Shown: positions 1 through 64,000 of the stretch, one piece after another
Layout: the number at the start of each line of letters is the position of its first letter
Numbering within the stretch: position 1 is the stretch's first letter
Source: Ehretia macrophylla
Lineage: Eukaryota > Streptophyta > Magnoliopsida > Boraginales > Ehretiaceae
Length of the DNA stretch: 64,000 nucleotides
Direction: 5' to 3'
NCBI GenBank assembly: GCA_037974665.1
Contig: CM075783.1
Coordinates: 20,182,762 to 20,246,761, forward strand
Made by a program: the position numbers and the translations under genes
The notes under the pieces: generated by a model
Databases searched by the model: none
The model's input: the letters and a program-made list of their open reading frames with translations, nothing else
What the model was told of the DNA's origin: nothing

Positions 1-243
1 TAGTTTCTATGTGACCACTTCATCTAAAAGTACTATTAGAGAAGTGCAGGTGGAGTTAGTTGGTGACAGTAAGTTTTTAACTCATGACCTTTTTTTGGTA
101 TGTAAGTTTTGATACCATATTAAGTGATCACCTTAACTAAAAGTTTAAACTGCTGGAGATGTGTTCATTATCTTTTTTATATTCAACACTGTGCATCAAA
201 CTCTCCACTTATATATGAAGCCACATATGTTTTTCGGTGAAAT

Positions 244-274
<31 letters not shown>

Positions 275-463
275 CTTAGTACTCTCATGCTCTTCCCTGT
301 TGAAGCACCAATCTCGCACCACCACCACTACTACTACTATTTCTTCCCCTTTGTCTTTCTATATCTCTATCACGCCCCTCTCTAGTTTATAGGAGAAATC
401 TAAATATATGTATATCGTTTATACTTCACCTTTTTTCTAGTTTATAATTTACAAGAATAAACT
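1..463. other. Left edge, no gene seen
   Basis: AT-rich sequence without a convincing reading frame. It holds an AAAT microsatellite and a short run of ACC/ACT triplets near 316-341. I see no match to the duplicated gene units in this first stretch. Confidence 0.5.
241..275. repeat. (AAAT)n microsatellite
   Basis: About eight consecutive AAAT units followed by AAAAC. Simple sequence repeat, no coding potential. Confidence 0.9.
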
Positions 464-890
464 ATCCCCCATACAATTTTAGTTGACTTTTATCTATTTT
501 ATTTAGGGTTGTTTAAAGCCTTGTACATAGAATACTAGTTTGACGAGTTCAACCCTTAGTTGATCATAGGATGATATTTATTGTGAAAATGACAAGCCAG
601 GATGACATTTGCAATGACTTGTACGTGGTTAGGCCATTCTCACTTGTAGTTCGAATGACAAGCCAAGATATGAAAAATGTTTTCCTAACGCCATTAGTAT
701 TTTGATTTAGCGGTATAATTTTCTTTTTAAATATGAAAGGTTTCGAATTTAAGTCTCATGTATAACATCTTAAGTAATATTGTAAATGACTTAGGCTAAC
801 TTTAAAATGTTTTCATGGTGTAGCCTCATTGATTGGAGGATCCTTCCAAACAACACCATGTATGTCCTCTTCGTCGCTGACTCTAAGTTT
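464..890. repeat. Direct repeat, copy 1 (part of conserved 5' block)
   Basis: This stretch recurs at 1293-2107 in the same orientation with scattered differences. Shared landmarks are TTAGTTGATCATAGGATGAT, GACAAGCCAAGATATG and TGTCCTCTTCGTCGCTGACT. The last motif also resembles sequence upstream of the 15-kb gene and the 42-kb pseudogene, so this is duplicated upstream sequence of the gene family. Confidence 0.8.
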
Positions 891-1115
891 TGTATAGTAT
901 GAATGCAGCGCGAGAACACAGTGACAGAGTGTAACTTGATTGTTTCACCTAACATTCATTCTACTCAGCTTAAGAAAAATAAAGAAACTTACCTATCAAC
1001 TACCACCATGCAATAAAAGAGATAAGAAAGAGGACGTTAGGAAAGAGAAAGAAAGGGATATGGCACTTATTATATAGAATTTATACCCAATAACACGATG
1101 GCCATTTATTTGGGT

Positions 1116-1335
1116 AATTAATATTAGTCAATCTTATAGTAGAATTTGTTGTTAACTGCAATGAAGATGACAAGAGAAGTCATTATCCCCCATACAATTT
1201 TAGTTGACTTTTATCTATTTTATTTATTAATATTAGTCAATCTTATAGTAGAATTTGTTGTTAACTGGAATAAAGACGACAAGATAAGTCATTATCCCCC
1301 ATACAATTTTAGTTGACTTTTATTAATTTTATTTG
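1116..1335. repeat. 109-bp tandem duplication (two units)
   Basis: Two head-to-tail units start at about 1121 and 1230. Each contains TATTAGTCAATCTTATAGTA, a GACAAGA/TAAGTCATTATC segment and CATACAATTTTAGTTGACTT, with only a few differences between units. The unit also has single-copy relatives upstream of the 15-kb, 42-kb and 50-kb family members. Confidence 0.85.
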
Positions 1336-2107
1336 TGGTTGTTTACAGCCTTGTACATCGAATACTAGTTTGAAGAGTTCAACCCTTAGTTGATCATAGG
1401 ATGATAATTATTGTGAATCCTAGGTTTTAGTCCTAGGGTGGTTGTGAAAATGACAAGCCAGGACGACATTTGGAATGACTTGTATGTGGTTAGGCCATTC
1501 TCACTACTTGTTCGAATGACAAGCCAAGATATGAAAAATGTTTTCCTAAAGCCATTAGTCGTTTAGTTTAGCGGTATTCATAGATGAGTGAATCAACACG
1601 TCCGAGCCGAGTTGAGGACTTGCTTACTCCTATCCAAGTCGAGATCCTGCACAGGCAATGAAAAGGGACAACAGAGGTTATTTCTAGCGTTCCTTCTCGG
1701 ACGATAGAAGTAGTATTGGCTCGGCTATAAATCCAACGGGTGATAGCAATTTTAGCAATAAAAACAATCAGTTACCTTCTACGTGCTATTTATAGTAATA
1801 TTAGAGAATCTTTTCTATTGGTCCCCACTCGTCCTTGTGCATTATTTTTGTGACAAGTGTCTAGGTGGGAATTGTTCCCTTTACCTCTTGGGCGATTTGG
1901 TAATTGCACAATTCCACTAATTTGTGTCCATATCAGGTATGATTCTCTAAAAAGAGATGAGAGGTTTCGAAATTAAGTCTCGTGTGTAACATTTTAAGTG
2001 ATGTAAATGACTTAAACTTTTCTTAAAATGTTTTCATGGTCTAGCCTTCTTGATTTAAGGGTCCTTCCATATGACACTATGCATGTCCTCTTCGTCGCTG
2101 ACTCTAT
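1293..2107. repeat. Direct repeat, copy 2 (interrupted)
   Basis: Second copy of the 464-890 sequence. It carries about 30 extra bases near 1417-1446 (CCTAGG-rich) and a 358-bp insertion at 1578-1935 that copy 1 lacks. It leads into the TCTCAAACAAGCA motif near 2112, which is also found upstream of the 15-kb and 42-kb family members. Confidence 0.8.
1578..1935. mobile_element. 358-bp insertion with 5-bp target duplication (solo-LTR-like)
   Basis: Direct repeat copy 1 reads across this point without the insert. In copy 2 the insert is bounded by GGTAT on both sides (1573-1577 and 1936-1940), a 5-bp target duplication typical of LTR elements. A TATA-like motif (TATAAAT) lies near 1726. The ends do not give a clean TG...CA in either orientation, so 'solo LTR' is an inference and the family is unknown. 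Confidence 0.55.
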
Positions 2108-2275
2108 GTTCTCAAACAAGCACTGCTTCCTTGGTTTTGATTGGTAAGTAATCGTTTCATTAACTTTAAAAAAATGTGAAGATACATGGATTGTCAACAA
2201 AACAAAAGATCTCTACATAAGCCTATCTGTAATCTTCTACCTCTTCCACCTCATAAAAAGATTTCTATTCACAAT

Positions 2276-3203
2276 TGTTATGACAGTCTAGGGTAATAAC
2301 GCATAGAAACAAGAAATTTAAGACGAACACAAGAATTTACGTGGTTCGGCCTAAGCCTACGTCCACGGGCAGTCAGAGAATAATTTCACTATGATGAAAG
2401 TAGTGCAAGAGAACCCTCTTACATTGCCTTACCAATCCTCTCGTGTATGCACTCAAGATTTGCCACATCTAATACAAAGGACAAGAGATATATTTATAGG
2501 CAATCCTGTCTCTATTAGGTTTTAGACCTACAAGCCCATTAAGCATATTTAACTAATACGGCCCATTATTCAACAAATCTCCACCTTGGACCGTATTTGC
2601 TCCAATCATCATACATCTCCCTTGCTGCCAGAATGCCCCCTGGGGCTTATTGCTGCACAGAACGAACATCAACCAAGTCCAAGCAGTGCCTGAACTTGGT
2701 TATGGGAATCACCTTGGTCATCATATCTGCTAGATTCTCATGGGTAGAAATCCTCTGCACCAATACAATACCCTGTGACACAACATCTCTGATAAAATGA
2801 CACCTGACATCAATGTGTTTTGTCCTCTCATGGTACATCTGATTTTTAATCAGATGGATTGCACTCTGACTATTGCAAAAGACAACACTCTGATCTTGCT
2901 GTAGTCCAAGATCACGAACCAGACCATGCAACCACATAGCCTCTTTCACTGCTTCTACAACTACCATATATTCTGCATCAGTCGTAGACAATGCAACTGT
3001 GGATTGTAATGTTGCTTTCCAAGTTATAGCATACCCAGATAGAGTAAACAAGTAACCCATCAGAGATCGCCTTTTATCAAGATCGCCCGCGAAATCTGAG
3101 TCAGAATAACCCACATGACTAACACGAATTTCAGTCATCCTGCTAAATATCAAACCAATATCTGTAGTGCCCCGCAGATATCTGAGGATCCATTTCACAG
3201 CAT
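2276..3203 (-). mobile_element. Ty1/Copia remnant: 3' LTR plus RNase H region
   Basis: Minus-strand fragment of a Copia element. The LTR spans about 2276-2575 (TGTT...AACA ends) and is preceded, in element orientation, by a purine tract ending GGTGGAGATT. About 2647-3198 encodes the Copia RNase H region, with recognisable SDSDFAGD, STTDAEY and RTKHIDV-type motifs. Only the 3' part of the element remains, and its internal end abuts a fragment of the host membrane-protein gene family. It is a broken fossil; no second LTR is present, so its age cannot be estimated from LTR divergence. Confidence 0.85.
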
Positions 3204-4333
3204 TCGGAGGAAGTTGGATTCCGTGACATTACGTTATCCTCGGGCGCGAACAAGTATTATGAGCAATTGGCTTAGGCTCTGTCTGGTCTAGCTGTAAAAT
3301 TTCAGCTTTTAAGCTGTAGTTAACAATTATGGAGGGATAAATTTGAGAAAAAAAAAGTTTCTTGCATTATGTAAAACAGTTTCGCAAAAGTCTTTTTTGA
3401 AAAGCTCCAATTTGGAGCTTATCATTTTTTAGATTTTTTCAACTTTAGCTTTTACTTAAAAGCACTTTTAAAAATGAGTCAAACAAGTTTTTTCAGCTTC
3501 TAAACTCACAGAAAGTGCTTTTGAGTATCTAAAAGATAGGCCAAACAGAGCCTTAGTCTTGACAAGAAGCTAATCAAAACACCACAACCTTTAGCAATTC
3601 GACAATTTGGAATCATCATAGCTAGATTTCGTAGATTTATAGAGATGGAAATTACGGAAAGGGTGAGGAGGTTGTGATCGAGTTTATTATGTGGCAATAA
3701 TTCAACTATGGAAGGAAAGAGATCAGTACAAGAAGAAGAAGAAAAAGAAAGCAAAGGTGAGCTAATTGGTAAGTACTTCATTACGGGAAATAAGGTAGGA
3801 AAGGCCAAAGAAAGCAAAGACGATCTAATTGATAAGTTACGCAATTTCACCCTCCAAGATCTTGGGTAAAACGAGAATAATGGAAAGGAAGAAGGAAGCA
3901 GAGATAAGCTTATTCATACATTATACCATCTCTATTTCCGACTGTGCAAGGAAGAAGAAAAAGCAAAGGGGGAGCAAACGAATAAGTACCAAATTGCCTT
4001 GTGTTTGCATCAAGTCTTACGCTTGCTGCAAAAAAAGGGAAAAAGAAAGGAAGAAGAAAAAGAGATGGGAAAGGAACTAGAAGAAATGAAAAAGAGGTAA
4101 CAAAAGATGTGCAAATGATTAGATTGTATTGTCTAATCTTTGGTTTGCTTTCGCTGAAAGAAGGAAGCAAGGAAGTGAAAATAGACATACAGCAAAATAA
4201 AGAAATAACGGAAGTAGAAGAAATTCATGAGAAAGAGTTGGCAAAGGATGCTCAAACTGTAAGACTTTGCCGTCTTATATTAGGCCAGCTTTTGTTTAAA
4301 AAAGGAAAGGAAAAAGAAATAAAAGAGGAATAG
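3204..4333 (+). pseudogene. Partial pseudogene copy 1 of the membrane-protein family (tail subfamily)
   Basis: This corresponds to residue ~311 onward of the 550-residue protein at 15143. It begins at the Lys-Leu-Asp-Ser-Val-Thr-Leu-Arg-Tyr-Pro segment that follows the last membrane span and runs through the whole Lys/Glu-rich tail. The N-terminal two thirds are missing, and a Copia remnant sits where they should be. A 278-bp MITE interrupts the copy at 3275-3552. There are in-frame stops at 3675 (TGA) and 3867 (TAA), and a frame change near 4085 where an A-run is one base shorter than in the 15-kb copy. The last ~330 bases are open and encode two amphipathic segments (IRLYCLIFGLLSL and VRLCRLILGQLLF). 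This C-terminal end is longer than in the intact gene. It is clearly non-functional as a full protein; transcription is unknown. Confidence 0.85.
3275..3552. mobile_element. Harbinger-type MITE (family M1), 278 bp
   Basis: The terminal inverted repeats are GGCTCTGTCTGGTCTA and its near complement ending CAAACAGAGCC. The element is flanked by TTA on both sides (3272-3274 and 3553-3555), the 3-bp target duplication of PIF/Harbinger elements. The empty site is visible in the 42-kb pseudogene, which reads GGCTTAGTCTTG without interruption. Non-autonomous, no coding capacity. Confidence 0.88.
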
Positions 4334-4665
4334 GAAAAAAGAAAAGAAACAGAGGAAATGTTAGAATATGTAGATACATAGTTTATTGTAGCTTGATAGA
4401 GTTAAGGATATGCTTGTATTATGTCTCATATAAGGCACTCGTTGTATCTTCTTTATTGTCTCTCTTTCTTTTCTCAGTAAAATGGTCAACATAATCTTTC
4501 TCTCATTCATGGCTTCATTTCTTCAACTTAAAAATATTATTAGTAAATATTAAAGATATAATGAAAGTGAAATCAAGAATATTAACTTAAGCCCGCCATT
4601 CACCAGATTTTTAAACACTTACATAATGGGGAGACATAAAAAGTTTATCTTGTACATCCTGTAAC
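4334..4665. other. 3' flank of pseudogene copy 1
   Basis: Non-coding. The stretch from about 4376 (TTTATTGTAGC, then CACTCGTTGTATC, then TTCTTTTCTCAGTAA) matches the region after the intact gene (16970-17110). The part from 4525 (CAACTTAAAAATATTATTAG) also matches 14253 and 44239. It is therefore duplicated 3' sequence of the gene unit. It ends at the LINE poly(A) tail. Confidence 0.7.
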
Positions 4666-6722
4666 TTTTTTTTTTTTGCCAAGTAAACAAGTATATTCAT
4701 TCCGAATCAACAATCATTAACTAAGTACAAAAGGATTGTTCACTACCTAAACTAGCAAAAACTCAATATTTCACTTTTTACAGATTTTTTTATTCATATC
4801 ATTGTTACTAACTCTATGTTGAAGGTGAATTTTTTGTCTAACAATAGCCACACTTTGCTCAAAAAGTTGTTCCTTAACATCTCTACCATGCAATCTATTG
4901 TTCGTTTTCGTCCAGATATTATAAACAATAGAACCTACAAGAAGTCTCACCAATACTACTTGAAGACTTTTACCCTAACCGAAACAATTACTCCACTATA
5001 CAATATTATCACAGTTCAAAATCTGTCTATCAATTAAACACAAACTCAGGCTCTTCTTCCAAATCCTCGCACACATACTGCATTGAAAAAATAAGTGATC
5101 CCTATCCTACACAACCAAGCAGCAAAATTCACATAAACCATTTGTATTCAGTCCTTAAGAAAGCATTATCCATTTAGTAGGGAGGTGATCCATAATTGCA
5201 ACCCAGAGGATAAAACAATACTTCTGAATACAAAATTTATCCCAAACAAGAAAACACTACGACATAGTAGAATTTCTACTCCTATTAACATCCCAAGCAG
5301 AAGACATAGAATACATACCATTTGATTCAGGTCCCCGAAGAAATCTATCATCATTTTGAGGTTGAGGCATGAGGTTATTAAGATTGCTGAAGATTTCCAC
5401 CATCCTTTGATCCCCAACATCCCAGCACTATTTGCTACTAGATATGAACCTGGACACTCTGTCATTCCAACTAGCAGCAATATCATTTTGTTGAACAATG
5501 TGGAAATCACTAGTCAAACAACCAAAAGGATGCCAAGAGTCGTGCAAAAAGAAAATAGAGTTACCATTACCGACCTTGCAATCCACAAGCAATCGAACTT
5601 CATCCCTCACCTTCATCACCTTTCTCTAGGCCCAAGATGAACTTTTCATAACCTTTGCCACCCAAATAGAGTGACCTTTAAGTAAGTTCCTGTCAACCCA
5701 TTGTCCCCAAATAGAATCCTTTTTTGAGACGATATTCCATATGTGTTTGAACATGGCTGCTTTGTTAATCTCAATCAACCTCTGAAAGCCCAAACTACCT
5801 TTACTGTACGGCTTATACACATCTGCCCTTGCAACTTTGGCTCCGACTCCATTACTATCCTTGCATTTCTACAAGGAGACACATTTACTCTCAATAACTT
5901 TCATAATGCTTTTGGGAATAACGAAGAGACTCGCCTAAAAATATTGAATATTTAACAACACCGATTTGTTCAAAACAAACGTCCCAAAAAAGACAGCCAT
6001 TTATTGACCCAATGATCAATTCTACTAGTAATCTTTTCCACAAGATCATTACAAGAGTTAACAAAATCTTCTAGCAGATAAAGGAAAGCCCAAATACTTG
6101 AATGGAAGATCACTAGATTTAAAGTTCATGATCCCAAGTAATTGTTCCATGAGAGTATTTCTGCATCCCCCAAAATACATAACTCTTTTCATTGTTAATA
6201 TGAAGAGTTGAAAGCATAAAAAAGATGTCAAGAGCATATTTAATAGCTGACACCGAGTGGGATCAACATTCGAAAAGATCATAATATCATTCTCAAAATT
6301 CAGGTGATTGAGCTTTGTTTTAGAACATTTCAGATGAAATGAAAAGTAATTCCACTGAGCAATTTTGTTCAACAGTTGAGACAACACCTTCATTGTCAAA
6401 GTAAATAGGTAGAGGGACAAACGGTCCCCTTGCCGAATACCCCTTTTTCTTTCAAAATAACTTTCGAGTGAACCATTGATGGAAATTGAGAATCTAGGAG
6501 TAGTAATACATGTATGAACCCATTGAATGAATCTTCCTAGATAATTCAAAGCAGCCATAGTTTTCAAGATAAAATCCCATTGAACCGAATCATAGGCTTT
6601 TTGCAAATCCACTTTAAGAAGGCACCATGATAGAATATATTTCTTGCCATAACCTTTAACTAACTCTTGACACAAAAGAATATTATCTAACATCTGTCTC
6701 CCCGAAATAAAGACATTTTGAT
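4666..6722 (-). mobile_element. LINE, 3' portion (reverse transcriptase to poly(A))
   Basis: Minus-strand non-LTR retrotransposon. The region 6058-6720 encodes the middle and end of the reverse transcriptase: QNVFISGRQ, a KAYDSV catalytic-region motif and RGIRQGD, then FENDIMIFS where functional elements usually have F/YADD. About 4771-5820 encodes decayed zf-RVT-like C-terminal sequence, including VYNIWTKTNNRLHGR. A T-run at 4666-4677 is the poly(A) tail seen from the + strand. The other part of the same LINE lies at 11935-12640, beyond a Copia element inserted into it. Many stops and frame changes; inactive. Confidence 0.85.
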
Positions 6723-6725
6723 TCT

Positions 6726-9700
6726 TGGAAAAGAAGAAAAGAAGGCAAAGTGAAAAAAAAAAGAAGAAAAAGTAAAATGATGATGCAGGGGGAAAAAATA
6801 GAAAAATATTATTTGCATAGTAATAAAATGAGCCTATAAATAGAGGCTCATTTACACTAACAAAATCATCCCAAAAATAAAGAGAAAACATTGTGAGTTT
6901 TCCTGAGTTTCTTTCTTTTTCTATTGTTCTTTTAGTGAGAGTTTAGTTTATCATATTATTAGAGAGAGTGATATAGTACTCTCCTTATATTAGAGAGAAT
7001 GTGTTGTACAATAATCTTACATCATAGTGAAAATCTTCCTTTATTTGCCTGTGATTTTTTCCTCGATTTATTTGAGGGTTTTTTACGTAAAATCTCGTGT
7101 CTCTACTTTCTCTGTTCTCATTCATATTTTAGTGTGTTATACTGCTTGTCACATATCATTCCGCTACGCTGATACCTAACAGTGGTATTAAAGACACTGG
7201 TTATGGGTCACTAGTATACATACAGGGTTACTGTTCACGATTACTATTCACATATTCAGTATAGTACTATTCACATATACGGTCATGTTACTATTCTCGT
7301 ATATAGTTCTAGTACTATTCACGTGTATGATACTATTCACATATACGGTACTATTCATAGTGAAATAGTGGGAGCTGGTTCAAGTTGAAAAACAGATCGT
7401 CGTTAACACTATGACGCCAAAATTTGAAATCGAGAAATTCAACGGGAGCAAATTTTTCTTTTGAAAATTGAAGATGAAGGCAATCTTGAGAAAGGAGAAT
7501 TGCTTGGCAGTAATCAGAGACAGACCAGCGGAGGTGACATATGCCGATAAGTGGATAGAAATGGATAACAATGCTATGGCTAATTTGCATCTGGCATTGG
7601 CAGATTCGATACTGTCAAGCGTAGAGGAAAAGAAGTCAACAAAGAAAATTTGGGATGCACTAACCAAACTGTACGAGGTCAAGTCACTTCACAACAAGAT
7701 TTTCTTGAATAGAAAACTGTATACTCTTCGAATGAGTGAATCCACTTCGGTAACTGATCATATCAATACCTTAAATATATTATTTTCTCAACTAACTGTG
7801 TTGGGACAGAAAATAGCAGAGCTTGAACGTGTAAAGATTCTACTTCAAAGTCTACCTGATCGTATGATCAACTCATCATTAGTTACACTAATAATGTTAT
7901 TTCAGAATCTGTTACTTTTGATAATGTTGCAGCTACTATTCTGGAAGAGGAAACTAGGCACAAAAGTAAAGAAGACAGAGTTGAAAGTTCACAGCAAGCA
8001 GAGGTACTACCAATGGTGAGAGATAGATCAATAGAATGTGGCTCGAGTGGGAACAACAACAATGGTAGATTAAAGTCTAGGAGTAGAAAGAATATCAAAT
8101 GCTACAATTGTGGCAAGAAAAGGCATGTCAAGAAGGATTGTTGGAGATGTGATAAATTCTCAGGGATGTGTTGCGACTATACCTGATGATGGAGATATTT
8201 TATACAGCGAAGCAGAAACTGTATCAGAAGGCAGAAATGAGCTCATTGATGCTTGGATAATGGATTCGGGAGCAACATGACATATGACTTCTCGTAGAGA
8301 ATGGTTCCACACATATGAACCTACCTCTGGGGGATCTGTGTACATGGGTAATGATCATGCCTTGGAGATTGCTGGCATCGGTGCTGTCAAGATAAAAATG
8401 TATGATGGTACCATTCGCACCATTCAAGGAGTACGACATGTGAATGGCTTGAAGAAGAACTTATTGTCCATTGGGCAATTGGATGACCTTGGCTGCAAGA
8501 CACAGATCGACGGAGGGATCATGAAGGTCATCAAAGGAGCGCTTGTAGTGATAAAGGTAGAAAAGATAACGGTAAATCTATATATGCTTTTAGGAGATAC
8601 ATTGCAGGAGGCAGATGTATCAGTTGCATCAGCCGAACAAGAAGAATCAACTATAATGTGGCATCGTAGATTAGGCCATATGACAGAACGAGGCTTAAAG
8701 ATTCTCGCTGAACATAATCTCTTACTAGGGCTCAAGACGGTAAACTTACCTTTCTATGAGCACTGTGTTACTAGTAAGCAGCATAGATTGAAATTTGGTA
8801 GATCTACAGCCAGAAGCAAACACATTCTAGACTTGATCCATTCAGACATTTGGCAATCACCGGTTTTATCCCTAAGAGGAGTAAAATATTTTGTATCATT
8901 TATTGATGATTACTCTAGGAGATTGTGAGTGTATCCAATCAAGAACAAGTCAGATGTGTTTCCAGTATTCAAAACATTCAAAGTGCTTGTGGAACTTGAA
9001 TCCAAAAAAAAGATCAAGTGTCTGAGGACGGACAACAGGGGAGAATACACTGACGGGAATTTTTTAACGTTTTGCAAACGAGAAGGCATTCAGAGGCAGT
9101 TCACTGTTGCACACACATCTCAGCAAAATGATGTGGTAGAACGGATGAACAAAACTCTTCTTGAAAGAATAAGAGCTATGTTGGAAACTGCAGGTCTAGC
9201 CAAATCATTTTGGGCAGAAGTAGCCAGAACTGCCTGTTACGTGATAAACCAGTCACCATCAACTGTAATTGAGTTGAAGACCCCAATGGAAATGTGGACC
9301 GAAAAACCCACAAATTATTCTACCTTGCACGTATTTGGATGTCTGACATATATGACGTATGGTTCTCAAGAAAGAACAAAGCTGGATCCAAAGTCCAAGA
9401 AATGCATATTCTTGAGATATGCTGATGGCATTAAGGGGTATCGCTTATGGGATCCTACAGCCCACAAGATTATCATAGTAGAGATGTGATATTTGCAGAA
9501 AACAAACTGCAAAGTGAATATGACAACAACACTGCAAAGAAGACTACTACAGTACAAATCGAAGATAACCCAAGAAAAGAAAATGCTTCTTCTGAAGCAG
9601 TACTGGAGCACGAGGAACAAGAAGCAGATGAGACTAAGGTTACAAATGTTCGACGTTCATCGCATTAAACATCAACACCTCTTTGGCACTCAGATTATGT

Positions 9701-11934
9701 CATGGCGAGCAATACTTCATATTGTCTTCTAACGAAGGATGGAGAGCCATCTACCTTTCACGAGGCTGTGAATAGCCCCGATGTGGCTTTATGGATGAAA
9801 ACAATGCAGGAAAAAATTGAAGGTCTGCATAGAAACAAGATGTGGGAGCTTGTTCCTCTACCACCTGGACAAAAAGCCATCGGTAACAAATGGGTCTTCA
9901 AGATCAAGCGAGATGGAAATGACCAAGTGGAGAGATATCGTGCAAGACTGGTGCTGAAAGGAGTTGCTCAAAAAGAAGGTATTAACTTCAACGAAATATT
10001 TTCTCCTGTGGTTAGACTTACAACTATCAGAGTAGTTTTGGATGGTGGTGAAAGGATTTGCTTAAAAAGAAAGTATTGACTTCAACGAAATATTTTCTCC
10101 TATGGTTAGACTTACAACTATCAGAGTAGTTTTGGTTATGTGTGTTGTATTTGATTTACATCTAGAACAATTAGATGTAAAGACAGCTTTTGTTCATGGT
10201 GAACTTGAAGAAGAGATTTACATGCTCCAACTAGAAGGTTTTATTGAGAAAGAAAAAGAAAACTTGGTTTGCAAGTTAACCAAATCTCTATACGATCTAA
10301 AGCAGGTGCCGAGATACTGGTACAAGAGATTTGATTTCTTCATAATTAACCTTGGGTACAACAGACTTGGAGCAGACCATTGTATGCATTACAAGAGGTT
10401 TAGAGATAATGACTTCATTATTTTGTTGTTGTACGTGGATAACATGCTGGTAACAGGCCTCAGCAAAAATTGAGTCCAAGAATTGAAGGCACCATTGGCT
10501 AGGGAGTTTGACATGAAGGATTTGGGACCGGCAAACAAGATTTTAGGGATGCAAATTCACTGAGACAAAGAAGGCAGGAAACTATAAATTATTTCAAGAA
10601 AATCTTGCGACGCTTCAACTTGTAAGATTGTAAGGAAATCTCAACCCCATTTACTGTTAATTATAAATTATCCTCAAGTATGTGCCCTAGTGATCAATCA
10701 GAGAAGATGGAAATGTCTTGAGGACCGTATACATCAGTAGTGGGAAGTCTCATGTTCGCTATGATATGTATGAGACCATATATTGCTCAAGCAATTAGCT
10801 CAGTCAGTCGGTTCATGGCGAATCCTGGTAGAGAGCACTGGAACACAGTTAAGAGGATCCTAAGATACATTAAAGGAACCTCGAATGTTGCATTATGTTA
10901 TGGAGGATCAAAATGGTTTTGTTGATTCAGATTTTGCAGGTGATTTTGACAAACGAAAATCCACTACAGGTTATGTGTTTACACTTACAGGAGGAGCGGT
11001 AAGCTGGGTATCTAAGTTACAGATTGTTGTAGCTTTATCTACAATAGAGGCTGAATACGTGGTGGCTACACACGCTTGTAAAGAAGCAATCTGGATTAAA
11101 AAGTTAATGGAAGAGCTCAGATACAAACAAGAGAAAATTTTCTTGTATTGTGACAATCAGAGTGCCTTGCACATTGCAAGGAATCCATCTTTTCATTCTA
11201 GGACGAAGCACATAGGGGTTCAATATCACTTCGTTCGAGAAGTAGTGGAGGAAGGAAGTGTGGATATGTAAAAGATTCATACCAACGACAAACTTGCAGA
11301 TGTCATGACGAAGCCAATCAATGTTGACAAGTTTGTCTGGAGTATATCCTCTTGTGGCCTTGCGAAACGTAAGCAACATGAAATGGCAAGTATGGAAAGA
11401 TTTGTAAATTCCACCAAAAGGTTGGTTTTAAGTTGGAGATTGTTAGACCAACCCACCGAAAGTTAAACCAACTTTCGGTGGAAAAGTGATCAAAAGAAGA
11501 AAAGAAGGAAAAGTGAAGAAAAAGAAGAAAAAGTGAAATGATGATGCTGGAGGCAAAAATGGAAAAACATTATTTGTATAGTAATGAAATGAGCCTATAA
11601 ATAGAGGCTCATTTGCACCAACAAAATCATCCCAAAAACAGAGAGAAAACATTGTTAGGTTCTTTCTTCTTCAATTGTTCTTTGAGTGAGAGTTTAGTTT
11701 ATCCTATTATTAGAGAGAGTGATATAGTTCTCTCCTTGTATTAGAGAGAAGGTGTTTTACAATAATCTTACATCATAGTGAAAATCCTCATTTACTTGCC
11801 TGTGGTTTTTCCCTCAATTTATTTCAGGGTTTTCCACGTAAAATCTTGTGTCTCTACTTTCTCTGTTCTCATTCATATTTTAGCTGTGTTATACTGCTTG
11901 TAACATATTATTCCGTTGCGCTGATACCTAATAG
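6726..11934 (+). mobile_element. Tnt1/Tork-like Ty1/Copia element inserted in the LINE
   Basis: LTR retrotransposon with its left LTR at about 6726-7171 and its right LTR at about 11441-11934. A primer-binding site related to initiator Met tRNA (TGGTATTAAAGAC) follows the left LTR, and a purine tract (AAGTTGGAGAT) precedes the right LTR. Internal parts in order: gag about 7410-8150 with a CX2C-type zinc knuckle near 8103, protease with DSGAT near 8264, integrase about 8650-9480, reverse transcriptase about 9760-10480, RNase H about 10740-11290. The organisation and gag sequence resemble Tnt1/Tork. It is a fossil with roughly eight breaks in its coding region. By eye the LTRs differ at about one position in twelve, which suggests an insertion a few million years old at usual plant rates. 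Target-site duplication not resolved. Confidence 0.88.
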
Positions 11935-12640
11935 AGTAGACTTGATCTTGTTGGCCAAGATTTTAGAGATGCATTTATAAATAGAGTTGCAACACGAGAT
12001 ACGCCTAAAGTATTGGATTCTAGTAGGACTATCCAACTTAGGCACCAGAGAAATAGATGTTGCATTGACCTCTCCAAGGAGTCTATTAGATATGAAGAAG
12101 GACTTAACAACAAACACCACATTATTCCCGAAAATACTCCACGCCTTTTGATAAAAGTGGGGAGTCAAACCATCTCGAGTAGAACTCTTATCACAGCAAA
12201 GAGAAAAAAGTGTCTTTAATTACTTGGTCAGTAACTTGAGTCACCAATTGTTCAGCATCATCTGCAGAAATGGACTTCTCAAGAATTTTAGAAAGATCAT
12301 GCACAGAGAAAGTCCCACCAGTGTTGCCACCACTACCCCACACATCTTTGTAATAATTAACAATTGCTTCCCGAGTCTCTTGCTCATTTTCAGTCCAAGC
12401 TCCATTCGAATCAGCAATGCGAACAATATTATTACGAGAAATGCAACCTTTAATAGCCTTATGGAAAAAACCAAAATTAACATTCCCTTTATCTAGCCAA
12501 TTAAGTCTAGATTTCTGGTGCAAAATACTTTCTTCAGCCTTAACATTAAACTCAAGCAAAGAAGCCAGTCTTTTCTCCTCCTGCATAACATGACCAGGAC
12601 AATTAAGATCACAATCGATGTTAGTAAAATCTATCTACTA
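11935..12640 (-). mobile_element. LINE, upstream portion (linker and reverse-transcriptase start)
   Basis: This continues the minus-strand LINE of 4666-6722. It encodes the region between endonuclease and reverse transcriptase (KSRLNWLDKGNVNFGFFHK) and the start of the reverse transcriptase (SLVPKLDSPTRIQYFRRISC, then KILANKIKSTL). It ends where the next LINE motif (NQNVFISG) resumes at 6720, which shows that the Copia element was inserted here. No endonuclease is seen, so the copy is 5'-truncated. AAAAACTTTATATTGT (12641-12656) resembles AAAAAGTTTATCTTGT (4638-4653) and may be a decayed target duplication. Confidence 0.8.
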
Positions 12641-12656
12641 AAAAACTTTATATTGT

Positions 12657-13228
12657 TGAAAACTTATATGTTATTTATAAAATTATGTATCTAAATATCA
12701 TGATGATCATCATAACGAGTGTATCCTCAAAATAAATATTCCATTATTGAGAACAATCACCTTCAAACAAATTTAGATATATACTTTAATTGGAAAATAA
12801 CAATAATACAAACAAGCTAAGAAACCTATCCAATATTATAGTGAGCAATCAATTGTATCATCCCACATATCTTTGGGTAAGTTAGTTATATGCTAGTGAT
12901 TTTACATCTATTCCTAAGCATGATTTATTACTGTCATTGTGAGTAATCTATTTGTAATTGCCACAATTTATCTTTGGATAAAGTGTTACATGCTAGTGAT
13001 TCACTCTTGATATTCCCAAACATGCACAAACACATTAATAATTATGTTATTCTACTGGGAGTAATTGAGTGCATCATCACTCTTGATATTCCAAAAAGGC
13101 ACCTTAAAAAGGTAAAACTAACTTTGATACTTAATTAGATACAATCTATTCCAACTTAGCTAAATCACCATATATACATACATATACATATATATATATA
13201 TACACACACATATATATATATGTATATG

Positions 13229-13269
<41 letters not shown>

Positions 13270-14250
13270 TTGTCGGAACTAAATCAGCATCCAAAACAGC
13301 AACTAAATCTATGTATCACCATATCTTATTAACCCAATAAAATAAAGAAAGTATTAAAAGAAATTCAACTTTCTTGAATGCCAGTAAATTTTCCAAGTAA
13401 GCAATTTATTTATCTCAAGCAATCATTTTATTACAAAATGTATTTGTTACCTTTTAGGTGGTGGTGTATGTTTTCTTGCTTACCTGTACTCTCTTTAAAA
13501 TATAAACTTCTATGTATGGACATGCATTAGGAATCAATGCATTAACAATTAATTAAGAAGTTCTATTATTTAGAGTTGAAGTAATGACATGTTTAATGAA
13601 TGGAGACTTAAAAGTTCATGCCATGTCATCAATCAGCGTTCTTGTTTCCGTGTTGATTTTTTTATTTCCTTTCTTCCATTTCTTTTTGTCCTTTCCTTAT
13701 AAACCAATTTTCTTAAATGAAATTTTTGTTGGATTTGCAGTCAACGACGCCTTCCTATACGAGATAATATTATATTTCATCTTTCCCTTGTTCTTTATAT
13801 AGGGATTATGGAATCTTTATAGTTGTAAGTTAGTGTGAGATTGTTAAATATGGACTATCGACAATAGAATTATAGTTACCTACGCTATTGCCATCTTGTC
13901 AAAGAAACCTCCACGAATTGGAGATGTAAATTAATACGAGTGTGCATAAACCGAACCAAAATTTATAATATAACCAAATCGATCAGTAATATTCATTAAA
14001 AGAAATCAATACAATGAATAACTTAATGAATTATTTTATTTAAAATATTTCCTTAGTGCAATAACATGACATCACTTCTTGAAATTCGTTAATCATGCTT
14101 CTTAGGATTATGAAAAACATATAGGGTTTAGGTGTATTTCAACGAAAATAAAACACACATGAATAATACCAATTACCTTATTGATATTAGTACAACTTAT
14201 TGTTCTTATTGATGGGATATGACTTTCAATAGAAAAAGGTACCTTCTATG
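12657..14250. other. AT-rich intergenic stretch, no gene seen
   Basis: No supported coding region. It contains a TA/CA microsatellite and loosely repeated motifs (ATGCTAGTGATT near 12891 and 12991; CACTCTTGATATTCC near 13003 and 13078). A hydrophobic 72-codon frame at 13584-13802 has no support. Confidence 0.5.
13170..13265. repeat. TA/CA/TG microsatellite
   Basis: Alternating TATACATA, CACACA and a long TA run. Simple sequence, probably variable in length. Confidence 0.9.
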
Positions 14251-15142
14251 TCTTTCAACTTAAAAATACTATTAGCAAATCTTAAAAATATAGTGAGAGT
14301 AAAATCAAGAAGATTAACTTAATCCCATTATTCTCCAGATTTTTATAAAATAAATTAAATTGTAGACATATAAAAGTTCATCTAGTATTATAAAATCACA
14401 CTGCTAAAGAAAATGAATGATATTTACCTATTTGCTACCATCTCTCATACGAAAAGGCAAGAACCAGGGCGTTTGGAAAGAGGAAAGAAAGAGTTACGGA
14501 ACTTATTATATTGCATTTACACTCAACAACACAATGACTATTTATTTGGGTAATGAATATTAGTCAATCTCATGTAAGATTAGTAAGAATACGGCACGAG
14601 AAGTCGTCATAGTACTCCCCTACAATTTTAGCTGACTTTAATCTATTTATTTGGGGTCCTTTAAATACTTTGGTCTAGATGTGTGCTTCTTACTGTGAGT
14701 GTGAAAGATTCCAAAATTAATTCTCGTAGTATACTCTTTAATGTAGTTGTACGATTTAAACTTCTTTTCACTAAAAAAAGAAAGGCCTGTACAAACAATA
14801 TTACTATGACTCATACAGAGTTGGGCCCTTTGTCCTGTATGTGATCTTCATCGCTCACTGGACGTTCTCAAACAAGCATTTTTTGGTGGTCATTTTCACG
14901 CTGAAAAAAATAACTCTTACCGGCACTACTGCGAAATTTCCTGTAAAACTCTACGTCTTCGTCTTTACCGCCTATCTTGATTAAAAAAACAAAAATAAGT
15001 AAAAAGTCTATAAACCGTGTCTGCTGTCCTTGCCATTTACTAAGCTATTAAAAAGAAGCCCTTCCACAAAAATCAACAATATCTCACTCGCCAAGATTTC
15101 TAGGTTCTAGTTACCCTGATTCTCTTCCACGTTGTCCTGATC
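14250..15142 (+). promoter_or_regulatory. Conserved 5' block of the intact membrane-protein gene
   Basis: The first part (14253-14340) matches the 3' flank of other units (4525 and 44239). From about 14460 it matches the 5' regions of the copies at 1-2, 41-42 and 49-50 kb. Strongly conserved pieces shared with 41545-42056 are TCTCAAACAAGCA (14869), ATAACTCTTACC (14909), TATAAACCG (15009), the CTGCTGTC segment (15021), and AACAATATCTCACTC just upstream of the ATG. Conservation here supports this as promoter and 5' UTR of the gene at 15143. Confidence 0.65.
15009..15014 (+). promoter_or_regulatory. Probable TATA box
   Basis: TATAAA, 134 bases upstream of the start codon, embedded in a segment conserved at 41898-41903 upstream of the 42-kb pseudogene. 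It predicts a transcription start near 15040 and a 5' leader of about 100 bases. A second AT-rich motif, GCTATTAAAAAG near 15043, is also conserved and is an alternative. Confidence 0.55.
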
Positions 15143-16795
15143 ATGGAATTCTCGTCCCTTTGGTACTTCTCTTTATGTTCCATTATCAGTCAGGTATTTT
15201 TACTAATTGCACTCCTTGCTTCAGACAGGGTCAAGACTCTATTTCCTGAAGACATTTGGGATTTTTTGAAGGCTTTTATATATGCCCAAGCAGGCTTTTC
15301 TTATGTTTATGCCTTCTTTGTCCTACCTATGAAAGAGCCTGATCTAACCATCGGAAAATTTTCACATGAAGTCATAGGCTTCATTGCAAATGTTGTATGT
15401 GTATTAGTAGCACTCATGTATTTTCTCTTGTGTTTCGGGTACCAGCAGTTGCCTATTTCTGACATAGTTACTTTATCATTCCTTACGCTTTTTACGGTAC
15501 ACGTGTGCTTTCACTACAATTATATCCGCTATATGGAAGGTAAAGAGATGGGAAACATCTTGATTGGACTTGGAGGCCCTTTTTTATTGTACCCCACTCA
15601 TACTCTTTGCTATGCTTTATTTACAACTTCGTTTTTCTCAGTTGCATACTTGGCTTTTCGTCAAGACCCGCGTGAACTTGAGGAACTGGAAGTAATTTTT
15701 TCATCTTTTTCTTTTTCCATCGTTGTGCCATTAACCGAAGTTATATATCCCTTTAATCAAAGATTACGACGATTTTGGTTACATTCACTTGAAAAATGCA
15801 AGGACAATATAAACATGATTGGAAACCTTCTTGGCCTGTTGGGTTACGTTTTTGGTCAATACTGGCTCCAAGAAAAGTCAATTCCTCTTTTGGTGATGTT
15901 CTCTTCCTTCGCCATTCATTGGTTAGCTAACCTCGCCCTGACCCAATCTCCTACTGACTTTGGAATTCTCAACTTTTTAATTGGTATCATCCTGGATTCT
16001 GCAATCAGTCTTTATGGGCTCCGCATATTCACCTGGATTGTCTTAGCTTGCTGTTTCATCATCGTGGTCTTGCGGAGGAAATTGGATTCCGTGACATTGC
16101 GCTATCCTCGGCCGCGAACAAGTACTATGAGCAATTGGGTTAGGGTTGAAAAGAAGATACACAAAACACCATATCCTTTAACAAGACAAATAGGAATCAT
16201 CATGGCTAGATTTTGCAGATCTATAATGGAAAAGAAAAGGGGGAGGAGGTTGTGGTCGAGTTTATTATGTGCCGTTAACTATTTTTGTTTTCTTGGTCGA
16301 GCCGACAATTCAAGTATGGAAGAAAAGAGAGAACAAGAAAAAGAAAGCAAAGATGAGCTCATTGGTAAGTTCATTACGGAAAATAAGGCAGTAAAGGACA
16401 AAGAAAGCAAAGACGATCTAATTGATAAGTTACACAAGTTCACCCTCCAACAGCTTGGGCAAAAAGAGAATGGGAAGGAAGAAGGAAGCAGAGATGAGCT
16501 TATTCATATATTATACCATCTCTATTTCCGACTGTGCAAGGAAGAAGAAAAAGGAAAGGGAGAACAGACGACGAATAAGTACCAAATTGCCTTGTGTTTG
16601 TATCAAGTCTTATGTTTGTTGCACAAAAAGGAAAAAGGAAAGGAAAAAGAAAAAGAGAAAGGAAAGGAAGTAGAAGAAAATGAAAAAGAGGTAACAGAAG
16701 AAGCTCAAATTATTAGATTATATCGTCTAATCTTTGGTATGCTTTCGCTGGAAGAACGAAGCAAGGAAGTGAAAAATAGACATAGAGCAAAATAA
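15143..16795 (+). CDS. Uncharacterised polytopic membrane protein with Lys/Glu-rich tail (550 aa)
   Basis: Single-exon frame of 550 residues; I do not recognise the family. Approximate membrane segments by hydrophobicity: 8-27, 45-63, 77-99, 106-126, 137-171, 183-204, 224-240, 247-266, 273-292 and 296-311. A short conserved linker follows (DSVTLRYPRPRTSTMSNW, 315-332). Then comes a cytosol-like basic region and an extreme Lys/Glu tail from ~391. The tail has a repeated ESKDELI-type motif at 401, 421 and 448, and amphipathic stretches at 452-465, 480-494 and 521-537. The start is supported because MEFSSLWY is conserved at the ATG of the copies at 42057 and 50156. Same-strand relatives flank it on both sides, and it is the only uninterrupted member. 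The stop lies just after an A-run that is one base longer than in copy 1. The bases up to 16926 continue a conserved tail in another frame, so the protein may be slightly shortened. Function, partner and location are unknown; an integral membrane role is inferred. Confidence 0.75.
   Translation: MEFSSLWYFSLCSIISQVFLLIALLASDRVKTLFPEDIWDFLKAFIYAQAGFSYVYAFFVLPMKEPDLTIGKFSHEVIGFIANVVCVLVALMYFLLCFGYQQLPISDIVTLSFLTLFTVHVCFHYNYIRYMEGKEMGNILIGLGGPFLLYPTHTLCYALFTTSFFSVAYLAFRQDPRELEELEVIFSSFSFSIVVPLTEVIYPFNQRLRRFWLHSLEKCKDNINMIGNLLGLLGYVFGQYWLQEKSIPLLVMFSSFAIHWLANLALTQSPTDFGILNFLIGIILDSAISLYGLRIFTWIVLACCFIIVVLRRKLDSVTLRYPRPRTSTMSNWVRVEKKIHKTPYPLTRQIGIIMARFCRSIMEKKRGRRLWSSLLCAVNYFCFLGRADNSSMEEKREQEKESKDELIGKFITENKAVKDKESKDDLIDKLHKFTLQQLGQKENGKEEGSRDELIHILYHLYFRLCKEEEKGKGEQTTNKYQIALCLYQVLCLLHKKEKGKEKEKEKGKEVEENEKEVTEEAQIIRLYRLIFGMLSLEERSKEVKNRHRAK
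16336..16500 (+). repeat. Degenerate 20-codon repeat in the protein tail
   Basis: AAGAAAGCAAAGAYGA recurs with a 60-base offset (16341 and 16401) and again, more diverged, near 16480 (GAAGCAGAGATGAGCT). At protein level the motif is (E/G)S(K/R)D(E/D)LI. The same repeats occur in the 3-kb and 42-kb copies, so the expansion predates the duplications. Confidence 0.7.
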
Positions 16796-17564
16796 AGAAA
16801 TAAAGGAAGTAGAAGAAATTCACGAGAAAGAGTTGGCAAAGGAAGCTCAAATTGTAAGACTTTGCCGTCTTATCTTAGGCCAGCTTTTGCTAAAAAAAGG
16901 AAAGTCGAAAGAAATAAAAGATGAATAGGAAACACAAAGGAAGTGTTAGAATGTGTAGATACAGAGTTTATTGTAGCATAATTGAGTTAGGGAAATGCTT
17001 GGAATATGCTTGTATTAATTAGGGTATTCATATAAGCCACTCGTTGTATCTTTTTCATTCTCTTTCTTTCTTTTCTCAGTAATTTAATCAACATAATCTG
17101 TTTTTTTCTCATTCATATCTTCAATCGTTGATATCGACATGGTATGAAAGGTTAGTAGTCTGTGTCATTATCATCTTATCATTCTTTTCGCAGTATTATA
17201 ATCAGCATAATCTCTTTTTCTTTCATTCATAGCCTCAATCCTTTATTTTAACATGGTATGAAAGGTACCGTTTGCCATCTCACTTCCACATCAGCCAAAC
17301 TAGTGTCTCTTGGTTTTAGGGCAATTTTCTTCCACATCCAACCTGTTCCTTCTTATTCATTTGTCGCATTAGTTTTTTTCCAAATTCAGCCTTTAAGATA
17401 GAAGTTAGGCTTCTATACGTATACGGCCCTCTAATACAAAAAGTGAGGCTCATACACATGAAACCTACTTCCTATTTCACGTCTACACACGACATCCGTA
17501 AAGAAGCAAAATCTTTACGATACCTTTTTTACTCACTTTTCATTCATGATGCGTATATATATTA
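16796..17564 (+). other. 3' flank of the intact gene
   Basis: Bases 16796-16926 encode, out of frame with the gene, the same tail segment seen at the end of copy 1 (VRLCRLILGQLLL) and finish at a TAG, so this is residual coding sequence. Further on, a ~130-base imperfect tandem pair holds TTTTCTCAGTAATTTAATCA / TTTTCGCAGTATTATAATCA and ATGGTATGAAAGGT twice. This region probably contains the 3' UTR; no definite poly(A) signal could be chosen. 17300-17564 shows no further gene. Confidence 0.5.
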
Positions 17565-17772
17565 AGTTCATTTTTTTTTTCTTATGAACATCCTTTTGAG
17601 AATATATATTAATGGAATTAAACAATATTATACAAGTAATGTACTCGAACAACTGCCAAGAGTTAGGTGCATAGTCGTGTAACGATCTGTTGTAGGTTGT
17701 GTGTCAATAAATAATTGCCCCCTCTAATCATTTATTGAAGAGTGCAAGAATATTTTATCAAGCCATGATGGC

Positions 17773-18429
17773 TAGAGGTTGTGCATGAGTCGGTTTGGGC
17801 AGTTTGAAAGATATTTTTCGAATCGAACCACTATATTCGGTTTGAAAAAATTGAAACCAAAACCAAACCATACATTTATCAAAACCACCCAAAGTTGAGC
17901 GGGTTCCAAACTATTAGAATGGTTTGGTTTGATTTGATTCGATTTGTCGGGTTGATATCTTTCACTACCTGCTAATTAATATAATTACTTATATTAAAAA
18001 TATAAATAGGAACAACACACAAAAAGATTCAACATACTTGTCTATGTCAAAATACCACAAACAAGTTTTTACATTGATCCCGAATTCAAAATACTACTTC
18101 CCATAACATAAAATAACCATAAGATATTAGTAATCCCTAAAATAACAAAACATAGCCAAACACAAAATGAAAAAAAATCAGCACTTGAACCAAAGGAAAG
18201 TGCAGCAATGAAAAAAATCAGCACTTGTATTGGACCTATATATATATATATTTGGGGCGGTTTGGGTTTATCGGTTTCAATGCTAAAAATCATAAACCAA
18301 CCCATATAGTCGATTTTTATAAAATCTTAAACCATAGCCAATGAAATTTTTAAAAAACCACCAAAAGTGGGTTAGTTTGGGTTGGATTAGGCTGTTTGGG
18401 CAGGTTAATGGTTTCACTGCACACCTCTA
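17773..18429. mobile_element. Non-autonomous hAT-type element, 657 bp
   Basis: The ends read TAGAGGTTGTGCA and TGCACACCTCTA, inverted with one extra base. An 8-bp target duplication ATGATGGC flanks it (17765-17772 and 18430-18437), as expected for hAT. The interior is rich in GGTTTGG/CCAAACC-type subterminal motifs. The related block B lacks it. No transposase. Confidence 0.9.
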
Positions 18430-18660
18430 ATGATGGCTACAAACTCAACATGTGTAACGGGAAATCAACAAATGTAATGATTTGTTATCTAATTTGACTT
18501 GAGCCAACAACTCGGAAGTCAGTTAGAGCATTCCCGAGTCCTCTACAAGATCTTGTAGTACCAGATAAAATGAGTATAACATTCTTAAGGCTGATTAGTT
18601 AGTAAATCGGCTTCGCCTCCATATACCCGCAAACAAAAAAAAGAAAAAGACCTAAGTTTC

Positions 18661-21600
18661 TGTTGGAATATGGAATAGGCTATTTTATCGCAAAGAGAAA
18701 TAATATGGAGACTCTAAACAAAATCTTTATTGCTCTAATATTTGGTATGTCTTTGGTATATCTACAATTGAAAGGACTGACTCCTATTTATAGATTCACA
18801 AAAAACCTATGCCAATTAGGATATGGTTGTAGGAAACCATTACCCACTATGAAAAACTATTTAGTAAAAAACCAATTCAAATCTAACTAGAACTTATTTA
18901 ATAGAGTCCTAATCCTAATCAAGTTTATCTTCTAACATTCTCCCTTAAACTTGATTTGACTCTTGTAACTCCGAGCAAAGCTCTAAACTCATAAACACGT
19001 CACTCTTGAGTGGCTTTGTAAGAATGTCTGCAACTTGATCTTGAGACTTCACATACTCTATCTTCACTTCCTTCCTTGTGATGCATTCTCTGATGAAATG
19101 GTAACATGTGTCAATGTGCTTGCTTCTTTCATGAAAGACTGGATTTTTGGCTAAGACAATTGCAGACTTGTTATCAACATAGATCTCTACTGGCTTTTCT
19201 TAAGGCATCTTAAGTTCTTTGATCAAATTCTTTAACCATAAAACATGGCAAACACATGAAGTAGCAGCTACATATTCAGCTTCACATGTAGAAAGTGTGA
19301 CAATGGGTTACTTCTTGGAACTCCAAGTGAATGTTGTATCTCCCATGAAAAAAAGAGATCCAATAGTACTCTTTCGATCATCAAGATCACCAGCCCAATC
19401 GCTATCACTATATCCCACAAGTTTGAAATCCTCTGAGTGGGAGTATAGAAGTCCATAATCAAGAGTTCCTTTGATGTAGCAAAGTATTCTCTTGGCAGTT
19501 TTCAGATGTGTATTGGTAGGGGCCTCCATAAAGCGACTCACAAGTTCGACACCAAAAAGAATATCTGGTCTTGTGCAGGTCAAGTATCTCAAGCTTCCAA
19601 TTAGGCTCTTGAAAAGTGTTGGATTTACATGTTCTTCTTCATCAACCTTTGATTATTGTACTCCACATTCAACAAGGGTGTTAACAGGTTGAAAATTTTC
19701 CATCTTGAATTTCTTGAGAATTTCCTTTGCATAACCTTCTTGAGAAATAAATATTCCTTCATCTGTTTGCTTCACTTGAATTATAAGATAATAAGACATG
19801 AGTCCAATATCAGTCATCTCAAATTCTCTTGCCATTGTCCTCTTAAAATCTTCAAATAAACTTGGATTTTTGCAAGTAAATTAAGTCATTCACATACAAG
19901 CAAACAATCAACACATCGCCATTCTCATGTTTGGTATAGAGAGTATGCTCATGCAAATACTTGGAGAAATTATTATGACGGAAGTATTCATCAATTCTAC
20001 TATACCAAGCTTTTGGAGCTAGTTTTAGGCCATAGAGAGCTTTCTTCAACTTTAAAACTTTATTTTCACACCCGTTCTTCATATAGCCTAATGGTTGTTG
20101 AATATATACCTCTTCATTAAGAAAATCATTCAGGAATGCAGATTTAACATCCAATTGGTAAATCTCCCATCTGTGTTGGGCCGCTAGAGATATGATAAAT
20201 TTTATAGTTTCCAAGCGTACAATATGAGCAAATACCTCATCATAGTCAATGCCAGCTCGTTGACTATAGCCTTTTACAACTAGTCTTACCTTGTACCTTT
20301 CAACTTCACCTTTAGCGTTCTTCTTTATCTTGTAAACCCACTTTACTCTAATGACTTTGTGGCCTTTGGGTAAAGTTACAAGCTCCCAAGTGTCATTCTT
20401 CTTTATAGCCTTGATTTCTTCATCCATGGCTTGTCTCCATCTTTCACTGTCATTAGCTTCCTCAAAGCTTATTGGGTCACAATTAGCAAGCAGACAAAAG
20501 AGAGTCAGTTCATCATTTAAATTTTGAGTTACCTTAAAATTTTCATCCAACCTTTTGAAACAAGGGGTCTTTTCATGCGAACTTGAACAAGTTGAAGTTA
20601 TGTCTCCTTGAGATGAAGTTGGAGCTTGATATGGAGATGGAGTTTGAGTTGGAGTTGGAGATATAGAGTCTTCATTGACTTTTTCTTCTTGCTCTTGTAT
20701 GGATAAAAATTTGTATTCTTTTTGTTCTTTGACATTCTAATCCCATTAAGCTTCTTCATCAAATTGGACATCTCTACTCACAACAATTCTACTATTAGTA
20801 GGATTGTAGATCTTGTATGCTTTGGAACTCTTTTCATACCCAATGAAAACTAGCTTTTGGATTTTGTCATCAAGCTTGATTTGATTTTGATCAGGAACAT
20901 AAGCATAAACAATGCTTCTGAAAACCCTTAAGTGCTTGATTGTTGGCTTTCTTCCACTCCATGCTTCTAATGGTGTCTTGTTAGAGAGACTCTTTGTAAC
21001 ACAACGATTCAACATATAGACTGCACAATCAACTATTCCAGCCCAAAATTCTTTAGGCATACTTCTAGACTTCAACATGCTTCGAACTATCTCAAGAACA
21101 ACTCTATTTTTTCTCTCAACAACTCCATTATGTTGAGGTAATCAAGGAGCTGTCAAAGGGCGTCGAATGCCATTCTCTTCACAAAAAATTGTTGAATTCT
21201 ATTGATGTGAATTCTCCACCTCTATCAGATCTCAAGGCTTTGATCTCCCAAGCACTTTCTTTTTCAGCAAGAGCTTTAAATTTCTTGAACTTGTAAAAGG
21301 CTTCAAATTTTTCTTTTAAAAAATAAACCCAAGTCTTGCGGCTAAAATCATCAATAAAAAGGATAAAATATTTATTTTTACCATAGGAGCAAGGATTAAT
21401 TGGCCCGCAAATATTAGTATGGACAAGTTCTAGTGGTCTCGTTGCTCTTGATGTAGCCTCGTTTGGAAAACTTTTCCTGGCTTATTTTTTAAAAAGACAT
21501 CCCTCACAAATTTGTTCCGGATGATTGATGGAAGGCAATCCATGCACCATAATTTTTGTTGATATTAAAGAGAGATTTTCAAAATTTATGTGCCCAAATC

Positions 21601-23284
21601 TCAAGTGCTATAACCAAAAAGTTTCTTTTACACAAGATTTAAGACATTTTGCAACATCGTTTTGAATATTTAATAAAAACAATCTATTTCTTGTCATGGG
21701 CACTTTTGTAATCAAAAATTATTTTCATCTTTTATTACACAATGTTTATCTTCCTATAAAATTGTGTAATTTTTCTCAAGAAGTTGACCAAGACTCAAAA
21801 TATTAGTTTTTAATTTTGGCACATAATAAACCTCAGAAATAAAACGATGCATTCCATCTTTCAAACGGATCAAAAATTTACCTTTTCATTCCACTGAGAC
21901 CATAGAGGCATCTCCAAATTTAACATTGCACTTGCCAGTTTTATCGAGTACTGCGAATATGCTCTTTTGTCCAGTCATATGGTTGCTTGCATCTGTATTA
22001 AGATGCCATGCACTATCTCCTCCATCTTGTTCGCCATGATGAGTGATCAACAAGGTAATCTCTTCTTCCCTTTTTTGTCTTTCAGCAAAATTTACTTTTT
22101 CGTCCACAACTTTAGGATTACTTCTATCATACCTTTGTCCTGAATAATTGCCTCTTCTACGCCCAAGTTTATGCAAATTTTGATTTTTCTCTTCTTGATT
22201 AAATCCTCCTCTTCCACCACGTCTTCATCCTCGTCCTTGGTTTTAGCCTCGGCCTCCACCAAGTCTATATCCACGACCACGTCCTTTTTGGCTTCCATCA
22301 TTACCAAAATTTTCTTTTTTTGTCAAAGCGAGATTACTTTGAAGAACTTTTTCCAAGACTTCTTGGTTCTTCTTTTTGTGTCTTTCTTCATGAGCTTGTA
22401 ATGAGCCCATGAGTTCATCAACAGACATGTCATCTAAATCTTTTGATTCCTCAATGGCTACAACAATATATTCATATTTTGGATACAAAGAATGAATGGT
22501 CTTTTCTACAATACAAGTATCTTTTAAATCTTCTCCGTAACTTCTTAGTTGGTTAGAAACGACCAAAACTTTCGAAACATAATCTGAAATAGATTCACCA
22601 TCATTCATATAGAGAGATTCAAACTCACCTCTTAAAGTTTGTAGACGAACCTTTTTCACATTTTCTACAACATGTTGTGATTTTTGGAGAGTTTCACATG
22701 CTTGTTTGATAGTAGTTGCGCATGAGATTTTCTCAAACATATTTTCATCCAAACATAGATGGATGATAGAGAGAGTTTGTTGATCCTTCTTGCGATTTTT
22801 CACCCATGTGTCTTTTTGATTTTGACTCAAAACTTCATCTTCTTTAGGTTCTACGTAGCCTTTCTCTACAATCTCCCAAGCATCTTGTGAGTCAAGGAGA
22901 GTCTTCACACGAATGGACTAGTTATTATAATTGTCCTTAGTGAGGCGAGGAAATTGAACAGGAAACATATCATTCCCCATCATCTTTACCTAGCTCTGAT
23001 ACCACTTTATTGGAATATGGAAGAGGCTATTTTATCGAAGAGAGAAATAATATGGAGACTTTAAACAAAATCTTTATTGCTCTAATATTTGGTATGTCTT
23101 TGGTATATCTACAATTGAAAGGAGTGACCTCTAATTATAGATTCACAAAAATCCTATGTCAATTAGGATATGGTGTTAGGAAATCATTCCCCACTTGGAA
23201 AAACTATCTAGTCAAAAACCATTTTAAATCTAACTAGAACTTATTTAATAGAGTCCTAATCCTAATCAAGTTTATCTTCTAACA
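18661..23284 (-). mobile_element. Ty1/Copia element with both LTRs and target duplication
   Basis: Minus-strand LTR retrotransposon. Both LTRs are 277 bp (18661-18937 and 23008-23284) and the element is flanked by GTTTC on both sides. An initiator-Met-type primer-binding site (TGGTATCAGAGC) lies next to the right LTR, and a purine tract (AAGTTTAAGGGAGAA) next to the left. Parts in element order: gag about 22915-22180, protease about 22040-21900, integrase about 21600-20750, reverse transcriptase about 20480-19650, RNase H about 19590-18960. Complete in layout, but a fossil with roughly half a dozen or more breaks. The LTRs differ at about 20 positions by eye, suggesting an age of a few million years. 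The empty site is preserved in block B near 26178. Confidence 0.92.
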
Positions 23285-24048
23285 GTTTCTTCGTAGAAAT
23301 CTTTTTTGTATTTCAACTTTCTTAGTTTTTTATTATTTTTTTTTAAATTTTTGGCCCCTTCAACCTAAGCATGTTTCTGATATTAGGAAGGGCGATTTCA
23401 AGGAAGCTGAAATCGCCAACCAATTTGAATTTGATGTCGTCCCCCTTAAGCATAACGAAGATGAATTTAGTAGATCAAGAAGAAAGGAAAGAAAGATGAA
23501 GAAAATGAAAAGACTAGCTTGTTTACTTCAGTGGATAGCGAGGTTAGTCAAACCTAATCAGTTTCCTATTTAACACATACTCAATTGTCTTTTACATATT
23601 GAGGTAAATAGTTGGTGTGTCTTGTAAAAGGTACAAGATGGTGCCAGCGGATTTCGAAATACTGTTATTGTTAGCTTCATTGTCCGTAATGTGTACACAT
23701 TATATGTGATTATACTTAATTAGGATAGTCAAAATATTAACAATAAACTGGGACTTAATGATTTACACTTATTCTGTATGGACTACATCATTGTTATTCC
23801 AATTAAAGAATTTGATAGAAAATTGACATTTAACTATATTAGTTATGTTTGTCATTGGCGTGACCGGTATGAATCCGAGCATTATCACAAATTATTTTAT
23901 CATTCAGCCAAGTGGAAGAATGTTAACTTTTTCTTAAAGAGGTATTATGACCACACAATGTTACAATTAACAATGTAATTGTTAAATAACAAAATTCATG
24001 AACTTATCTCTAATATTAGGTATACTTAGTAAATTCATAAACTAAAGT

Positions 24049-24063
<15 letters not shown>

Positions 24064-24125
<62 letters not shown>
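24064..24125. repeat. (TA)n microsatellite
   Basis: About thirty TA units after an A-run. The related positions in block B (26750) and block C (60749) have much shorter AT tracts, so this locus has expanded here. Confidence 0.92.
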
Positions 24126-24127
<2 letters not shown>

Positions 24128-25116
24128 AGTCTGTTGGATCTAATTAAGGCAATAATATATAACCACCCACATATACTTTTTCATTGTGATATACTTAGTG
24201 AAATTAGTAGATTCATGAACTTTTCTTGTTAACTCTCATCTTCATGAGATTCGAATCCTGACCACCAATTGTTAGGAAGAGTAACCTATCATTAGATTAT
24301 CCTCATTTTCAAAAGAAGTTGGTTCATAAAAAATTGATGTAAAATATTATATAATTAAATCCATCATGGGAAAGGAAGTATAGATTAAAGAGAGAGCAAA
24401 TTGTAGAACATCATTTTCAAGTGGATCCATATGTCAAAGGCACTTCCAAAATACGTTGTATACTTGTACAATTTCAGTCTTTGATTGGTAAGAATACCTC
24501 ATATGAGGCTTCTAACTTCTTTATTGATGTATACAATATGGTAATTTTAGGTCGTCAACGACAATTTGCCAAAAAATAAAGTTAACGTTAAGAGAATTCC
24601 ATAAGAATATAAAGCTATTTTTAACGTTATTGCAGTGTCTTTGTAGAAATCCAACAACTTCTATTGATTATTATTACTTTAGGCCAACCTTTTGAAAATT
24701 TGTCTACTAACCCCCACTAATATGTGATTTCTAGTTCACTGTTGCTTTGAAAACATGTTTGACCATTGGGCTTGGATGCAATGATCAAATATCCATTAAA
24801 ATCTGCAACCTGTGGAAACTTTTATAGTTACCAGCGATGACCAACTTGAAGTTTTTTCTAATGGGAAAATTGTGCAAGTAGTACTCTTATTTTTAAAAAA
24901 ATTAAATTTATTTTTACTAATTAGAATCAGTCAATTTAATTCATAATATTTTTAAAAAATTTTGAATTTAATCCCTATCGTAAAGAATTTAATTAAATTA
25001 AAACGAAAAATTAGTTACTTGCAACTGTTGTTTGGGCGACAAAATTAGAAACTATTAAATATTCAATGGGAAACTATTAACTGTTTCTTAACCATTTTTT
25101 AAACTAAGAAAAATTT

Positions 25117-25560
25117 TGTTGTGTACAAAATTTGGAGGTCTTGCAAAACTACCGTGCGTTTAGCAGAGAGCGCTCACTTAAAAATGAACATATTGGTTGG
25201 ATCCCTAGGCCCTTTACTTGTGCGCCCCTGTCATACTCTTTGTTTTTCTTTATTTATAGCTTCTCTTTTCTCACTCAGATACTTGCTTTTTGTTCAAGTT
25301 CTAGTGGTTGAATCTTATTTAAATGTCTTTCTAAAGGCATTTCTTGTAAGTTCACTGTGCTTCACAAAAATTATTTCACAAAATGGAGCATATATAGGTT
25401 GAGACACAAATGGAAAAATAAAAGTAATTCAAATCCCTCTCGGGTTGTTGGGTACTGCTTTAGCTCAATACTAGGTACAAGAAAAGATATGATGTGGTAG
25501 ATCAGTTTTATTATTTGTTCCGAGAGTTTAGGGTTTGATGCAAGCTATGACAAAATATTA
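25117..25560 (+). pseudogene. Partial pseudogene copy of the membrane-protein family (short-tail subfamily)
   Basis: About 25183-25310 encodes a diverged version of the fifth membrane segment region: GPLLVRPCHTLCFSLF aligns with GPFVVYPSHSLCFALS in the 50-kb copy and GPFLLYPTHTLCYALF in the intact gene. 25423-25480 matches the 50-kb copy around AATTCAAATCCCT and GTTGTTGGGT. Sequence from 25476 (AAAAGATATGATG, then GTTTTATTATTTGTTC) matches the 3' ends of the 50-kb and 58-kb copies. The N-terminal part, most later membrane segments and the tail are gone. Strongly decayed and certainly non-coding now. Confidence 0.75.
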
Positions 25561-25676
25561 ACCGTTATAATCGTGTACCACAAAGTAATTTAATTTGCAT
25601 GGACTACTTGTAATTACATGTTTTTATATAGGGTCCCTTTTTATATACATGCAAGATATTAATTCGTAGTCATAAG

Positions 25677-26880
25677 TTCATATTTTTCTAAGAAACATCC
25701 TTCTGAGAATGAATATTAATGGCATTAAACTACATTATATTACCAGTAATGAACTCAAAGGGACATTCAAGAGTTTGGATGCAATAACCATGTAATGATA
25801 TGTTGTAAGTTTTGTCGAATCATGGCTCTTCATTTTATTAAAGAATAAATAAATAAAATGTACTCAAAGGACACAATAGCCCCTCTCTACTCATATATTG
25901 AAGGGTGCAAGAATATTTTATCTAGCCTAATGGATATAAACTCAAGCATGTGGTACTACCAACTCAACAAATATAATGATTGCTTAGCTAATTTTGACTT
26001 AAGCCAATGGCTAAGAAGTCACTCTAGAGCATTCCCGACTCCTCAACAAGACCTTGTACTATAAGATAAAAAAGGTGTAATATTCCAGATGTTAACTATT
26101 CAGTAACTCGGCTTTAATTACCTCCATATACCCGCAAATAGAAAGGAAAAAAGAAAAAGAAGAAGAAGAAAAAAGACCAAAGTTTCTTTGCAGGAATCTT
26201 TTTTTATTTAAACTTTTCTTAGTTCTTTTTTTTATTTTAATTTGCCCCTTTTACCTAAGCATGTTTCTCATCTTTTTTTTATTGTCTTCTACATATTGAG
26301 GTAAATAGTTGGTATGTCTTGAAAAAGGTACAAAATTTTGCCAGCGAATTTGTAAATATTGTTATTGTTAGCTTCATTGTAATGTGTGTACACATTACAT
26401 GTAATTATTCCTAATTAGGATATAAGGATAGTCAAATTATTAACGATAAAATGGGACTTAATGATTTATACATATTGTGTATGGATTACATCATCGTTAT
26501 TCCTATTAAAATTGACATTTAAATATGTTAGTTATGTGCTTAGATAAATATTATGTAATCATTGGCGTGATAGGTATAAATCCGACGAGCATTATCACAA
26601 ATTATTTTATCATCCAATCAAGTGGAAGAATGTTAATCTTTTCGTAAAGCGGTATTACCCGACCGCATAAAGTTGCAATTAGCAATGTAATTGTTAAATG
26701 ACTAACTTATTTCTAACCTCTTATGTTAAGGTATACTTAGTGAATTCATAAAATAAATAAATATATAAATAAGTAAATATTGAGTCTCTTGTATCTAAGG
26801 CAATAGTAAATCAGCCAACTTGGAAAGTTCATATAAACACCTATAGATATTTCTTCATTGCGATGTACTTAGTAGGGTTA
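25677..26880. other. Conserved 3' block B, first part
   Basis: This matches blocks A and C without the hAT and Copia insertions of block A. AAAGTTTCTTTGCAGG near 26177 marks the unoccupied Copia target. The block breaks off near 26875 and resumes at about 36705, after a nest of mobile elements. No gene seen. Confidence 0.7.
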
Positions 26881-27231
26881 GGCTTTGTTTGTTTGCAATA
26901 AAATATTTTTCTATAAAATGTTTTTTGAATTTTTCGATGTTTGGTAATACAAAAAATTTGATCAATCGAAAAATATTTTTCAGTGAAGGAAAAATATTAG
27001 TTCAAAAGAGTGGAAAATATTTTCTTGTCCTTTGGGAAAAAAATATATTTTATGGAATTCACTCACTTCACCCTCCTTCCCCCCCCCCCCCTACCCACCC
27101 ACCCACCCAACCAACCCAACCCATGTCTTACCCCTACCCCCTACCCTTTACCCACCTCTTACCCCTCACCCCATACCCTACCCCTTACCTTTACCCTACC
27201 CACCCTCTACCTTCACTGTTAACATATATAT
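26881..27231. other. Possible inverted-repeat element, left part
   Basis: GTTTGTTTGCAATAAAATAT at 26888 is roughly inverted relative to ATATTTTTTACTGTACATCC at 35532. The two may be ends of an element into which the long solo LTR (27232-35486) was inserted. Boundaries and target duplication are not resolved. The C-rich tract 27066-27215 lies inside. Confidence 0.35.
27066..27215. repeat. C-rich degenerate CCCTACCC/CCCACC repeat
   Basis: A run of twelve or so C followed by degenerate CCCACC, CCCAACC and CCCTACCC units for ~150 bases, ending just before the solo LTR. Proline-rich frames through it are a consequence of composition. The complementary strand is G-rich and could form quadruplexes. 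It is not a canonical telomere repeat. Confidence 0.8.
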
Positions 27232-29592
27232 TGTAACGCCCCGATACCTCTCGAGACCGAAGCTCCCGATCCCAATACCGGAGTCACGAAAAATGAGAGG
27301 AGACGGACGGAGTCCCCCTTGTTTATCGGCCTATCAGTTCACCTGCAAACAGTAAATTCACCCTTAAAACCACAATTTAACTCCAAGATACCATCCCATC
27401 CTCTAATGTCATCACATACAACAAACTCCTCAAGGCCATCCGAGCCTTGAAACCTAACATTGAAAACATACAATTATGCACGGTCAAACCTATTGAATTT
27501 TTGTGTTTTAGAACCGCTTATCATATCACTCCAATCTTATCTTTTCAATTTTCTTATCTATTAAGTCCGCTAATCAACTTCATTTTTCCCAAGCAAGCAT
27601 GCACGACCATTAGACAATAAAATAGTTCATTATGCTATTACAGGCCACCTACAACTATCAATACATTCGAGACTTTAAATTTACATTACAAGACCCCGTA
27701 ATAAATCAAGTACAACAAGACCCAAAATATTTACATGTCAAATTTCTATGATTCTAATCAAATTACAATTCACGAAAGCCAACATAATTAACTACGAAAA
27801 CTCTCGAGCTTCCTTTTCTCAACTTCTGAAGGTGTTGAACCTGAAAGGTGTTAGAAAGAGGTATGAGCATACAAAACATGTATGCCCAGTGAGGGATGGA
27901 ACATTTTCGAACCATTTCGTGCTATGCATATAAACAAGCAGTAAACTGGATGACACACAAGATTACAATACTAAATAGTACACAAGAATACGAGTCCAAA
28001 TAACATGCAAGCATACAAGACTGAATAACACACTAGCATGCAAGTATACAACTCAAGATAACACACAAGTACACGGGCTAGATAGTACACAAATACACGA
28101 ACTATAAAGTACATAAGTCGAGTTAACACGCAAGTATCATGTAAAATATATAACCGTGTTTCAAGTAACAAGATAACGAATAGCAATTAATAATCGAGTA
28201 TCACATATTTAAAAAGGATACGGTTCATCTTCTTGTCTTCAATCACGAATCATGAACCATGATCTTCAAGCAAATGCCGGCAAACCCCTTATTCCTCCAA
28301 ATGGGGTACTCCGGATATACCCCGATCCTACAACCTATATCTCCCGAGGTAGGTTCGTATGCCCCAACGAGGTGAACCACGTCTCTAGGGTAGGGGAGTA
28401 TGCCTCAGCGAGAAAGGGACTAGGAAACCATGGTAGCCGAGGGAGCACAGCAAGCCCAATGCTACCCGTGTAACTCGACACTACTATGCCCGAAAGGGTT
28501 GCGCAACCCCGAATAACGAATCACGAATCTCATTTTCGAATCAAGTGGGGAAGTAGCAAAGTAGGCTAACCTCACCCCATATATAACATATAACACATTT
28601 GATAATCAAATAGAACAATTATAGTAATATAAACAATTACACATGCAACTAACTCAAGTAATTCACAAGAAATGCATCAAAATACTATTCCAATGCTTAC
28701 TAACTAGATCATATTCCTCACACAAGACATAGGGTTCTAAATCTACTTTACTAAATGATCAAGTAAACACATGACTCAAGTAACTTTGTTAAATCATAAA
28801 ATCTTTTAATCAAGTAAATAAACTAAATGCACAATAGGATGAAGTCTCTTACCTTTGATAACCCAAACCTGTAAAAGTCTAGCCAAGAACCCCTTCAATT
28901 CAACTCCAAAGCATCAACACCTTTCAAATACCATTCAAGACTACTACCTAAACACAACAATACCATGCAACTTAAAGATAATCCAACCACATTATTCACA
29001 TATATGTTCAAGAATCAAGTAATTGTAAATATTCCATGGGATTTAATTCCATAATAGTACTATCAATTATAAAGTCATTAACTCATACTTATTCCATTTT
29101 ATAATTAACTCAATATAAAACTCAAGGAAAACACTTAGAACTATGACAATACATTTACTATAACCAATAATTCACTTAGAATCTTCAATCCAAGAAAAGT
29201 AATTATGCAATTTAGTTCATGAAACCTTCTCTGAATATCGCCATATTTTAGGTAATCACCAATAACCACTTAGCCCATCAATTCCAATCAAAACATAGCA
29301 AACAACCCAACTTTATCCCGTAAGCCCCTTTAAAAACCCAACTAATCATCTATCTTCTAAGCAACAGGAGGACACTACGAGCATTCCAAGCATTCAATAG
29401 TCACTAACCAATCACAAAGAAGCTTTACAAGCACCTAAAACACTAGAACAACCCAATTGCTCGAAATGTCCCCCTTTAAGTTGACAAATAAGCCTTAAAA
29501 ATTCAACATTAACAAAATTCAATAATTTTTATCGTATAACCATTTTAGCATCCCTAGAATCGAACATTGGGTCATAATTTAAAGGGTCTATG

Positions 29593-32500
29593 TGTAACGC
29601 CCCAATCACTCACGGAACCAGGACTTCTATTAACCAAACTATACTCAACCCAAATCCAAACCGGGGCACAAAATTTTAGGAAAAATGGACAGAGTTTTTC
29701 CTATTTATAGGACTATTTGGAAACCTGTAAACTACAACATACAACCACAGGACCATAATCGACAACTTCAATCTGTTTCATCCCTATCAGCATGCAAGTC
29801 AACTAAACAGAAGAGTAAACAATTGAAATTATTACAACCCACTAGTACCTAACTATTACCTAAGACTAAAACTTTAATATTACATTTCTTAAGATAACAC
29901 AAATACACACATGACCATAAGGTCTCAAATAGTATACAGGTATATAATGTACATATTCTTCCTTGTTCTACACATTGATAGAGCAGGCAGGCCACACATG
30001 TGGCAATCCCATTTCTAGCTTATAGCACTGATCCTGAAAAGTGTTAGAAACGAGGGTGAGTATACAACATGTATACTCAGTGAGGGAGGTGATGCAGCAT
30101 AACGGGACATGCAATATGATATGCAACAGGATAATAGCATATTCCACATCAAATAACACAACCAACTAAACAAGTAATTAACCACATATAAAAAGGATAC
30201 AGTTCCATATTTGTCTTTAATCACGAGCCACAAGCCAAGATCTTAAAGCAAGTGTCGACAAACCCTTACTTCTCCAAATTATGAGGTACTCCAGATGTAC
30301 CCCGATCCTATGACCCTTTCTTTTTAGGTAGGTCCATATGCCCAGCAGGTGAACCACGCCTCTGGAGTAATAGAGTATACTCAACGAGAAATGGAATAGG
30401 CACCATGGTAGTCGAGAGAGCACGGCAAGCCCGACGCCGCCTGTGTTTCTCGATGCTACCATGTTCGAAAAGGTTGCGCAACCCCGAGATAAGATCACGA
30501 GAGCCAAGTATATCAAATACCACATAAGAGAAACAACAAAATAGGCCACCCTCGCAGTTAATCACAAATAACACAAAAAGACTCAAGATAGCAAGTAAAA
30601 TAATACATATAAACTTTATCAATTACTAAATAATACAATCTAGAGACAATAAAATAAGTTAAGATACACAGAAGAGATGAAGATTCCTTCACCTTTACCA
30701 AGCCTCAAGATGTAAAAATGGTTTAGTTACTCCAACTTTCCTTGGATTAGCTTGAATATGAATACCCTAGTTTTCATATAAGTATAACACTTTAGCAATT
30801 GACTATAGAAGGTTTAACAATTATCTTCCACATCCAAGAATTTGTATTACATACTTTATTTCATAGCAACTTAATTAAACACCATAGCTTTGTAACAACA
30901 TAGAAGCATTTACTAATATATAAAGTTAAGCTAACTATAACTAACCAAAATTGTACTTAACATATAAACTAAATGCCAACTGTACAAGTGGACTCAACTA
31001 ACATGCATTGGTTAACATCTTTACATTTAACTTACATTCTAATTAAATTTTCAAACATTCAATACAAGTTTCCAAGAGCAAAGTTAATACCGCAAGCTCA
31101 ACTAAGACATTTTTCAATTCCTCTAACAGAAGCTCAATTTAATCAATTCGGTTACCTAGGCTATTGACCTCCAAACTATCTAATTTTTACGTATAATCGT
31201 AGATCTCCGAGTGTAGTTAATTTTAGGTTCAAACGGTGCTCAATTCCAAGTTAAATTCCAAAAGTTATAACTTTTACCGTGTAACCACGCATAGCTGGGC
31301 AGAACCAGCGATTTTTTTTGCTACATTTCGGAAATGATGTGATTAGAGGGCTAAAACGTTAGAATTAGTCTTAGCCCTAGAAATCAACATTTGCTCTAAA
31401 CTGCCTAATCTAGCTTCTGTATAAATTTCATCAAGTTTCGAGCACATTTACTATGTCGAAATGGCTCTAAAAGACGCAAACAGTAAGCTGTCCAGATCAG
31501 GGCAATAGTTTAATTTTCTGCTTTTCTTCAATCTAACTTATGAGTAACCTAAAGAAAACATTTAACCACTAGTCATTAGTCCATGTCTAATTATAAGTTA
31601 AATTCATCTAACACTTAGTTAACAATTCACTTAATAGATAACCCTTGCTTTCCACTTTATTCTCTAAAGCTATCGTCAGTAGTTGAACAAATTCTATAAT
31701 CTATCTTTAAATGGCTAGTTAACAATATTTTAGCCAACCTACTCAATCATTTCTCCTAACTCAACTCAACTAAATTTCCTATACTTCACCTTAGCTAATA
31801 AACATTGTAACACCTTTTTGTAACAACCACTAATAATCCAATAATTCATATATAAATAACAATTTACATTTAGGCATTAAACTCATAATTTCAATCCATT
31901 AATTTCATCAGTCTCTTCAACATCTAAATATCAATACCTCAAAACTCCATTTCATTCTAAGTATTTGCACAAGAATATAGCTTATCTAACATATCATGCA
32001 CATAACTCTAATCCATTTAAACTCAACATACAAATAACTAGCTAGTCCAACTTACCTCAAGCAAGCTTTATAATCTACTAAATTTCAAGCTTTTAATCTC
32101 ACGGTAACTTGATACTACAAGATGATACATTCAAACTAAGATATGAGAAAAATACACAAAGTTATTACTTATCTCCTCTTTATGTCGAGCTTTAATTTTC
32201 ATGTCTTCCAGATTGTGGGGTAAACCACATTACAATAATTAAATAGGTTTGTTATTAGCATTAAAAGTCTCTCCTATATATATTAAGTAATAATCCTAGT
32301 ATAACCCATATCATACATCTTGTAATTCCTTATAAGCTTAATAAGTTAAGGTTTGTAATGTATTATGTATCGAATACTATATGTATACATATATTAGCTA
32401 ACTTAACATGCACATAGGAAATTAATTACGTAGACATTGCCAACGGTGACTAGAACGTATAATTCATTTAAATATAACTATAACATGCAAGTTTGACCTT

Positions 32501-33711
32501 TTTATTCTCTTTTTTTCCCCCCAATTATATGGCTTTATGTCATAGTCCACTAACCCCACAATTTTACTCTTTCACACTACCAAACATGCCTTTATACACA
32601 TCACACACCAAATCCTATGTTTATGATTCACACACACACGGCTACTCACAGATGCACACACACGATTAACACATACACCCAACTACCTTATCCAAAATAC
32701 CCAATTCATAATTTTATTCTTTGATTATTAAAGCTTCATAAACTAAATCTTCACCCAGTTAATATTCCAAATTCATTTATATTTCAAGAACTCTCAAGTT
32801 AGAATCAAGATTAATTGAGGTTGTCACTGCTTCTACATAGATATGCACAAACATATATTAAATATAATAAGAGTTAGAAAGAAAAGAAAAACAGAAAGAA
32901 TCCTTACTTGAAAATTAAACTTTAATATGCAGCCTAAAAATTTTTCTTATCTTCTCTCTCTTTCTCTCTTAGTTCTCTTCTTCTTGTTTTTTCTTTTCAT
33001 TTTTTTTTCTTTCTTCTTGTCGTGCCTTTCTTCTTCTTCTTCTAAGTTCTAGATGATTGTACTTCATTTCCTTTCTTTTTATCTTGGCCAGCCAAGGCTT
33101 CTACAAGAAGCCACTTTGATATATATATATTTTTATATTATATAATTGGGTTATTCAAGCTAGCTAATTAAATTGTGGGCTTGGGCTCTACTTTGGGCTT
33201 GCTATTAAGCTTATTTTAACTTAGTTTAGGTAACTAGGATTGGTCTAAAACTAATCCAGAATATCTAATGGCCCAATTAAAAAGTCTAGAGATCACTATT
33301 CATATGCTACACAAGACATTTTATAACTCGCACATCCGATATATTATGTAAGTAAAAGTTATGAACGTATGCTCAGAAACAAATGTAGGGTGAGGGAAAA
33401 AAACCAAATTTGTGAAATAAAATACTTTAATTTTTTTTACCCTTGCTCATGACTCGTTTTAAAATGATGAAAATTAATCTACTAAATGTAAGAAACCATC
33501 TCATTTAATAAAAATATCAAAATAATAGGTTAATTATTTTATTTGGATTTGTTAAATATTAGTTGCATTTTTGGAAAGAAAAAAAATAAAAAGTAAGCTA
33601 CTAAATAAATGTAAGACTAAAATAAATACATATACACATATAAGCACTTTAATAACACATAATTATATGCAATGTGTATAATATGCTACATGCTAGGTCC
33701 ATGGTGTCACA
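29593..33711. mobile_element. Very long solo LTR (nested), 4.1 kb
   Basis: Starts TGTAACGCCCCAATC and ends GTGTCACA, with near-identical flanking pentamers CTATG (29588-29592) and CTGTG (33712-33716). Its core at 30225-30490 and its later part at 31105-31510 align with the outer copy (28250-28520 and 34020-34415) in the same order and orientation. It therefore inserted into the outer LTR after the latter was in place. No coding capacity; fossil. Confidence 0.72.
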
Positions 33712-34848
33712 CTGTGTGAATAGTGCTCTTTAACATTTTTTAATATGACACCACTAATCATTAGTTAAACAATAGCAATAACCATCAAAGAGTGTTTTAC
33801 TAGCTATATAAACATCATTTATGACAAGATTTTACATCAAACACAACATTTATAACATGCGCCCAAACTTACGTAATCAATATACAACAAGAAATAGTAA
33901 TTAATATGCATGAACTAACAATTTCACATGATTAAATATCACTTAGAAACAATAGAGATTAGCAAGAATTAGCAATTTCACCACTTAGTAATCCTAATTA
34001 ACAATATCAAATAGTAATCCAACTAAAACATTTTTCAATTCCTCTAACAGAGGCTTACTTTAACCAATTCGGTTACCTATGCTACTAACCTCCAAACTGA
34101 TTGATTTTTATGTACAAACGTATCTCTTCAAGTGTAGTTAATTTTAGGTTCAAATGGTGCTCAATTCCGAGTTAAATTCCAAAAGTTATAACCCTTACCG
34201 CGCAACTACGCATAGATAGGCAAAACCAACGATTGTTTAGCTACATTTCGGAAATAATATGATCAGAGGGCTAAAACGTTAGAATTATCCTTATCCTAGA
34301 AATCAACATTTGCTCTAAACAGCCTCTGTATAAATTTCGTTAATTTTTTAGCATGTTTCCTATGTTAAAATGGCTCTAAAATTTGACGGCAGTGAGCTGT
34401 CCAAACAGGGCATGAATTGATTTACTAATTTCTCTTGCAATTTAGCTAGTTTAGATCATAAACATGATATACAAGCATAGCTTGTAGCATTTATTCTTCA
34501 CTTAGTACTTCTATCAAACACTTAGAATGCAAATTTGAGCATAAACAACAAGTAAACACTACAAATAAGCTAACTTGTAAAAGATTGTTACTTATGCATT
34601 AGAGAGCTACAAACACAATAAGCATGCTAAATCACTACTAAATCAAACATTTCTAGCTCCATAAATCAATTCTCTACGCATTAGCAATTTTTAACAAAAC
34701 AAGAAAACAATAAAAATACCAAATAGGATAATCCCCTCACCATCTAGAAGAAGATTATGCTAAGAAATGGCCTTTGATCACTTCAAACAAGCTTGAAATC
34801 ATCTGTTTTGCACCACAATAGCTCAAGCCCTAGAAATATTTTATTTTT

Positions 34849-34893
34849 TTCCGTTTCCCGTTTCTCGTTTCCCGTTTCCCATTTCCCGTTTCC
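34849..34893. repeat. CCCGTTTCC short tandem repeat
   Basis: Five or so head-to-tail units of TTTCCCG inside the outer solo LTR. Not seen in the nested copy at the equivalent place. Confidence 0.75.
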
Positions 34894-35555
34894 TTGCTTC
34901 TGCTCAATGGTTCCTTCTTTTTTTTCTATTTTTGTTCAATTATGCTATTATAAAGGCCAAGACAACTTGGTTGGGCTTTGGGCTAAAAATAATAATTGAT
35001 AGCATGAATTAAAATGGCCCAATTGCAATGCAAGAACATCTAATGGCCCAATCTAATCTCTACATGGTTACTATTCATTTGTTACACTATTCTCACAATT
35101 CTATACTCCTGATATGCGATGCAACATTTATTTCGATGAACGAAACCTATAAATATGTCACATAATTCAAATATGAAGTTAGAAAAATTGAATAAAATAG
35201 TTTGAAATTTACTCCAGGCGCAGAGCTATTTATTCATATAGTTAAAAATAATGAAAACTAACAGTTAAATGAAAGAGAATAATTTCAAATAAATATAATG
35301 CTAAGATAATTAACTCATATAAATTAATTAGACACAATAAGCACGTTTTTCAAGAAATGTGAAAATTATAGTTAATAAACATATCCAATTAATGAAAATA
35401 ACCACATGTTGTATGCAACCATTAAAATAGCACATAAACATATAAAAACAGATGAAATGGCTATATGTTAAGGCCGGGGCGTGACATATATTATATGCGT
35501 ATTTTTGTATTTATAAAATCCCATGTCATAAAATATTTTTTACTGTACATCCAAA

Positions 35556-36701
35556 CACTAAAAAAAATTTAAACAAATTATGGTGACTTTTTTTTTCCTT
35601 AAATAGCCCAATTTTGAAGATGGACTAATCTTTTTTTGGTAACGGGTCCGTCTCCATTTTTTTTAGAGATGGACCTGCGCATCTCCATTTGCAGATGGAC
35701 TAGATGGGCCAGTAGTTCCGTCTCTATTTGGAGATGGACCGCAAGTCCAACTCCATTTGGAGACGAACTAAAAGTCTGTGTCCATCTCCAAATAAGCTAT
35801 TTTTTTATTTCTTTATTTTATTTGTTTAAGGGATAATAAAAGTACTATAAAAAATTTTAATTTAAAAAGAACATATTAAAATAATTTAAACTAATTTTTT
35901 AAATCAAGATACCTTTAGAATTATATAATTTTTTTCCTTTTATCAAATTATAAATCTTAATGTTCATATTTAATTAATTAAAGTAATTAAAATAAATACA
36001 TAAACAAAATTTAAATTTAGTTAATTGATTAATTAATCTTAAGCATTAATTATTAACAAAAAAATCATTACTACGTACTAATAAATAAAATTAGATAACT
36101 AAATAATTAATAAATATTAAATGAACAAAATCTTATTTAATTAAATAATTAACTAATAAGGTGTTAAATAAATAATACTAATTATATTTTAATTAGTTAT
36201 CAATTTAGATAATATATATTTAATATTTAAATTATTGAATTTCAACTTTTTTTTAATTATCTAAAATTATTATTTAATTAATTAGAATTTTATACACAGG
36301 GCCTTCGGCCATAAGTCTCCAATGGAGACATTTGGGTGATGACCCTGTTTCTAAATTTAAATAGCTATTAAATGAATAAAAGTCTTGAATTAAAATATAA
36401 TTAACTTATTTGGTATTCAATAAATAGTTATAATAATCTATGTCGTCTCCACGATGTCGCCAAGTGGTGATGGTTTGGAGACGACATAGATAAGTCATTT
36501 TCATGTCATTACCAATTGGAGACAGTTTAGAGAAGACATACATCGCCAATTGAAGACGATTTGAAAATGACATATCTATGTCATCTCCAAGCAATCACTA
36601 ACTGGTAACTTTTGGAGACGAATTATAATGTCGTCTCCATTCCATCTCCAATTTGTCATAATGCTTGGCAACCGTAGCTAAAAATAATTTTTCTTGTAGT
36701 G
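35556..36701. mobile_element. CACTA-like non-autonomous element
   Basis: The right end is CTTGTAGTG, the complement of the CACTACAAG terminus typical of plant En/Spm elements. A candidate left end, CACTAAAAAAAA, lies at 35556. Dense subterminal repeats of the type GGAGAYG / CRTCTCC occupy 35605-35790 and 36420-36650, in both orientations, as expected for transposase-binding arrays. The middle is plain AT-rich. The 3-bp target duplication was not matched, so the left boundary is uncertain. Confidence 0.6.
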
Positions 36702-37138
36702 ATTTTACAACAAACTTAGTGTAATTAGTAGATTCTTAATTTCTTTTTAACCTTCCACCCCCCTATGAAATTTGAACATTGGTCTTCCAACTATCAGCTA
36801 GAGTAATCCACCACTAAACTACTCCTAAATCTCAAAAGATGGTTCATAAAAAATTCATTTAACATATTTTACAATTAAATTCATTATGGATTTTTGTAAT
36901 TTAAAAGCGTAGGAACCAACTCATTTTGTGTTAATGGGCTTTGAGTTGAGGGACTCGATGCATGTTGTAGCATGCATGAGGTGTTCATATTGGTAATGGC
37001 GAAGGGAGAGAAGCTCTTTTGGGATGGAAAGTTCATGATTATAAGCAACAATATATGAACACATAATGAATGGGTCATATTAAATTTTTTATTGCTTTGT
37101 ACAAGATGCTGGTTCTGATTTTTCTCCATGACTATGAT
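36702..37138. other. Conserved 3' block B, continued
   Basis: Sequence related to block A (24190-24390) and block C (60850-61095): AGTGTAATTAGTAGATTC, GGTTCATAAAAAATTCAT and GTAGGAACCAACT. This is the continuation of block B interrupted at ~26875, so the ~9.8 kb between is mobile-element sequence. No gene seen. Confidence 0.65.
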
Positions 37139-40100
37139 TGTAACGCCTCAATCTCTCACAAGACCGGAGGCTCTAATAGCCATTTACAACCCAATTCCAA
37201 CCCGGTTACAAAATTTAGAGAAAACGGACGAAGTTTCCCCTATTTATAAGACTAATCAAAAACTTGCACACAACAAGTATAACCCCATAACAACACCCCA
37301 ACTCTAACCGTTCAATTTTTTTCCCAGTCTCAAAGGCCATTCGAGCCTTAGACAAAAACATAAACACATGAGCATGCAATGACACAACCTTTGAAATTCT
37401 AGGTTACATGATAGCTTATCATACCACTCTAACTATATTCACAAGCTTTACTTATGATAAGTCCACCTACTTGTCACACAAGCACGCAATCAAAAGACAA
37501 CAAAATCTATCTTTAGCTAACTACTCTACCAAACCACATAAGTCCTTAATTTGTTTTACAATCCAACAAGTCGTACAAAATACATACAAGACTTCAAAGC
37601 TTCAAAACAGAACAAAAAAACATCAAGTCCTATCTTCACAAACAGATCCCAATCACATCAAGATAAGCAACCAACAACACGGCACACAAAGCAGTTGTTC
37701 TAATTGTACCTGAAACATGTTAAAAAGAGGAATGAGTAACCAAAGTTATTCAGTGAGGGAGGTGATGCAGTAAACCGGGTGTGCTTTCATGAGATGCAAC
37801 AAAGATAATAACATAAATAACATAATAAAGTAAGCTAATGGAACAAATAATCAACCACATTATAAAAAGATACAGTTCAACTTCTTGTCTTCGATCTCGA
37901 ACCACGAACCATGATCTTCAAGAAAATGCCGAAAAACCCCTTACTCTTCCAAATAGGGTACTCCGGATGTACCCCGATCCTATGACCCATATCTCTTGAG
38001 GTAGGTCCGTATGCCCCAACGAGATGAACCACTCCTCTGGGGTAGGAGAGTATGTCTCAGCGAGAAAGAGATTGGGAAACCATGGTAGCCGAGGGAGCAC
38101 AGCAAACCCGATGCCGCCCGTGTTACTTGACACTACCATGCCGAAAAGGTTGCGCAACCCCGAAACCCGAATTCAAAATATCATGGAATAATCACAAGTA
38201 AACACGAGAAATCATAAGACATCAAGTAAATAGTGCATATAAACCTTATCCATTAAACTAAGTCATACAATCTATAAGCAATAAAATAAGCTAAGATACA
38301 CAAAAGAGATGAAGACTCCCTCACCTTAGTGAACCAAACTTGTAAGAATCTAGCCAAGGATACAAAGACTAACGCCAATTTATTCTCAACATCTTGGACT
38401 GGCTCAAAGAATCAAATTCTATCATGTAGTAAACACATACTTATCACAAGAAATCTTATAGATATCACCCACAGTCAATGCACTAAAGTTCACATCACAT
38501 AATCAGTTTAGTAACACAACAAGATACAGTCACACATTAAACAAGTAATCATGCCAACTGGTTTAGAAACTTCACCTAGAAGGATAGACATACTATGCAA
38601 CCTATTTGAACTCTTAGCTAAGCAATTAAAGGCTCTTTACCAGTCACAATCATAACCTTACACATATAATACAATTAATAAGCAATATAACCAAAATAAA
38701 CTAAATATAATCATTTTCATTCAATCTTTAACAAGTAACATGTACTTCAACTTACGACCTTCTCTAAATAGATGAACATGTTATACAGGAATAATTAAAC
38801 AATTATCCAATCAATTAATGAGTCAATTAACAACAATTATCAACATGATTCATAACTAGTTCCTTTAGTCATCTTTCAAGTTCATACTAAACTAAAGTCA
38901 TGCAAACCAAATAACTTAATTTACAAAACTTCACTACTATGATACGTACGCTTCACAAAGGCATAAAAACATTTAATTACTCAATTATAAAGCAAATATC
39001 ATGAAATTAACTATGCGAACACAAAGGGGTCAATATTATACCTTTCCCAACACTTTACCACAAGCTTACACATGCCTCAAAACTGTATTTAAATACTCTA
39101 GAAGCAACTATAAGGCAATACAAGTACTAAAGCAATTAATTCATTCATTTCCCATTTGTTCAACTAGGCTATTTAGCTTCCTACCGGAATTCAAGAATCA
39201 AGTTAAGCTAGCTAACCATCCTACCAATTTAAGGATACCTAAATACCTCATTTAGAACCTCCAAATCATAATCTAGAGCACAAGTACACGAAAATACCGA
39301 AAATGCCTCTTTGTGAATTTACACTACAAGTACCAATTCCGGAACCCAAACAAGAAAAATGAAGGCACTTATAAGGTTTCAATACTTAATAAAGACTAAC
39401 CATAACCTCTAAACATGCCCGGATTCGAGTTAACCCCGAAACCCCTTATTAAAGTAGCCTATTTTGATCAAATTACTCATTTTTTGTGCATAGCAAGATC
39501 ACTTACATTTTTCCACGCTCATTGACCTAATTAGAAACTACTAAAAGCCTCGAATCGAATTAAATTGTAACTTTTTTTTAAAACCCTAGTTTGACACTAT
39601 TCATCATCTTCCTCATATAGATTCTTGGTAAAACTTAGTTACAAGCTATACCAATGCATACAGAAGGTCTCTAGCATGTAATAATACTATATAGAACAAG
39701 AAACAAGCAACTTATGGCATGGAACAAGCAAAATCCAAAAATTCAAAATCATGGCATAAACTTTAAATAGCAAAGATGATGCATCTCTCTTACCTAGGAG
39801 CCTTGTGAAGGGTGGAGGAGGACTTTGGAGAGGTGGAATAAGGTTTAGGTTAATGATTCTTGAGCAAATTTGAAGAAAATAGCAAAACTTCCTCCTCTCT
39901 TTTTCTTCCTTGAGGCCGATGGGTTTGGGGGGGTAGTTTAGGGATTTTTCTTTTTGTTTTTATGAGCATTTGTATGCATATATGGTATATGATGTATATA
40001 TGTATGTGTTGTATATTTAGCTTAAGTCAATTACCATAAAAATCTTGGTCAAACTATGCTAAATCTCAATTTAAATGCCAACTAGTTTAAAAACAATGTC

Positions 40101-40370
40101 TACACTACGTAATACTATTCAACAAAACACTAATCATTTTTCAAACGCAAGTTCCCGACCTTCAAAGTCCAAAACTACAAGTTCCCGATTCCTTTTATAA
40201 GTTATACTATCTAGGAAAAATATTAATTCAAGCAAATTAGACAGTTGATTTTCTTATGAATAGTAGCCACTAATAAAACATATAATCAAGAAAAAGAAAT
40301 GTACATTGAAATGCTCAAAGAGACATGCAACAGTTACGAATGAACGTGATGAGAAATCTCGAGCGTCACA
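37139..40370. mobile_element. Very long solo LTR, 3.2 kb (third copy)
   Basis: Starts TGTAACGCCTC and ends GAGCGTCACA, flanked by ATGAT on both sides (37134-37138 and 40371-40375). Its GC-rich core at about 37890-38165 closely matches those at 28250 and 30225. It is shorter than the other two copies and diverges from them in the second half, so it may be a subfamily. It ends about 450 bases upstream of the 42-kb gene unit. No coding capacity; fossil. Confidence 0.75.
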
Positions 40371-40375
40371 ATGAT

Positions 40376-40815
40376 GAATTCTTGATTTTACTAACAAAAA
40401 CTACCAAAAAAAAAATGTTCTTGAAACTTGGTTGTGAATAAAGTTTCTATAAAGCCCCGATGGAAAAGCAAGCAAAAATGACTTCAAATGTGACATGTGC
40501 ATCACCAATTATTATTATATGCGACAACACTTTGAACAAATTTTTTAAGCTTGATTTTAACCCAACAAAAGAATTGAAGAGTTATACTTCAAAATGTAAT
40601 GCTATCAATTTGTCAAGAAGAGAGAAAGTTCAAAAAATATATATAGTGAATGGTAGAAAGAAAAAAGTGAATGTTTGGTAAGACTAAACAAAAGAAAAGG
40701 AAAGATAAAGAGGAAAACCTTAATTAAAGGAGAGAAAAAAGGAAACATGGAGAGAGAGAAAAGTAATAGAAGAGGAGAGAAAAATAAAAGTAATTTATCT
40801 AGTTGGCAAGCCAAA
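40376..40815. other. Intergenic, no gene seen
   Basis: A-rich sequence with a purine-rich stretch at 40660-40790. The 73-codon frame at 40460-40681 has no recognisable motif and no paralogue in the window. Confidence 0.45.
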
Positions 40816-40915
40816 TAAAGATATCAACTAGAATGTGAAAAATTAAAGATGAAAAGAGAGTAACATCTAATATTACTCTTATTTGGGTAATGAACATTAG
40901 TCAAATCTTGGGTAA

Positions 40916-41304
40916 GGCCATCTCCAACAGGTTATGTAAAATGTATTTTACCCTACATGTAGAGAATATGTTGGAGATAAACATCTCCAACAGGTTCTCT
41001 AGGGATTCTCTACTTTATAGAGAATCCCTACATTCAATTTTCAGCATCTCCACATGTGGAGATGCTGAACAAATACCCTAAACCATTCTCTAAAATAATA
41101 TATAGGAGAGATTTTGTAGAAACAAAAATAAAGATTCTCTAAAATAGAGAAGCTGTTGGAGTTATATTGAAATAGAGATTCTCTAAAATCAGAATGTAGG
41201 GAAGCTGTTGGAGTTAAACTGAAATAGAGATCCCCTACATGTAGAGAAATGACCAAAATTCTCTACATGTAGGGAGAAAAATAGAGAAGCTGTTGGAGAT
41301 GGCC
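40916..41304. mobile_element. Harbinger-type MITE (family M2), 389 bp
   Basis: Inverted ends GGCCATCTCCAACAG and CTGTTGGAGATGGCC, flanked by TAA on both sides (40913-40915 and 41305-41307). The interior repeats AGAGAAGCTGTTGGAG and CTACATGTAGAGA motifs. The 3-bp TAA duplication and ends fit the PIF/Harbinger (Tourist-like) group. The 15-kb unit lacks it. Confidence 0.9.
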
Positions 41305-41897
41305 TAAGAGTAGTATGAATACGGCAGGAGAAGTCATTGCCTTCCCTACAATTGTAGCTACTTTAATCTATTTATTTAGGGTCCTTTAAAGGCTTGTACT
41401 ATACAAAACCACCGGGCCTTTTTATCTAATCGTGCGATAATGTAAATGTGAAATATTCTAAAATTAATTCTTGTAAATATATTCTTTGATGTATTTTGTA
41501 TATACGGTTTAGAACTCTTTCAATAAAAAAGAAAATTAAACGGCCTGTACAAAGAATATTCCTATGACTTATAGTTGGGCCCCTTGTAGTACTGTATGTC
41601 ATCTTCATGGCTCACTCTATGGTCTCAAACAAGCACTTGTTGCATTTACTTTTTGCATGGCTCAGTCGTCTCTCACACTTTCTCCGCTATTTATCAAATG
41701 GGTAAAGTCATGTGAAGCTCTTCAATTAAATGGAAATTAGTAGGAAGGTTATTAGTCATTAGCTTCAGTGAGTTTTTTACTGCCATTTTTTGGTCTGAAA
41801 GAAAAATAACTCTTACCAGCACTACAGCGAAACTTCCTGTAAAACCCTCGAGACCAAAAGGAAAAAGGAAAAATGAAAAAGGAGAAACCAAAAAGTG

Positions 41898-41903
41898 TAT
41901 AAA
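41898..41903 (+). promoter_or_regulatory. Conserved TATA box of the 42-kb copy
   Basis: TATAAA followed by CCGCGTCTGCTGTC, the same context as 15009 (TATAAACCGTGTCTGCTGTC). It lies 159 bases upstream of the pseudogene's ATG. Confidence 0.5.
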
Positions 41904-42056
41904 CCGCGTCTGCTGTCAATGCCATTTTCTGAGCTATTAAAACGAGGCCCTTCGATCACCAAATCAACAATATCTCACTCACCTCGATAATTTCTAAGTT
42001 TTAATTACACTTTTTACCCCGATTCTCTTCCATATTTTGCTCACATTGTTCTGATC

Positions 42057-43740
42057 ATGGAATTTTCGTCCCTTTGGTACTACTCCTTATGTGCCATTAT
42101 CAGTCAGGTATTTTTAATAATTGCACTTCTTTCTTTATAGAGCTTCAAACCCCCATTTCTTGAAATCATTGGGTTTTATTTGAAGATGATAATATGTTCC
42201 GTAGCAGGCCTTTCGTATTTTTGTGCCTTCTTTGTCCTACCTATGAAAGAGCCTGACTTAACCAACGGAAGTGTTTTAACTGAACTCGGAAGCTTTTGTG
42301 CATATCTTGCACATGTGCTTGGAGCAGCTATTTGGTTAATAGATTTTTTGGGGAAGTGCAAGCAGTTGTCTGCTCAATTAATTTGTTTCTCACTTGATAC
42401 GCTCTATTGGTACACATCCACTTTCACTACGTTTATCAACGTTATGCAGAATGTAAAGAGATGGGAAACTTGTTCATTGGAGTTGGAGGACCTCTTCTGT
42501 TGTTCCCTTCTCACGCTCTTTGTTGGGCTTTATTTACAGCTTCGCTTTTCGCAGTTGCATATTTGGTTTGTTGGCAAGATCCCCGTAAAGCTATAGAATA
42601 TTATCTATTTGTTCCATCTGTTCTTTTGTCCATTTTCTGCTCATTTTTACTAGCTTTAGCTTTGAAAAAGAATAAAAAAACATGACTTTTGCCACAATTA
42701 CTTGAAAAAACAAGGGAAATATAAGCATGATTGGAACCATTCTTGGCCTGCTGGGTTATGTTCTAAGTCAATACTGGCTCCCAGAAAAGTCAATTCCTCT
42801 TTTGGTGATCCTCTCCTTATTTTCCATTCATTGGCTAGCTAACCTCGCCCTCATCACCCGAACTCCTAATACTGACTTGGGAATTTTCAACTTTTGTGTT
42901 GGTGCGATCCTGGATTGCGCAATAAATCTCTTTGGGCTGCACATATTCACTTGGATTGCCTTTGCCGCTTGTGCCAACATCCTGCTCTTGCGGTCGAAGT
43001 TGGATTCCTTGACATTGCGTGATCCTCGGCCTCGAACAAGTACTATGGGCAATTGGCTTAGTCTTGAAAAGAAGATTGCAGAAACATCATATCCTTTAGT
43101 TATAAGACTATGGAAAATAAGCCTTGCTATACTCGCTGGATTTATAGTGATGAAGGTGAGGAGGTTGTGGTGGCGTTTATTACGTGCCGATGATTCAATT
43201 GTGGAAGAAAAGAGATCAGAACAAGAGGAAAAAAGCAAAGATGAGTTACGTAACTTATCAATTAGATTTCGTAGATGTATAGAGATGGAAACGGAAAGGG
43301 TGAGAAGGTTGTGGTCGAGTTTATTATGTGCCAATAATTAAAGTATGGAAGGAAAGAGATCAGAACAAGAAGAAAAAGAAGAAAAAGAAAGCAAAGATGA
43401 GTTAATTGGCAAGTTCATTACGGAAAATAAGGCAGTAAAGGACAAAGAAAGCAAAGACGATCTAATTGATAAGTTACGTAATTTCACCCCCCAACAGCTT
43501 GGGCAAAAAGAGAGTGGAAAGGAAGAAGGAAGCAGAGAAGAGCTTATTCACACATTATACCATCTCTATTTTCGACTGTGCAAGGAAGAAGAAAGAAGAA
43601 AGGGAGAGCAAACGAATAAGCACCAAATTGCCTTGTGTCTGTATCAAGTCTTGGGCTTGATGCAGAAAAAGGAAAAAGGAAACGAAGAAGAAAAAGAGAA
43701 AAAGAAGGACGAAGAAATAGAAGATGAACAAGAAGAAGGC
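42057..43740 (+). pseudogene. Full-span pseudogene copy of the membrane-protein family (tail subfamily)
   Basis: Begins MEFSSLWYYSLCAIISQVFL and is colinear with the intact protein through the membrane domain into the tail. An in-frame TAG lies at codon 28 (42138-42140). Frame changes occur near 42400 and between 42660 and 42727, and a TAA at 43339 separates the membrane part from the tail. Long open stretches remain (42727-43341 and 43345 onward, same frame). Relative to the intact gene it has a 144-base in-frame tandem duplication in the linker (offset seen at 43162 and 43306). It has also lost the last ~190 bases of tail, so that the frame runs straight into former 3' UTR at GAAGAAGGCACTCGTTG. 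Non-functional as a whole; recent enough that most residues are still readable. Confidence 0.85.
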
Positions 43741-44320
43741 ACTCGTTGTATCTTTTTCATTCTCACTCTTTCTTTTCTCAGTAATATAATCAACATATAT
43801 AATCTCTTTTTCTTTCATTCATGGCTTCATTCCTTTATTTTACCATGCTATGATGTTTCGATAGCATGTCCCATTATCATTTTTTCTTTGTTACCTCATG
43901 GTTGATGCTACAAATCGAACAACATCTCAATTTTTTTTGATATTTTTTCATTTCTCCTTTACATATGGAAGGTCCATATATACGCCAACATCATCTCTTT
44001 CTCTTTGTGGAGACATTTCAATGCCACCAACTAACTCTATTAAGGTAGAAATCTGGACTTGCTGTGATTGTGAACTACTCACGAGCTCCTTGCTAAATCT
44101 GCAACCGATAAACAATTATGGGATCTTTTCCCGCGAACATTCCAATATTTGAGTTAGTTTATCTCTCAATTTGATGAAACAATCAAGAGAATTAAGTGTT
44201 TTCAGTGAATATAAGTTACATTTATACATCTTATTGTATCCTTCAACTTAAAAATATTATTAATAAATATTAAATATATGATGAAAGTGAAATCAAGAAT
44301 ATTAACTTAAGCCCATCATT
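43741..44320 (+). other. 3' flank of the 42-kb pseudogene
   Basis: CACTCGTTGTATCTTTTTCA, TTTCTTTTCTCAGTAATATA and a diverged ATGGTATGAAAGG-like segment match the 3' flank of the intact gene. 44239-44315 matches 4525 and 14253. Unmatched sequence of unknown origin lies between 43900 and 44235; no gene seen. Confidence 0.55.
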
Positions 44321-44689
44321 TAGTGAGAGACGTTCGATCGACGGAACCCATTGTACTTTCAAATAATGTTTTATTTTTATTTTTGAATTCCTTAAGAGAA
44401 GTAACACTTCATTGTAATTCAGTTTAGTAACTTCATAGAATGATGAAGCATACATTGTAAATGCTTCGGTTGTATTTCTAGCTTAAGTGATTAATTAAAT
44501 TCGTTATTCTTACACTGATTCTGCTACTCTAGTCAGAATATCTATATATATGCATTTTGATCTTATAAGTTTTAATTTAAATTACAATTTTAGATTATAT
44601 ATTTTTTATTTATTCAAATTAAAATTAAAATTAAATTTTTTATATTAATTTGACATCTGAAAAAACTTTTAATTCTGTTATTTTAATGA
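44321..44689. other. AT-rich stretch, no gene seen
   Basis: It begins where homology to the other gene units stops, and may belong to the CACTA-like element whose right end is at 45121. The left end of that element was not found. Confidence 0.35.
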
Positions 44690-45121
44690 TGAAAATCGCC
44701 CAAACAAATTATTTAAAGATTGGCGACGGAATTGTGATGAAAATTTTTGGAGATGGTTTGGAGACGATAATTTTTGGAGACGGTTTGCAGACAACAGTTT
44801 TTGGAGACGACAATTGTTGGAGACGGTTTGGAGATAACAATTTTTGGAGACGGTTTGCAGACAACAGTTTTTGTAGACGACAATTTTTGGAGACAGTTTG
44901 CAGACGATAGTTTTTCAAGACGATAATTTTTGGAAACGATTTTTGGCGACAGAATGGTGGTGAGAAAAATTCGCCAAAGGAGATGAATTGGTGATAGAAA
45001 GCGAATTTGGAGATGATATTTTTGGCGACAAACAATTTTTGTCACTTTGTCGTCACTTTAACCCTTTTGGCGACGGAAATGAGACAGATTTTGACAAACA
45101 GTTTTTTTTTTTTTTTTAGTG
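44690..45121. mobile_element. CACTA-like element, right portion with subterminal repeat array
   Basis: Ends in a T-run followed by TTTAGTG, the complement of CACTAAA. About ten copies of TTTGGAGACG/TTTGCAGACG-type units lie at 44745-44935, then GGCGACRRA variants up to 45080. The GGAGACG core is the same as in the 35.6-36.7 kb element. Both strands have accidental frames through the array. Left boundary unknown. Confidence 0.55.
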
Positions 45122-45217
45122 ATTGTAATGAAAAAGGTCTCGAGTGATTTGATAACGTAATGGAGAAGGTCACTAGCAAACTAAAGTTTATCCGATATTT
45201 GTTTTGTGGTTGTCCTC

Positions 45218-45608
45218 GGCTCTGTTTGGTCTAACTGTGAAATTTTAGCTTTTGAATTGTAAAGATTTTAGAAGTAGGCTTTGGTTAGAAGTGTCGTTAA
45301 ACAGAAGTTGTTGATTGTTTAGCTTATATTGGATAATGCTAAGCTTTTAAAAAATTTAAGGGCAATGTTGGATTTTAAAAAATATGAAGGGGTACATTTG
45401 AGAAAGAAAAAGAAAACAACCTCCCGTATTATGTAAAAACAGTTTCACAAAAGCCTATTTTGAAAAGTTTCAATTTGAAGCTTCTTATTTTTTAATTATT
45501 TTCAGCTCTAATTTTTACCTAAAAGCACTTTCAAAAATAGACCAAATAGATTAGCTTCAATTTTTAAACTCATAGAAAATATTTTTGAGTGGTAGGCCAA
45601 ACAAAGCC
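45218..45608. mobile_element. Harbinger-type MITE (family M1), 391 bp
   Basis: Ends GGCTCTGTTTGGTCTAA and GGCCAAACAAAGCC. The interior closely resembles the 48.5-kb and 62.2-kb copies (AAAAGCACTTT, GTTGTTGATTG and CTAAAATTT-type motifs). The target duplication is no longer clear. This is a longer version of the 278-bp copy at 3275. Confidence 0.82.
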
Positions 45609-46238
45609 TTCCTCTTTGGAGTTTATATAAATTTATAGTTATCTCAGAGAATATATGCCATTTCCATGCAAGGGTGATCCATGCTACATGTGTCCTTTTT
45701 CTTTTCATGTGTCCGTGATGAAGTGGTTACTAATGGTTGACAAATTAGCATGAATCACTGAACTATTATACCAATTGACACAATTTGCAATCAAAAGGGC
45801 ACAATATTTTCAAAGTTTTCACACAAACAACAATAAGCCCAAATAACCATCCACATTTTCAAATCTAAAGTTTGCTTGTTCTCAAACAAATAGCACCAAA
45901 GTAATATAAATAAATATCCAATGAAAATATAAAAGAATACTGTAAAGGGAAAAATCCACAAAAGATACCAATGAGCTACATACAGGAGCATCGTCGAAGA
46001 AAAAAGTTAGAAAAAATATCACTTAATTCCAGATGACGGTAATACAATGATGCTATCATAGATATCCCCAAACTTCTCTCAATAAACTACAAAAGAATTG
46101 GTACATTAATTTTAGGTTCACTTTGTTATGGTAGATTCTTCCAATGACTTATCCTTACTTTACTATACCTTCCACATAAGCTTAGAGACTCATCCCATAT
46201 ATGCCAAGTCATTTCCCAAGCCCGCCGAGTCATTTTTA
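45609..46238. other. Intergenic, no gene seen
   Basis: Ordinary AT-rich sequence without a supported frame. The last 60 bases (CCAAGTCATTTCCCAAGCC) resume after the inverted-repeat element at 47251 as CCAAGCCATTTTACAAGCC, a short local repeat. Confidence 0.45.
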
Positions 46239-47250
46239 GAGTAAAATACACCATACTCCCTTGTGTTTTCACAAAGTTGTATTATAAATCCTGTGTTTTA
46301 AAAAGTCGCGTTATAAACCCTGTGTTATGGAAAACGTTGCATATAACCCCTCGCCATCTATTTTTTTGTCAATTTTAACGTGAGTGTAATACACACGCTT
46401 AAAATGTAAGTTTGACATTTATCAAGCTTTAAAACACATGTAGAATGACGAAAATACCCTATTTAACATTAGTTGCTAATTGCCCCTTGTGTTTTCGATA
46501 AGGTTGTAAATGGCCCCTTGTGTTTTCGATAAGAATGTAAATGGCCCCTTGTGTTTTCGATAAGGTTGTAAATTGCCCCTTGTGTTTTTTATAAGGTTTC
46601 TAATTGCCCCTATATTTTTTTATAAAGATGTAAATTGCCCCTTCAAAGATAAAAATAAAAAATAAAGAAAATTGACAATCCTAGATAGAAAAACTATTTC
46701 AAAATGATTTTCCTTCGATTTGAAGTTGATTTTGCACTGATTTAAAGATTTTAATCTACTTGTAGAAGAACGTGATTCAAAGTACGGTTATTGCTAGTTG
46801 CAATATGACTTTGAACTTCAAGCATAAGATTTATATTTTTTATGGTGGACATCAATGTTCTGTTATATAAGCTATGCATTTTTTTATTCTTTTAATTAAA
46901 TGATATTTATTAGTTTAAGGTTGTAGATCTCCTTAGAAGGTAAACTAGCACATGGTTATGATATTGCAAAATGAAAAATGTTGTAAATACCTCCCTCTAA
47001 TATTAAAAAAGTGATAAATACCCCCTTCTGATATCAAAAAAGTTACAAATGCCCACTTTGACGGATTTATCTTTAAACGAGGACAATTTTGTCTTTTTTA
47101 CAAGGCTAATTAACAGAGTTAAACAAAATTTGAGTTTGGGATGTGTATGCAACGTTTTTTATAACACAGGGTTTATAACGCAACTTTTTAAAACATAAGG
47201 TTTATGATGTAACTTTGTGAAAACACAGGAGCGTATGATGTATTTTACTC
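46239..47250. mobile_element. Long-inverted-repeat element with internal tandem units, 1.0 kb
   Basis: The first ~110 bases (GAGTAAAATACACCATACTC...) are repeated inverted at the right end, with matches such as GTGTTTTCACAAAGTT and GCGTTATAAACCCTGTGTTA on both arms. The left interior has five or so ~33-base units, and the right interior three ~33-base units of another sequence. No transposase. The long arms suggest a Mutator-like or foldback element. No target duplication could be identified. Confidence 0.7.
46480..46640. repeat. ~33-bp tandem repeat (about five units)
   Basis: Units of the form TTGCCCCTTGTGTTTTCGAT followed by AAGGTTGTAAA, decaying towards the right. The unit resembles the arms of the enclosing inverted-repeat element (TTGTGTTTTCACAAAGTTGT), so the tandem array probably grew from arm sequence. 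Confidence 0.8.
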
Positions 47251-48490
47251 TCTTTTGAACCTGCCAAGCCATTTTACAAGCCAATTGAGTTGACTCGACT
47301 CCCTTTAAGCTCTCCCTCTAGCTCTAGGACGCGTGATCTTCACGCACACATTTGTCCCTCTTTCCCAATGGGCTCTTCTATTTGGGCCAGAGTCCAACTC
47401 GGCTTGGACCCTTAACTACTGGTCAAACAAAGTAAACCCATTACATTTTTTGGTATCAAGAATAATGAAAATAACTATAGTACTCAAAGTACCTTGATTT
47501 TTACAATCTTTTAGAAACTTTGTCTTGGATACGGGAAAATAGGGAAAGGAGAATGGGAATAATAGTCAATGTGAATTACTATGTTATGTGAAGCACGTTA
47601 ATCTTATGCAATTTTTTATTTTTCTTTTCTCCTTTTCGCCTTATGCAAGAATACAGTTTGATAATTTCAACCATAAGATGGATATAAGATACCAAAACTT
47701 AGATTAATTTGTTGAATGAATTTGACATGATACTTATATAAGCTGTCTTGCGGAAATAATTTAAATATGTACTGAATTTTGTATCTGGATCCTCTAATGT
47801 TCAATGCTTTTATAGCCCCCCTAATTTTTTTTTCCTTTTTCTAATTCCTCGTTTCCTTATTTAAATTCCGTCATTTTCCTTTTTTTTCTTTTTTTTAAAT
47901 TAAATTTTGACTTCTCAATATGAAATTTCTGATTCTGTTATAACTTCAAACCCAGGTAGTAGTAGGACTCAAGAGTTTTACATCAGATTGAAAAGGTTCT
48001 ATTTTTAGTGCCCAATCGATTGCCTAATTTGGCCTTAGGTTGCACCATCCAATTCATGCTTTAGAATTTCTCAATCCATTACATACTATATTTACATTCC
48101 CTTTATCATATAAATTGGAGAAATATTTTGATCTGAAGAAAACTCCTAAAATGAAATCGGGGCTTTCGATCCAGCCAACAACGGATTTAGGCATCATTTT
48201 AACTTTTTCCCTTTTTTTCTCAGTATTTTTCTCTTTTGTCACGTGAGAAAGTGTAAATATGATAAGAAGTTTGGACGGTGTAAACATTGGTGTTAGTTAG
48301 ACATCCCTTCAAATAAATAAAAATTAAAAAAAAAAATTGGACGGCGGCTCACAGAACGGGGTGTTACTGGGTCTATTCTTATCATTTAGTGGGACCTTAT
48401 ATAACTAACATAATTAGAGGGCCAAAATAGAATTGCAAATAGTTTAGTGACTCCAAAATAATTACCCCATATATGTTTAAAATTTGAGCA
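47251..48490. other. Intergenic, no gene seen
   Basis: No supported frame and no match to the gene units. A short pyrimidine-rich stretch lies at 47815-47900. Confidence 0.45.
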
Positions 48491-48495
48491 ATTTA

Positions 48496-48895
48496 TGTTC
48501 TGTTTAGCCTAACTTTTAGACGTTCAAAAACATTTTTATGAGTTTGGAAGCTAAAGGTAACCTGTTTGACCTATATTTTAAAGTCTTTAGGTAAAAGTTA
48601 AAGCTAAAACAAGTTAAAAAATAAAAAGCTCCAAATTGGAGTTTTTCAGAAGAGACTTTTGTAAAACTATTTTTACATAATGCAGGAAGTTATTTTATTT
48701 TTATTTCTCAAATAGACCCCTTTATTTTTTTTTAAAGTCCAACATTACTCCCAAAATTTCTAGAAGCTCAACATTATCCAATATAGGCTAAGCTATTAAC
48801 AACTTTTGTTCAACATTACTTCTAATCAAAGTTGTACTGCTAAAACTCTATGATTCAAAAGTTAAAAATTTTATAATTAGGCCAAACAAAAACAA
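48496..48895. mobile_element. Harbinger-type MITE (family M1), ~400 bp, degenerate ends
   Basis: Starts TGTTCTGTTTAGCCTAAC and ends with AATTAGGCCAAACAAAAAC. Orientation and interior (CTCCAAATTGGAG, AAAACTATTTTTACATAATG) match the 62.2-kb copy. TTA precedes the left end at 48493; the right duplication is not clear. More diverged than the 3.3-kb and 45-kb copies. Confidence 0.7.
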
Positions 48896-49568
48896 CAAAG
48901 AATCGGATTTCGCTACTTGTGTTTCCACATCATTAAAAAAAGAAAAGAAAGCGTACACACAAAGAGACAATAAAGTGGACGTTAGGAAAGAGAAATAAAG
49001 GGATGTGGTACGTATTATATATCATTTATACCTAATAACACGATGTCTATTTAATTGGACAATGCATTAGTCACATTGTAAGATTATTTATTTATTTATT
49101 TCATGATGTGGGAATGTAGTTGCATTGCCTGATTATTGATTAAGTCTAGTAAAGCCCGACCACAAACTGATAAAATCTTGGGTGCAACTATATATTTCAA
49201 TACATATACCAAGTTAGTTAAGTGTGTTAACTTAATATACATGCAAAAAGGACTCTGCTTCTTTTTATTGTCAGTAGGCTACCCCATTGGGGGCGCATTT
49301 GTTGTTAATATGAATACGACATGAGAAGTTTATTTCTCCCCTATAATCAATGTGTAGATTGTAATCCTCTTTCTTTTCCATCGTATTTGTCGATTTTTTT
49401 GTAATGTGTGTTGTTGTCTATGAAAGTTTACTCTCTTAGGCTTGAACAAAGAATCAGAAGAAAACATCTAATGTTGGCTGTTGAGAAATGTCTGAGCAAT
49501 TTAATTTCTGTCAACAAATCGTATGTTGATCATGTTAGGAAGCCGTGTTTATAATAATCTTATCATTA

Positions 49569-49865
49569 CTTCCTCCTCCGTCCCATAAAAATAGACATAT
49601 TATCATTTTTATATAGATTAGAATTGAAAATATAATCAATATAGTTAAAGTAATAAAGTTTATTTGATCTTTCCTAATATACATCTCCATTAGTATTAAC
49701 AACCTCAATTACAATTGATTAATGCTCTAATTGTTGACGAAGATGCACATTGAATAAGGGTGTTTTAAGAAACTAATAAATTAACTACCATTTCAAAAAT
49801 AAAGTAGTCTACAAATTGGGACAAGCAAAAAGAAAAGTGAGTCTATCTTTATGAGACAGATGGAG
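49569..49865. mobile_element. Stowaway-type MITE, 297 bp
   Basis: Ends CTTCCTCCTCCGTCCCATAA and its approximate complement ending GAGACAGATGGAG, flanked by TA on both sides (49567-49568 and 49866-49867). The CCTCCGTCCCA motif is the hallmark of Stowaway (Tc1/mariner) MITEs. No coding capacity. Confidence 0.85.
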
Positions 49866-49937
49866 TAATAAAATAAATACAATTTTTTTTCATCCTGTGT
49901 AACTAGACTATGTCACAGCATAAACAGAAAACCGGCC

Positions 49938-50036
49938 ACAAGGACTTTGGTCTAGTGGTATGTAACTCGCTATATATGTGAAAGATTGCGAGTTCGAGTC
50001 TCGCTAGTTTTGGAGTCCCTTAAAAAAAAAAAAAAC
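49938..50036 (+). mobile_element. tRNA-derived SINE-like copy with A-tail
   Basis: TGGTCTAGTGG (A-box-like) and GAGTTCGAGTCTC (B-box-like) are spaced as in a tRNA gene, followed by ~30 bases and a 13-base A-run. There is no acceptor-stem pairing, so it is not a functional tRNA gene. Related to the copy at 51296-51395. Target duplication not resolved. Confidence 0.7.
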
Positions 50037-50155
50037 CGTGTTTTATGTAAAGGCCATTTGAGGTATAATAAAAAGAAGCCCTTCATCATAAAACAACATT
50101 ATATACGTACATTCCTCTGGCATCGAATTCTAGCTTTTAAGTTAACGTTGATATC

Positions 50156-51204
50156 ATGGAATTTTCATCGCTTTGGTACCTCTCCTTTTGGTCCATCATC
50201 AATCAGGTATCTGTACTAATCTTATTTTTGGCTTCAAATAAGGCCGTCATCGTCACCCCACTTCTAGAGATGATTAGGGTTCTTATTATTGAGTTGCTTT
50301 CACCTATTCATGCAAGCTTTTCATCATTTTATGCCTTCTTTCTATGACCAATGATAGAGCCGGACATAATTACCAATCCAGATATTTCACTTGAGCTTCT
50401 TCGAGTCCTTGTAAAGCTTGGTCTGGTAATGATCGTATTAGAAAATCACTTCATTTGGTATCAGGTTTTCCGGCACCCTACTCAGTTCGACGTCGGACCC
50501 GCATTGCCAGCAATTCCAGGGATCCTCTATTTCTATTACTCCCTCTTCACACACTTTATAAAAAGTATAGAGATGGGAGACTTACTGACTGGATTTGTAG
50601 GCCCTTTCGTCGTGTACCCTTCTCATTCTCTTTGTTTTGCTTTATCTACAGTTTCTCTTTTCTCAATTGTATACTTGGCTTCTCGTCAAGGTCTATCTGA
50701 AGCTATGGAAATACCTTTTTTTTTGGCTTTTCCATTGTATTTTTCGTAAGTGCAGTGTACATTTGCCAGTTATATACTAAAGGAACCCGGTCATGTATAG
50801 GTGAAAACTCTAATGGAAAGATATTAATAATTCAAATCCCTTTAGTGTTGTTGGGTGGTCTTCTAGCTCACTACTCCATCCAAGAAAAGTCCGTTTCTCT
50901 TCTGTTGGTGCTCTCCTCAGGTGCCAGTTATTGCCTAGCTAACCGTGCCATGACACAACCCGCTACTGAGTTGGGAATTTTCAGTTTTTTTATTGGTGCT
51001 ATTTTGGATTGTGCACTAAGTCTTTATGGGCTCAGAAAATTCACCTGGATTGCCTTTGTTTATTGTGTTGTCCTTGGTCTCGTGCGATGGAAGTTGAAGT
51101 CGGTGACACTGCGTTATCCTCCGGACAGAACAACTATTCTGAGGAATTGGGTAAGTCTTGAAAATGAGATAATCTCGAGGGATGGGGGGATAGAATTATT
51201 TTAA
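50156..51204 (+). pseudogene. Near-full pseudogene of the membrane-protein family (short-tail subfamily)
   Basis: Begins MEFSSLWYLSFWSIINQVSV at a position equivalent to the intact gene and is colinear with its whole membrane domain. It ends shortly after the linker (TLRYPPDRTTILRNWVSLE) with no long Lys/Glu tail. There is one in-frame TGA at codon 64 (50345-50347) and one frame change near the nine-base T-run at 50716-50724. Otherwise the frames are open and well conserved, so the inactivation looks recent. Unlike the 42-kb copy, its downstream sequence retains only a stub of Lys/Glu codons near 51260-51290, interrupted by a SINE. Whether it is transcribed, or whether the stop differs between individuals, cannot be told from the sequence. 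Confidence 0.85.
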
Positions 51205-51295
51205 TTGTATCCCTTGTACATTAATTATATGCGGCTAAAGTTAAATCTGGAAAAGAAGGCAGTAAAGGAGGAAGAAAACAAAGACAAGCTGTCAA

Positions 51296-51395
51296 AGACC
51301 CTTTGATCTAGCGACATGATACTCGTAGTATTTGCGAGAGGTTGTAAGCTTGAGTCTCGCTAGCTCCCTTTGAATCAAAAAAAAAAAAAAAAGAA
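51296..51395 (+). mobile_element. tRNA-derived SINE-like copy with A-tail
   Basis: TTTGATCTAGCGACATG (A-box region), then GTAAGCTTGAGTCTCGCTAG (B-box region), then CCTTTGAATC and an A-rich tail. Over its B-box half it matches the copy at 49938. It interrupts the short Lys/Glu-coding stub of the 50-kb pseudogene: the 58-kb copy reads GACAAGCTTATTGAGAAG across the same point. Confidence 0.7.
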
Positions 51396-52826
51396 AAAAA
51401 AAAGCGTATTGAGAAGAACTAATGTAGCAAAAGATATGATGCTAGCTTTTGTGGTAGTTCAGTTTTATTATTTGTTCTGAGAGTGAAGGATCTAGAGCAT
51501 AATGATGTAAGTTTTGAAGCAAGAGTATAAAATAGTTATGATTTTGAAAGAGAAAGTAATTTTGTAATTACACGTTTATACATGCATTATATTCGCTGTT
51601 TTGAGTTCATATCTTTCAAATAAGCCTCCTTCGTTGAATACTAATGACATTAAACTTCATTGTAGTGCAAATAAATTACATATGCACTCAAAGGGCCTAT
51701 ATATAGTTTCTTCACAAACATCATATCTTTAATTCTTGTATTTCAACTTTTCTTATTTTTTATTGCTATTTTTATTTTTGGCCCCTTTTACCCAAGCATG
51801 TCTCTAACTTTAGGAACAATGCACTGGAGATTCAATAAGAAAGGAAAAGAAAAAGGTGGCCATTTATTTTTATTTTTTTTCTTTTGTCAAGAGAAACTTC
51901 CATTAATAAGACAACAATACAAACAAATCCAAGTCCAAAATTGATTGAACAGTTAACAGAAATAAATTCAAGCCCAAAAGTGACTGGATAGAAAATAGAT
52001 GAGCCATGGACAAGAGACAAACAAACAAAGCATAGGCTAACATCCAAACAAACCCTAATGCAAGACATACAACTACTGCATACATCGTAACGGCAAAGAC
52101 TCCCGTCGCGCAAGGGAACGAAAATTACTGGATCACCACGAGGAAACCACTCACCACGATCACCAAGACCAGACACACCACCAAAACGAATAAAGTAGAA
52201 CCACAGATGCAAGGAGCAAAATTAGATCGAGAAGAGGAGAGAGAGAGACAACAGAGGAAAAGACAACAATGGAAAAAAGAGTCACAGCTGAGAACCGAGC
52301 CCAAAGGGATGCCACGAGCTAGGCCCGGACATGGAAAAGCCCGATGGGGTTATCCCACAAGAGGAAAATTAGGTAGTTAAAAGAAGCGGTTTTATGGTGG
52401 CCATAATTTAAAAAAGTTGAAAAGGCCAACCAATTTGAATTTTGATGTTGTACACATGCAATGCTTAAAAATAAATCTCAATTGTACGTGCGAGTGCATG
52501 TTAAAAATAACAAATAATGTAATATATCCTTCTTTAATAGTTTAAAATTTTAGGTGAGGTGGTAACTTGATAATCTTCCTCATCAGACTTCAGGTTGGAA
52601 AAAATTCACTGTCCCCGAAGTCTACATATCGAAGCTTCACTAAAGACTCTGAGGCATTTTGTTAAAGCTAGAAAAATATAGAATTGTTTATGTTAAGAAT
52701 CATAGAGTTCTATACTAAAACCAATTGGTACTGAATCGCCTATTGTGGATATTGATATTGACTATTCTTGAAAACCGCCTAGGTGCAACCACTATAAAGT
52801 TTTTGGGCAAATAAAGCAGCTATAAG
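51396..52826. other. Conserved 3' block D (interrupted)
   Basis: 51400-51690 matches 25476-25760 and 59055-59290; 51740-51815 matches 23306-23396; and 52405-52460 (GGCCAACCAATTTGAATTT) matches 23431. It is interrupted by a 533-bp retroposon at 51863-52395. From about 52470 to the Copia element at 52827 no match or gene is seen. Confidence 0.6.
51863..52395 (-). mobile_element. Retroposon of unknown type, 533 bp, with 9-bp target duplication
   Basis: The 9-mer GGTGGCCAT lies directly on both sides (51854-51862 and 52396-52404), and block A lacks the insert. Read on the minus strand it ends in an A-rich tail (complement of TTTATTTTTATTTTTTTTC). Just before the tail, ATGGAAGTTTCTCTTGAC resembles the 3' end of plant LINEs. 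A 126-codon minus frame lacks any known LINE domain. It could be a severely 5'-truncated LINE, a long SINE or a LINE-mobilised transcript. Confidence 0.65.
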
Positions 52827-55800
52827 TGAAGGATTTGAAAATATTTTCGTTATATTCATCAATCAGTATAAAGTACATTATATAGGCAACATATGTGTGG
52901 ACTTGTATAAATCTACACAAATCTATCTAGATACTATACAGATAAAGATTACAACATAAACTTTTAAATTCAAACGCGGAATGCCTTATCACGCCCCCTA
53001 AAGCGAAACTGGATCACGCACAGTAAGCTTGCAACAAAGCATAGTGAAACGCTTAACGGAAAAACCTTTAGTCATGATGTCGGCCAACTGGTCAACAGTA
53101 GAAACAAATTTGACTTGAAGTTGATTAGAGGCAACTTTTTTCCGCACAAAATGAACATCAATTTCAATATGTTTGGTGCGTGCATGGTAAACATGATTAG
53201 CTGTCAAATATGTCGCGCCAATATTGTCACACCACAAAGTAGGTGTAGAGCCAAGAGAAACATGCAGTTCTGAAAGAAGGGACTGAAGCCAACACAATTC
53301 AGCTGTAGCAAACACGATAGCCCTATACTCGGCCTCAGTGCTGGAGTGAGCTGTAGTAGTTTGTTTCTTCGCTGATCAGGAAATAAGATTGGATCCAAGA
53401 AAAATACAATAGCCATGAGTACTTCTCTGATCATCTGGACACCCAGCCCAATCTGAATCAGAATAAACATGAAGAGCGAAGCCAAAAGAAGGGGTGAGGT
53501 GCAAACCGTATGCTATAGTGCCTTTAAGATACCTCAAAATTCGTTTAACCGCAGTCCAATGAAGTTTAGTTGGTTGATGCATGAACTGATACACCTTATT
53601 AACAGCCAAAGCTATATCAGGACGCGTGAGAGTTAGATACTGTAGAGTACCAACAATACTCTTGTAAAGAGTCGGGTCAGAGAACGGCTCACCCATATGA
53701 CGAGATAATTGTTGATTGGGAGCAATAGGTGAAGAAACAAACTTAGCACCATCAAGCTTAGCTCGGTCAAGCAATGCAGATATATATTTTTGTTGACTCA
53801 ATAATATCCCCTGGAACAATATGTAACCTGAACACCCAGAAAAAATTAGAGTTGCCCAAGATCCTTTAAGGCAAATTGACGATTGAGAACCACAGTAATA
53901 GACTCAATAGTTGATGAGCAACTGCCAGTAATGATGATATTATCGACATACACTAAAAGAAACACATGTACTGCACCGCAAACATATATAAATAACGAGG
54001 AGTCAGACTTGGTGGCAAGAAATCCAAGATGCAGTAGAAAAGTACTTAGCCGAGAAAACCAAGCTCGTGGAGCCTGGTTTAGACCATAAAGTGCGGTACG
54101 AAGTTTACACACGTGGTTAGGATACGATGGATGAACTAAACCTGTAGGTTGAGCCATGTACACATCTTCACGAAGATGGTCATGAAGAAACGCATTGTTT
54201 ACATCCAATTGCTCGTAAGGACCACCCTTTGGATACAGCTATAGAGAGAACAACTCGAATCGTCGTAGGCTTGCCAACTGAGCTGAATGTTTTTGAGTAA
54301 TCCAAGCCTTCTTCTTGACTATACCCCTTAGCAACCAACCGAACTTTATATCGCTCAATCGACCCATCAGATTTCGTCTTGACCCGAAAAACCCATTTAC
54401 ACCTAATCACATTAACACCAACAGGTTTTTGAACTAAATCCCAAGTAGCATTGTGCAACAAAGCATTGTATTCAGTTGTCATCGCATCCCTCCAGTGAGA
54501 AAACTTTTGTGCTTGAGAAAAAGAAGTTGGTTCGACTGGTGAATCAACTTGTGCATGTAAGACCACAAAGTCGGACCAATTCTTTGGCGTTAGCGTATTA
54601 TCTTTCGAGCGTGTGGTCATGGAATGAGAAGAAACAGATGGACCAGAAGCCAATGCAGACACAGACGCAGACGCAGACCTAGAAAAAGCGGATACAAACT
54701 CTGATAATGATGGGTGAAGAGATACTTGGTATGGGGAAGACACACGAGACTACTGGGACAGAGAATTCGAACTTGGAATATCAAAGGAAGGAACAGAGGA
54801 CAACGACACACTACTGGACGCGGGCAAATCTGGACGTGAGGATAAAGATCTAGTAGGTGAAAAGGAGAGTGAAGTTGGCTGTGGTGAGAAACGTAGGCCT
54901 ACAATACGAAAAGGTGCGGAGTGAAAGGCAGGCATAAGGTGAACAACTGGAGAGGATAGCCCATGTGATGGCGCAGGGCACACTGGAGAGTGAGGAATAG
55001 ACATGCGAGCTAGAGTGTTCGAGGGAAGCGGCGAAATTGGACAAGAGATATTGGACATTAGTAGAGTGGGGTCCGCGCTATGGTGAGGTAAAGAAGGTGT
55101 CAAAATATTCACAGATGTAGAACTTGGTAAAAGTTGATCTGGTATTGATGTAGAAAGTGATGAAGTAGGGGCCACCCGTGGGTTGACCATGGCATTGTTA
55201 GGTGAGGGAATAACATGAGAAACAGAAGGTGAAAGATTACTCAATGGCAAGGGATCCACACGATTTGATGTGTCTGGTAAGAGATTATATGGTAATGGAG
55301 TTTGAGCAACTGGGGGGAGGGGTCCACGGATAGAGAAAACACGCTGGAAAATGGAGATAGTTCAGACACATGTGCGCGTGTGGTTGTTGGCGCCACAGTA
55401 ACTTGTACTTGTGGGGCCACGGCATTTAATGGTGATTGAGAATATGGAATAATAGGAAAAACAGCACGTGGATGAGTGTGTACTTGAGTGGAATTTAGAG
55501 ATGAGGATAGCCGCGACGAGAGAGAAGTTTGCTTAGTACGCGACAGATCACGAAACGAAAAATCAGTTTCATCAAAAATCACATGTCTGGAGATATAGAC
55601 ACGATCGACATCTGGTGAATAGCATCTATAACCCTTGTGGTCATCACTATACCCCAGAAAAATGCAAAGAGCTGACTTGGGACTGAGTTTGTCCTGTTTA
55701 TAAGCACCCAAGTATAGAAAAAAGTGAGAACCAAAAACTCGAAGGAAAGAATAATCAGGTGGTTGATTATAGAGAAGGAGAAAATGAGATTTATTATTTA

Positions 55801-58213
55801 GGACCGGCATAGGGAGATGATTAATGAGAAAAACATAAGTAGAGAAAGCTTCAAGGCAAAATTTTTTAGGCATGAAAGATCGAAACATAAGAGTAGTGCC
55901 CATTTCAATGATATGTCTAATTTTACGTTCGGCAAGACCATTTTGTTCTGGTGTATGAGGACAACTAATACGAAATTGAATTCCATTTTGAGCAATAAAT
56001 TTAGCAAATTGTCCTTGTGTAAGCTCTCACATACCATCACATTGGAAATATTTAATGCGTGAAGTAAACATAGTTTCAACGAGAGATTTAAATTGAACAA
56101 AACAAGAAAAAGCATCACTTTTATTTTTGAGAGAATACAACCACGTGTAGCGACTATAGTCATCTACAAACAATACAAAATATTTAAAATCAAAACATGA
56201 GAGCACTGGGGCTGGACCCCAAATATCACAATGCACTATTGCTAAAGGAAACTAAGTTTTGTGACATGAAGAACTAAACGGTAGTCTATGACTTTTGCCC
56301 AACATACAGTAGTACAGACCTTTTTTATTTTAAGAAAATTAGAAAAATCTAAAAAATTCTGAGACAGCAAGGAAGACAGGACGCTCTTGGAAGGATGCCC
56401 AAGTCTTTCACGCCAGAGAGCAGTCGGCGTACAAGAAGCAGCAAAGTCAGAAGGAGGACTCGACGCAGGAACTGGAAGACTGTAAAGACTGGATTCAACG
56501 GGGCCTTGAAGGAGAGGAATCCCTATGCGGAGGTCCTTAACAACACATTTAGAATGAAAGAATTCAAGTGAGACTTGATTATCCCGAGTAAATTTTGAAA
56601 CAGATAGCAAATTGCGGGTAATATGAGGAACATGTAAGATATGCTGAAGAGAAAAGGAACGACGAGAAGAAGAGAATGAAGAATTACCAATATGATGAAT
56701 CGGAAGCGACTTACCATCACCAACAAAGACTTGATCAGATCCAGTGTACGGCTGAAGGTGCTGAATTAACGTAGAGTCATTAGTCATGTGGGAGGTGGCA
56801 CCAGAGTCAGGAATCCACGGTTGAGACGTAGAAGTGGGCAGAAGTGGAGGAAGAGGAGACTGTTGTTGATGGTAGTCGGCAAAGTGAGATTGAGAACTAG
56901 TATTGGTGGAAGGTGCATAACGATAGCGACAACGAGATACTGAATGACCGTGCTTTTGACGTATCTGACACTTGCCCCTGTACCCACCGGACTTGTTGGA
57001 TTGATTTTTGTTAGAATTGGTGGAGAGATGAGAACTACTAGTGGAGGTCTTGCTGGAAGAATTATTGAGGTGGGGCCGAGAAGAATTATTTGTTGCTATC
57101 ATGACTTGTCCAGAGTTAGCAGAGGTATGATTTTGAGAAAATAGAGCCGTAGTGGAGTGGTGCTCAGGAGATGAGATTTCATCAGAGTCAAGTAAAACGC
57201 GATGTTCATGAATGAGTAATTTCGCACGAAGCTGTGCAAATGAAGGAGAGTGCTCGAGGTTCTCAATAAAAGTAACAAAAGGCCTGTAGGATTTAGGGAG
57301 ACCTTCTAAAATGATGATAACCAAATCAGAATCAGATACTGGATGCCCAATAGCAGCAAGGGATGAAGATAAGAGACGAATCTCATGGAGATATTTAGAA
57401 ATTGTTAGAGAATTTTTTTTCATGTTGCGAAGTTGAGAGGGAAGAAGAGAGCGACAAGCAAGGGATTGGTGTTGGAAAGATTGCTCAAGAGACTTCCATA
57501 ACTCATGAGCACTGGTAAAGTCAAGGGCTTGATGAACGAAAGATTCAAAGAGAGTGGCTGTGAGACATGCTTTGACAAAGCTGTTATATTTTTGCCATTC
57601 AGCGGTAGAAATTGTAGAGGTAGATTGCGAGGTTGTGGACTGGGAAGATGTAGACTGGGAATCAGACTTGTCAGAAACTTTGGAAGGAGGAAGAACAATG
57701 CCATTAGCGTAGCCTAGCAAGTCATTGAACGTTAAAAAATCAACCATTTGAGTTTTCCAACTCAAATAGTTGGTGTTGTCCAACGTCAATGTCACGTAGG
57801 CCCTGACATTATAGGTGGGGAGGGAAAACATCGAGGAGGAAGCCATTAGAAAATGTGGAACAACAAGATGGGAGAAAAGCTGAAAGGAGTAGATGAAACA
57901 GATGTCACGTCACTGATTTGTCTGATACGTCTGTTGCTTTTTTTTTTCTTTTTTTTTTTTGTGCTACGGTATGAAATACTGAAGTAAAGGGCAGAAGCAT
58001 ATAGTGGGAATAAAAGGATCGAGACGCTAGTCTTAAACTTCTGATACCATGAAGGATTTGAGAATATTTTCATTATATTCATGAATCAGTATAAAGGACA
58101 TTATATAGGCAACGTATGTGTGGATTTGTATAAATCTACACAAAGCTATCTAGAAACAATACAGATAAAGATTACAACATAACTTTTAAATTCAAACGCG
58201 GAATGCCTTATCA
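52827..58213 (-). mobile_element. Ty1/Copia element (Ale/Retrofit-like) with short LTRs and target duplication
   Basis: Minus-strand element with short LTRs (52827-52991 and 58050-58213) and the target duplication ATAAG on both sides. The primer-binding site TGGTATCAGAAG adjoins the right LTR; the purine tract TTTAGGGGGCG adjoins the left. Parts in element order: gag about 57846-56900 with a zinc-knuckle-like region, protease with DSGATSHMT near 56810, integrase about 56460-55300, reverse transcriptase about 54640-53850, RNase H about 53800-53000. The first ~530 codons (gag, protease and beyond) are still open. Very short LTRs and gag sequence suggest the Ale/Retrofit lineage. A fossil with about half a dozen breaks. 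The LTRs differ at about ten positions by eye, so it is a few million years old or less. Confidence 0.92.
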
Positions 58214-58218
58214 ATAAG

Positions 58219-58615
58219 ACCTTATATCCTCCAAAGCCTACCGAATGGCAAGAAGTCACTAAGAAAGTTCCTTCAAAACCTCTTTTTACCTCAACATCCC
58301 AACCTCAGTTAGCACATCAAAATATCAATTTGAAGTATTGTGGAATGCCAATGAGAATGTTGAAGAAAAACCCGAAGCTCCCGTATTTTATCCCATGGTT
58401 GAATCCCTGCAAATTCTCAAGACCTCGAGCGGCCTGAAGCCCCTCAAATGGTTAACTCCACTGACTCTCATGTTTCCTTTTCCCATGACAAGGTTTTTTA
58501 ATCCCTTCTCAATCCTAAACTTCTTCCTTTATACCCAAAAAAGGCTCCCTCAAGTCCAAACATGGATTACCACGATCCAATCATGACCCCCCAAAATCCA
58601 AATCCAATACCCCCA
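58219..58615 (+). other. Fragment of unknown coding origin (LINE-like?)
   Basis: Codon-like sequence: 58243 onward reads WQEVTKKVPSKP in one frame, and 58338-58586 gives an 82-codon frame. The N-Q-x-F-E-V-L-like stretch near 58325 recalls the linker after the endonuclease-proximal region of plant LINE proteins, but the match is weak. It sits directly between the Copia target site and the family fragment at 58620. Confidence 0.3.
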
Positions 58616-58619
58616 ATCC

Positions 58620-59066
58620 AAATCTGTTTCTCTTCTGGTGCTGCTCTCCTCCTTTGCCGTTTATTGTCTAGCTAATCTCGCCATGACCCAACCTCGTACT
58701 GATTTCGGAATTTTCAACTTCACTATTGGTTCTATCATGGATTGTGCAATTGGTCTCTTTAGGCTTGGGAAATTCACTTGGATTGTCTTCGGTTGTTGTG
58801 TCTTCATATTCCTCTTGCAATAGAAGTTGAATACCGTGATACTACCTTATACTCCGGCACGAGCAAGTGAAATGAGCAACTGGTAAAGTCTAGAAGAGCA
58901 GTTAGCTAATGAGGAATTTTTGGGGGAGTTACATAAACTTTTCTATGTACAGGAAGGAGGAAACTAAGGGTTGATGAGTTGAGCTTGTTCTTAGGTCTCT
59001 CGTTATGCGAGGCAGGAAAGGAAGAAGAAAGTAAAGACAAGCTTATTGAGAAGAACTAATATTGTA
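58620..59066 (+). pseudogene. Partial pseudogene copy of the membrane-protein family (short-tail subfamily)
   Basis: Starts abruptly in membrane segment eight (SVSLLVLLSS, 58623) and is readable through AVYCLANLAMTQPRTDFGIF and CAIGLFRLGKFTWIVFGCC. It then has an in-frame stop at 58821-58823, where the other copies have Arg or Trp before KL. The linker is altered (LPYTPARASEMSNW) and a further stop follows. A Glu/Lys-coding stub near 59018-59060 ends at AAGAACTAA. Closest to the 50-kb copy. The N-terminal half is absent and unidentified sequence sits upstream. Non-functional. Confidence 0.8.
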
Positions 59067-61580
59067 GCAAAAGATATGATGTAGGTTTTGATGCAAGCTA
59101 AGTACAAAATGTTAACCGTTATCATTGTGAACGACAAAGTAATTTATATTAGGATGAACTACTTATAATTACAAGTTTCTATATACATCCAAAATATTTG
59201 TTGTTCAAGTTCATTTTTTTTCTTTTCTTATGAACATCCTTTTGAGAATATATATTAATGGAATTAAACAATGTTATACAAGTAATGTACTCGGACACCT
59301 GCGGCCAAGAGTTAGGTGCATAGTCGTGTAATGTATTAGTTATGTTGTCATTGGCGTAACCGGTATGGATCCGAGCATTATCACAAATTATTTTATCATT
59401 CAGCTAAGTGGAAGAATGTTAACTTTTTCTTAAAGAGGTATTACGACCACATAAAATTGGACTTGACTCTTCTATAATTCTATTATGTATAATTTCATGA
59501 AATACTTCTTTCAATTAATGTCACATGTCACTATATTTCATGTGCGGCCCACATATTTTTTGCTAAACTAGCTTTCCAACTATAGTTAGAAAACATTAAA
59601 TGCTAAAATCTAACTACCATATTTAATTAGCAAAACAAATATATATAAGCGATATTTAGCTTACAAACCTATACGGTTTTTGTGCTCCAAAAAATATTAC
59701 ATGACCACTTTTTATGGCAAGTGGTTTAATGTCAACCAATGGTCTTTAAAGTCTTGAGAAAATAATTTTAATTGCTTTAATTTTAGGCTTAACCAAATAT
59801 GCACAAAGTGTCTAGTGTGAAAAACCAATAATCTTTAAAGTCTCAAGAAAATGATATAGAAGTTGGACAAAAATAAATAAATAAATAAAGCCATTATATT
59901 TTTGCTCCAAGAATTCATACGATTTTGTTTTTATATATAAAGAAGTCATATGATATTTGTTTGCGCTAACTCGTGTTGATGTTGTAGAATTACTAATTTT
60001 ATTTGTGATTATTTTAACTTTTAGTGAATTGGGGTGGGAATTTACAAGTCCTGCAAATCAATTACAGTTCGGCTACAACCTCGGACAACAACATCATAGT
60101 AGAATTTGAAAGAGCAAAATATTAAGAGTAGTAAACAAAAACATAAATAGTAAAATATTATTAATAAAATTTCACAACATAAATGATAAGATCAGAACCA
60201 TCCTTTGCAAGAATGTACTGGAAGTTTCTCCAAAATTTATTATGCAATCATAATAGATGAAATTTATATATCGAAATAAGTAGAGCCATTATAAGGTGAA
60301 AAATAATAAAGCAAGCCATAAATTGATGGAAACAAAGCAAAAGGTGAACCTAGTTAACCCTTGCTTTTCTTGAGTTGAAACTTCACTGGTGAAATTGGAG
60401 CAAAATCGTAGGTCTTTGTGTGTGTGTGTGTGTTTTTTTTTTTTTTTTGCAATATGGGGTTTTTCTTTAATCATATGCTTCCATATTTGTTTGTTAATTA
60501 AATATAGTAGTTAGATTTCAACATTTAATGCTTTCTAACCATAGTTGGAAAGCAAGTTTAGCAAAATTTATGTAGTCCGTAGATGAAATATAGTGACAAA
60601 TGACATTAATCGGGAGAGGTATTGCGAAGAATTGTAGAACAACCAAGTCCGAATTTACAATTAGAAATGTAATTGTTAAATAACAAAATTCATGAACTTG
60701 TCTCTAACCTCTTATATTATGGTATACTTGGTAAATTCATAAACTAAAAAATATATATATATTGAGTCTGTCGGATCTAATTAAGGCAATAATAAATCCA
60801 TGAACTTGGAAAGTTCATACAACCTCCTGCATATACTTTTTCATTGTGATATACTTAGTGAAATTAGTAGATTCATGAACTTTTCTTTTTAACTCTTACC
60901 TCCATAAGATTCAAATCTTGATCTCTCAATTGTTAGGGAAAGTAGCCTACCATTAGATTACCCTCATTCTCAAAAGAAGTTGGTTCATAAAAAATTCATA
61001 ACATATTATACAATTAAATCCATCATCAGAAAGGATCTTGTAATTTAAAAACGTAGGAACCAACTTCTTTTGTGTTAGCGGGCTTGAGTTGATGGACGGG
61101 GAAATTGATAAAATGAATAATAACTAAAAATCTCTTGGTCCCTCTTTTCATTCAACACAAATGTACAAATTTCTTGTTACTATTACTTGACAAACATAAA
61201 AGTATAGATTAAAGAGAGAGCAAATTGTACGTAGAACAACATTTTCAAGTCGATCCATATGTAAAAGGCACCTTCCAAATCACGTCATATACTTGTACAG
61301 CTTTGGGTTGATACGAATACCTTATATGAGGCTTATAACTTCTTTATTGATGTATACATGGTACGTAATATAATTTTAGGTCGTCAACGATAATTTGCCC
61401 AAAAACAAAAGGTCATCAACGAGAACAATTTAAGTCAAGAGAATTCCACAAGGATATAAAGCTTTTTTAACATTATTGCAGTGTCTTTGTAGAAATCCAA
61501 CAACTTCTATTGATTATTATTACTTTAGGCCAACCTTTTGAAAATTTGTCTACTGGAACCTGTGGAAACTTCTATAACAA
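59067..61580. other. Conserved 3' block C (with one insertion and deletions)
   Basis: Matches block A closely: CATCCTTTTGAGAATATATA (59237), GCATAGTCGTGTAATG (59319), GAGCATTATCACAAATTATT (59373), GTGATATACTTAGTGAAATT (60847) and GTCTTTGTAGAAATCCAACA (61482). It lacks an internal part of block A and carries the 1192-bp inverted-repeat element at 59459-60650. No gene. Confidence 0.7.
59459..60650. mobile_element. Long-TIR element, 1.19 kb
   Basis: Terminal inverted repeats of about 170-190 bases: the left arm 59459-59645 (GGACTTGACTCTTC...) pairs with the right arm 60480-60650 (...AACCAAGTCC). Shared segments include AATTAATGTCA, GCTTTCCAACTATAGTTAGA and CATTAAATG. It is absent from blocks A and B at the corresponding point. 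The interior is AT-rich, with a GT microsatellite at 60418-60434, and encodes nothing recognisable. The long arms fit a non-autonomous Mutator-like element. The target duplication is uncertain. Confidence 0.8.
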
Positions 61581-62083
61581 GTTTGGCTATTTTGTTTTGT
61601 AATTTTCAAGATAAAAATAAAATTGCATTGACGTAAACTTTTCTCATGGTGAGGTTGATGAAATCAAAACTTTTCTCGGGCTAAGTAAGATTTATTCAAA
61701 CTGAAGAGATAAGTAATCTTTCATAAAAAACAATGCACTTTACGATAAAGCCCACAATATCAATAATTACAAATCGCTGGCTCCATCCTATGCCTTGTTA
61801 TACCTGACGTAAGAACATTTTTCTTGAGAAAAGACAATCAGCGGGTGTGAATGGATGGAAAAAATTGAGCTTGGCTGCCAATCTAACGGTCCCCCAATAT
61901 GATTTTCTTGCAGAAAACAAGTTTATCTTTTTCAATCCAAACGTCCCAATTACTAACTGACCTATGTTACCTTTCATGAGATGACAAATTAATGAGATTA
62001 ATGGAAAGGAAGCAGAATCTTCGTTTTCTTGTCCTACTATTGTTTCTTGTTCCTTTCCTTCTTTTGTTGATATCAGTCTCTCA
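61581..62083. other. Intergenic, no gene seen
   Basis: Block C homology ends near 61580 (CTGTGGAAACTTCTATAAC). No supported frame or repeat up to the hAT-type element. Confidence 0.45.
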
Positions 62084-62702
62084 CAGGCGCAGATTTAGGT
62101 TGGGGTTAGTGGGGGCTGCAGTCCCTACTAACCCTAAGAGCAAGGCTATTAACAGATGAGTTAGACTCTGTTTGGCTTACCTTTTAGATACTCAAAAGTG
62201 CTTCATGTGAGTTTAAAAGCTGAACTAAGCTGTTTGACTCTTTTTTAAAAGTTCTTTTAGGTAAAAGCTAAAACTAAAAAAAGCTAAAAAATGAGAAGCT
62301 CTAAATTGAAACTTCTCAAAAAAGGCTTTTGCGAAGCTGTTTTACATAATGCAGGAAGCTATTTTTCTTTTTCTTTTTCTCAAATATATCCCTCTATATT
62401 TTTTAAAGTCCGATATTACCCTCAAATTTTTTAAAAGCTCAACATTGCCTAACACAAACCAAACAGTCAACGGCTTTTGTTCAACAGCACTTCTAACAAA
62501 AACTCTACATCTCAAAAGCTGAAATTTCACAGCTAGGTCAAACAGAGCCTTAGACCTATATTTTTTGAAAATGTGTGTATTTTTAAGTTATTTTTACATT
62601 AAAAAAATAATTTAGCCCTACTAAAAAAGAATTGTTCATATATGAGTGTTAAAATTTTCAGTTTTTAGTCCCCATTGAATAAAAATTCTGAATCTGCCCC
62701 TG
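62084..62702. mobile_element. hAT-type element carrying a nested MITE, 619 bp
   Basis: Ends CAGGCGCAGATTTAGG and CTGAATCTGCCCCTG, roughly inverted (CAGGSGCAGATT), with flanking octamers GTCTCTCA (62076-62083) and GTTTCTCA (62703-62710) that differ at one position. This fits a hAT 8-bp duplication. A Harbinger-type MITE occupies 62164-62549, leaving ~233 bases of the hAT element itself. No transposase. Confidence 0.78.
62164..62549. mobile_element. Harbinger-type MITE (family M1), 386 bp, nested
   Basis: Ends GACTCTGTTTGGC and GTCAAACAGAGCC with TTA on both sides (62161-62163 and 62550-62552). The interior matches the 45.2-kb and 48.5-kb copies. It inserted after the enclosing hAT element. 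Confidence 0.87.
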
Positions 62703-62729
62703 GTTTCTCACATATTGACGAGACTCACA

Positions 62730-63650
62730 TGTTAGAATATAATACTTGTCTCATATCGAAAAATCAGAAACTCTAAAGCCACCTTATAAGATCATGTGTT
62801 ACTCCACTTAACACCAATCATTTTTAAGAAAGAAACCAATTATTCTTAACATGGTATTAGAGCTGGGCCCTTGGTCCAGTTTTAGTCATCCGTGTATGAC
62901 CCATTTCAAATCAGGTCCACTTGTGTTCAATCTTTCGCGCGTGTTATATTCCACGCATCTTCAATCTTACACGTGTGTCTCACGTGTATTCAATCTTCCA
63001 TGTGTGACCCATCTAAAAAAATAGGTCCACAAATGTTAAATCTTTCACGTGTGACCCCTCTCAAATCAGGTCACACGTGAGGGGAGAGTATTAGAATATA
63101 ACACTTGTCCCATATGAAAAAATATGACCCCTCTCAAATTAGTCCACACGTGAGGGGGGGGGGGGTGTTAGAATATAACATTTGTCCTATATCAAAACAA
63201 TAGAAACCCTAAAGCTACCTTATAAGATCCTAGGCTACATCACACATGAGGAGGAGTGTTAGAATATAACACTTGTCCTATATCGAAAAATCAGAAACCC
63301 TAATGCTACCTTATAAGATCCTAGGGTTCTATTCTTAACATATGCATCTTCAATCTTCTACGTGTGTTCCATGTGTGTTCAATCTTCCATGTGTGATTCA
63401 TCTAAAAAAATAGGTCCACAAATGTTAAATCTTTCACGTGTGACCCCTCTTCAATTAGGTCACATGTAAGGGGGAGTGTTAGAATATAATACTTGTCCCA
63501 TATCGAAAAATTAGAACTCTAAGGTCACCTTATAAGATTCTGAGCTACTCCACTTGACACCAATTGATTTTAATATGAAAACCACTTGAGTCACATGCGA
63601 ATGATTAAAATTGGACCAAAGGCCCAACTCTGATACTATGTTAAGATTAC
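62730..63650. mobile_element. Cluster of TRIM-like terminal repeats
   Basis: Five + strand copies of a ~120-bp terminal repeat beginning TGTTAGAATATAA start near 62730, 63089, 63166, 63257 and 63477. The first ends ATTCTTAACA and is followed by a primer-binding-site-like TGGTATTAGAGC (62852). G-rich purine tracts (GAGGGGAGAG, a 13-base G-run, AAGGGGGAG) precede the later copies. The spacer contains repeated CACGTGTG and TTCAATCTT motifs. Near 63614-63647 a segment matches the first primer-site region (62846-62878) in inverted orientation. No coding sequence. The layout fits terminal-repeat retrotransposons in miniature, rearranged into a tandem and partly inverted cluster. A fossil. Confidence 0.7.
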
Positions 63651-64000
63651 TGGGTTTTCATCTTAAAACCAATTGGTGCTAAGATGGAAACCCATTATTC
63701 TTAATATCATAAATATAAGTCTCATCTACCATGTGAGAGACTGACTCATCAATATGGATTGATGCAAGAATTTTCCTTAGCTGAACTAAGATGATAGAAA
63801 TTTTAACTAGGTAAACCATGAATCAGGAAAAAGTGAACGAGCTGACTAAACAAAGGACGAAGTGGTTGTTTGAGACCATGGACTAAGCGATGAAGGTGTG
63901 ACATACATTGATTTGTTTGGAAGGGTCCTCAAATCTAGGAGGCTAGTGTAATGATCCCATATCAGAATCTCACCTTCACAAGAGGTACTTCTTAAGTACA
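63651..64000. other. Right edge, no gene seen
   Basis: The first ~60 bases (AACCAATTGGTGCTAAGATG) still resemble the TRIM terminal repeat in inverted orientation. The rest has no recognisable feature. Confidence 0.45.

Follow-up and report, generated by a model that had tools for sequence, protein, structure and literature searches.

Family Copies in the Window

The window, that is, the whole stretch of 64,000 nucleotides that we analysed, covers C20:20182762-20246761 in the 1.58-Gb genome (20 contigs) of Ehretia macrophylla. Six copies of one gene family were found in it by tblastn, using the protein of the copy at 15143 and 15 subfamily representatives (E 1e-5). They are located at 3202-4366, 15143-16925, 24968-25519, 42057-43812, 50156-51291 and 58383-59053, always on the + strand, with no match on the minus strand, which bears out the six same-strand copies described in an earlier, sequence-only reading of this DNA. 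The main stretches of the five decayed copies (about 100-370 residues, leaving aside one piece of 26 residues and one 32% match between repeats) are 67-94% identical to the nearest subfamily, with E-values from 5e-37 to 1e-139, so their relation to the family is not due to chance. The search with the 15 representatives showed that the copies belong to different subfamilies (L047, L036, L038, L016 and L011 types).

The open copy is a single + strand frame of 550 codons (15143-16795; ORF list and hydropathy). It consists of a membrane domain (residues 1-345) with ten predicted spans, followed by a Lys/Glu-rich tail of helical repeats. Average hydropathy across 24 non-redundant members backs the previously suggested number of about ten spans. 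A short A run that differs in length by one base puts the final tail repeat (about 16790-16925, + strand; tblastn and sibling comparison) out of frame. A 95% identical sibling of this copy lies at C20:20050842. In the sibling L009, likewise listed as 95% identical, the final repeat is in frame and the protein reaches 594 aa; the repeat is also readable in the copy at 3202. Thus the claim that only the copy at 15143 is intact is right about its long open frame but not about its end, where the tail stops early.

The decayed copies, all on the + strand, were delimited by tblastn. The L011-type copy (3202-4366) keeps only the end of span 10 and, after an interruption, the Lys/Glu-rich tail, in which there are stops and one frameshift. 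The fragment at 24968-25519 best matches L036 (74% at residues 136-243, positions 25187-25486). The L016-type copy (42057-43812) is broken within its membrane domain by an in-frame stop and by frameshifts, and its tail contains a further stop; it is 85% and 83% identical to L016 in two membrane-domain pieces and 67% identical elsewhere. The tailless L047-type copy (50156-51201) is 94% identical at residues 1-196 and carries one stop and a frameshift, and the L038-type fragment (58383-59053) is 88% identical at residues 244-355 (58608-58943).

Each copy had been thought to have duplicated 5' and 3' flanks. Compared by blastn (1e-8) with the reference region 12001-18500, this is true in full only of the pair 15143/42057, in which the 5' flank of the latter (41305-42056, + strand) contains two pieces homologous to the sequence at 14575-15142 that precedes the open copy. 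The other flanks are partial: the copy at 3202 keeps its 3' flank together with displaced upstream pieces, those at 24968 and 58482 keep one 3' piece, and the copy at 50156 gave no flank match.

The copies sit among Copia-type elements. A second gene family duplicated along the array was looked for in ORFs of the window and in the flanks of the C4 copies; of ten window ORFs scanned for domains, nine contained retrotransposon domains and one had no match. No RNA families or tRNAs were found in the window, the tRNA scan having been run with the bacterial code.

Extent of the Array

The window is a slice of a several-megabase plant array that is far larger than the window itself. The union of four match lists, to which only new-looking places from the three later lists were added by eye, gave at least 158 family loci on C20. 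This number is an undercount, because three of the six window copies (3202, 24968 and 58482) are absent from the union. Among the matches listed, 152 of the C20 loci lie at 18.69-21.90 Mb and 6 at 26-27 Mb, three further copies lie at one place on C4, and no other contig has a match.

The membrane domain (from residue 10 or earlier to residue 330 or later) is spanned by 72 of the 119 listed matches of the first genome search. No internal stop was present in 52 of these 72, near-identical block duplicates being counted separately. Therefore, one intact copy with five decayed ones is an accurate but local picture, and the mostly dead six-copy array proposed earlier proved to be a small part of an array with dozens of open members, in which tailed and tailless subfamilies occur side by side. 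This shows that what is read as a decaying array may be a quiet stretch within a highly active one. The earlier view that copies are born and die and that they evolve fast is supported.

Searches for Related Proteins

Searches of Pfam, NCBIfam and PDB sequences (with a single protein, and with a profile for PDB) gave no credible match to the family, in agreement with the earlier statement that no named relative was recognised. Eight Pfam families appeared with E-values no higher than 1 (the lowest was 0.028), each matching only one or two of 20 members, two Pfam matches fell on the tail (E 0.35 and 8.5), and one NCBIfam model was found at E 5.5; we took all of these as chance. Matches to a repeat-element protein or a transporter would have spoken against the earlier reading. 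No transporter family was matched in the Pfam and PDB searches, and the 20 members contain no credible transposon domain such as gag, integrase or reverse transcriptase. No F-box match was obtained in Pfam for family members, and no relatives were found in viral contigs or prokaryote genomes. None of the papers listed from the open-licence literature of PubMed Central concerned the family or its start peptide, and descriptions may exist in print elsewhere. The family is unnamed in the libraries searched, and its proteins appear to be intronless with ten predicted spans.

DUF4220 (PF13968) was the first guess from topology and was rejected. It resembles the family in comprising multi-span membrane proteins of plants whose C-terminal part is long and soluble, as the frames examined also show, and in having partly clustered genes (C13:78.9-79.9 Mb). 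However, neither the protein nor the 20 members matched it in Pfam, and hhalign of the 20-member family profile with a 6-member DUF4220 profile gave a probability of 0.1 (E 0.62). None of its 54 genomic places is on C20 (all 62 candidates scored).

Two types of self-incompatibility locus were also looked for at the array, and no partner gene was found among the places scored. All 125 candidates for RNase T2, the mark of an S-RNase-type locus, were scored; they gave 108 places, which on C20 are confined to 36.29 Mb. DUF247 (PF03140) had no Pfam match in family members, and none of its 103 scored places (778 candidates) is located in C20:18.6-27.2 Mb.

Selection on the Membrane Domain and the Tail

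We examined selection in the 60 loci L009-L068 and left out 13 in which the expected start does not open a frame of 335 codons or more. Only open copies were thus analysed (47 of the 60 loci and the window copy), which biases the results towards intact frames. After near-identical copies were removed, 24 of 48 sequences were kept in the cross-subfamily set and 14 of 18 in the clade of the window copy. The site models were our own implementation with naive posteriors, and the null simulations contain no recombination.

For the window clade, with 14 of its 18 open members compared over 336 codons free of gaps, model M0 gave ω = 1.47 and model M2a placed 19% of sites at ω = 4.6. The positive-selection models fitted far better than their nulls (2ΔlnL = 89.5 for M2a vs. 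M1a and 87.8 for M8 vs. M7), and 16 null simulations reached 8.09 at most. With separate trees for each third of the domain, 2ΔlnL was 58.6, 19.9 and 8.0, and ω was as high as 2.85 over residues 1-114. Three other clades gave 13.4, 30.7 and 11.2, and the 24 sequences across subfamilies gave 265.

The selected sites are concentrated in three spans, the selected residues falling at 41-49, 75-122 and 180-221. In the 24-sequence set, their posterior means were 0.58 in span 3, 0.53 in span 4 and 0.72 in span 6. Span 2 had a mean of 0.28, and the means of spans 1, 5 and 7-10 stayed at 0.00-0.11. Both this map and the periodicity test rest on the 24-sequence alignment, in whose gappy regions alignment error is likeliest. 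A helical periodicity as strong as that of residues 76-104 was not reached in any of 2000 permutations; the values were p = 0.042 at residues 103-131 and p = 0.016-0.0175 at 180-212. Because the 12 tested ranges overlap and were chosen after the sites had been seen, the periodicity is convincing for span 3 alone; it is strong there, and in spans 4 and 6 it is nominal.

The tail behaves differently. Its median dN/dS was 0.63 (48 pairs), and in the same pairs mean dN and dS were 0.182 and 0.290 for the tail against 0.254 and 0.207 for the membrane domain. The C4 copy gave a median dN/dS of 0.58 over 47 pairs. A lack of purifying selection in relatives had been named as evidence against the earlier reading; we found constraint in both cases, measured between copies of one genome. 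The DUF4220 control gave ω = 0.23 and 2ΔlnL = 0, although its six genes are deeply diverged, with dS undefined for 11 of the 15 pairs, and do not form an array of young copies. These results show that the membrane domain is under strong diversifying selection and the tail under net constraint.

Alternative Explanations

We think it reasonably probable that the array encodes a membrane family for recognition, or for transport coupled with recognition, which is engaged in antagonistic coevolution and has grown by block duplication. In its favour are the size and confinement of the array, the recurrent long spacings between loci, the frames that stay open despite divergence, and the contrast in selection between domains with its controls. 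Two of the alternatives, a reproductive locus and a transporter family, are special cases of this reading, so their odds overlap with its own.

The array may be, or may derive from, a self-incompatibility or gamete-recognition locus with membrane proteins that act as atypical receptors, as has been proposed for PrpS, Ipomoea SE and grass DUF247, and we regard this as a modest possibility. It would agree with the diversifying selection found on a membrane protein that lacks known relatives, with the single main chromosomal region and with the open single frames. Those systems have few genes per locus and a linked ligand gene, and PrpS is a single gene, whereas the family here has more than 150 loci; the strong diversification measured in it is between copies. 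There is also no RNase T2 match in C20:18-27 Mb, and no DUF247 there among the scored matches. S-locus F-box (SLF) clusters are also megabase-scale sets of diversifying, mostly intronless genes in one chromosomal region; however, SLF proteins are cytosolic F-box proteins and those studied here are membrane proteins. PMC13033167 describes PrpS (Papaver), SE (Ipomoea) and DUF247 (grasses) as highly polymorphic membrane proteins without known receptor homology in three self-incompatibility systems, PrpS and SE being lineage-specific; it gives grasses two receptor genes per locus, against the far larger number here.

It is also conceivable, at small odds, that the proteins are transporters of varied substrates, such as defence chemicals or peptides for export or sequestration, in which the selected helix faces line the path. 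About ten spans, a conserved core and selected residues within predicted spans, with a helical period at least in span 3, are what such a family might present. However, no transporter family was matched in the Pfam or PDB searches, and the ω of up to 2.85 over residues 1-114 is unusual for transporters.

A selfish gamete-killer family like the wtf drivers of fission yeast, with tailed and tailless paralogues as antidote and poison matched through their spans, seems improbable. According to PMC7032740, wtf genes encode multi-span, repeat-containing proteins and show rapid turnover with gene conversion and decayed copies. The present family parallels them in its multi-span proteins, tail repeats, rapid turnover, decayed copies and likely exchange between copies, and in having both tailed and tailless subfamilies in one array. 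However, wtf genes are fewer (25 of them in the reference strain and up to 38; PMC7032740). They are also fungal and multi-exon, and their killing of gametes by a poison and an antidote, which a single gene makes through two transcripts, is proven experimentally.

Equally improbable is functionless, neutral birth and death, with apparent selection produced by copy exchange and alignment error. Over the 1014 pairs whose dS is greater than 0.1, the median pairwise dN/dS was 0.99 and thus close to 1; the codon positions change to a similar extent, and many copies are decayed. The youngest duplicates have no excess of dN: after five pairs at dS 0 were set aside, the medians were 0.99 (35 pairs, dS up to 0.02), 0.66 (39 pairs, 0.02-0.05) and 0.96 (35 pairs, 0.05-0.1). 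Of 52 pairs compared, only 29 have a dN higher than the divergence of their 5' flanks. The 5' flanks of the window copy and L009 differ by 0.39-0.43 from those of L010-L012, L014 and L015, far above the dS of 0.16-0.19; exchange between copies is therefore likely, and it can inflate site tests of this kind. The youngest duplicates and the signs of exchange also weigh against the main reading. Against neutrality, frames have stayed open: 7.0-11.6 neutral stops were expected in 11 of the 15 pairs examined and none is present, and for the window copy and L011 none of 2000 neutral simulations was stop-free. A constrained tail and hypervariable spans within the same genes also argue against it, as does a signal that persists in separate thirds and clades and is absent in the DUF4220 control.

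Finally, a protein borne by a transposable element is most improbable, for although the copies lie among Copia-type elements and have some flanks in common, the 20 members carry no credible transposon domain, the copies among the matches listed are confined to C20 and one C4 place and not dispersed, and the long recurrent spacings between loci (1.245 Mb in 15 pairs, 147 kb in 13, 50 kb in 11 and 60 kb in 9, where the average bin has 1.7) indicate block duplication.

A Possible Recognition Repertoire

If the array is a coevolving recognition family, its mode of action might be as follows. The conserved core (spans 1, 5 and 7-10) would carry out a constant job in assembly, signalling or transport. 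In tailed subfamilies a tail that we infer to be cytosolic would share this job, with short amphipathic helices in its Lys/Glu-rich linkers. One face of spans 3, 4 and 6, together with neighbouring loops, would touch a changing partner, which may be a molecule from a parasite, a herbivore or a non-self mate, and would thereby be driven to diversify. New variants would arise by duplication of blocks of tens to more than 100 kb, each with several subfamilies, and further ones by exchange between copies and by point changes under positive selection. Failed copies would decay in place, as seen in the window.

More tentatively, this may be a new plant recognition repertoire, with more than 150 loci on one chromosome, a hypervariable face in transmembrane helices 3, 4 and 6, a constant core and, in some subfamilies, a constrained cytosolic tail of helical repeats. 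Plants are known to have large diversifying repertoires of soluble or single-span recognition proteins. If the suggestion is true, the family would be a membrane-embedded counterpart to the NLR and S-locus F-box repertoires. A ten-span repertoire with selection on three membrane helices would mark an unstudied interface, be it with a second membrane protein, with a lipid-soluble ligand or with a molecule that blocks a channel, as well as an unnamed locus, and it predicts, in a testable way, which residues meet the partner.

Copies of the Family in the Window

The 550-codon frame of the copy at 15143 matched six places on the + strand of the window (tblastn). A repeat search with 15 subfamily representatives again matched these six, and the opposite strand gave no match. 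This agrees with the sequence-only reading, which had described six same-strand copies with only 15143 open; that frame is open over its 550 codons. The copies are not six siblings and fall into different subfamilies: on the + strand, the copy at 3202 is nearest to the fetched locus L011, that at 42057 to L016 and that at 50156 to L047 (94% identity over residues 1–196), and those at 24968 and 58608 group with L036 and L038. The duplicated flanks ascribed to every copy are clear on both sides for 42057 but not for the remaining copies. Compared with L009 (C20:20050842), a 95% identical copy, the tail of 15143 ends early: a run of A that differs in length by one base cuts it short and shifts its final repeat into another frame.

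Elsewhere in the window, GC skew is strongly negative at positions 26000–40000, roughly −0.14 to −0.29 per 2 kb; the stretch has zero ORFs of at least 150 aa and contains two direct-repeat pairs. Copia-type retrotransposon fragments with gag, integrase-related and RVT_2 domains lie at 7468–9486, 19855–22908 and 54183–57846, and by eye the elements seem to extend past them on both sides. An RVT_1 reverse transcriptase domain at 6061–6891 (minus strand) probably stems from a non-LTR element.

Protein Architecture

Mean hydropathy of 24 non-redundant members predicted ten membrane spans (residues 9–27, 42–60, 80–98, 105–123, 155–173, 184–202, 223–241, 249–267, 271–289 and 292–310). Positively charged segments face the cytosol under the positive-inside rule, and the net charge of +5.2 in the stretch after span 10 would place the C-terminus there. 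Eighteen positions are invariant among 20 members. The family is still unrecognised, as first proposed, with no credible match in Pfam, NCBIfam or PDB sequences; DUF4220 identity was excluded by profile comparison.

The L009 tail contains five short amphipathic units (starting near 424, 451, 481, 521 and 568), with Lys/Glu-rich linkers between them. In the remaining subfamilies the tails are different or the protein ends near residue 350. A tail was looked for and not found downstream of L029 (on contig C4), L041, L042, L044, L052 and L058, and the L036, L038 and L047 types have only short traces of one. The locus L060 (C20:20626711–20629802, minus strand) encodes 697 aa with a tail ending in short IYRDKL/ICRDKL-like repeats, unlike other subfamilies.

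Size and Layout of the Array

The window occupies C20:20182762–20246761 of a genome with 1,579,978,469 bases in 20 contigs. Searching this genome with the membrane domain, with 116 of 374 candidates scored, gave at least 119 matches, all but one of them (on C4) located on C20. Of the 118 C20 matches listed, 20 lie by eye on the minus strand, and the array is therefore mainly, not entirely, same-strand. Further family queries raised the count to at least 158 C20 loci, taken as the union of starts from several searches with places up to 2.5 kb apart merged (at least 164 under a limit of 1.5 kb and 146 under one of 4 kb); 152 lie at 18.69–21.90 Mb and 6 at 26.1–27.1 Mb. Because this union includes just three of the six window copies, the true number is higher. 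The satellite cluster at 26–27 Mb contains L069 (C20:26914955–26918477), which is open and divergent, with an Asp/Ser/Asn repeat tail. Among the matches listed, C4 has three copies at 21.06–21.08 Mb: an open one of 351 aa, a divergent fragment with 41% identity to it, and a third with 62–72% identity to that fragment. None of the 141 matches listed for one of the further queries (140 of 233 candidates scored) lies on any other contig.

Certain distances between copies turn up repeatedly (15 pairs at 1.245 Mb, 13 at 147 kb, 11 at 50 kb and 9 at 60 kb) against a mean of 1.7 pairs per 300-base bin, and near 18.7–19.1 Mb the same copies reappear at intervals of about 96 kb, apart from a single 115-kb step. 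Thus, the array seems to have grown by duplication of blocks carrying several subfamilies.

Selection on the Membrane Domain

Open copies were picked deliberately for the selection tests, which covered 48 membrane domains, one from the window and 47 from the 60 fetched loci, giving 1128 pairs. For the clade to which the window copy belongs, analysed over 336 codons in 14 of its 18 open members, omega was 1.47 under M0, and M2a put 19% of sites at omega 4.6 (2ΔlnL = 89.5; M8 vs M7, 87.8), against a maximum of 8.09 in 16 null simulations under M1a. The signal stays when each third of the domain has its own tree (residues 1–114, omega 2.85, 2ΔlnL = 58.6; 115–226, 1.39, 19.9; 227–345, 0.94, 8.0). 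Three more clades of 6, 8 and 12 sequences gave 2ΔlnL of 13.4, 30.7 and 11.2, and 24 sequences from all subfamilies gave 265, a set in which alignment error is likelier.

Sequence exchange among copies could inflate these site tests, and the null simulations contained none. Such exchange is likely, because the 5′ flanks of the window copy and L009 differ by 0.39–0.43 from those of L010–L012, L014 and L015 at dS of only 0.16–0.19, and dN exceeds 5′-flank divergence in 29 of 52 pairs. Exchange is less able to explain an omega of 2.85 across an entire segment. Among the youngest duplicates, dN does not exceed dS (median dN/dS 0.99, 0.66 and 0.96 at dS up to 0.02, 0.05 and 0.1).

Overall, pairwise NG86 dN/dS lies near 1, which speaks for neutral drift; medians were 0.98–1.02 at dS 0.2–0.8 and 0.99 over the 1014 pairs at dS > 0.1 (476 above 1), with 1.37 in 52 pairs at dS 0.1–0.2. 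However, drift would hardly have preserved the frames, since 7.0–11.6 stops are expected in 11 of 15 pairs examined, whose frames are nonetheless open; for the window copy and L011, 7.3 are expected and none of 2000 simulations was stop-free.

Location of the Selected Sites

In the 24-sequence model, the mean posterior for omega > 1 was 0.58 in span 3, 0.53 in span 4, 0.72 in span 6, 0.28 in span 2 and 0.00–0.11 in the remaining six; the majority of selected sites in the model of the window copy's clade fall in the same regions. Over residues 76–104 the posterior has a helical period of 3.35, equalled in none of 2000 permutations. Periodicity was weaker at 103–131 (p = 0.042) and 180–212 (p = 0.0175), and absent in ranges over conserved spans (same test, 12 ranges); because the ranges overlap and were chosen after the sites were known, only that at 76–104 is strong.

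The tail had a median dN/dS of 0.63 (48 of 66 pairs, tail dS > 0.05); in the same genes, mean dN and dS were 0.182 and 0.290 for the tail and 0.254 and 0.207 for the membrane domain. Comparison of the open copy on C4 with those of the array gave a median of 0.58 (47 pairs), and six DUF4220 control genes run through the same scripts, deeply diverged rather than young array copies, gave omega 0.23 and 2ΔlnL = 0. Therefore, high omega belongs to part of the membrane domain in the C20 array.

Possible Role of the Family

The core is constant, certain helices are hypervariable, the tail of some subfamilies is constrained, and the array is large, with duplicated blocks and decayed copies. Together these features favour a recognition-type family in antagonistic coevolution, which would account for them better than a transposon protein, a housekeeping transporter or decay under neutrality. 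Its partner may be a parasite, herbivore or mate. Atypical membrane receptors act in self-incompatibility in other plants (PMC13033167), and multi-span gamete killers are known in yeast (PMC7032740). A self-incompatibility role would be less likely here, the odds being lowered because a genome profile search gave no RNase T2 match in the array and the 103 DUF247 matches scored, out of 778 candidates, include none there.

The largest group of those DUF247 matches, 41 of 103 by our count, lies at C10:56.5–59.3 Mb, many of them full length and stop-free; other clusters among them are on C1, C14, C15 and C20:1.4–2.2 Mb. RNase T2 (PF00445) has dense exon matches at C2:13.76–14.30 Mb, almost all on one strand, a candidate expanded defence or self-incompatibility RNase locus, and DUF4220 genes and fragments cluster at C13:78.9–79.9 Mb. 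With such clusters on C10, C2 and C13, the array format is not peculiar to this family; what is distinctive about the array is the unnamed protein and the location of its selection.
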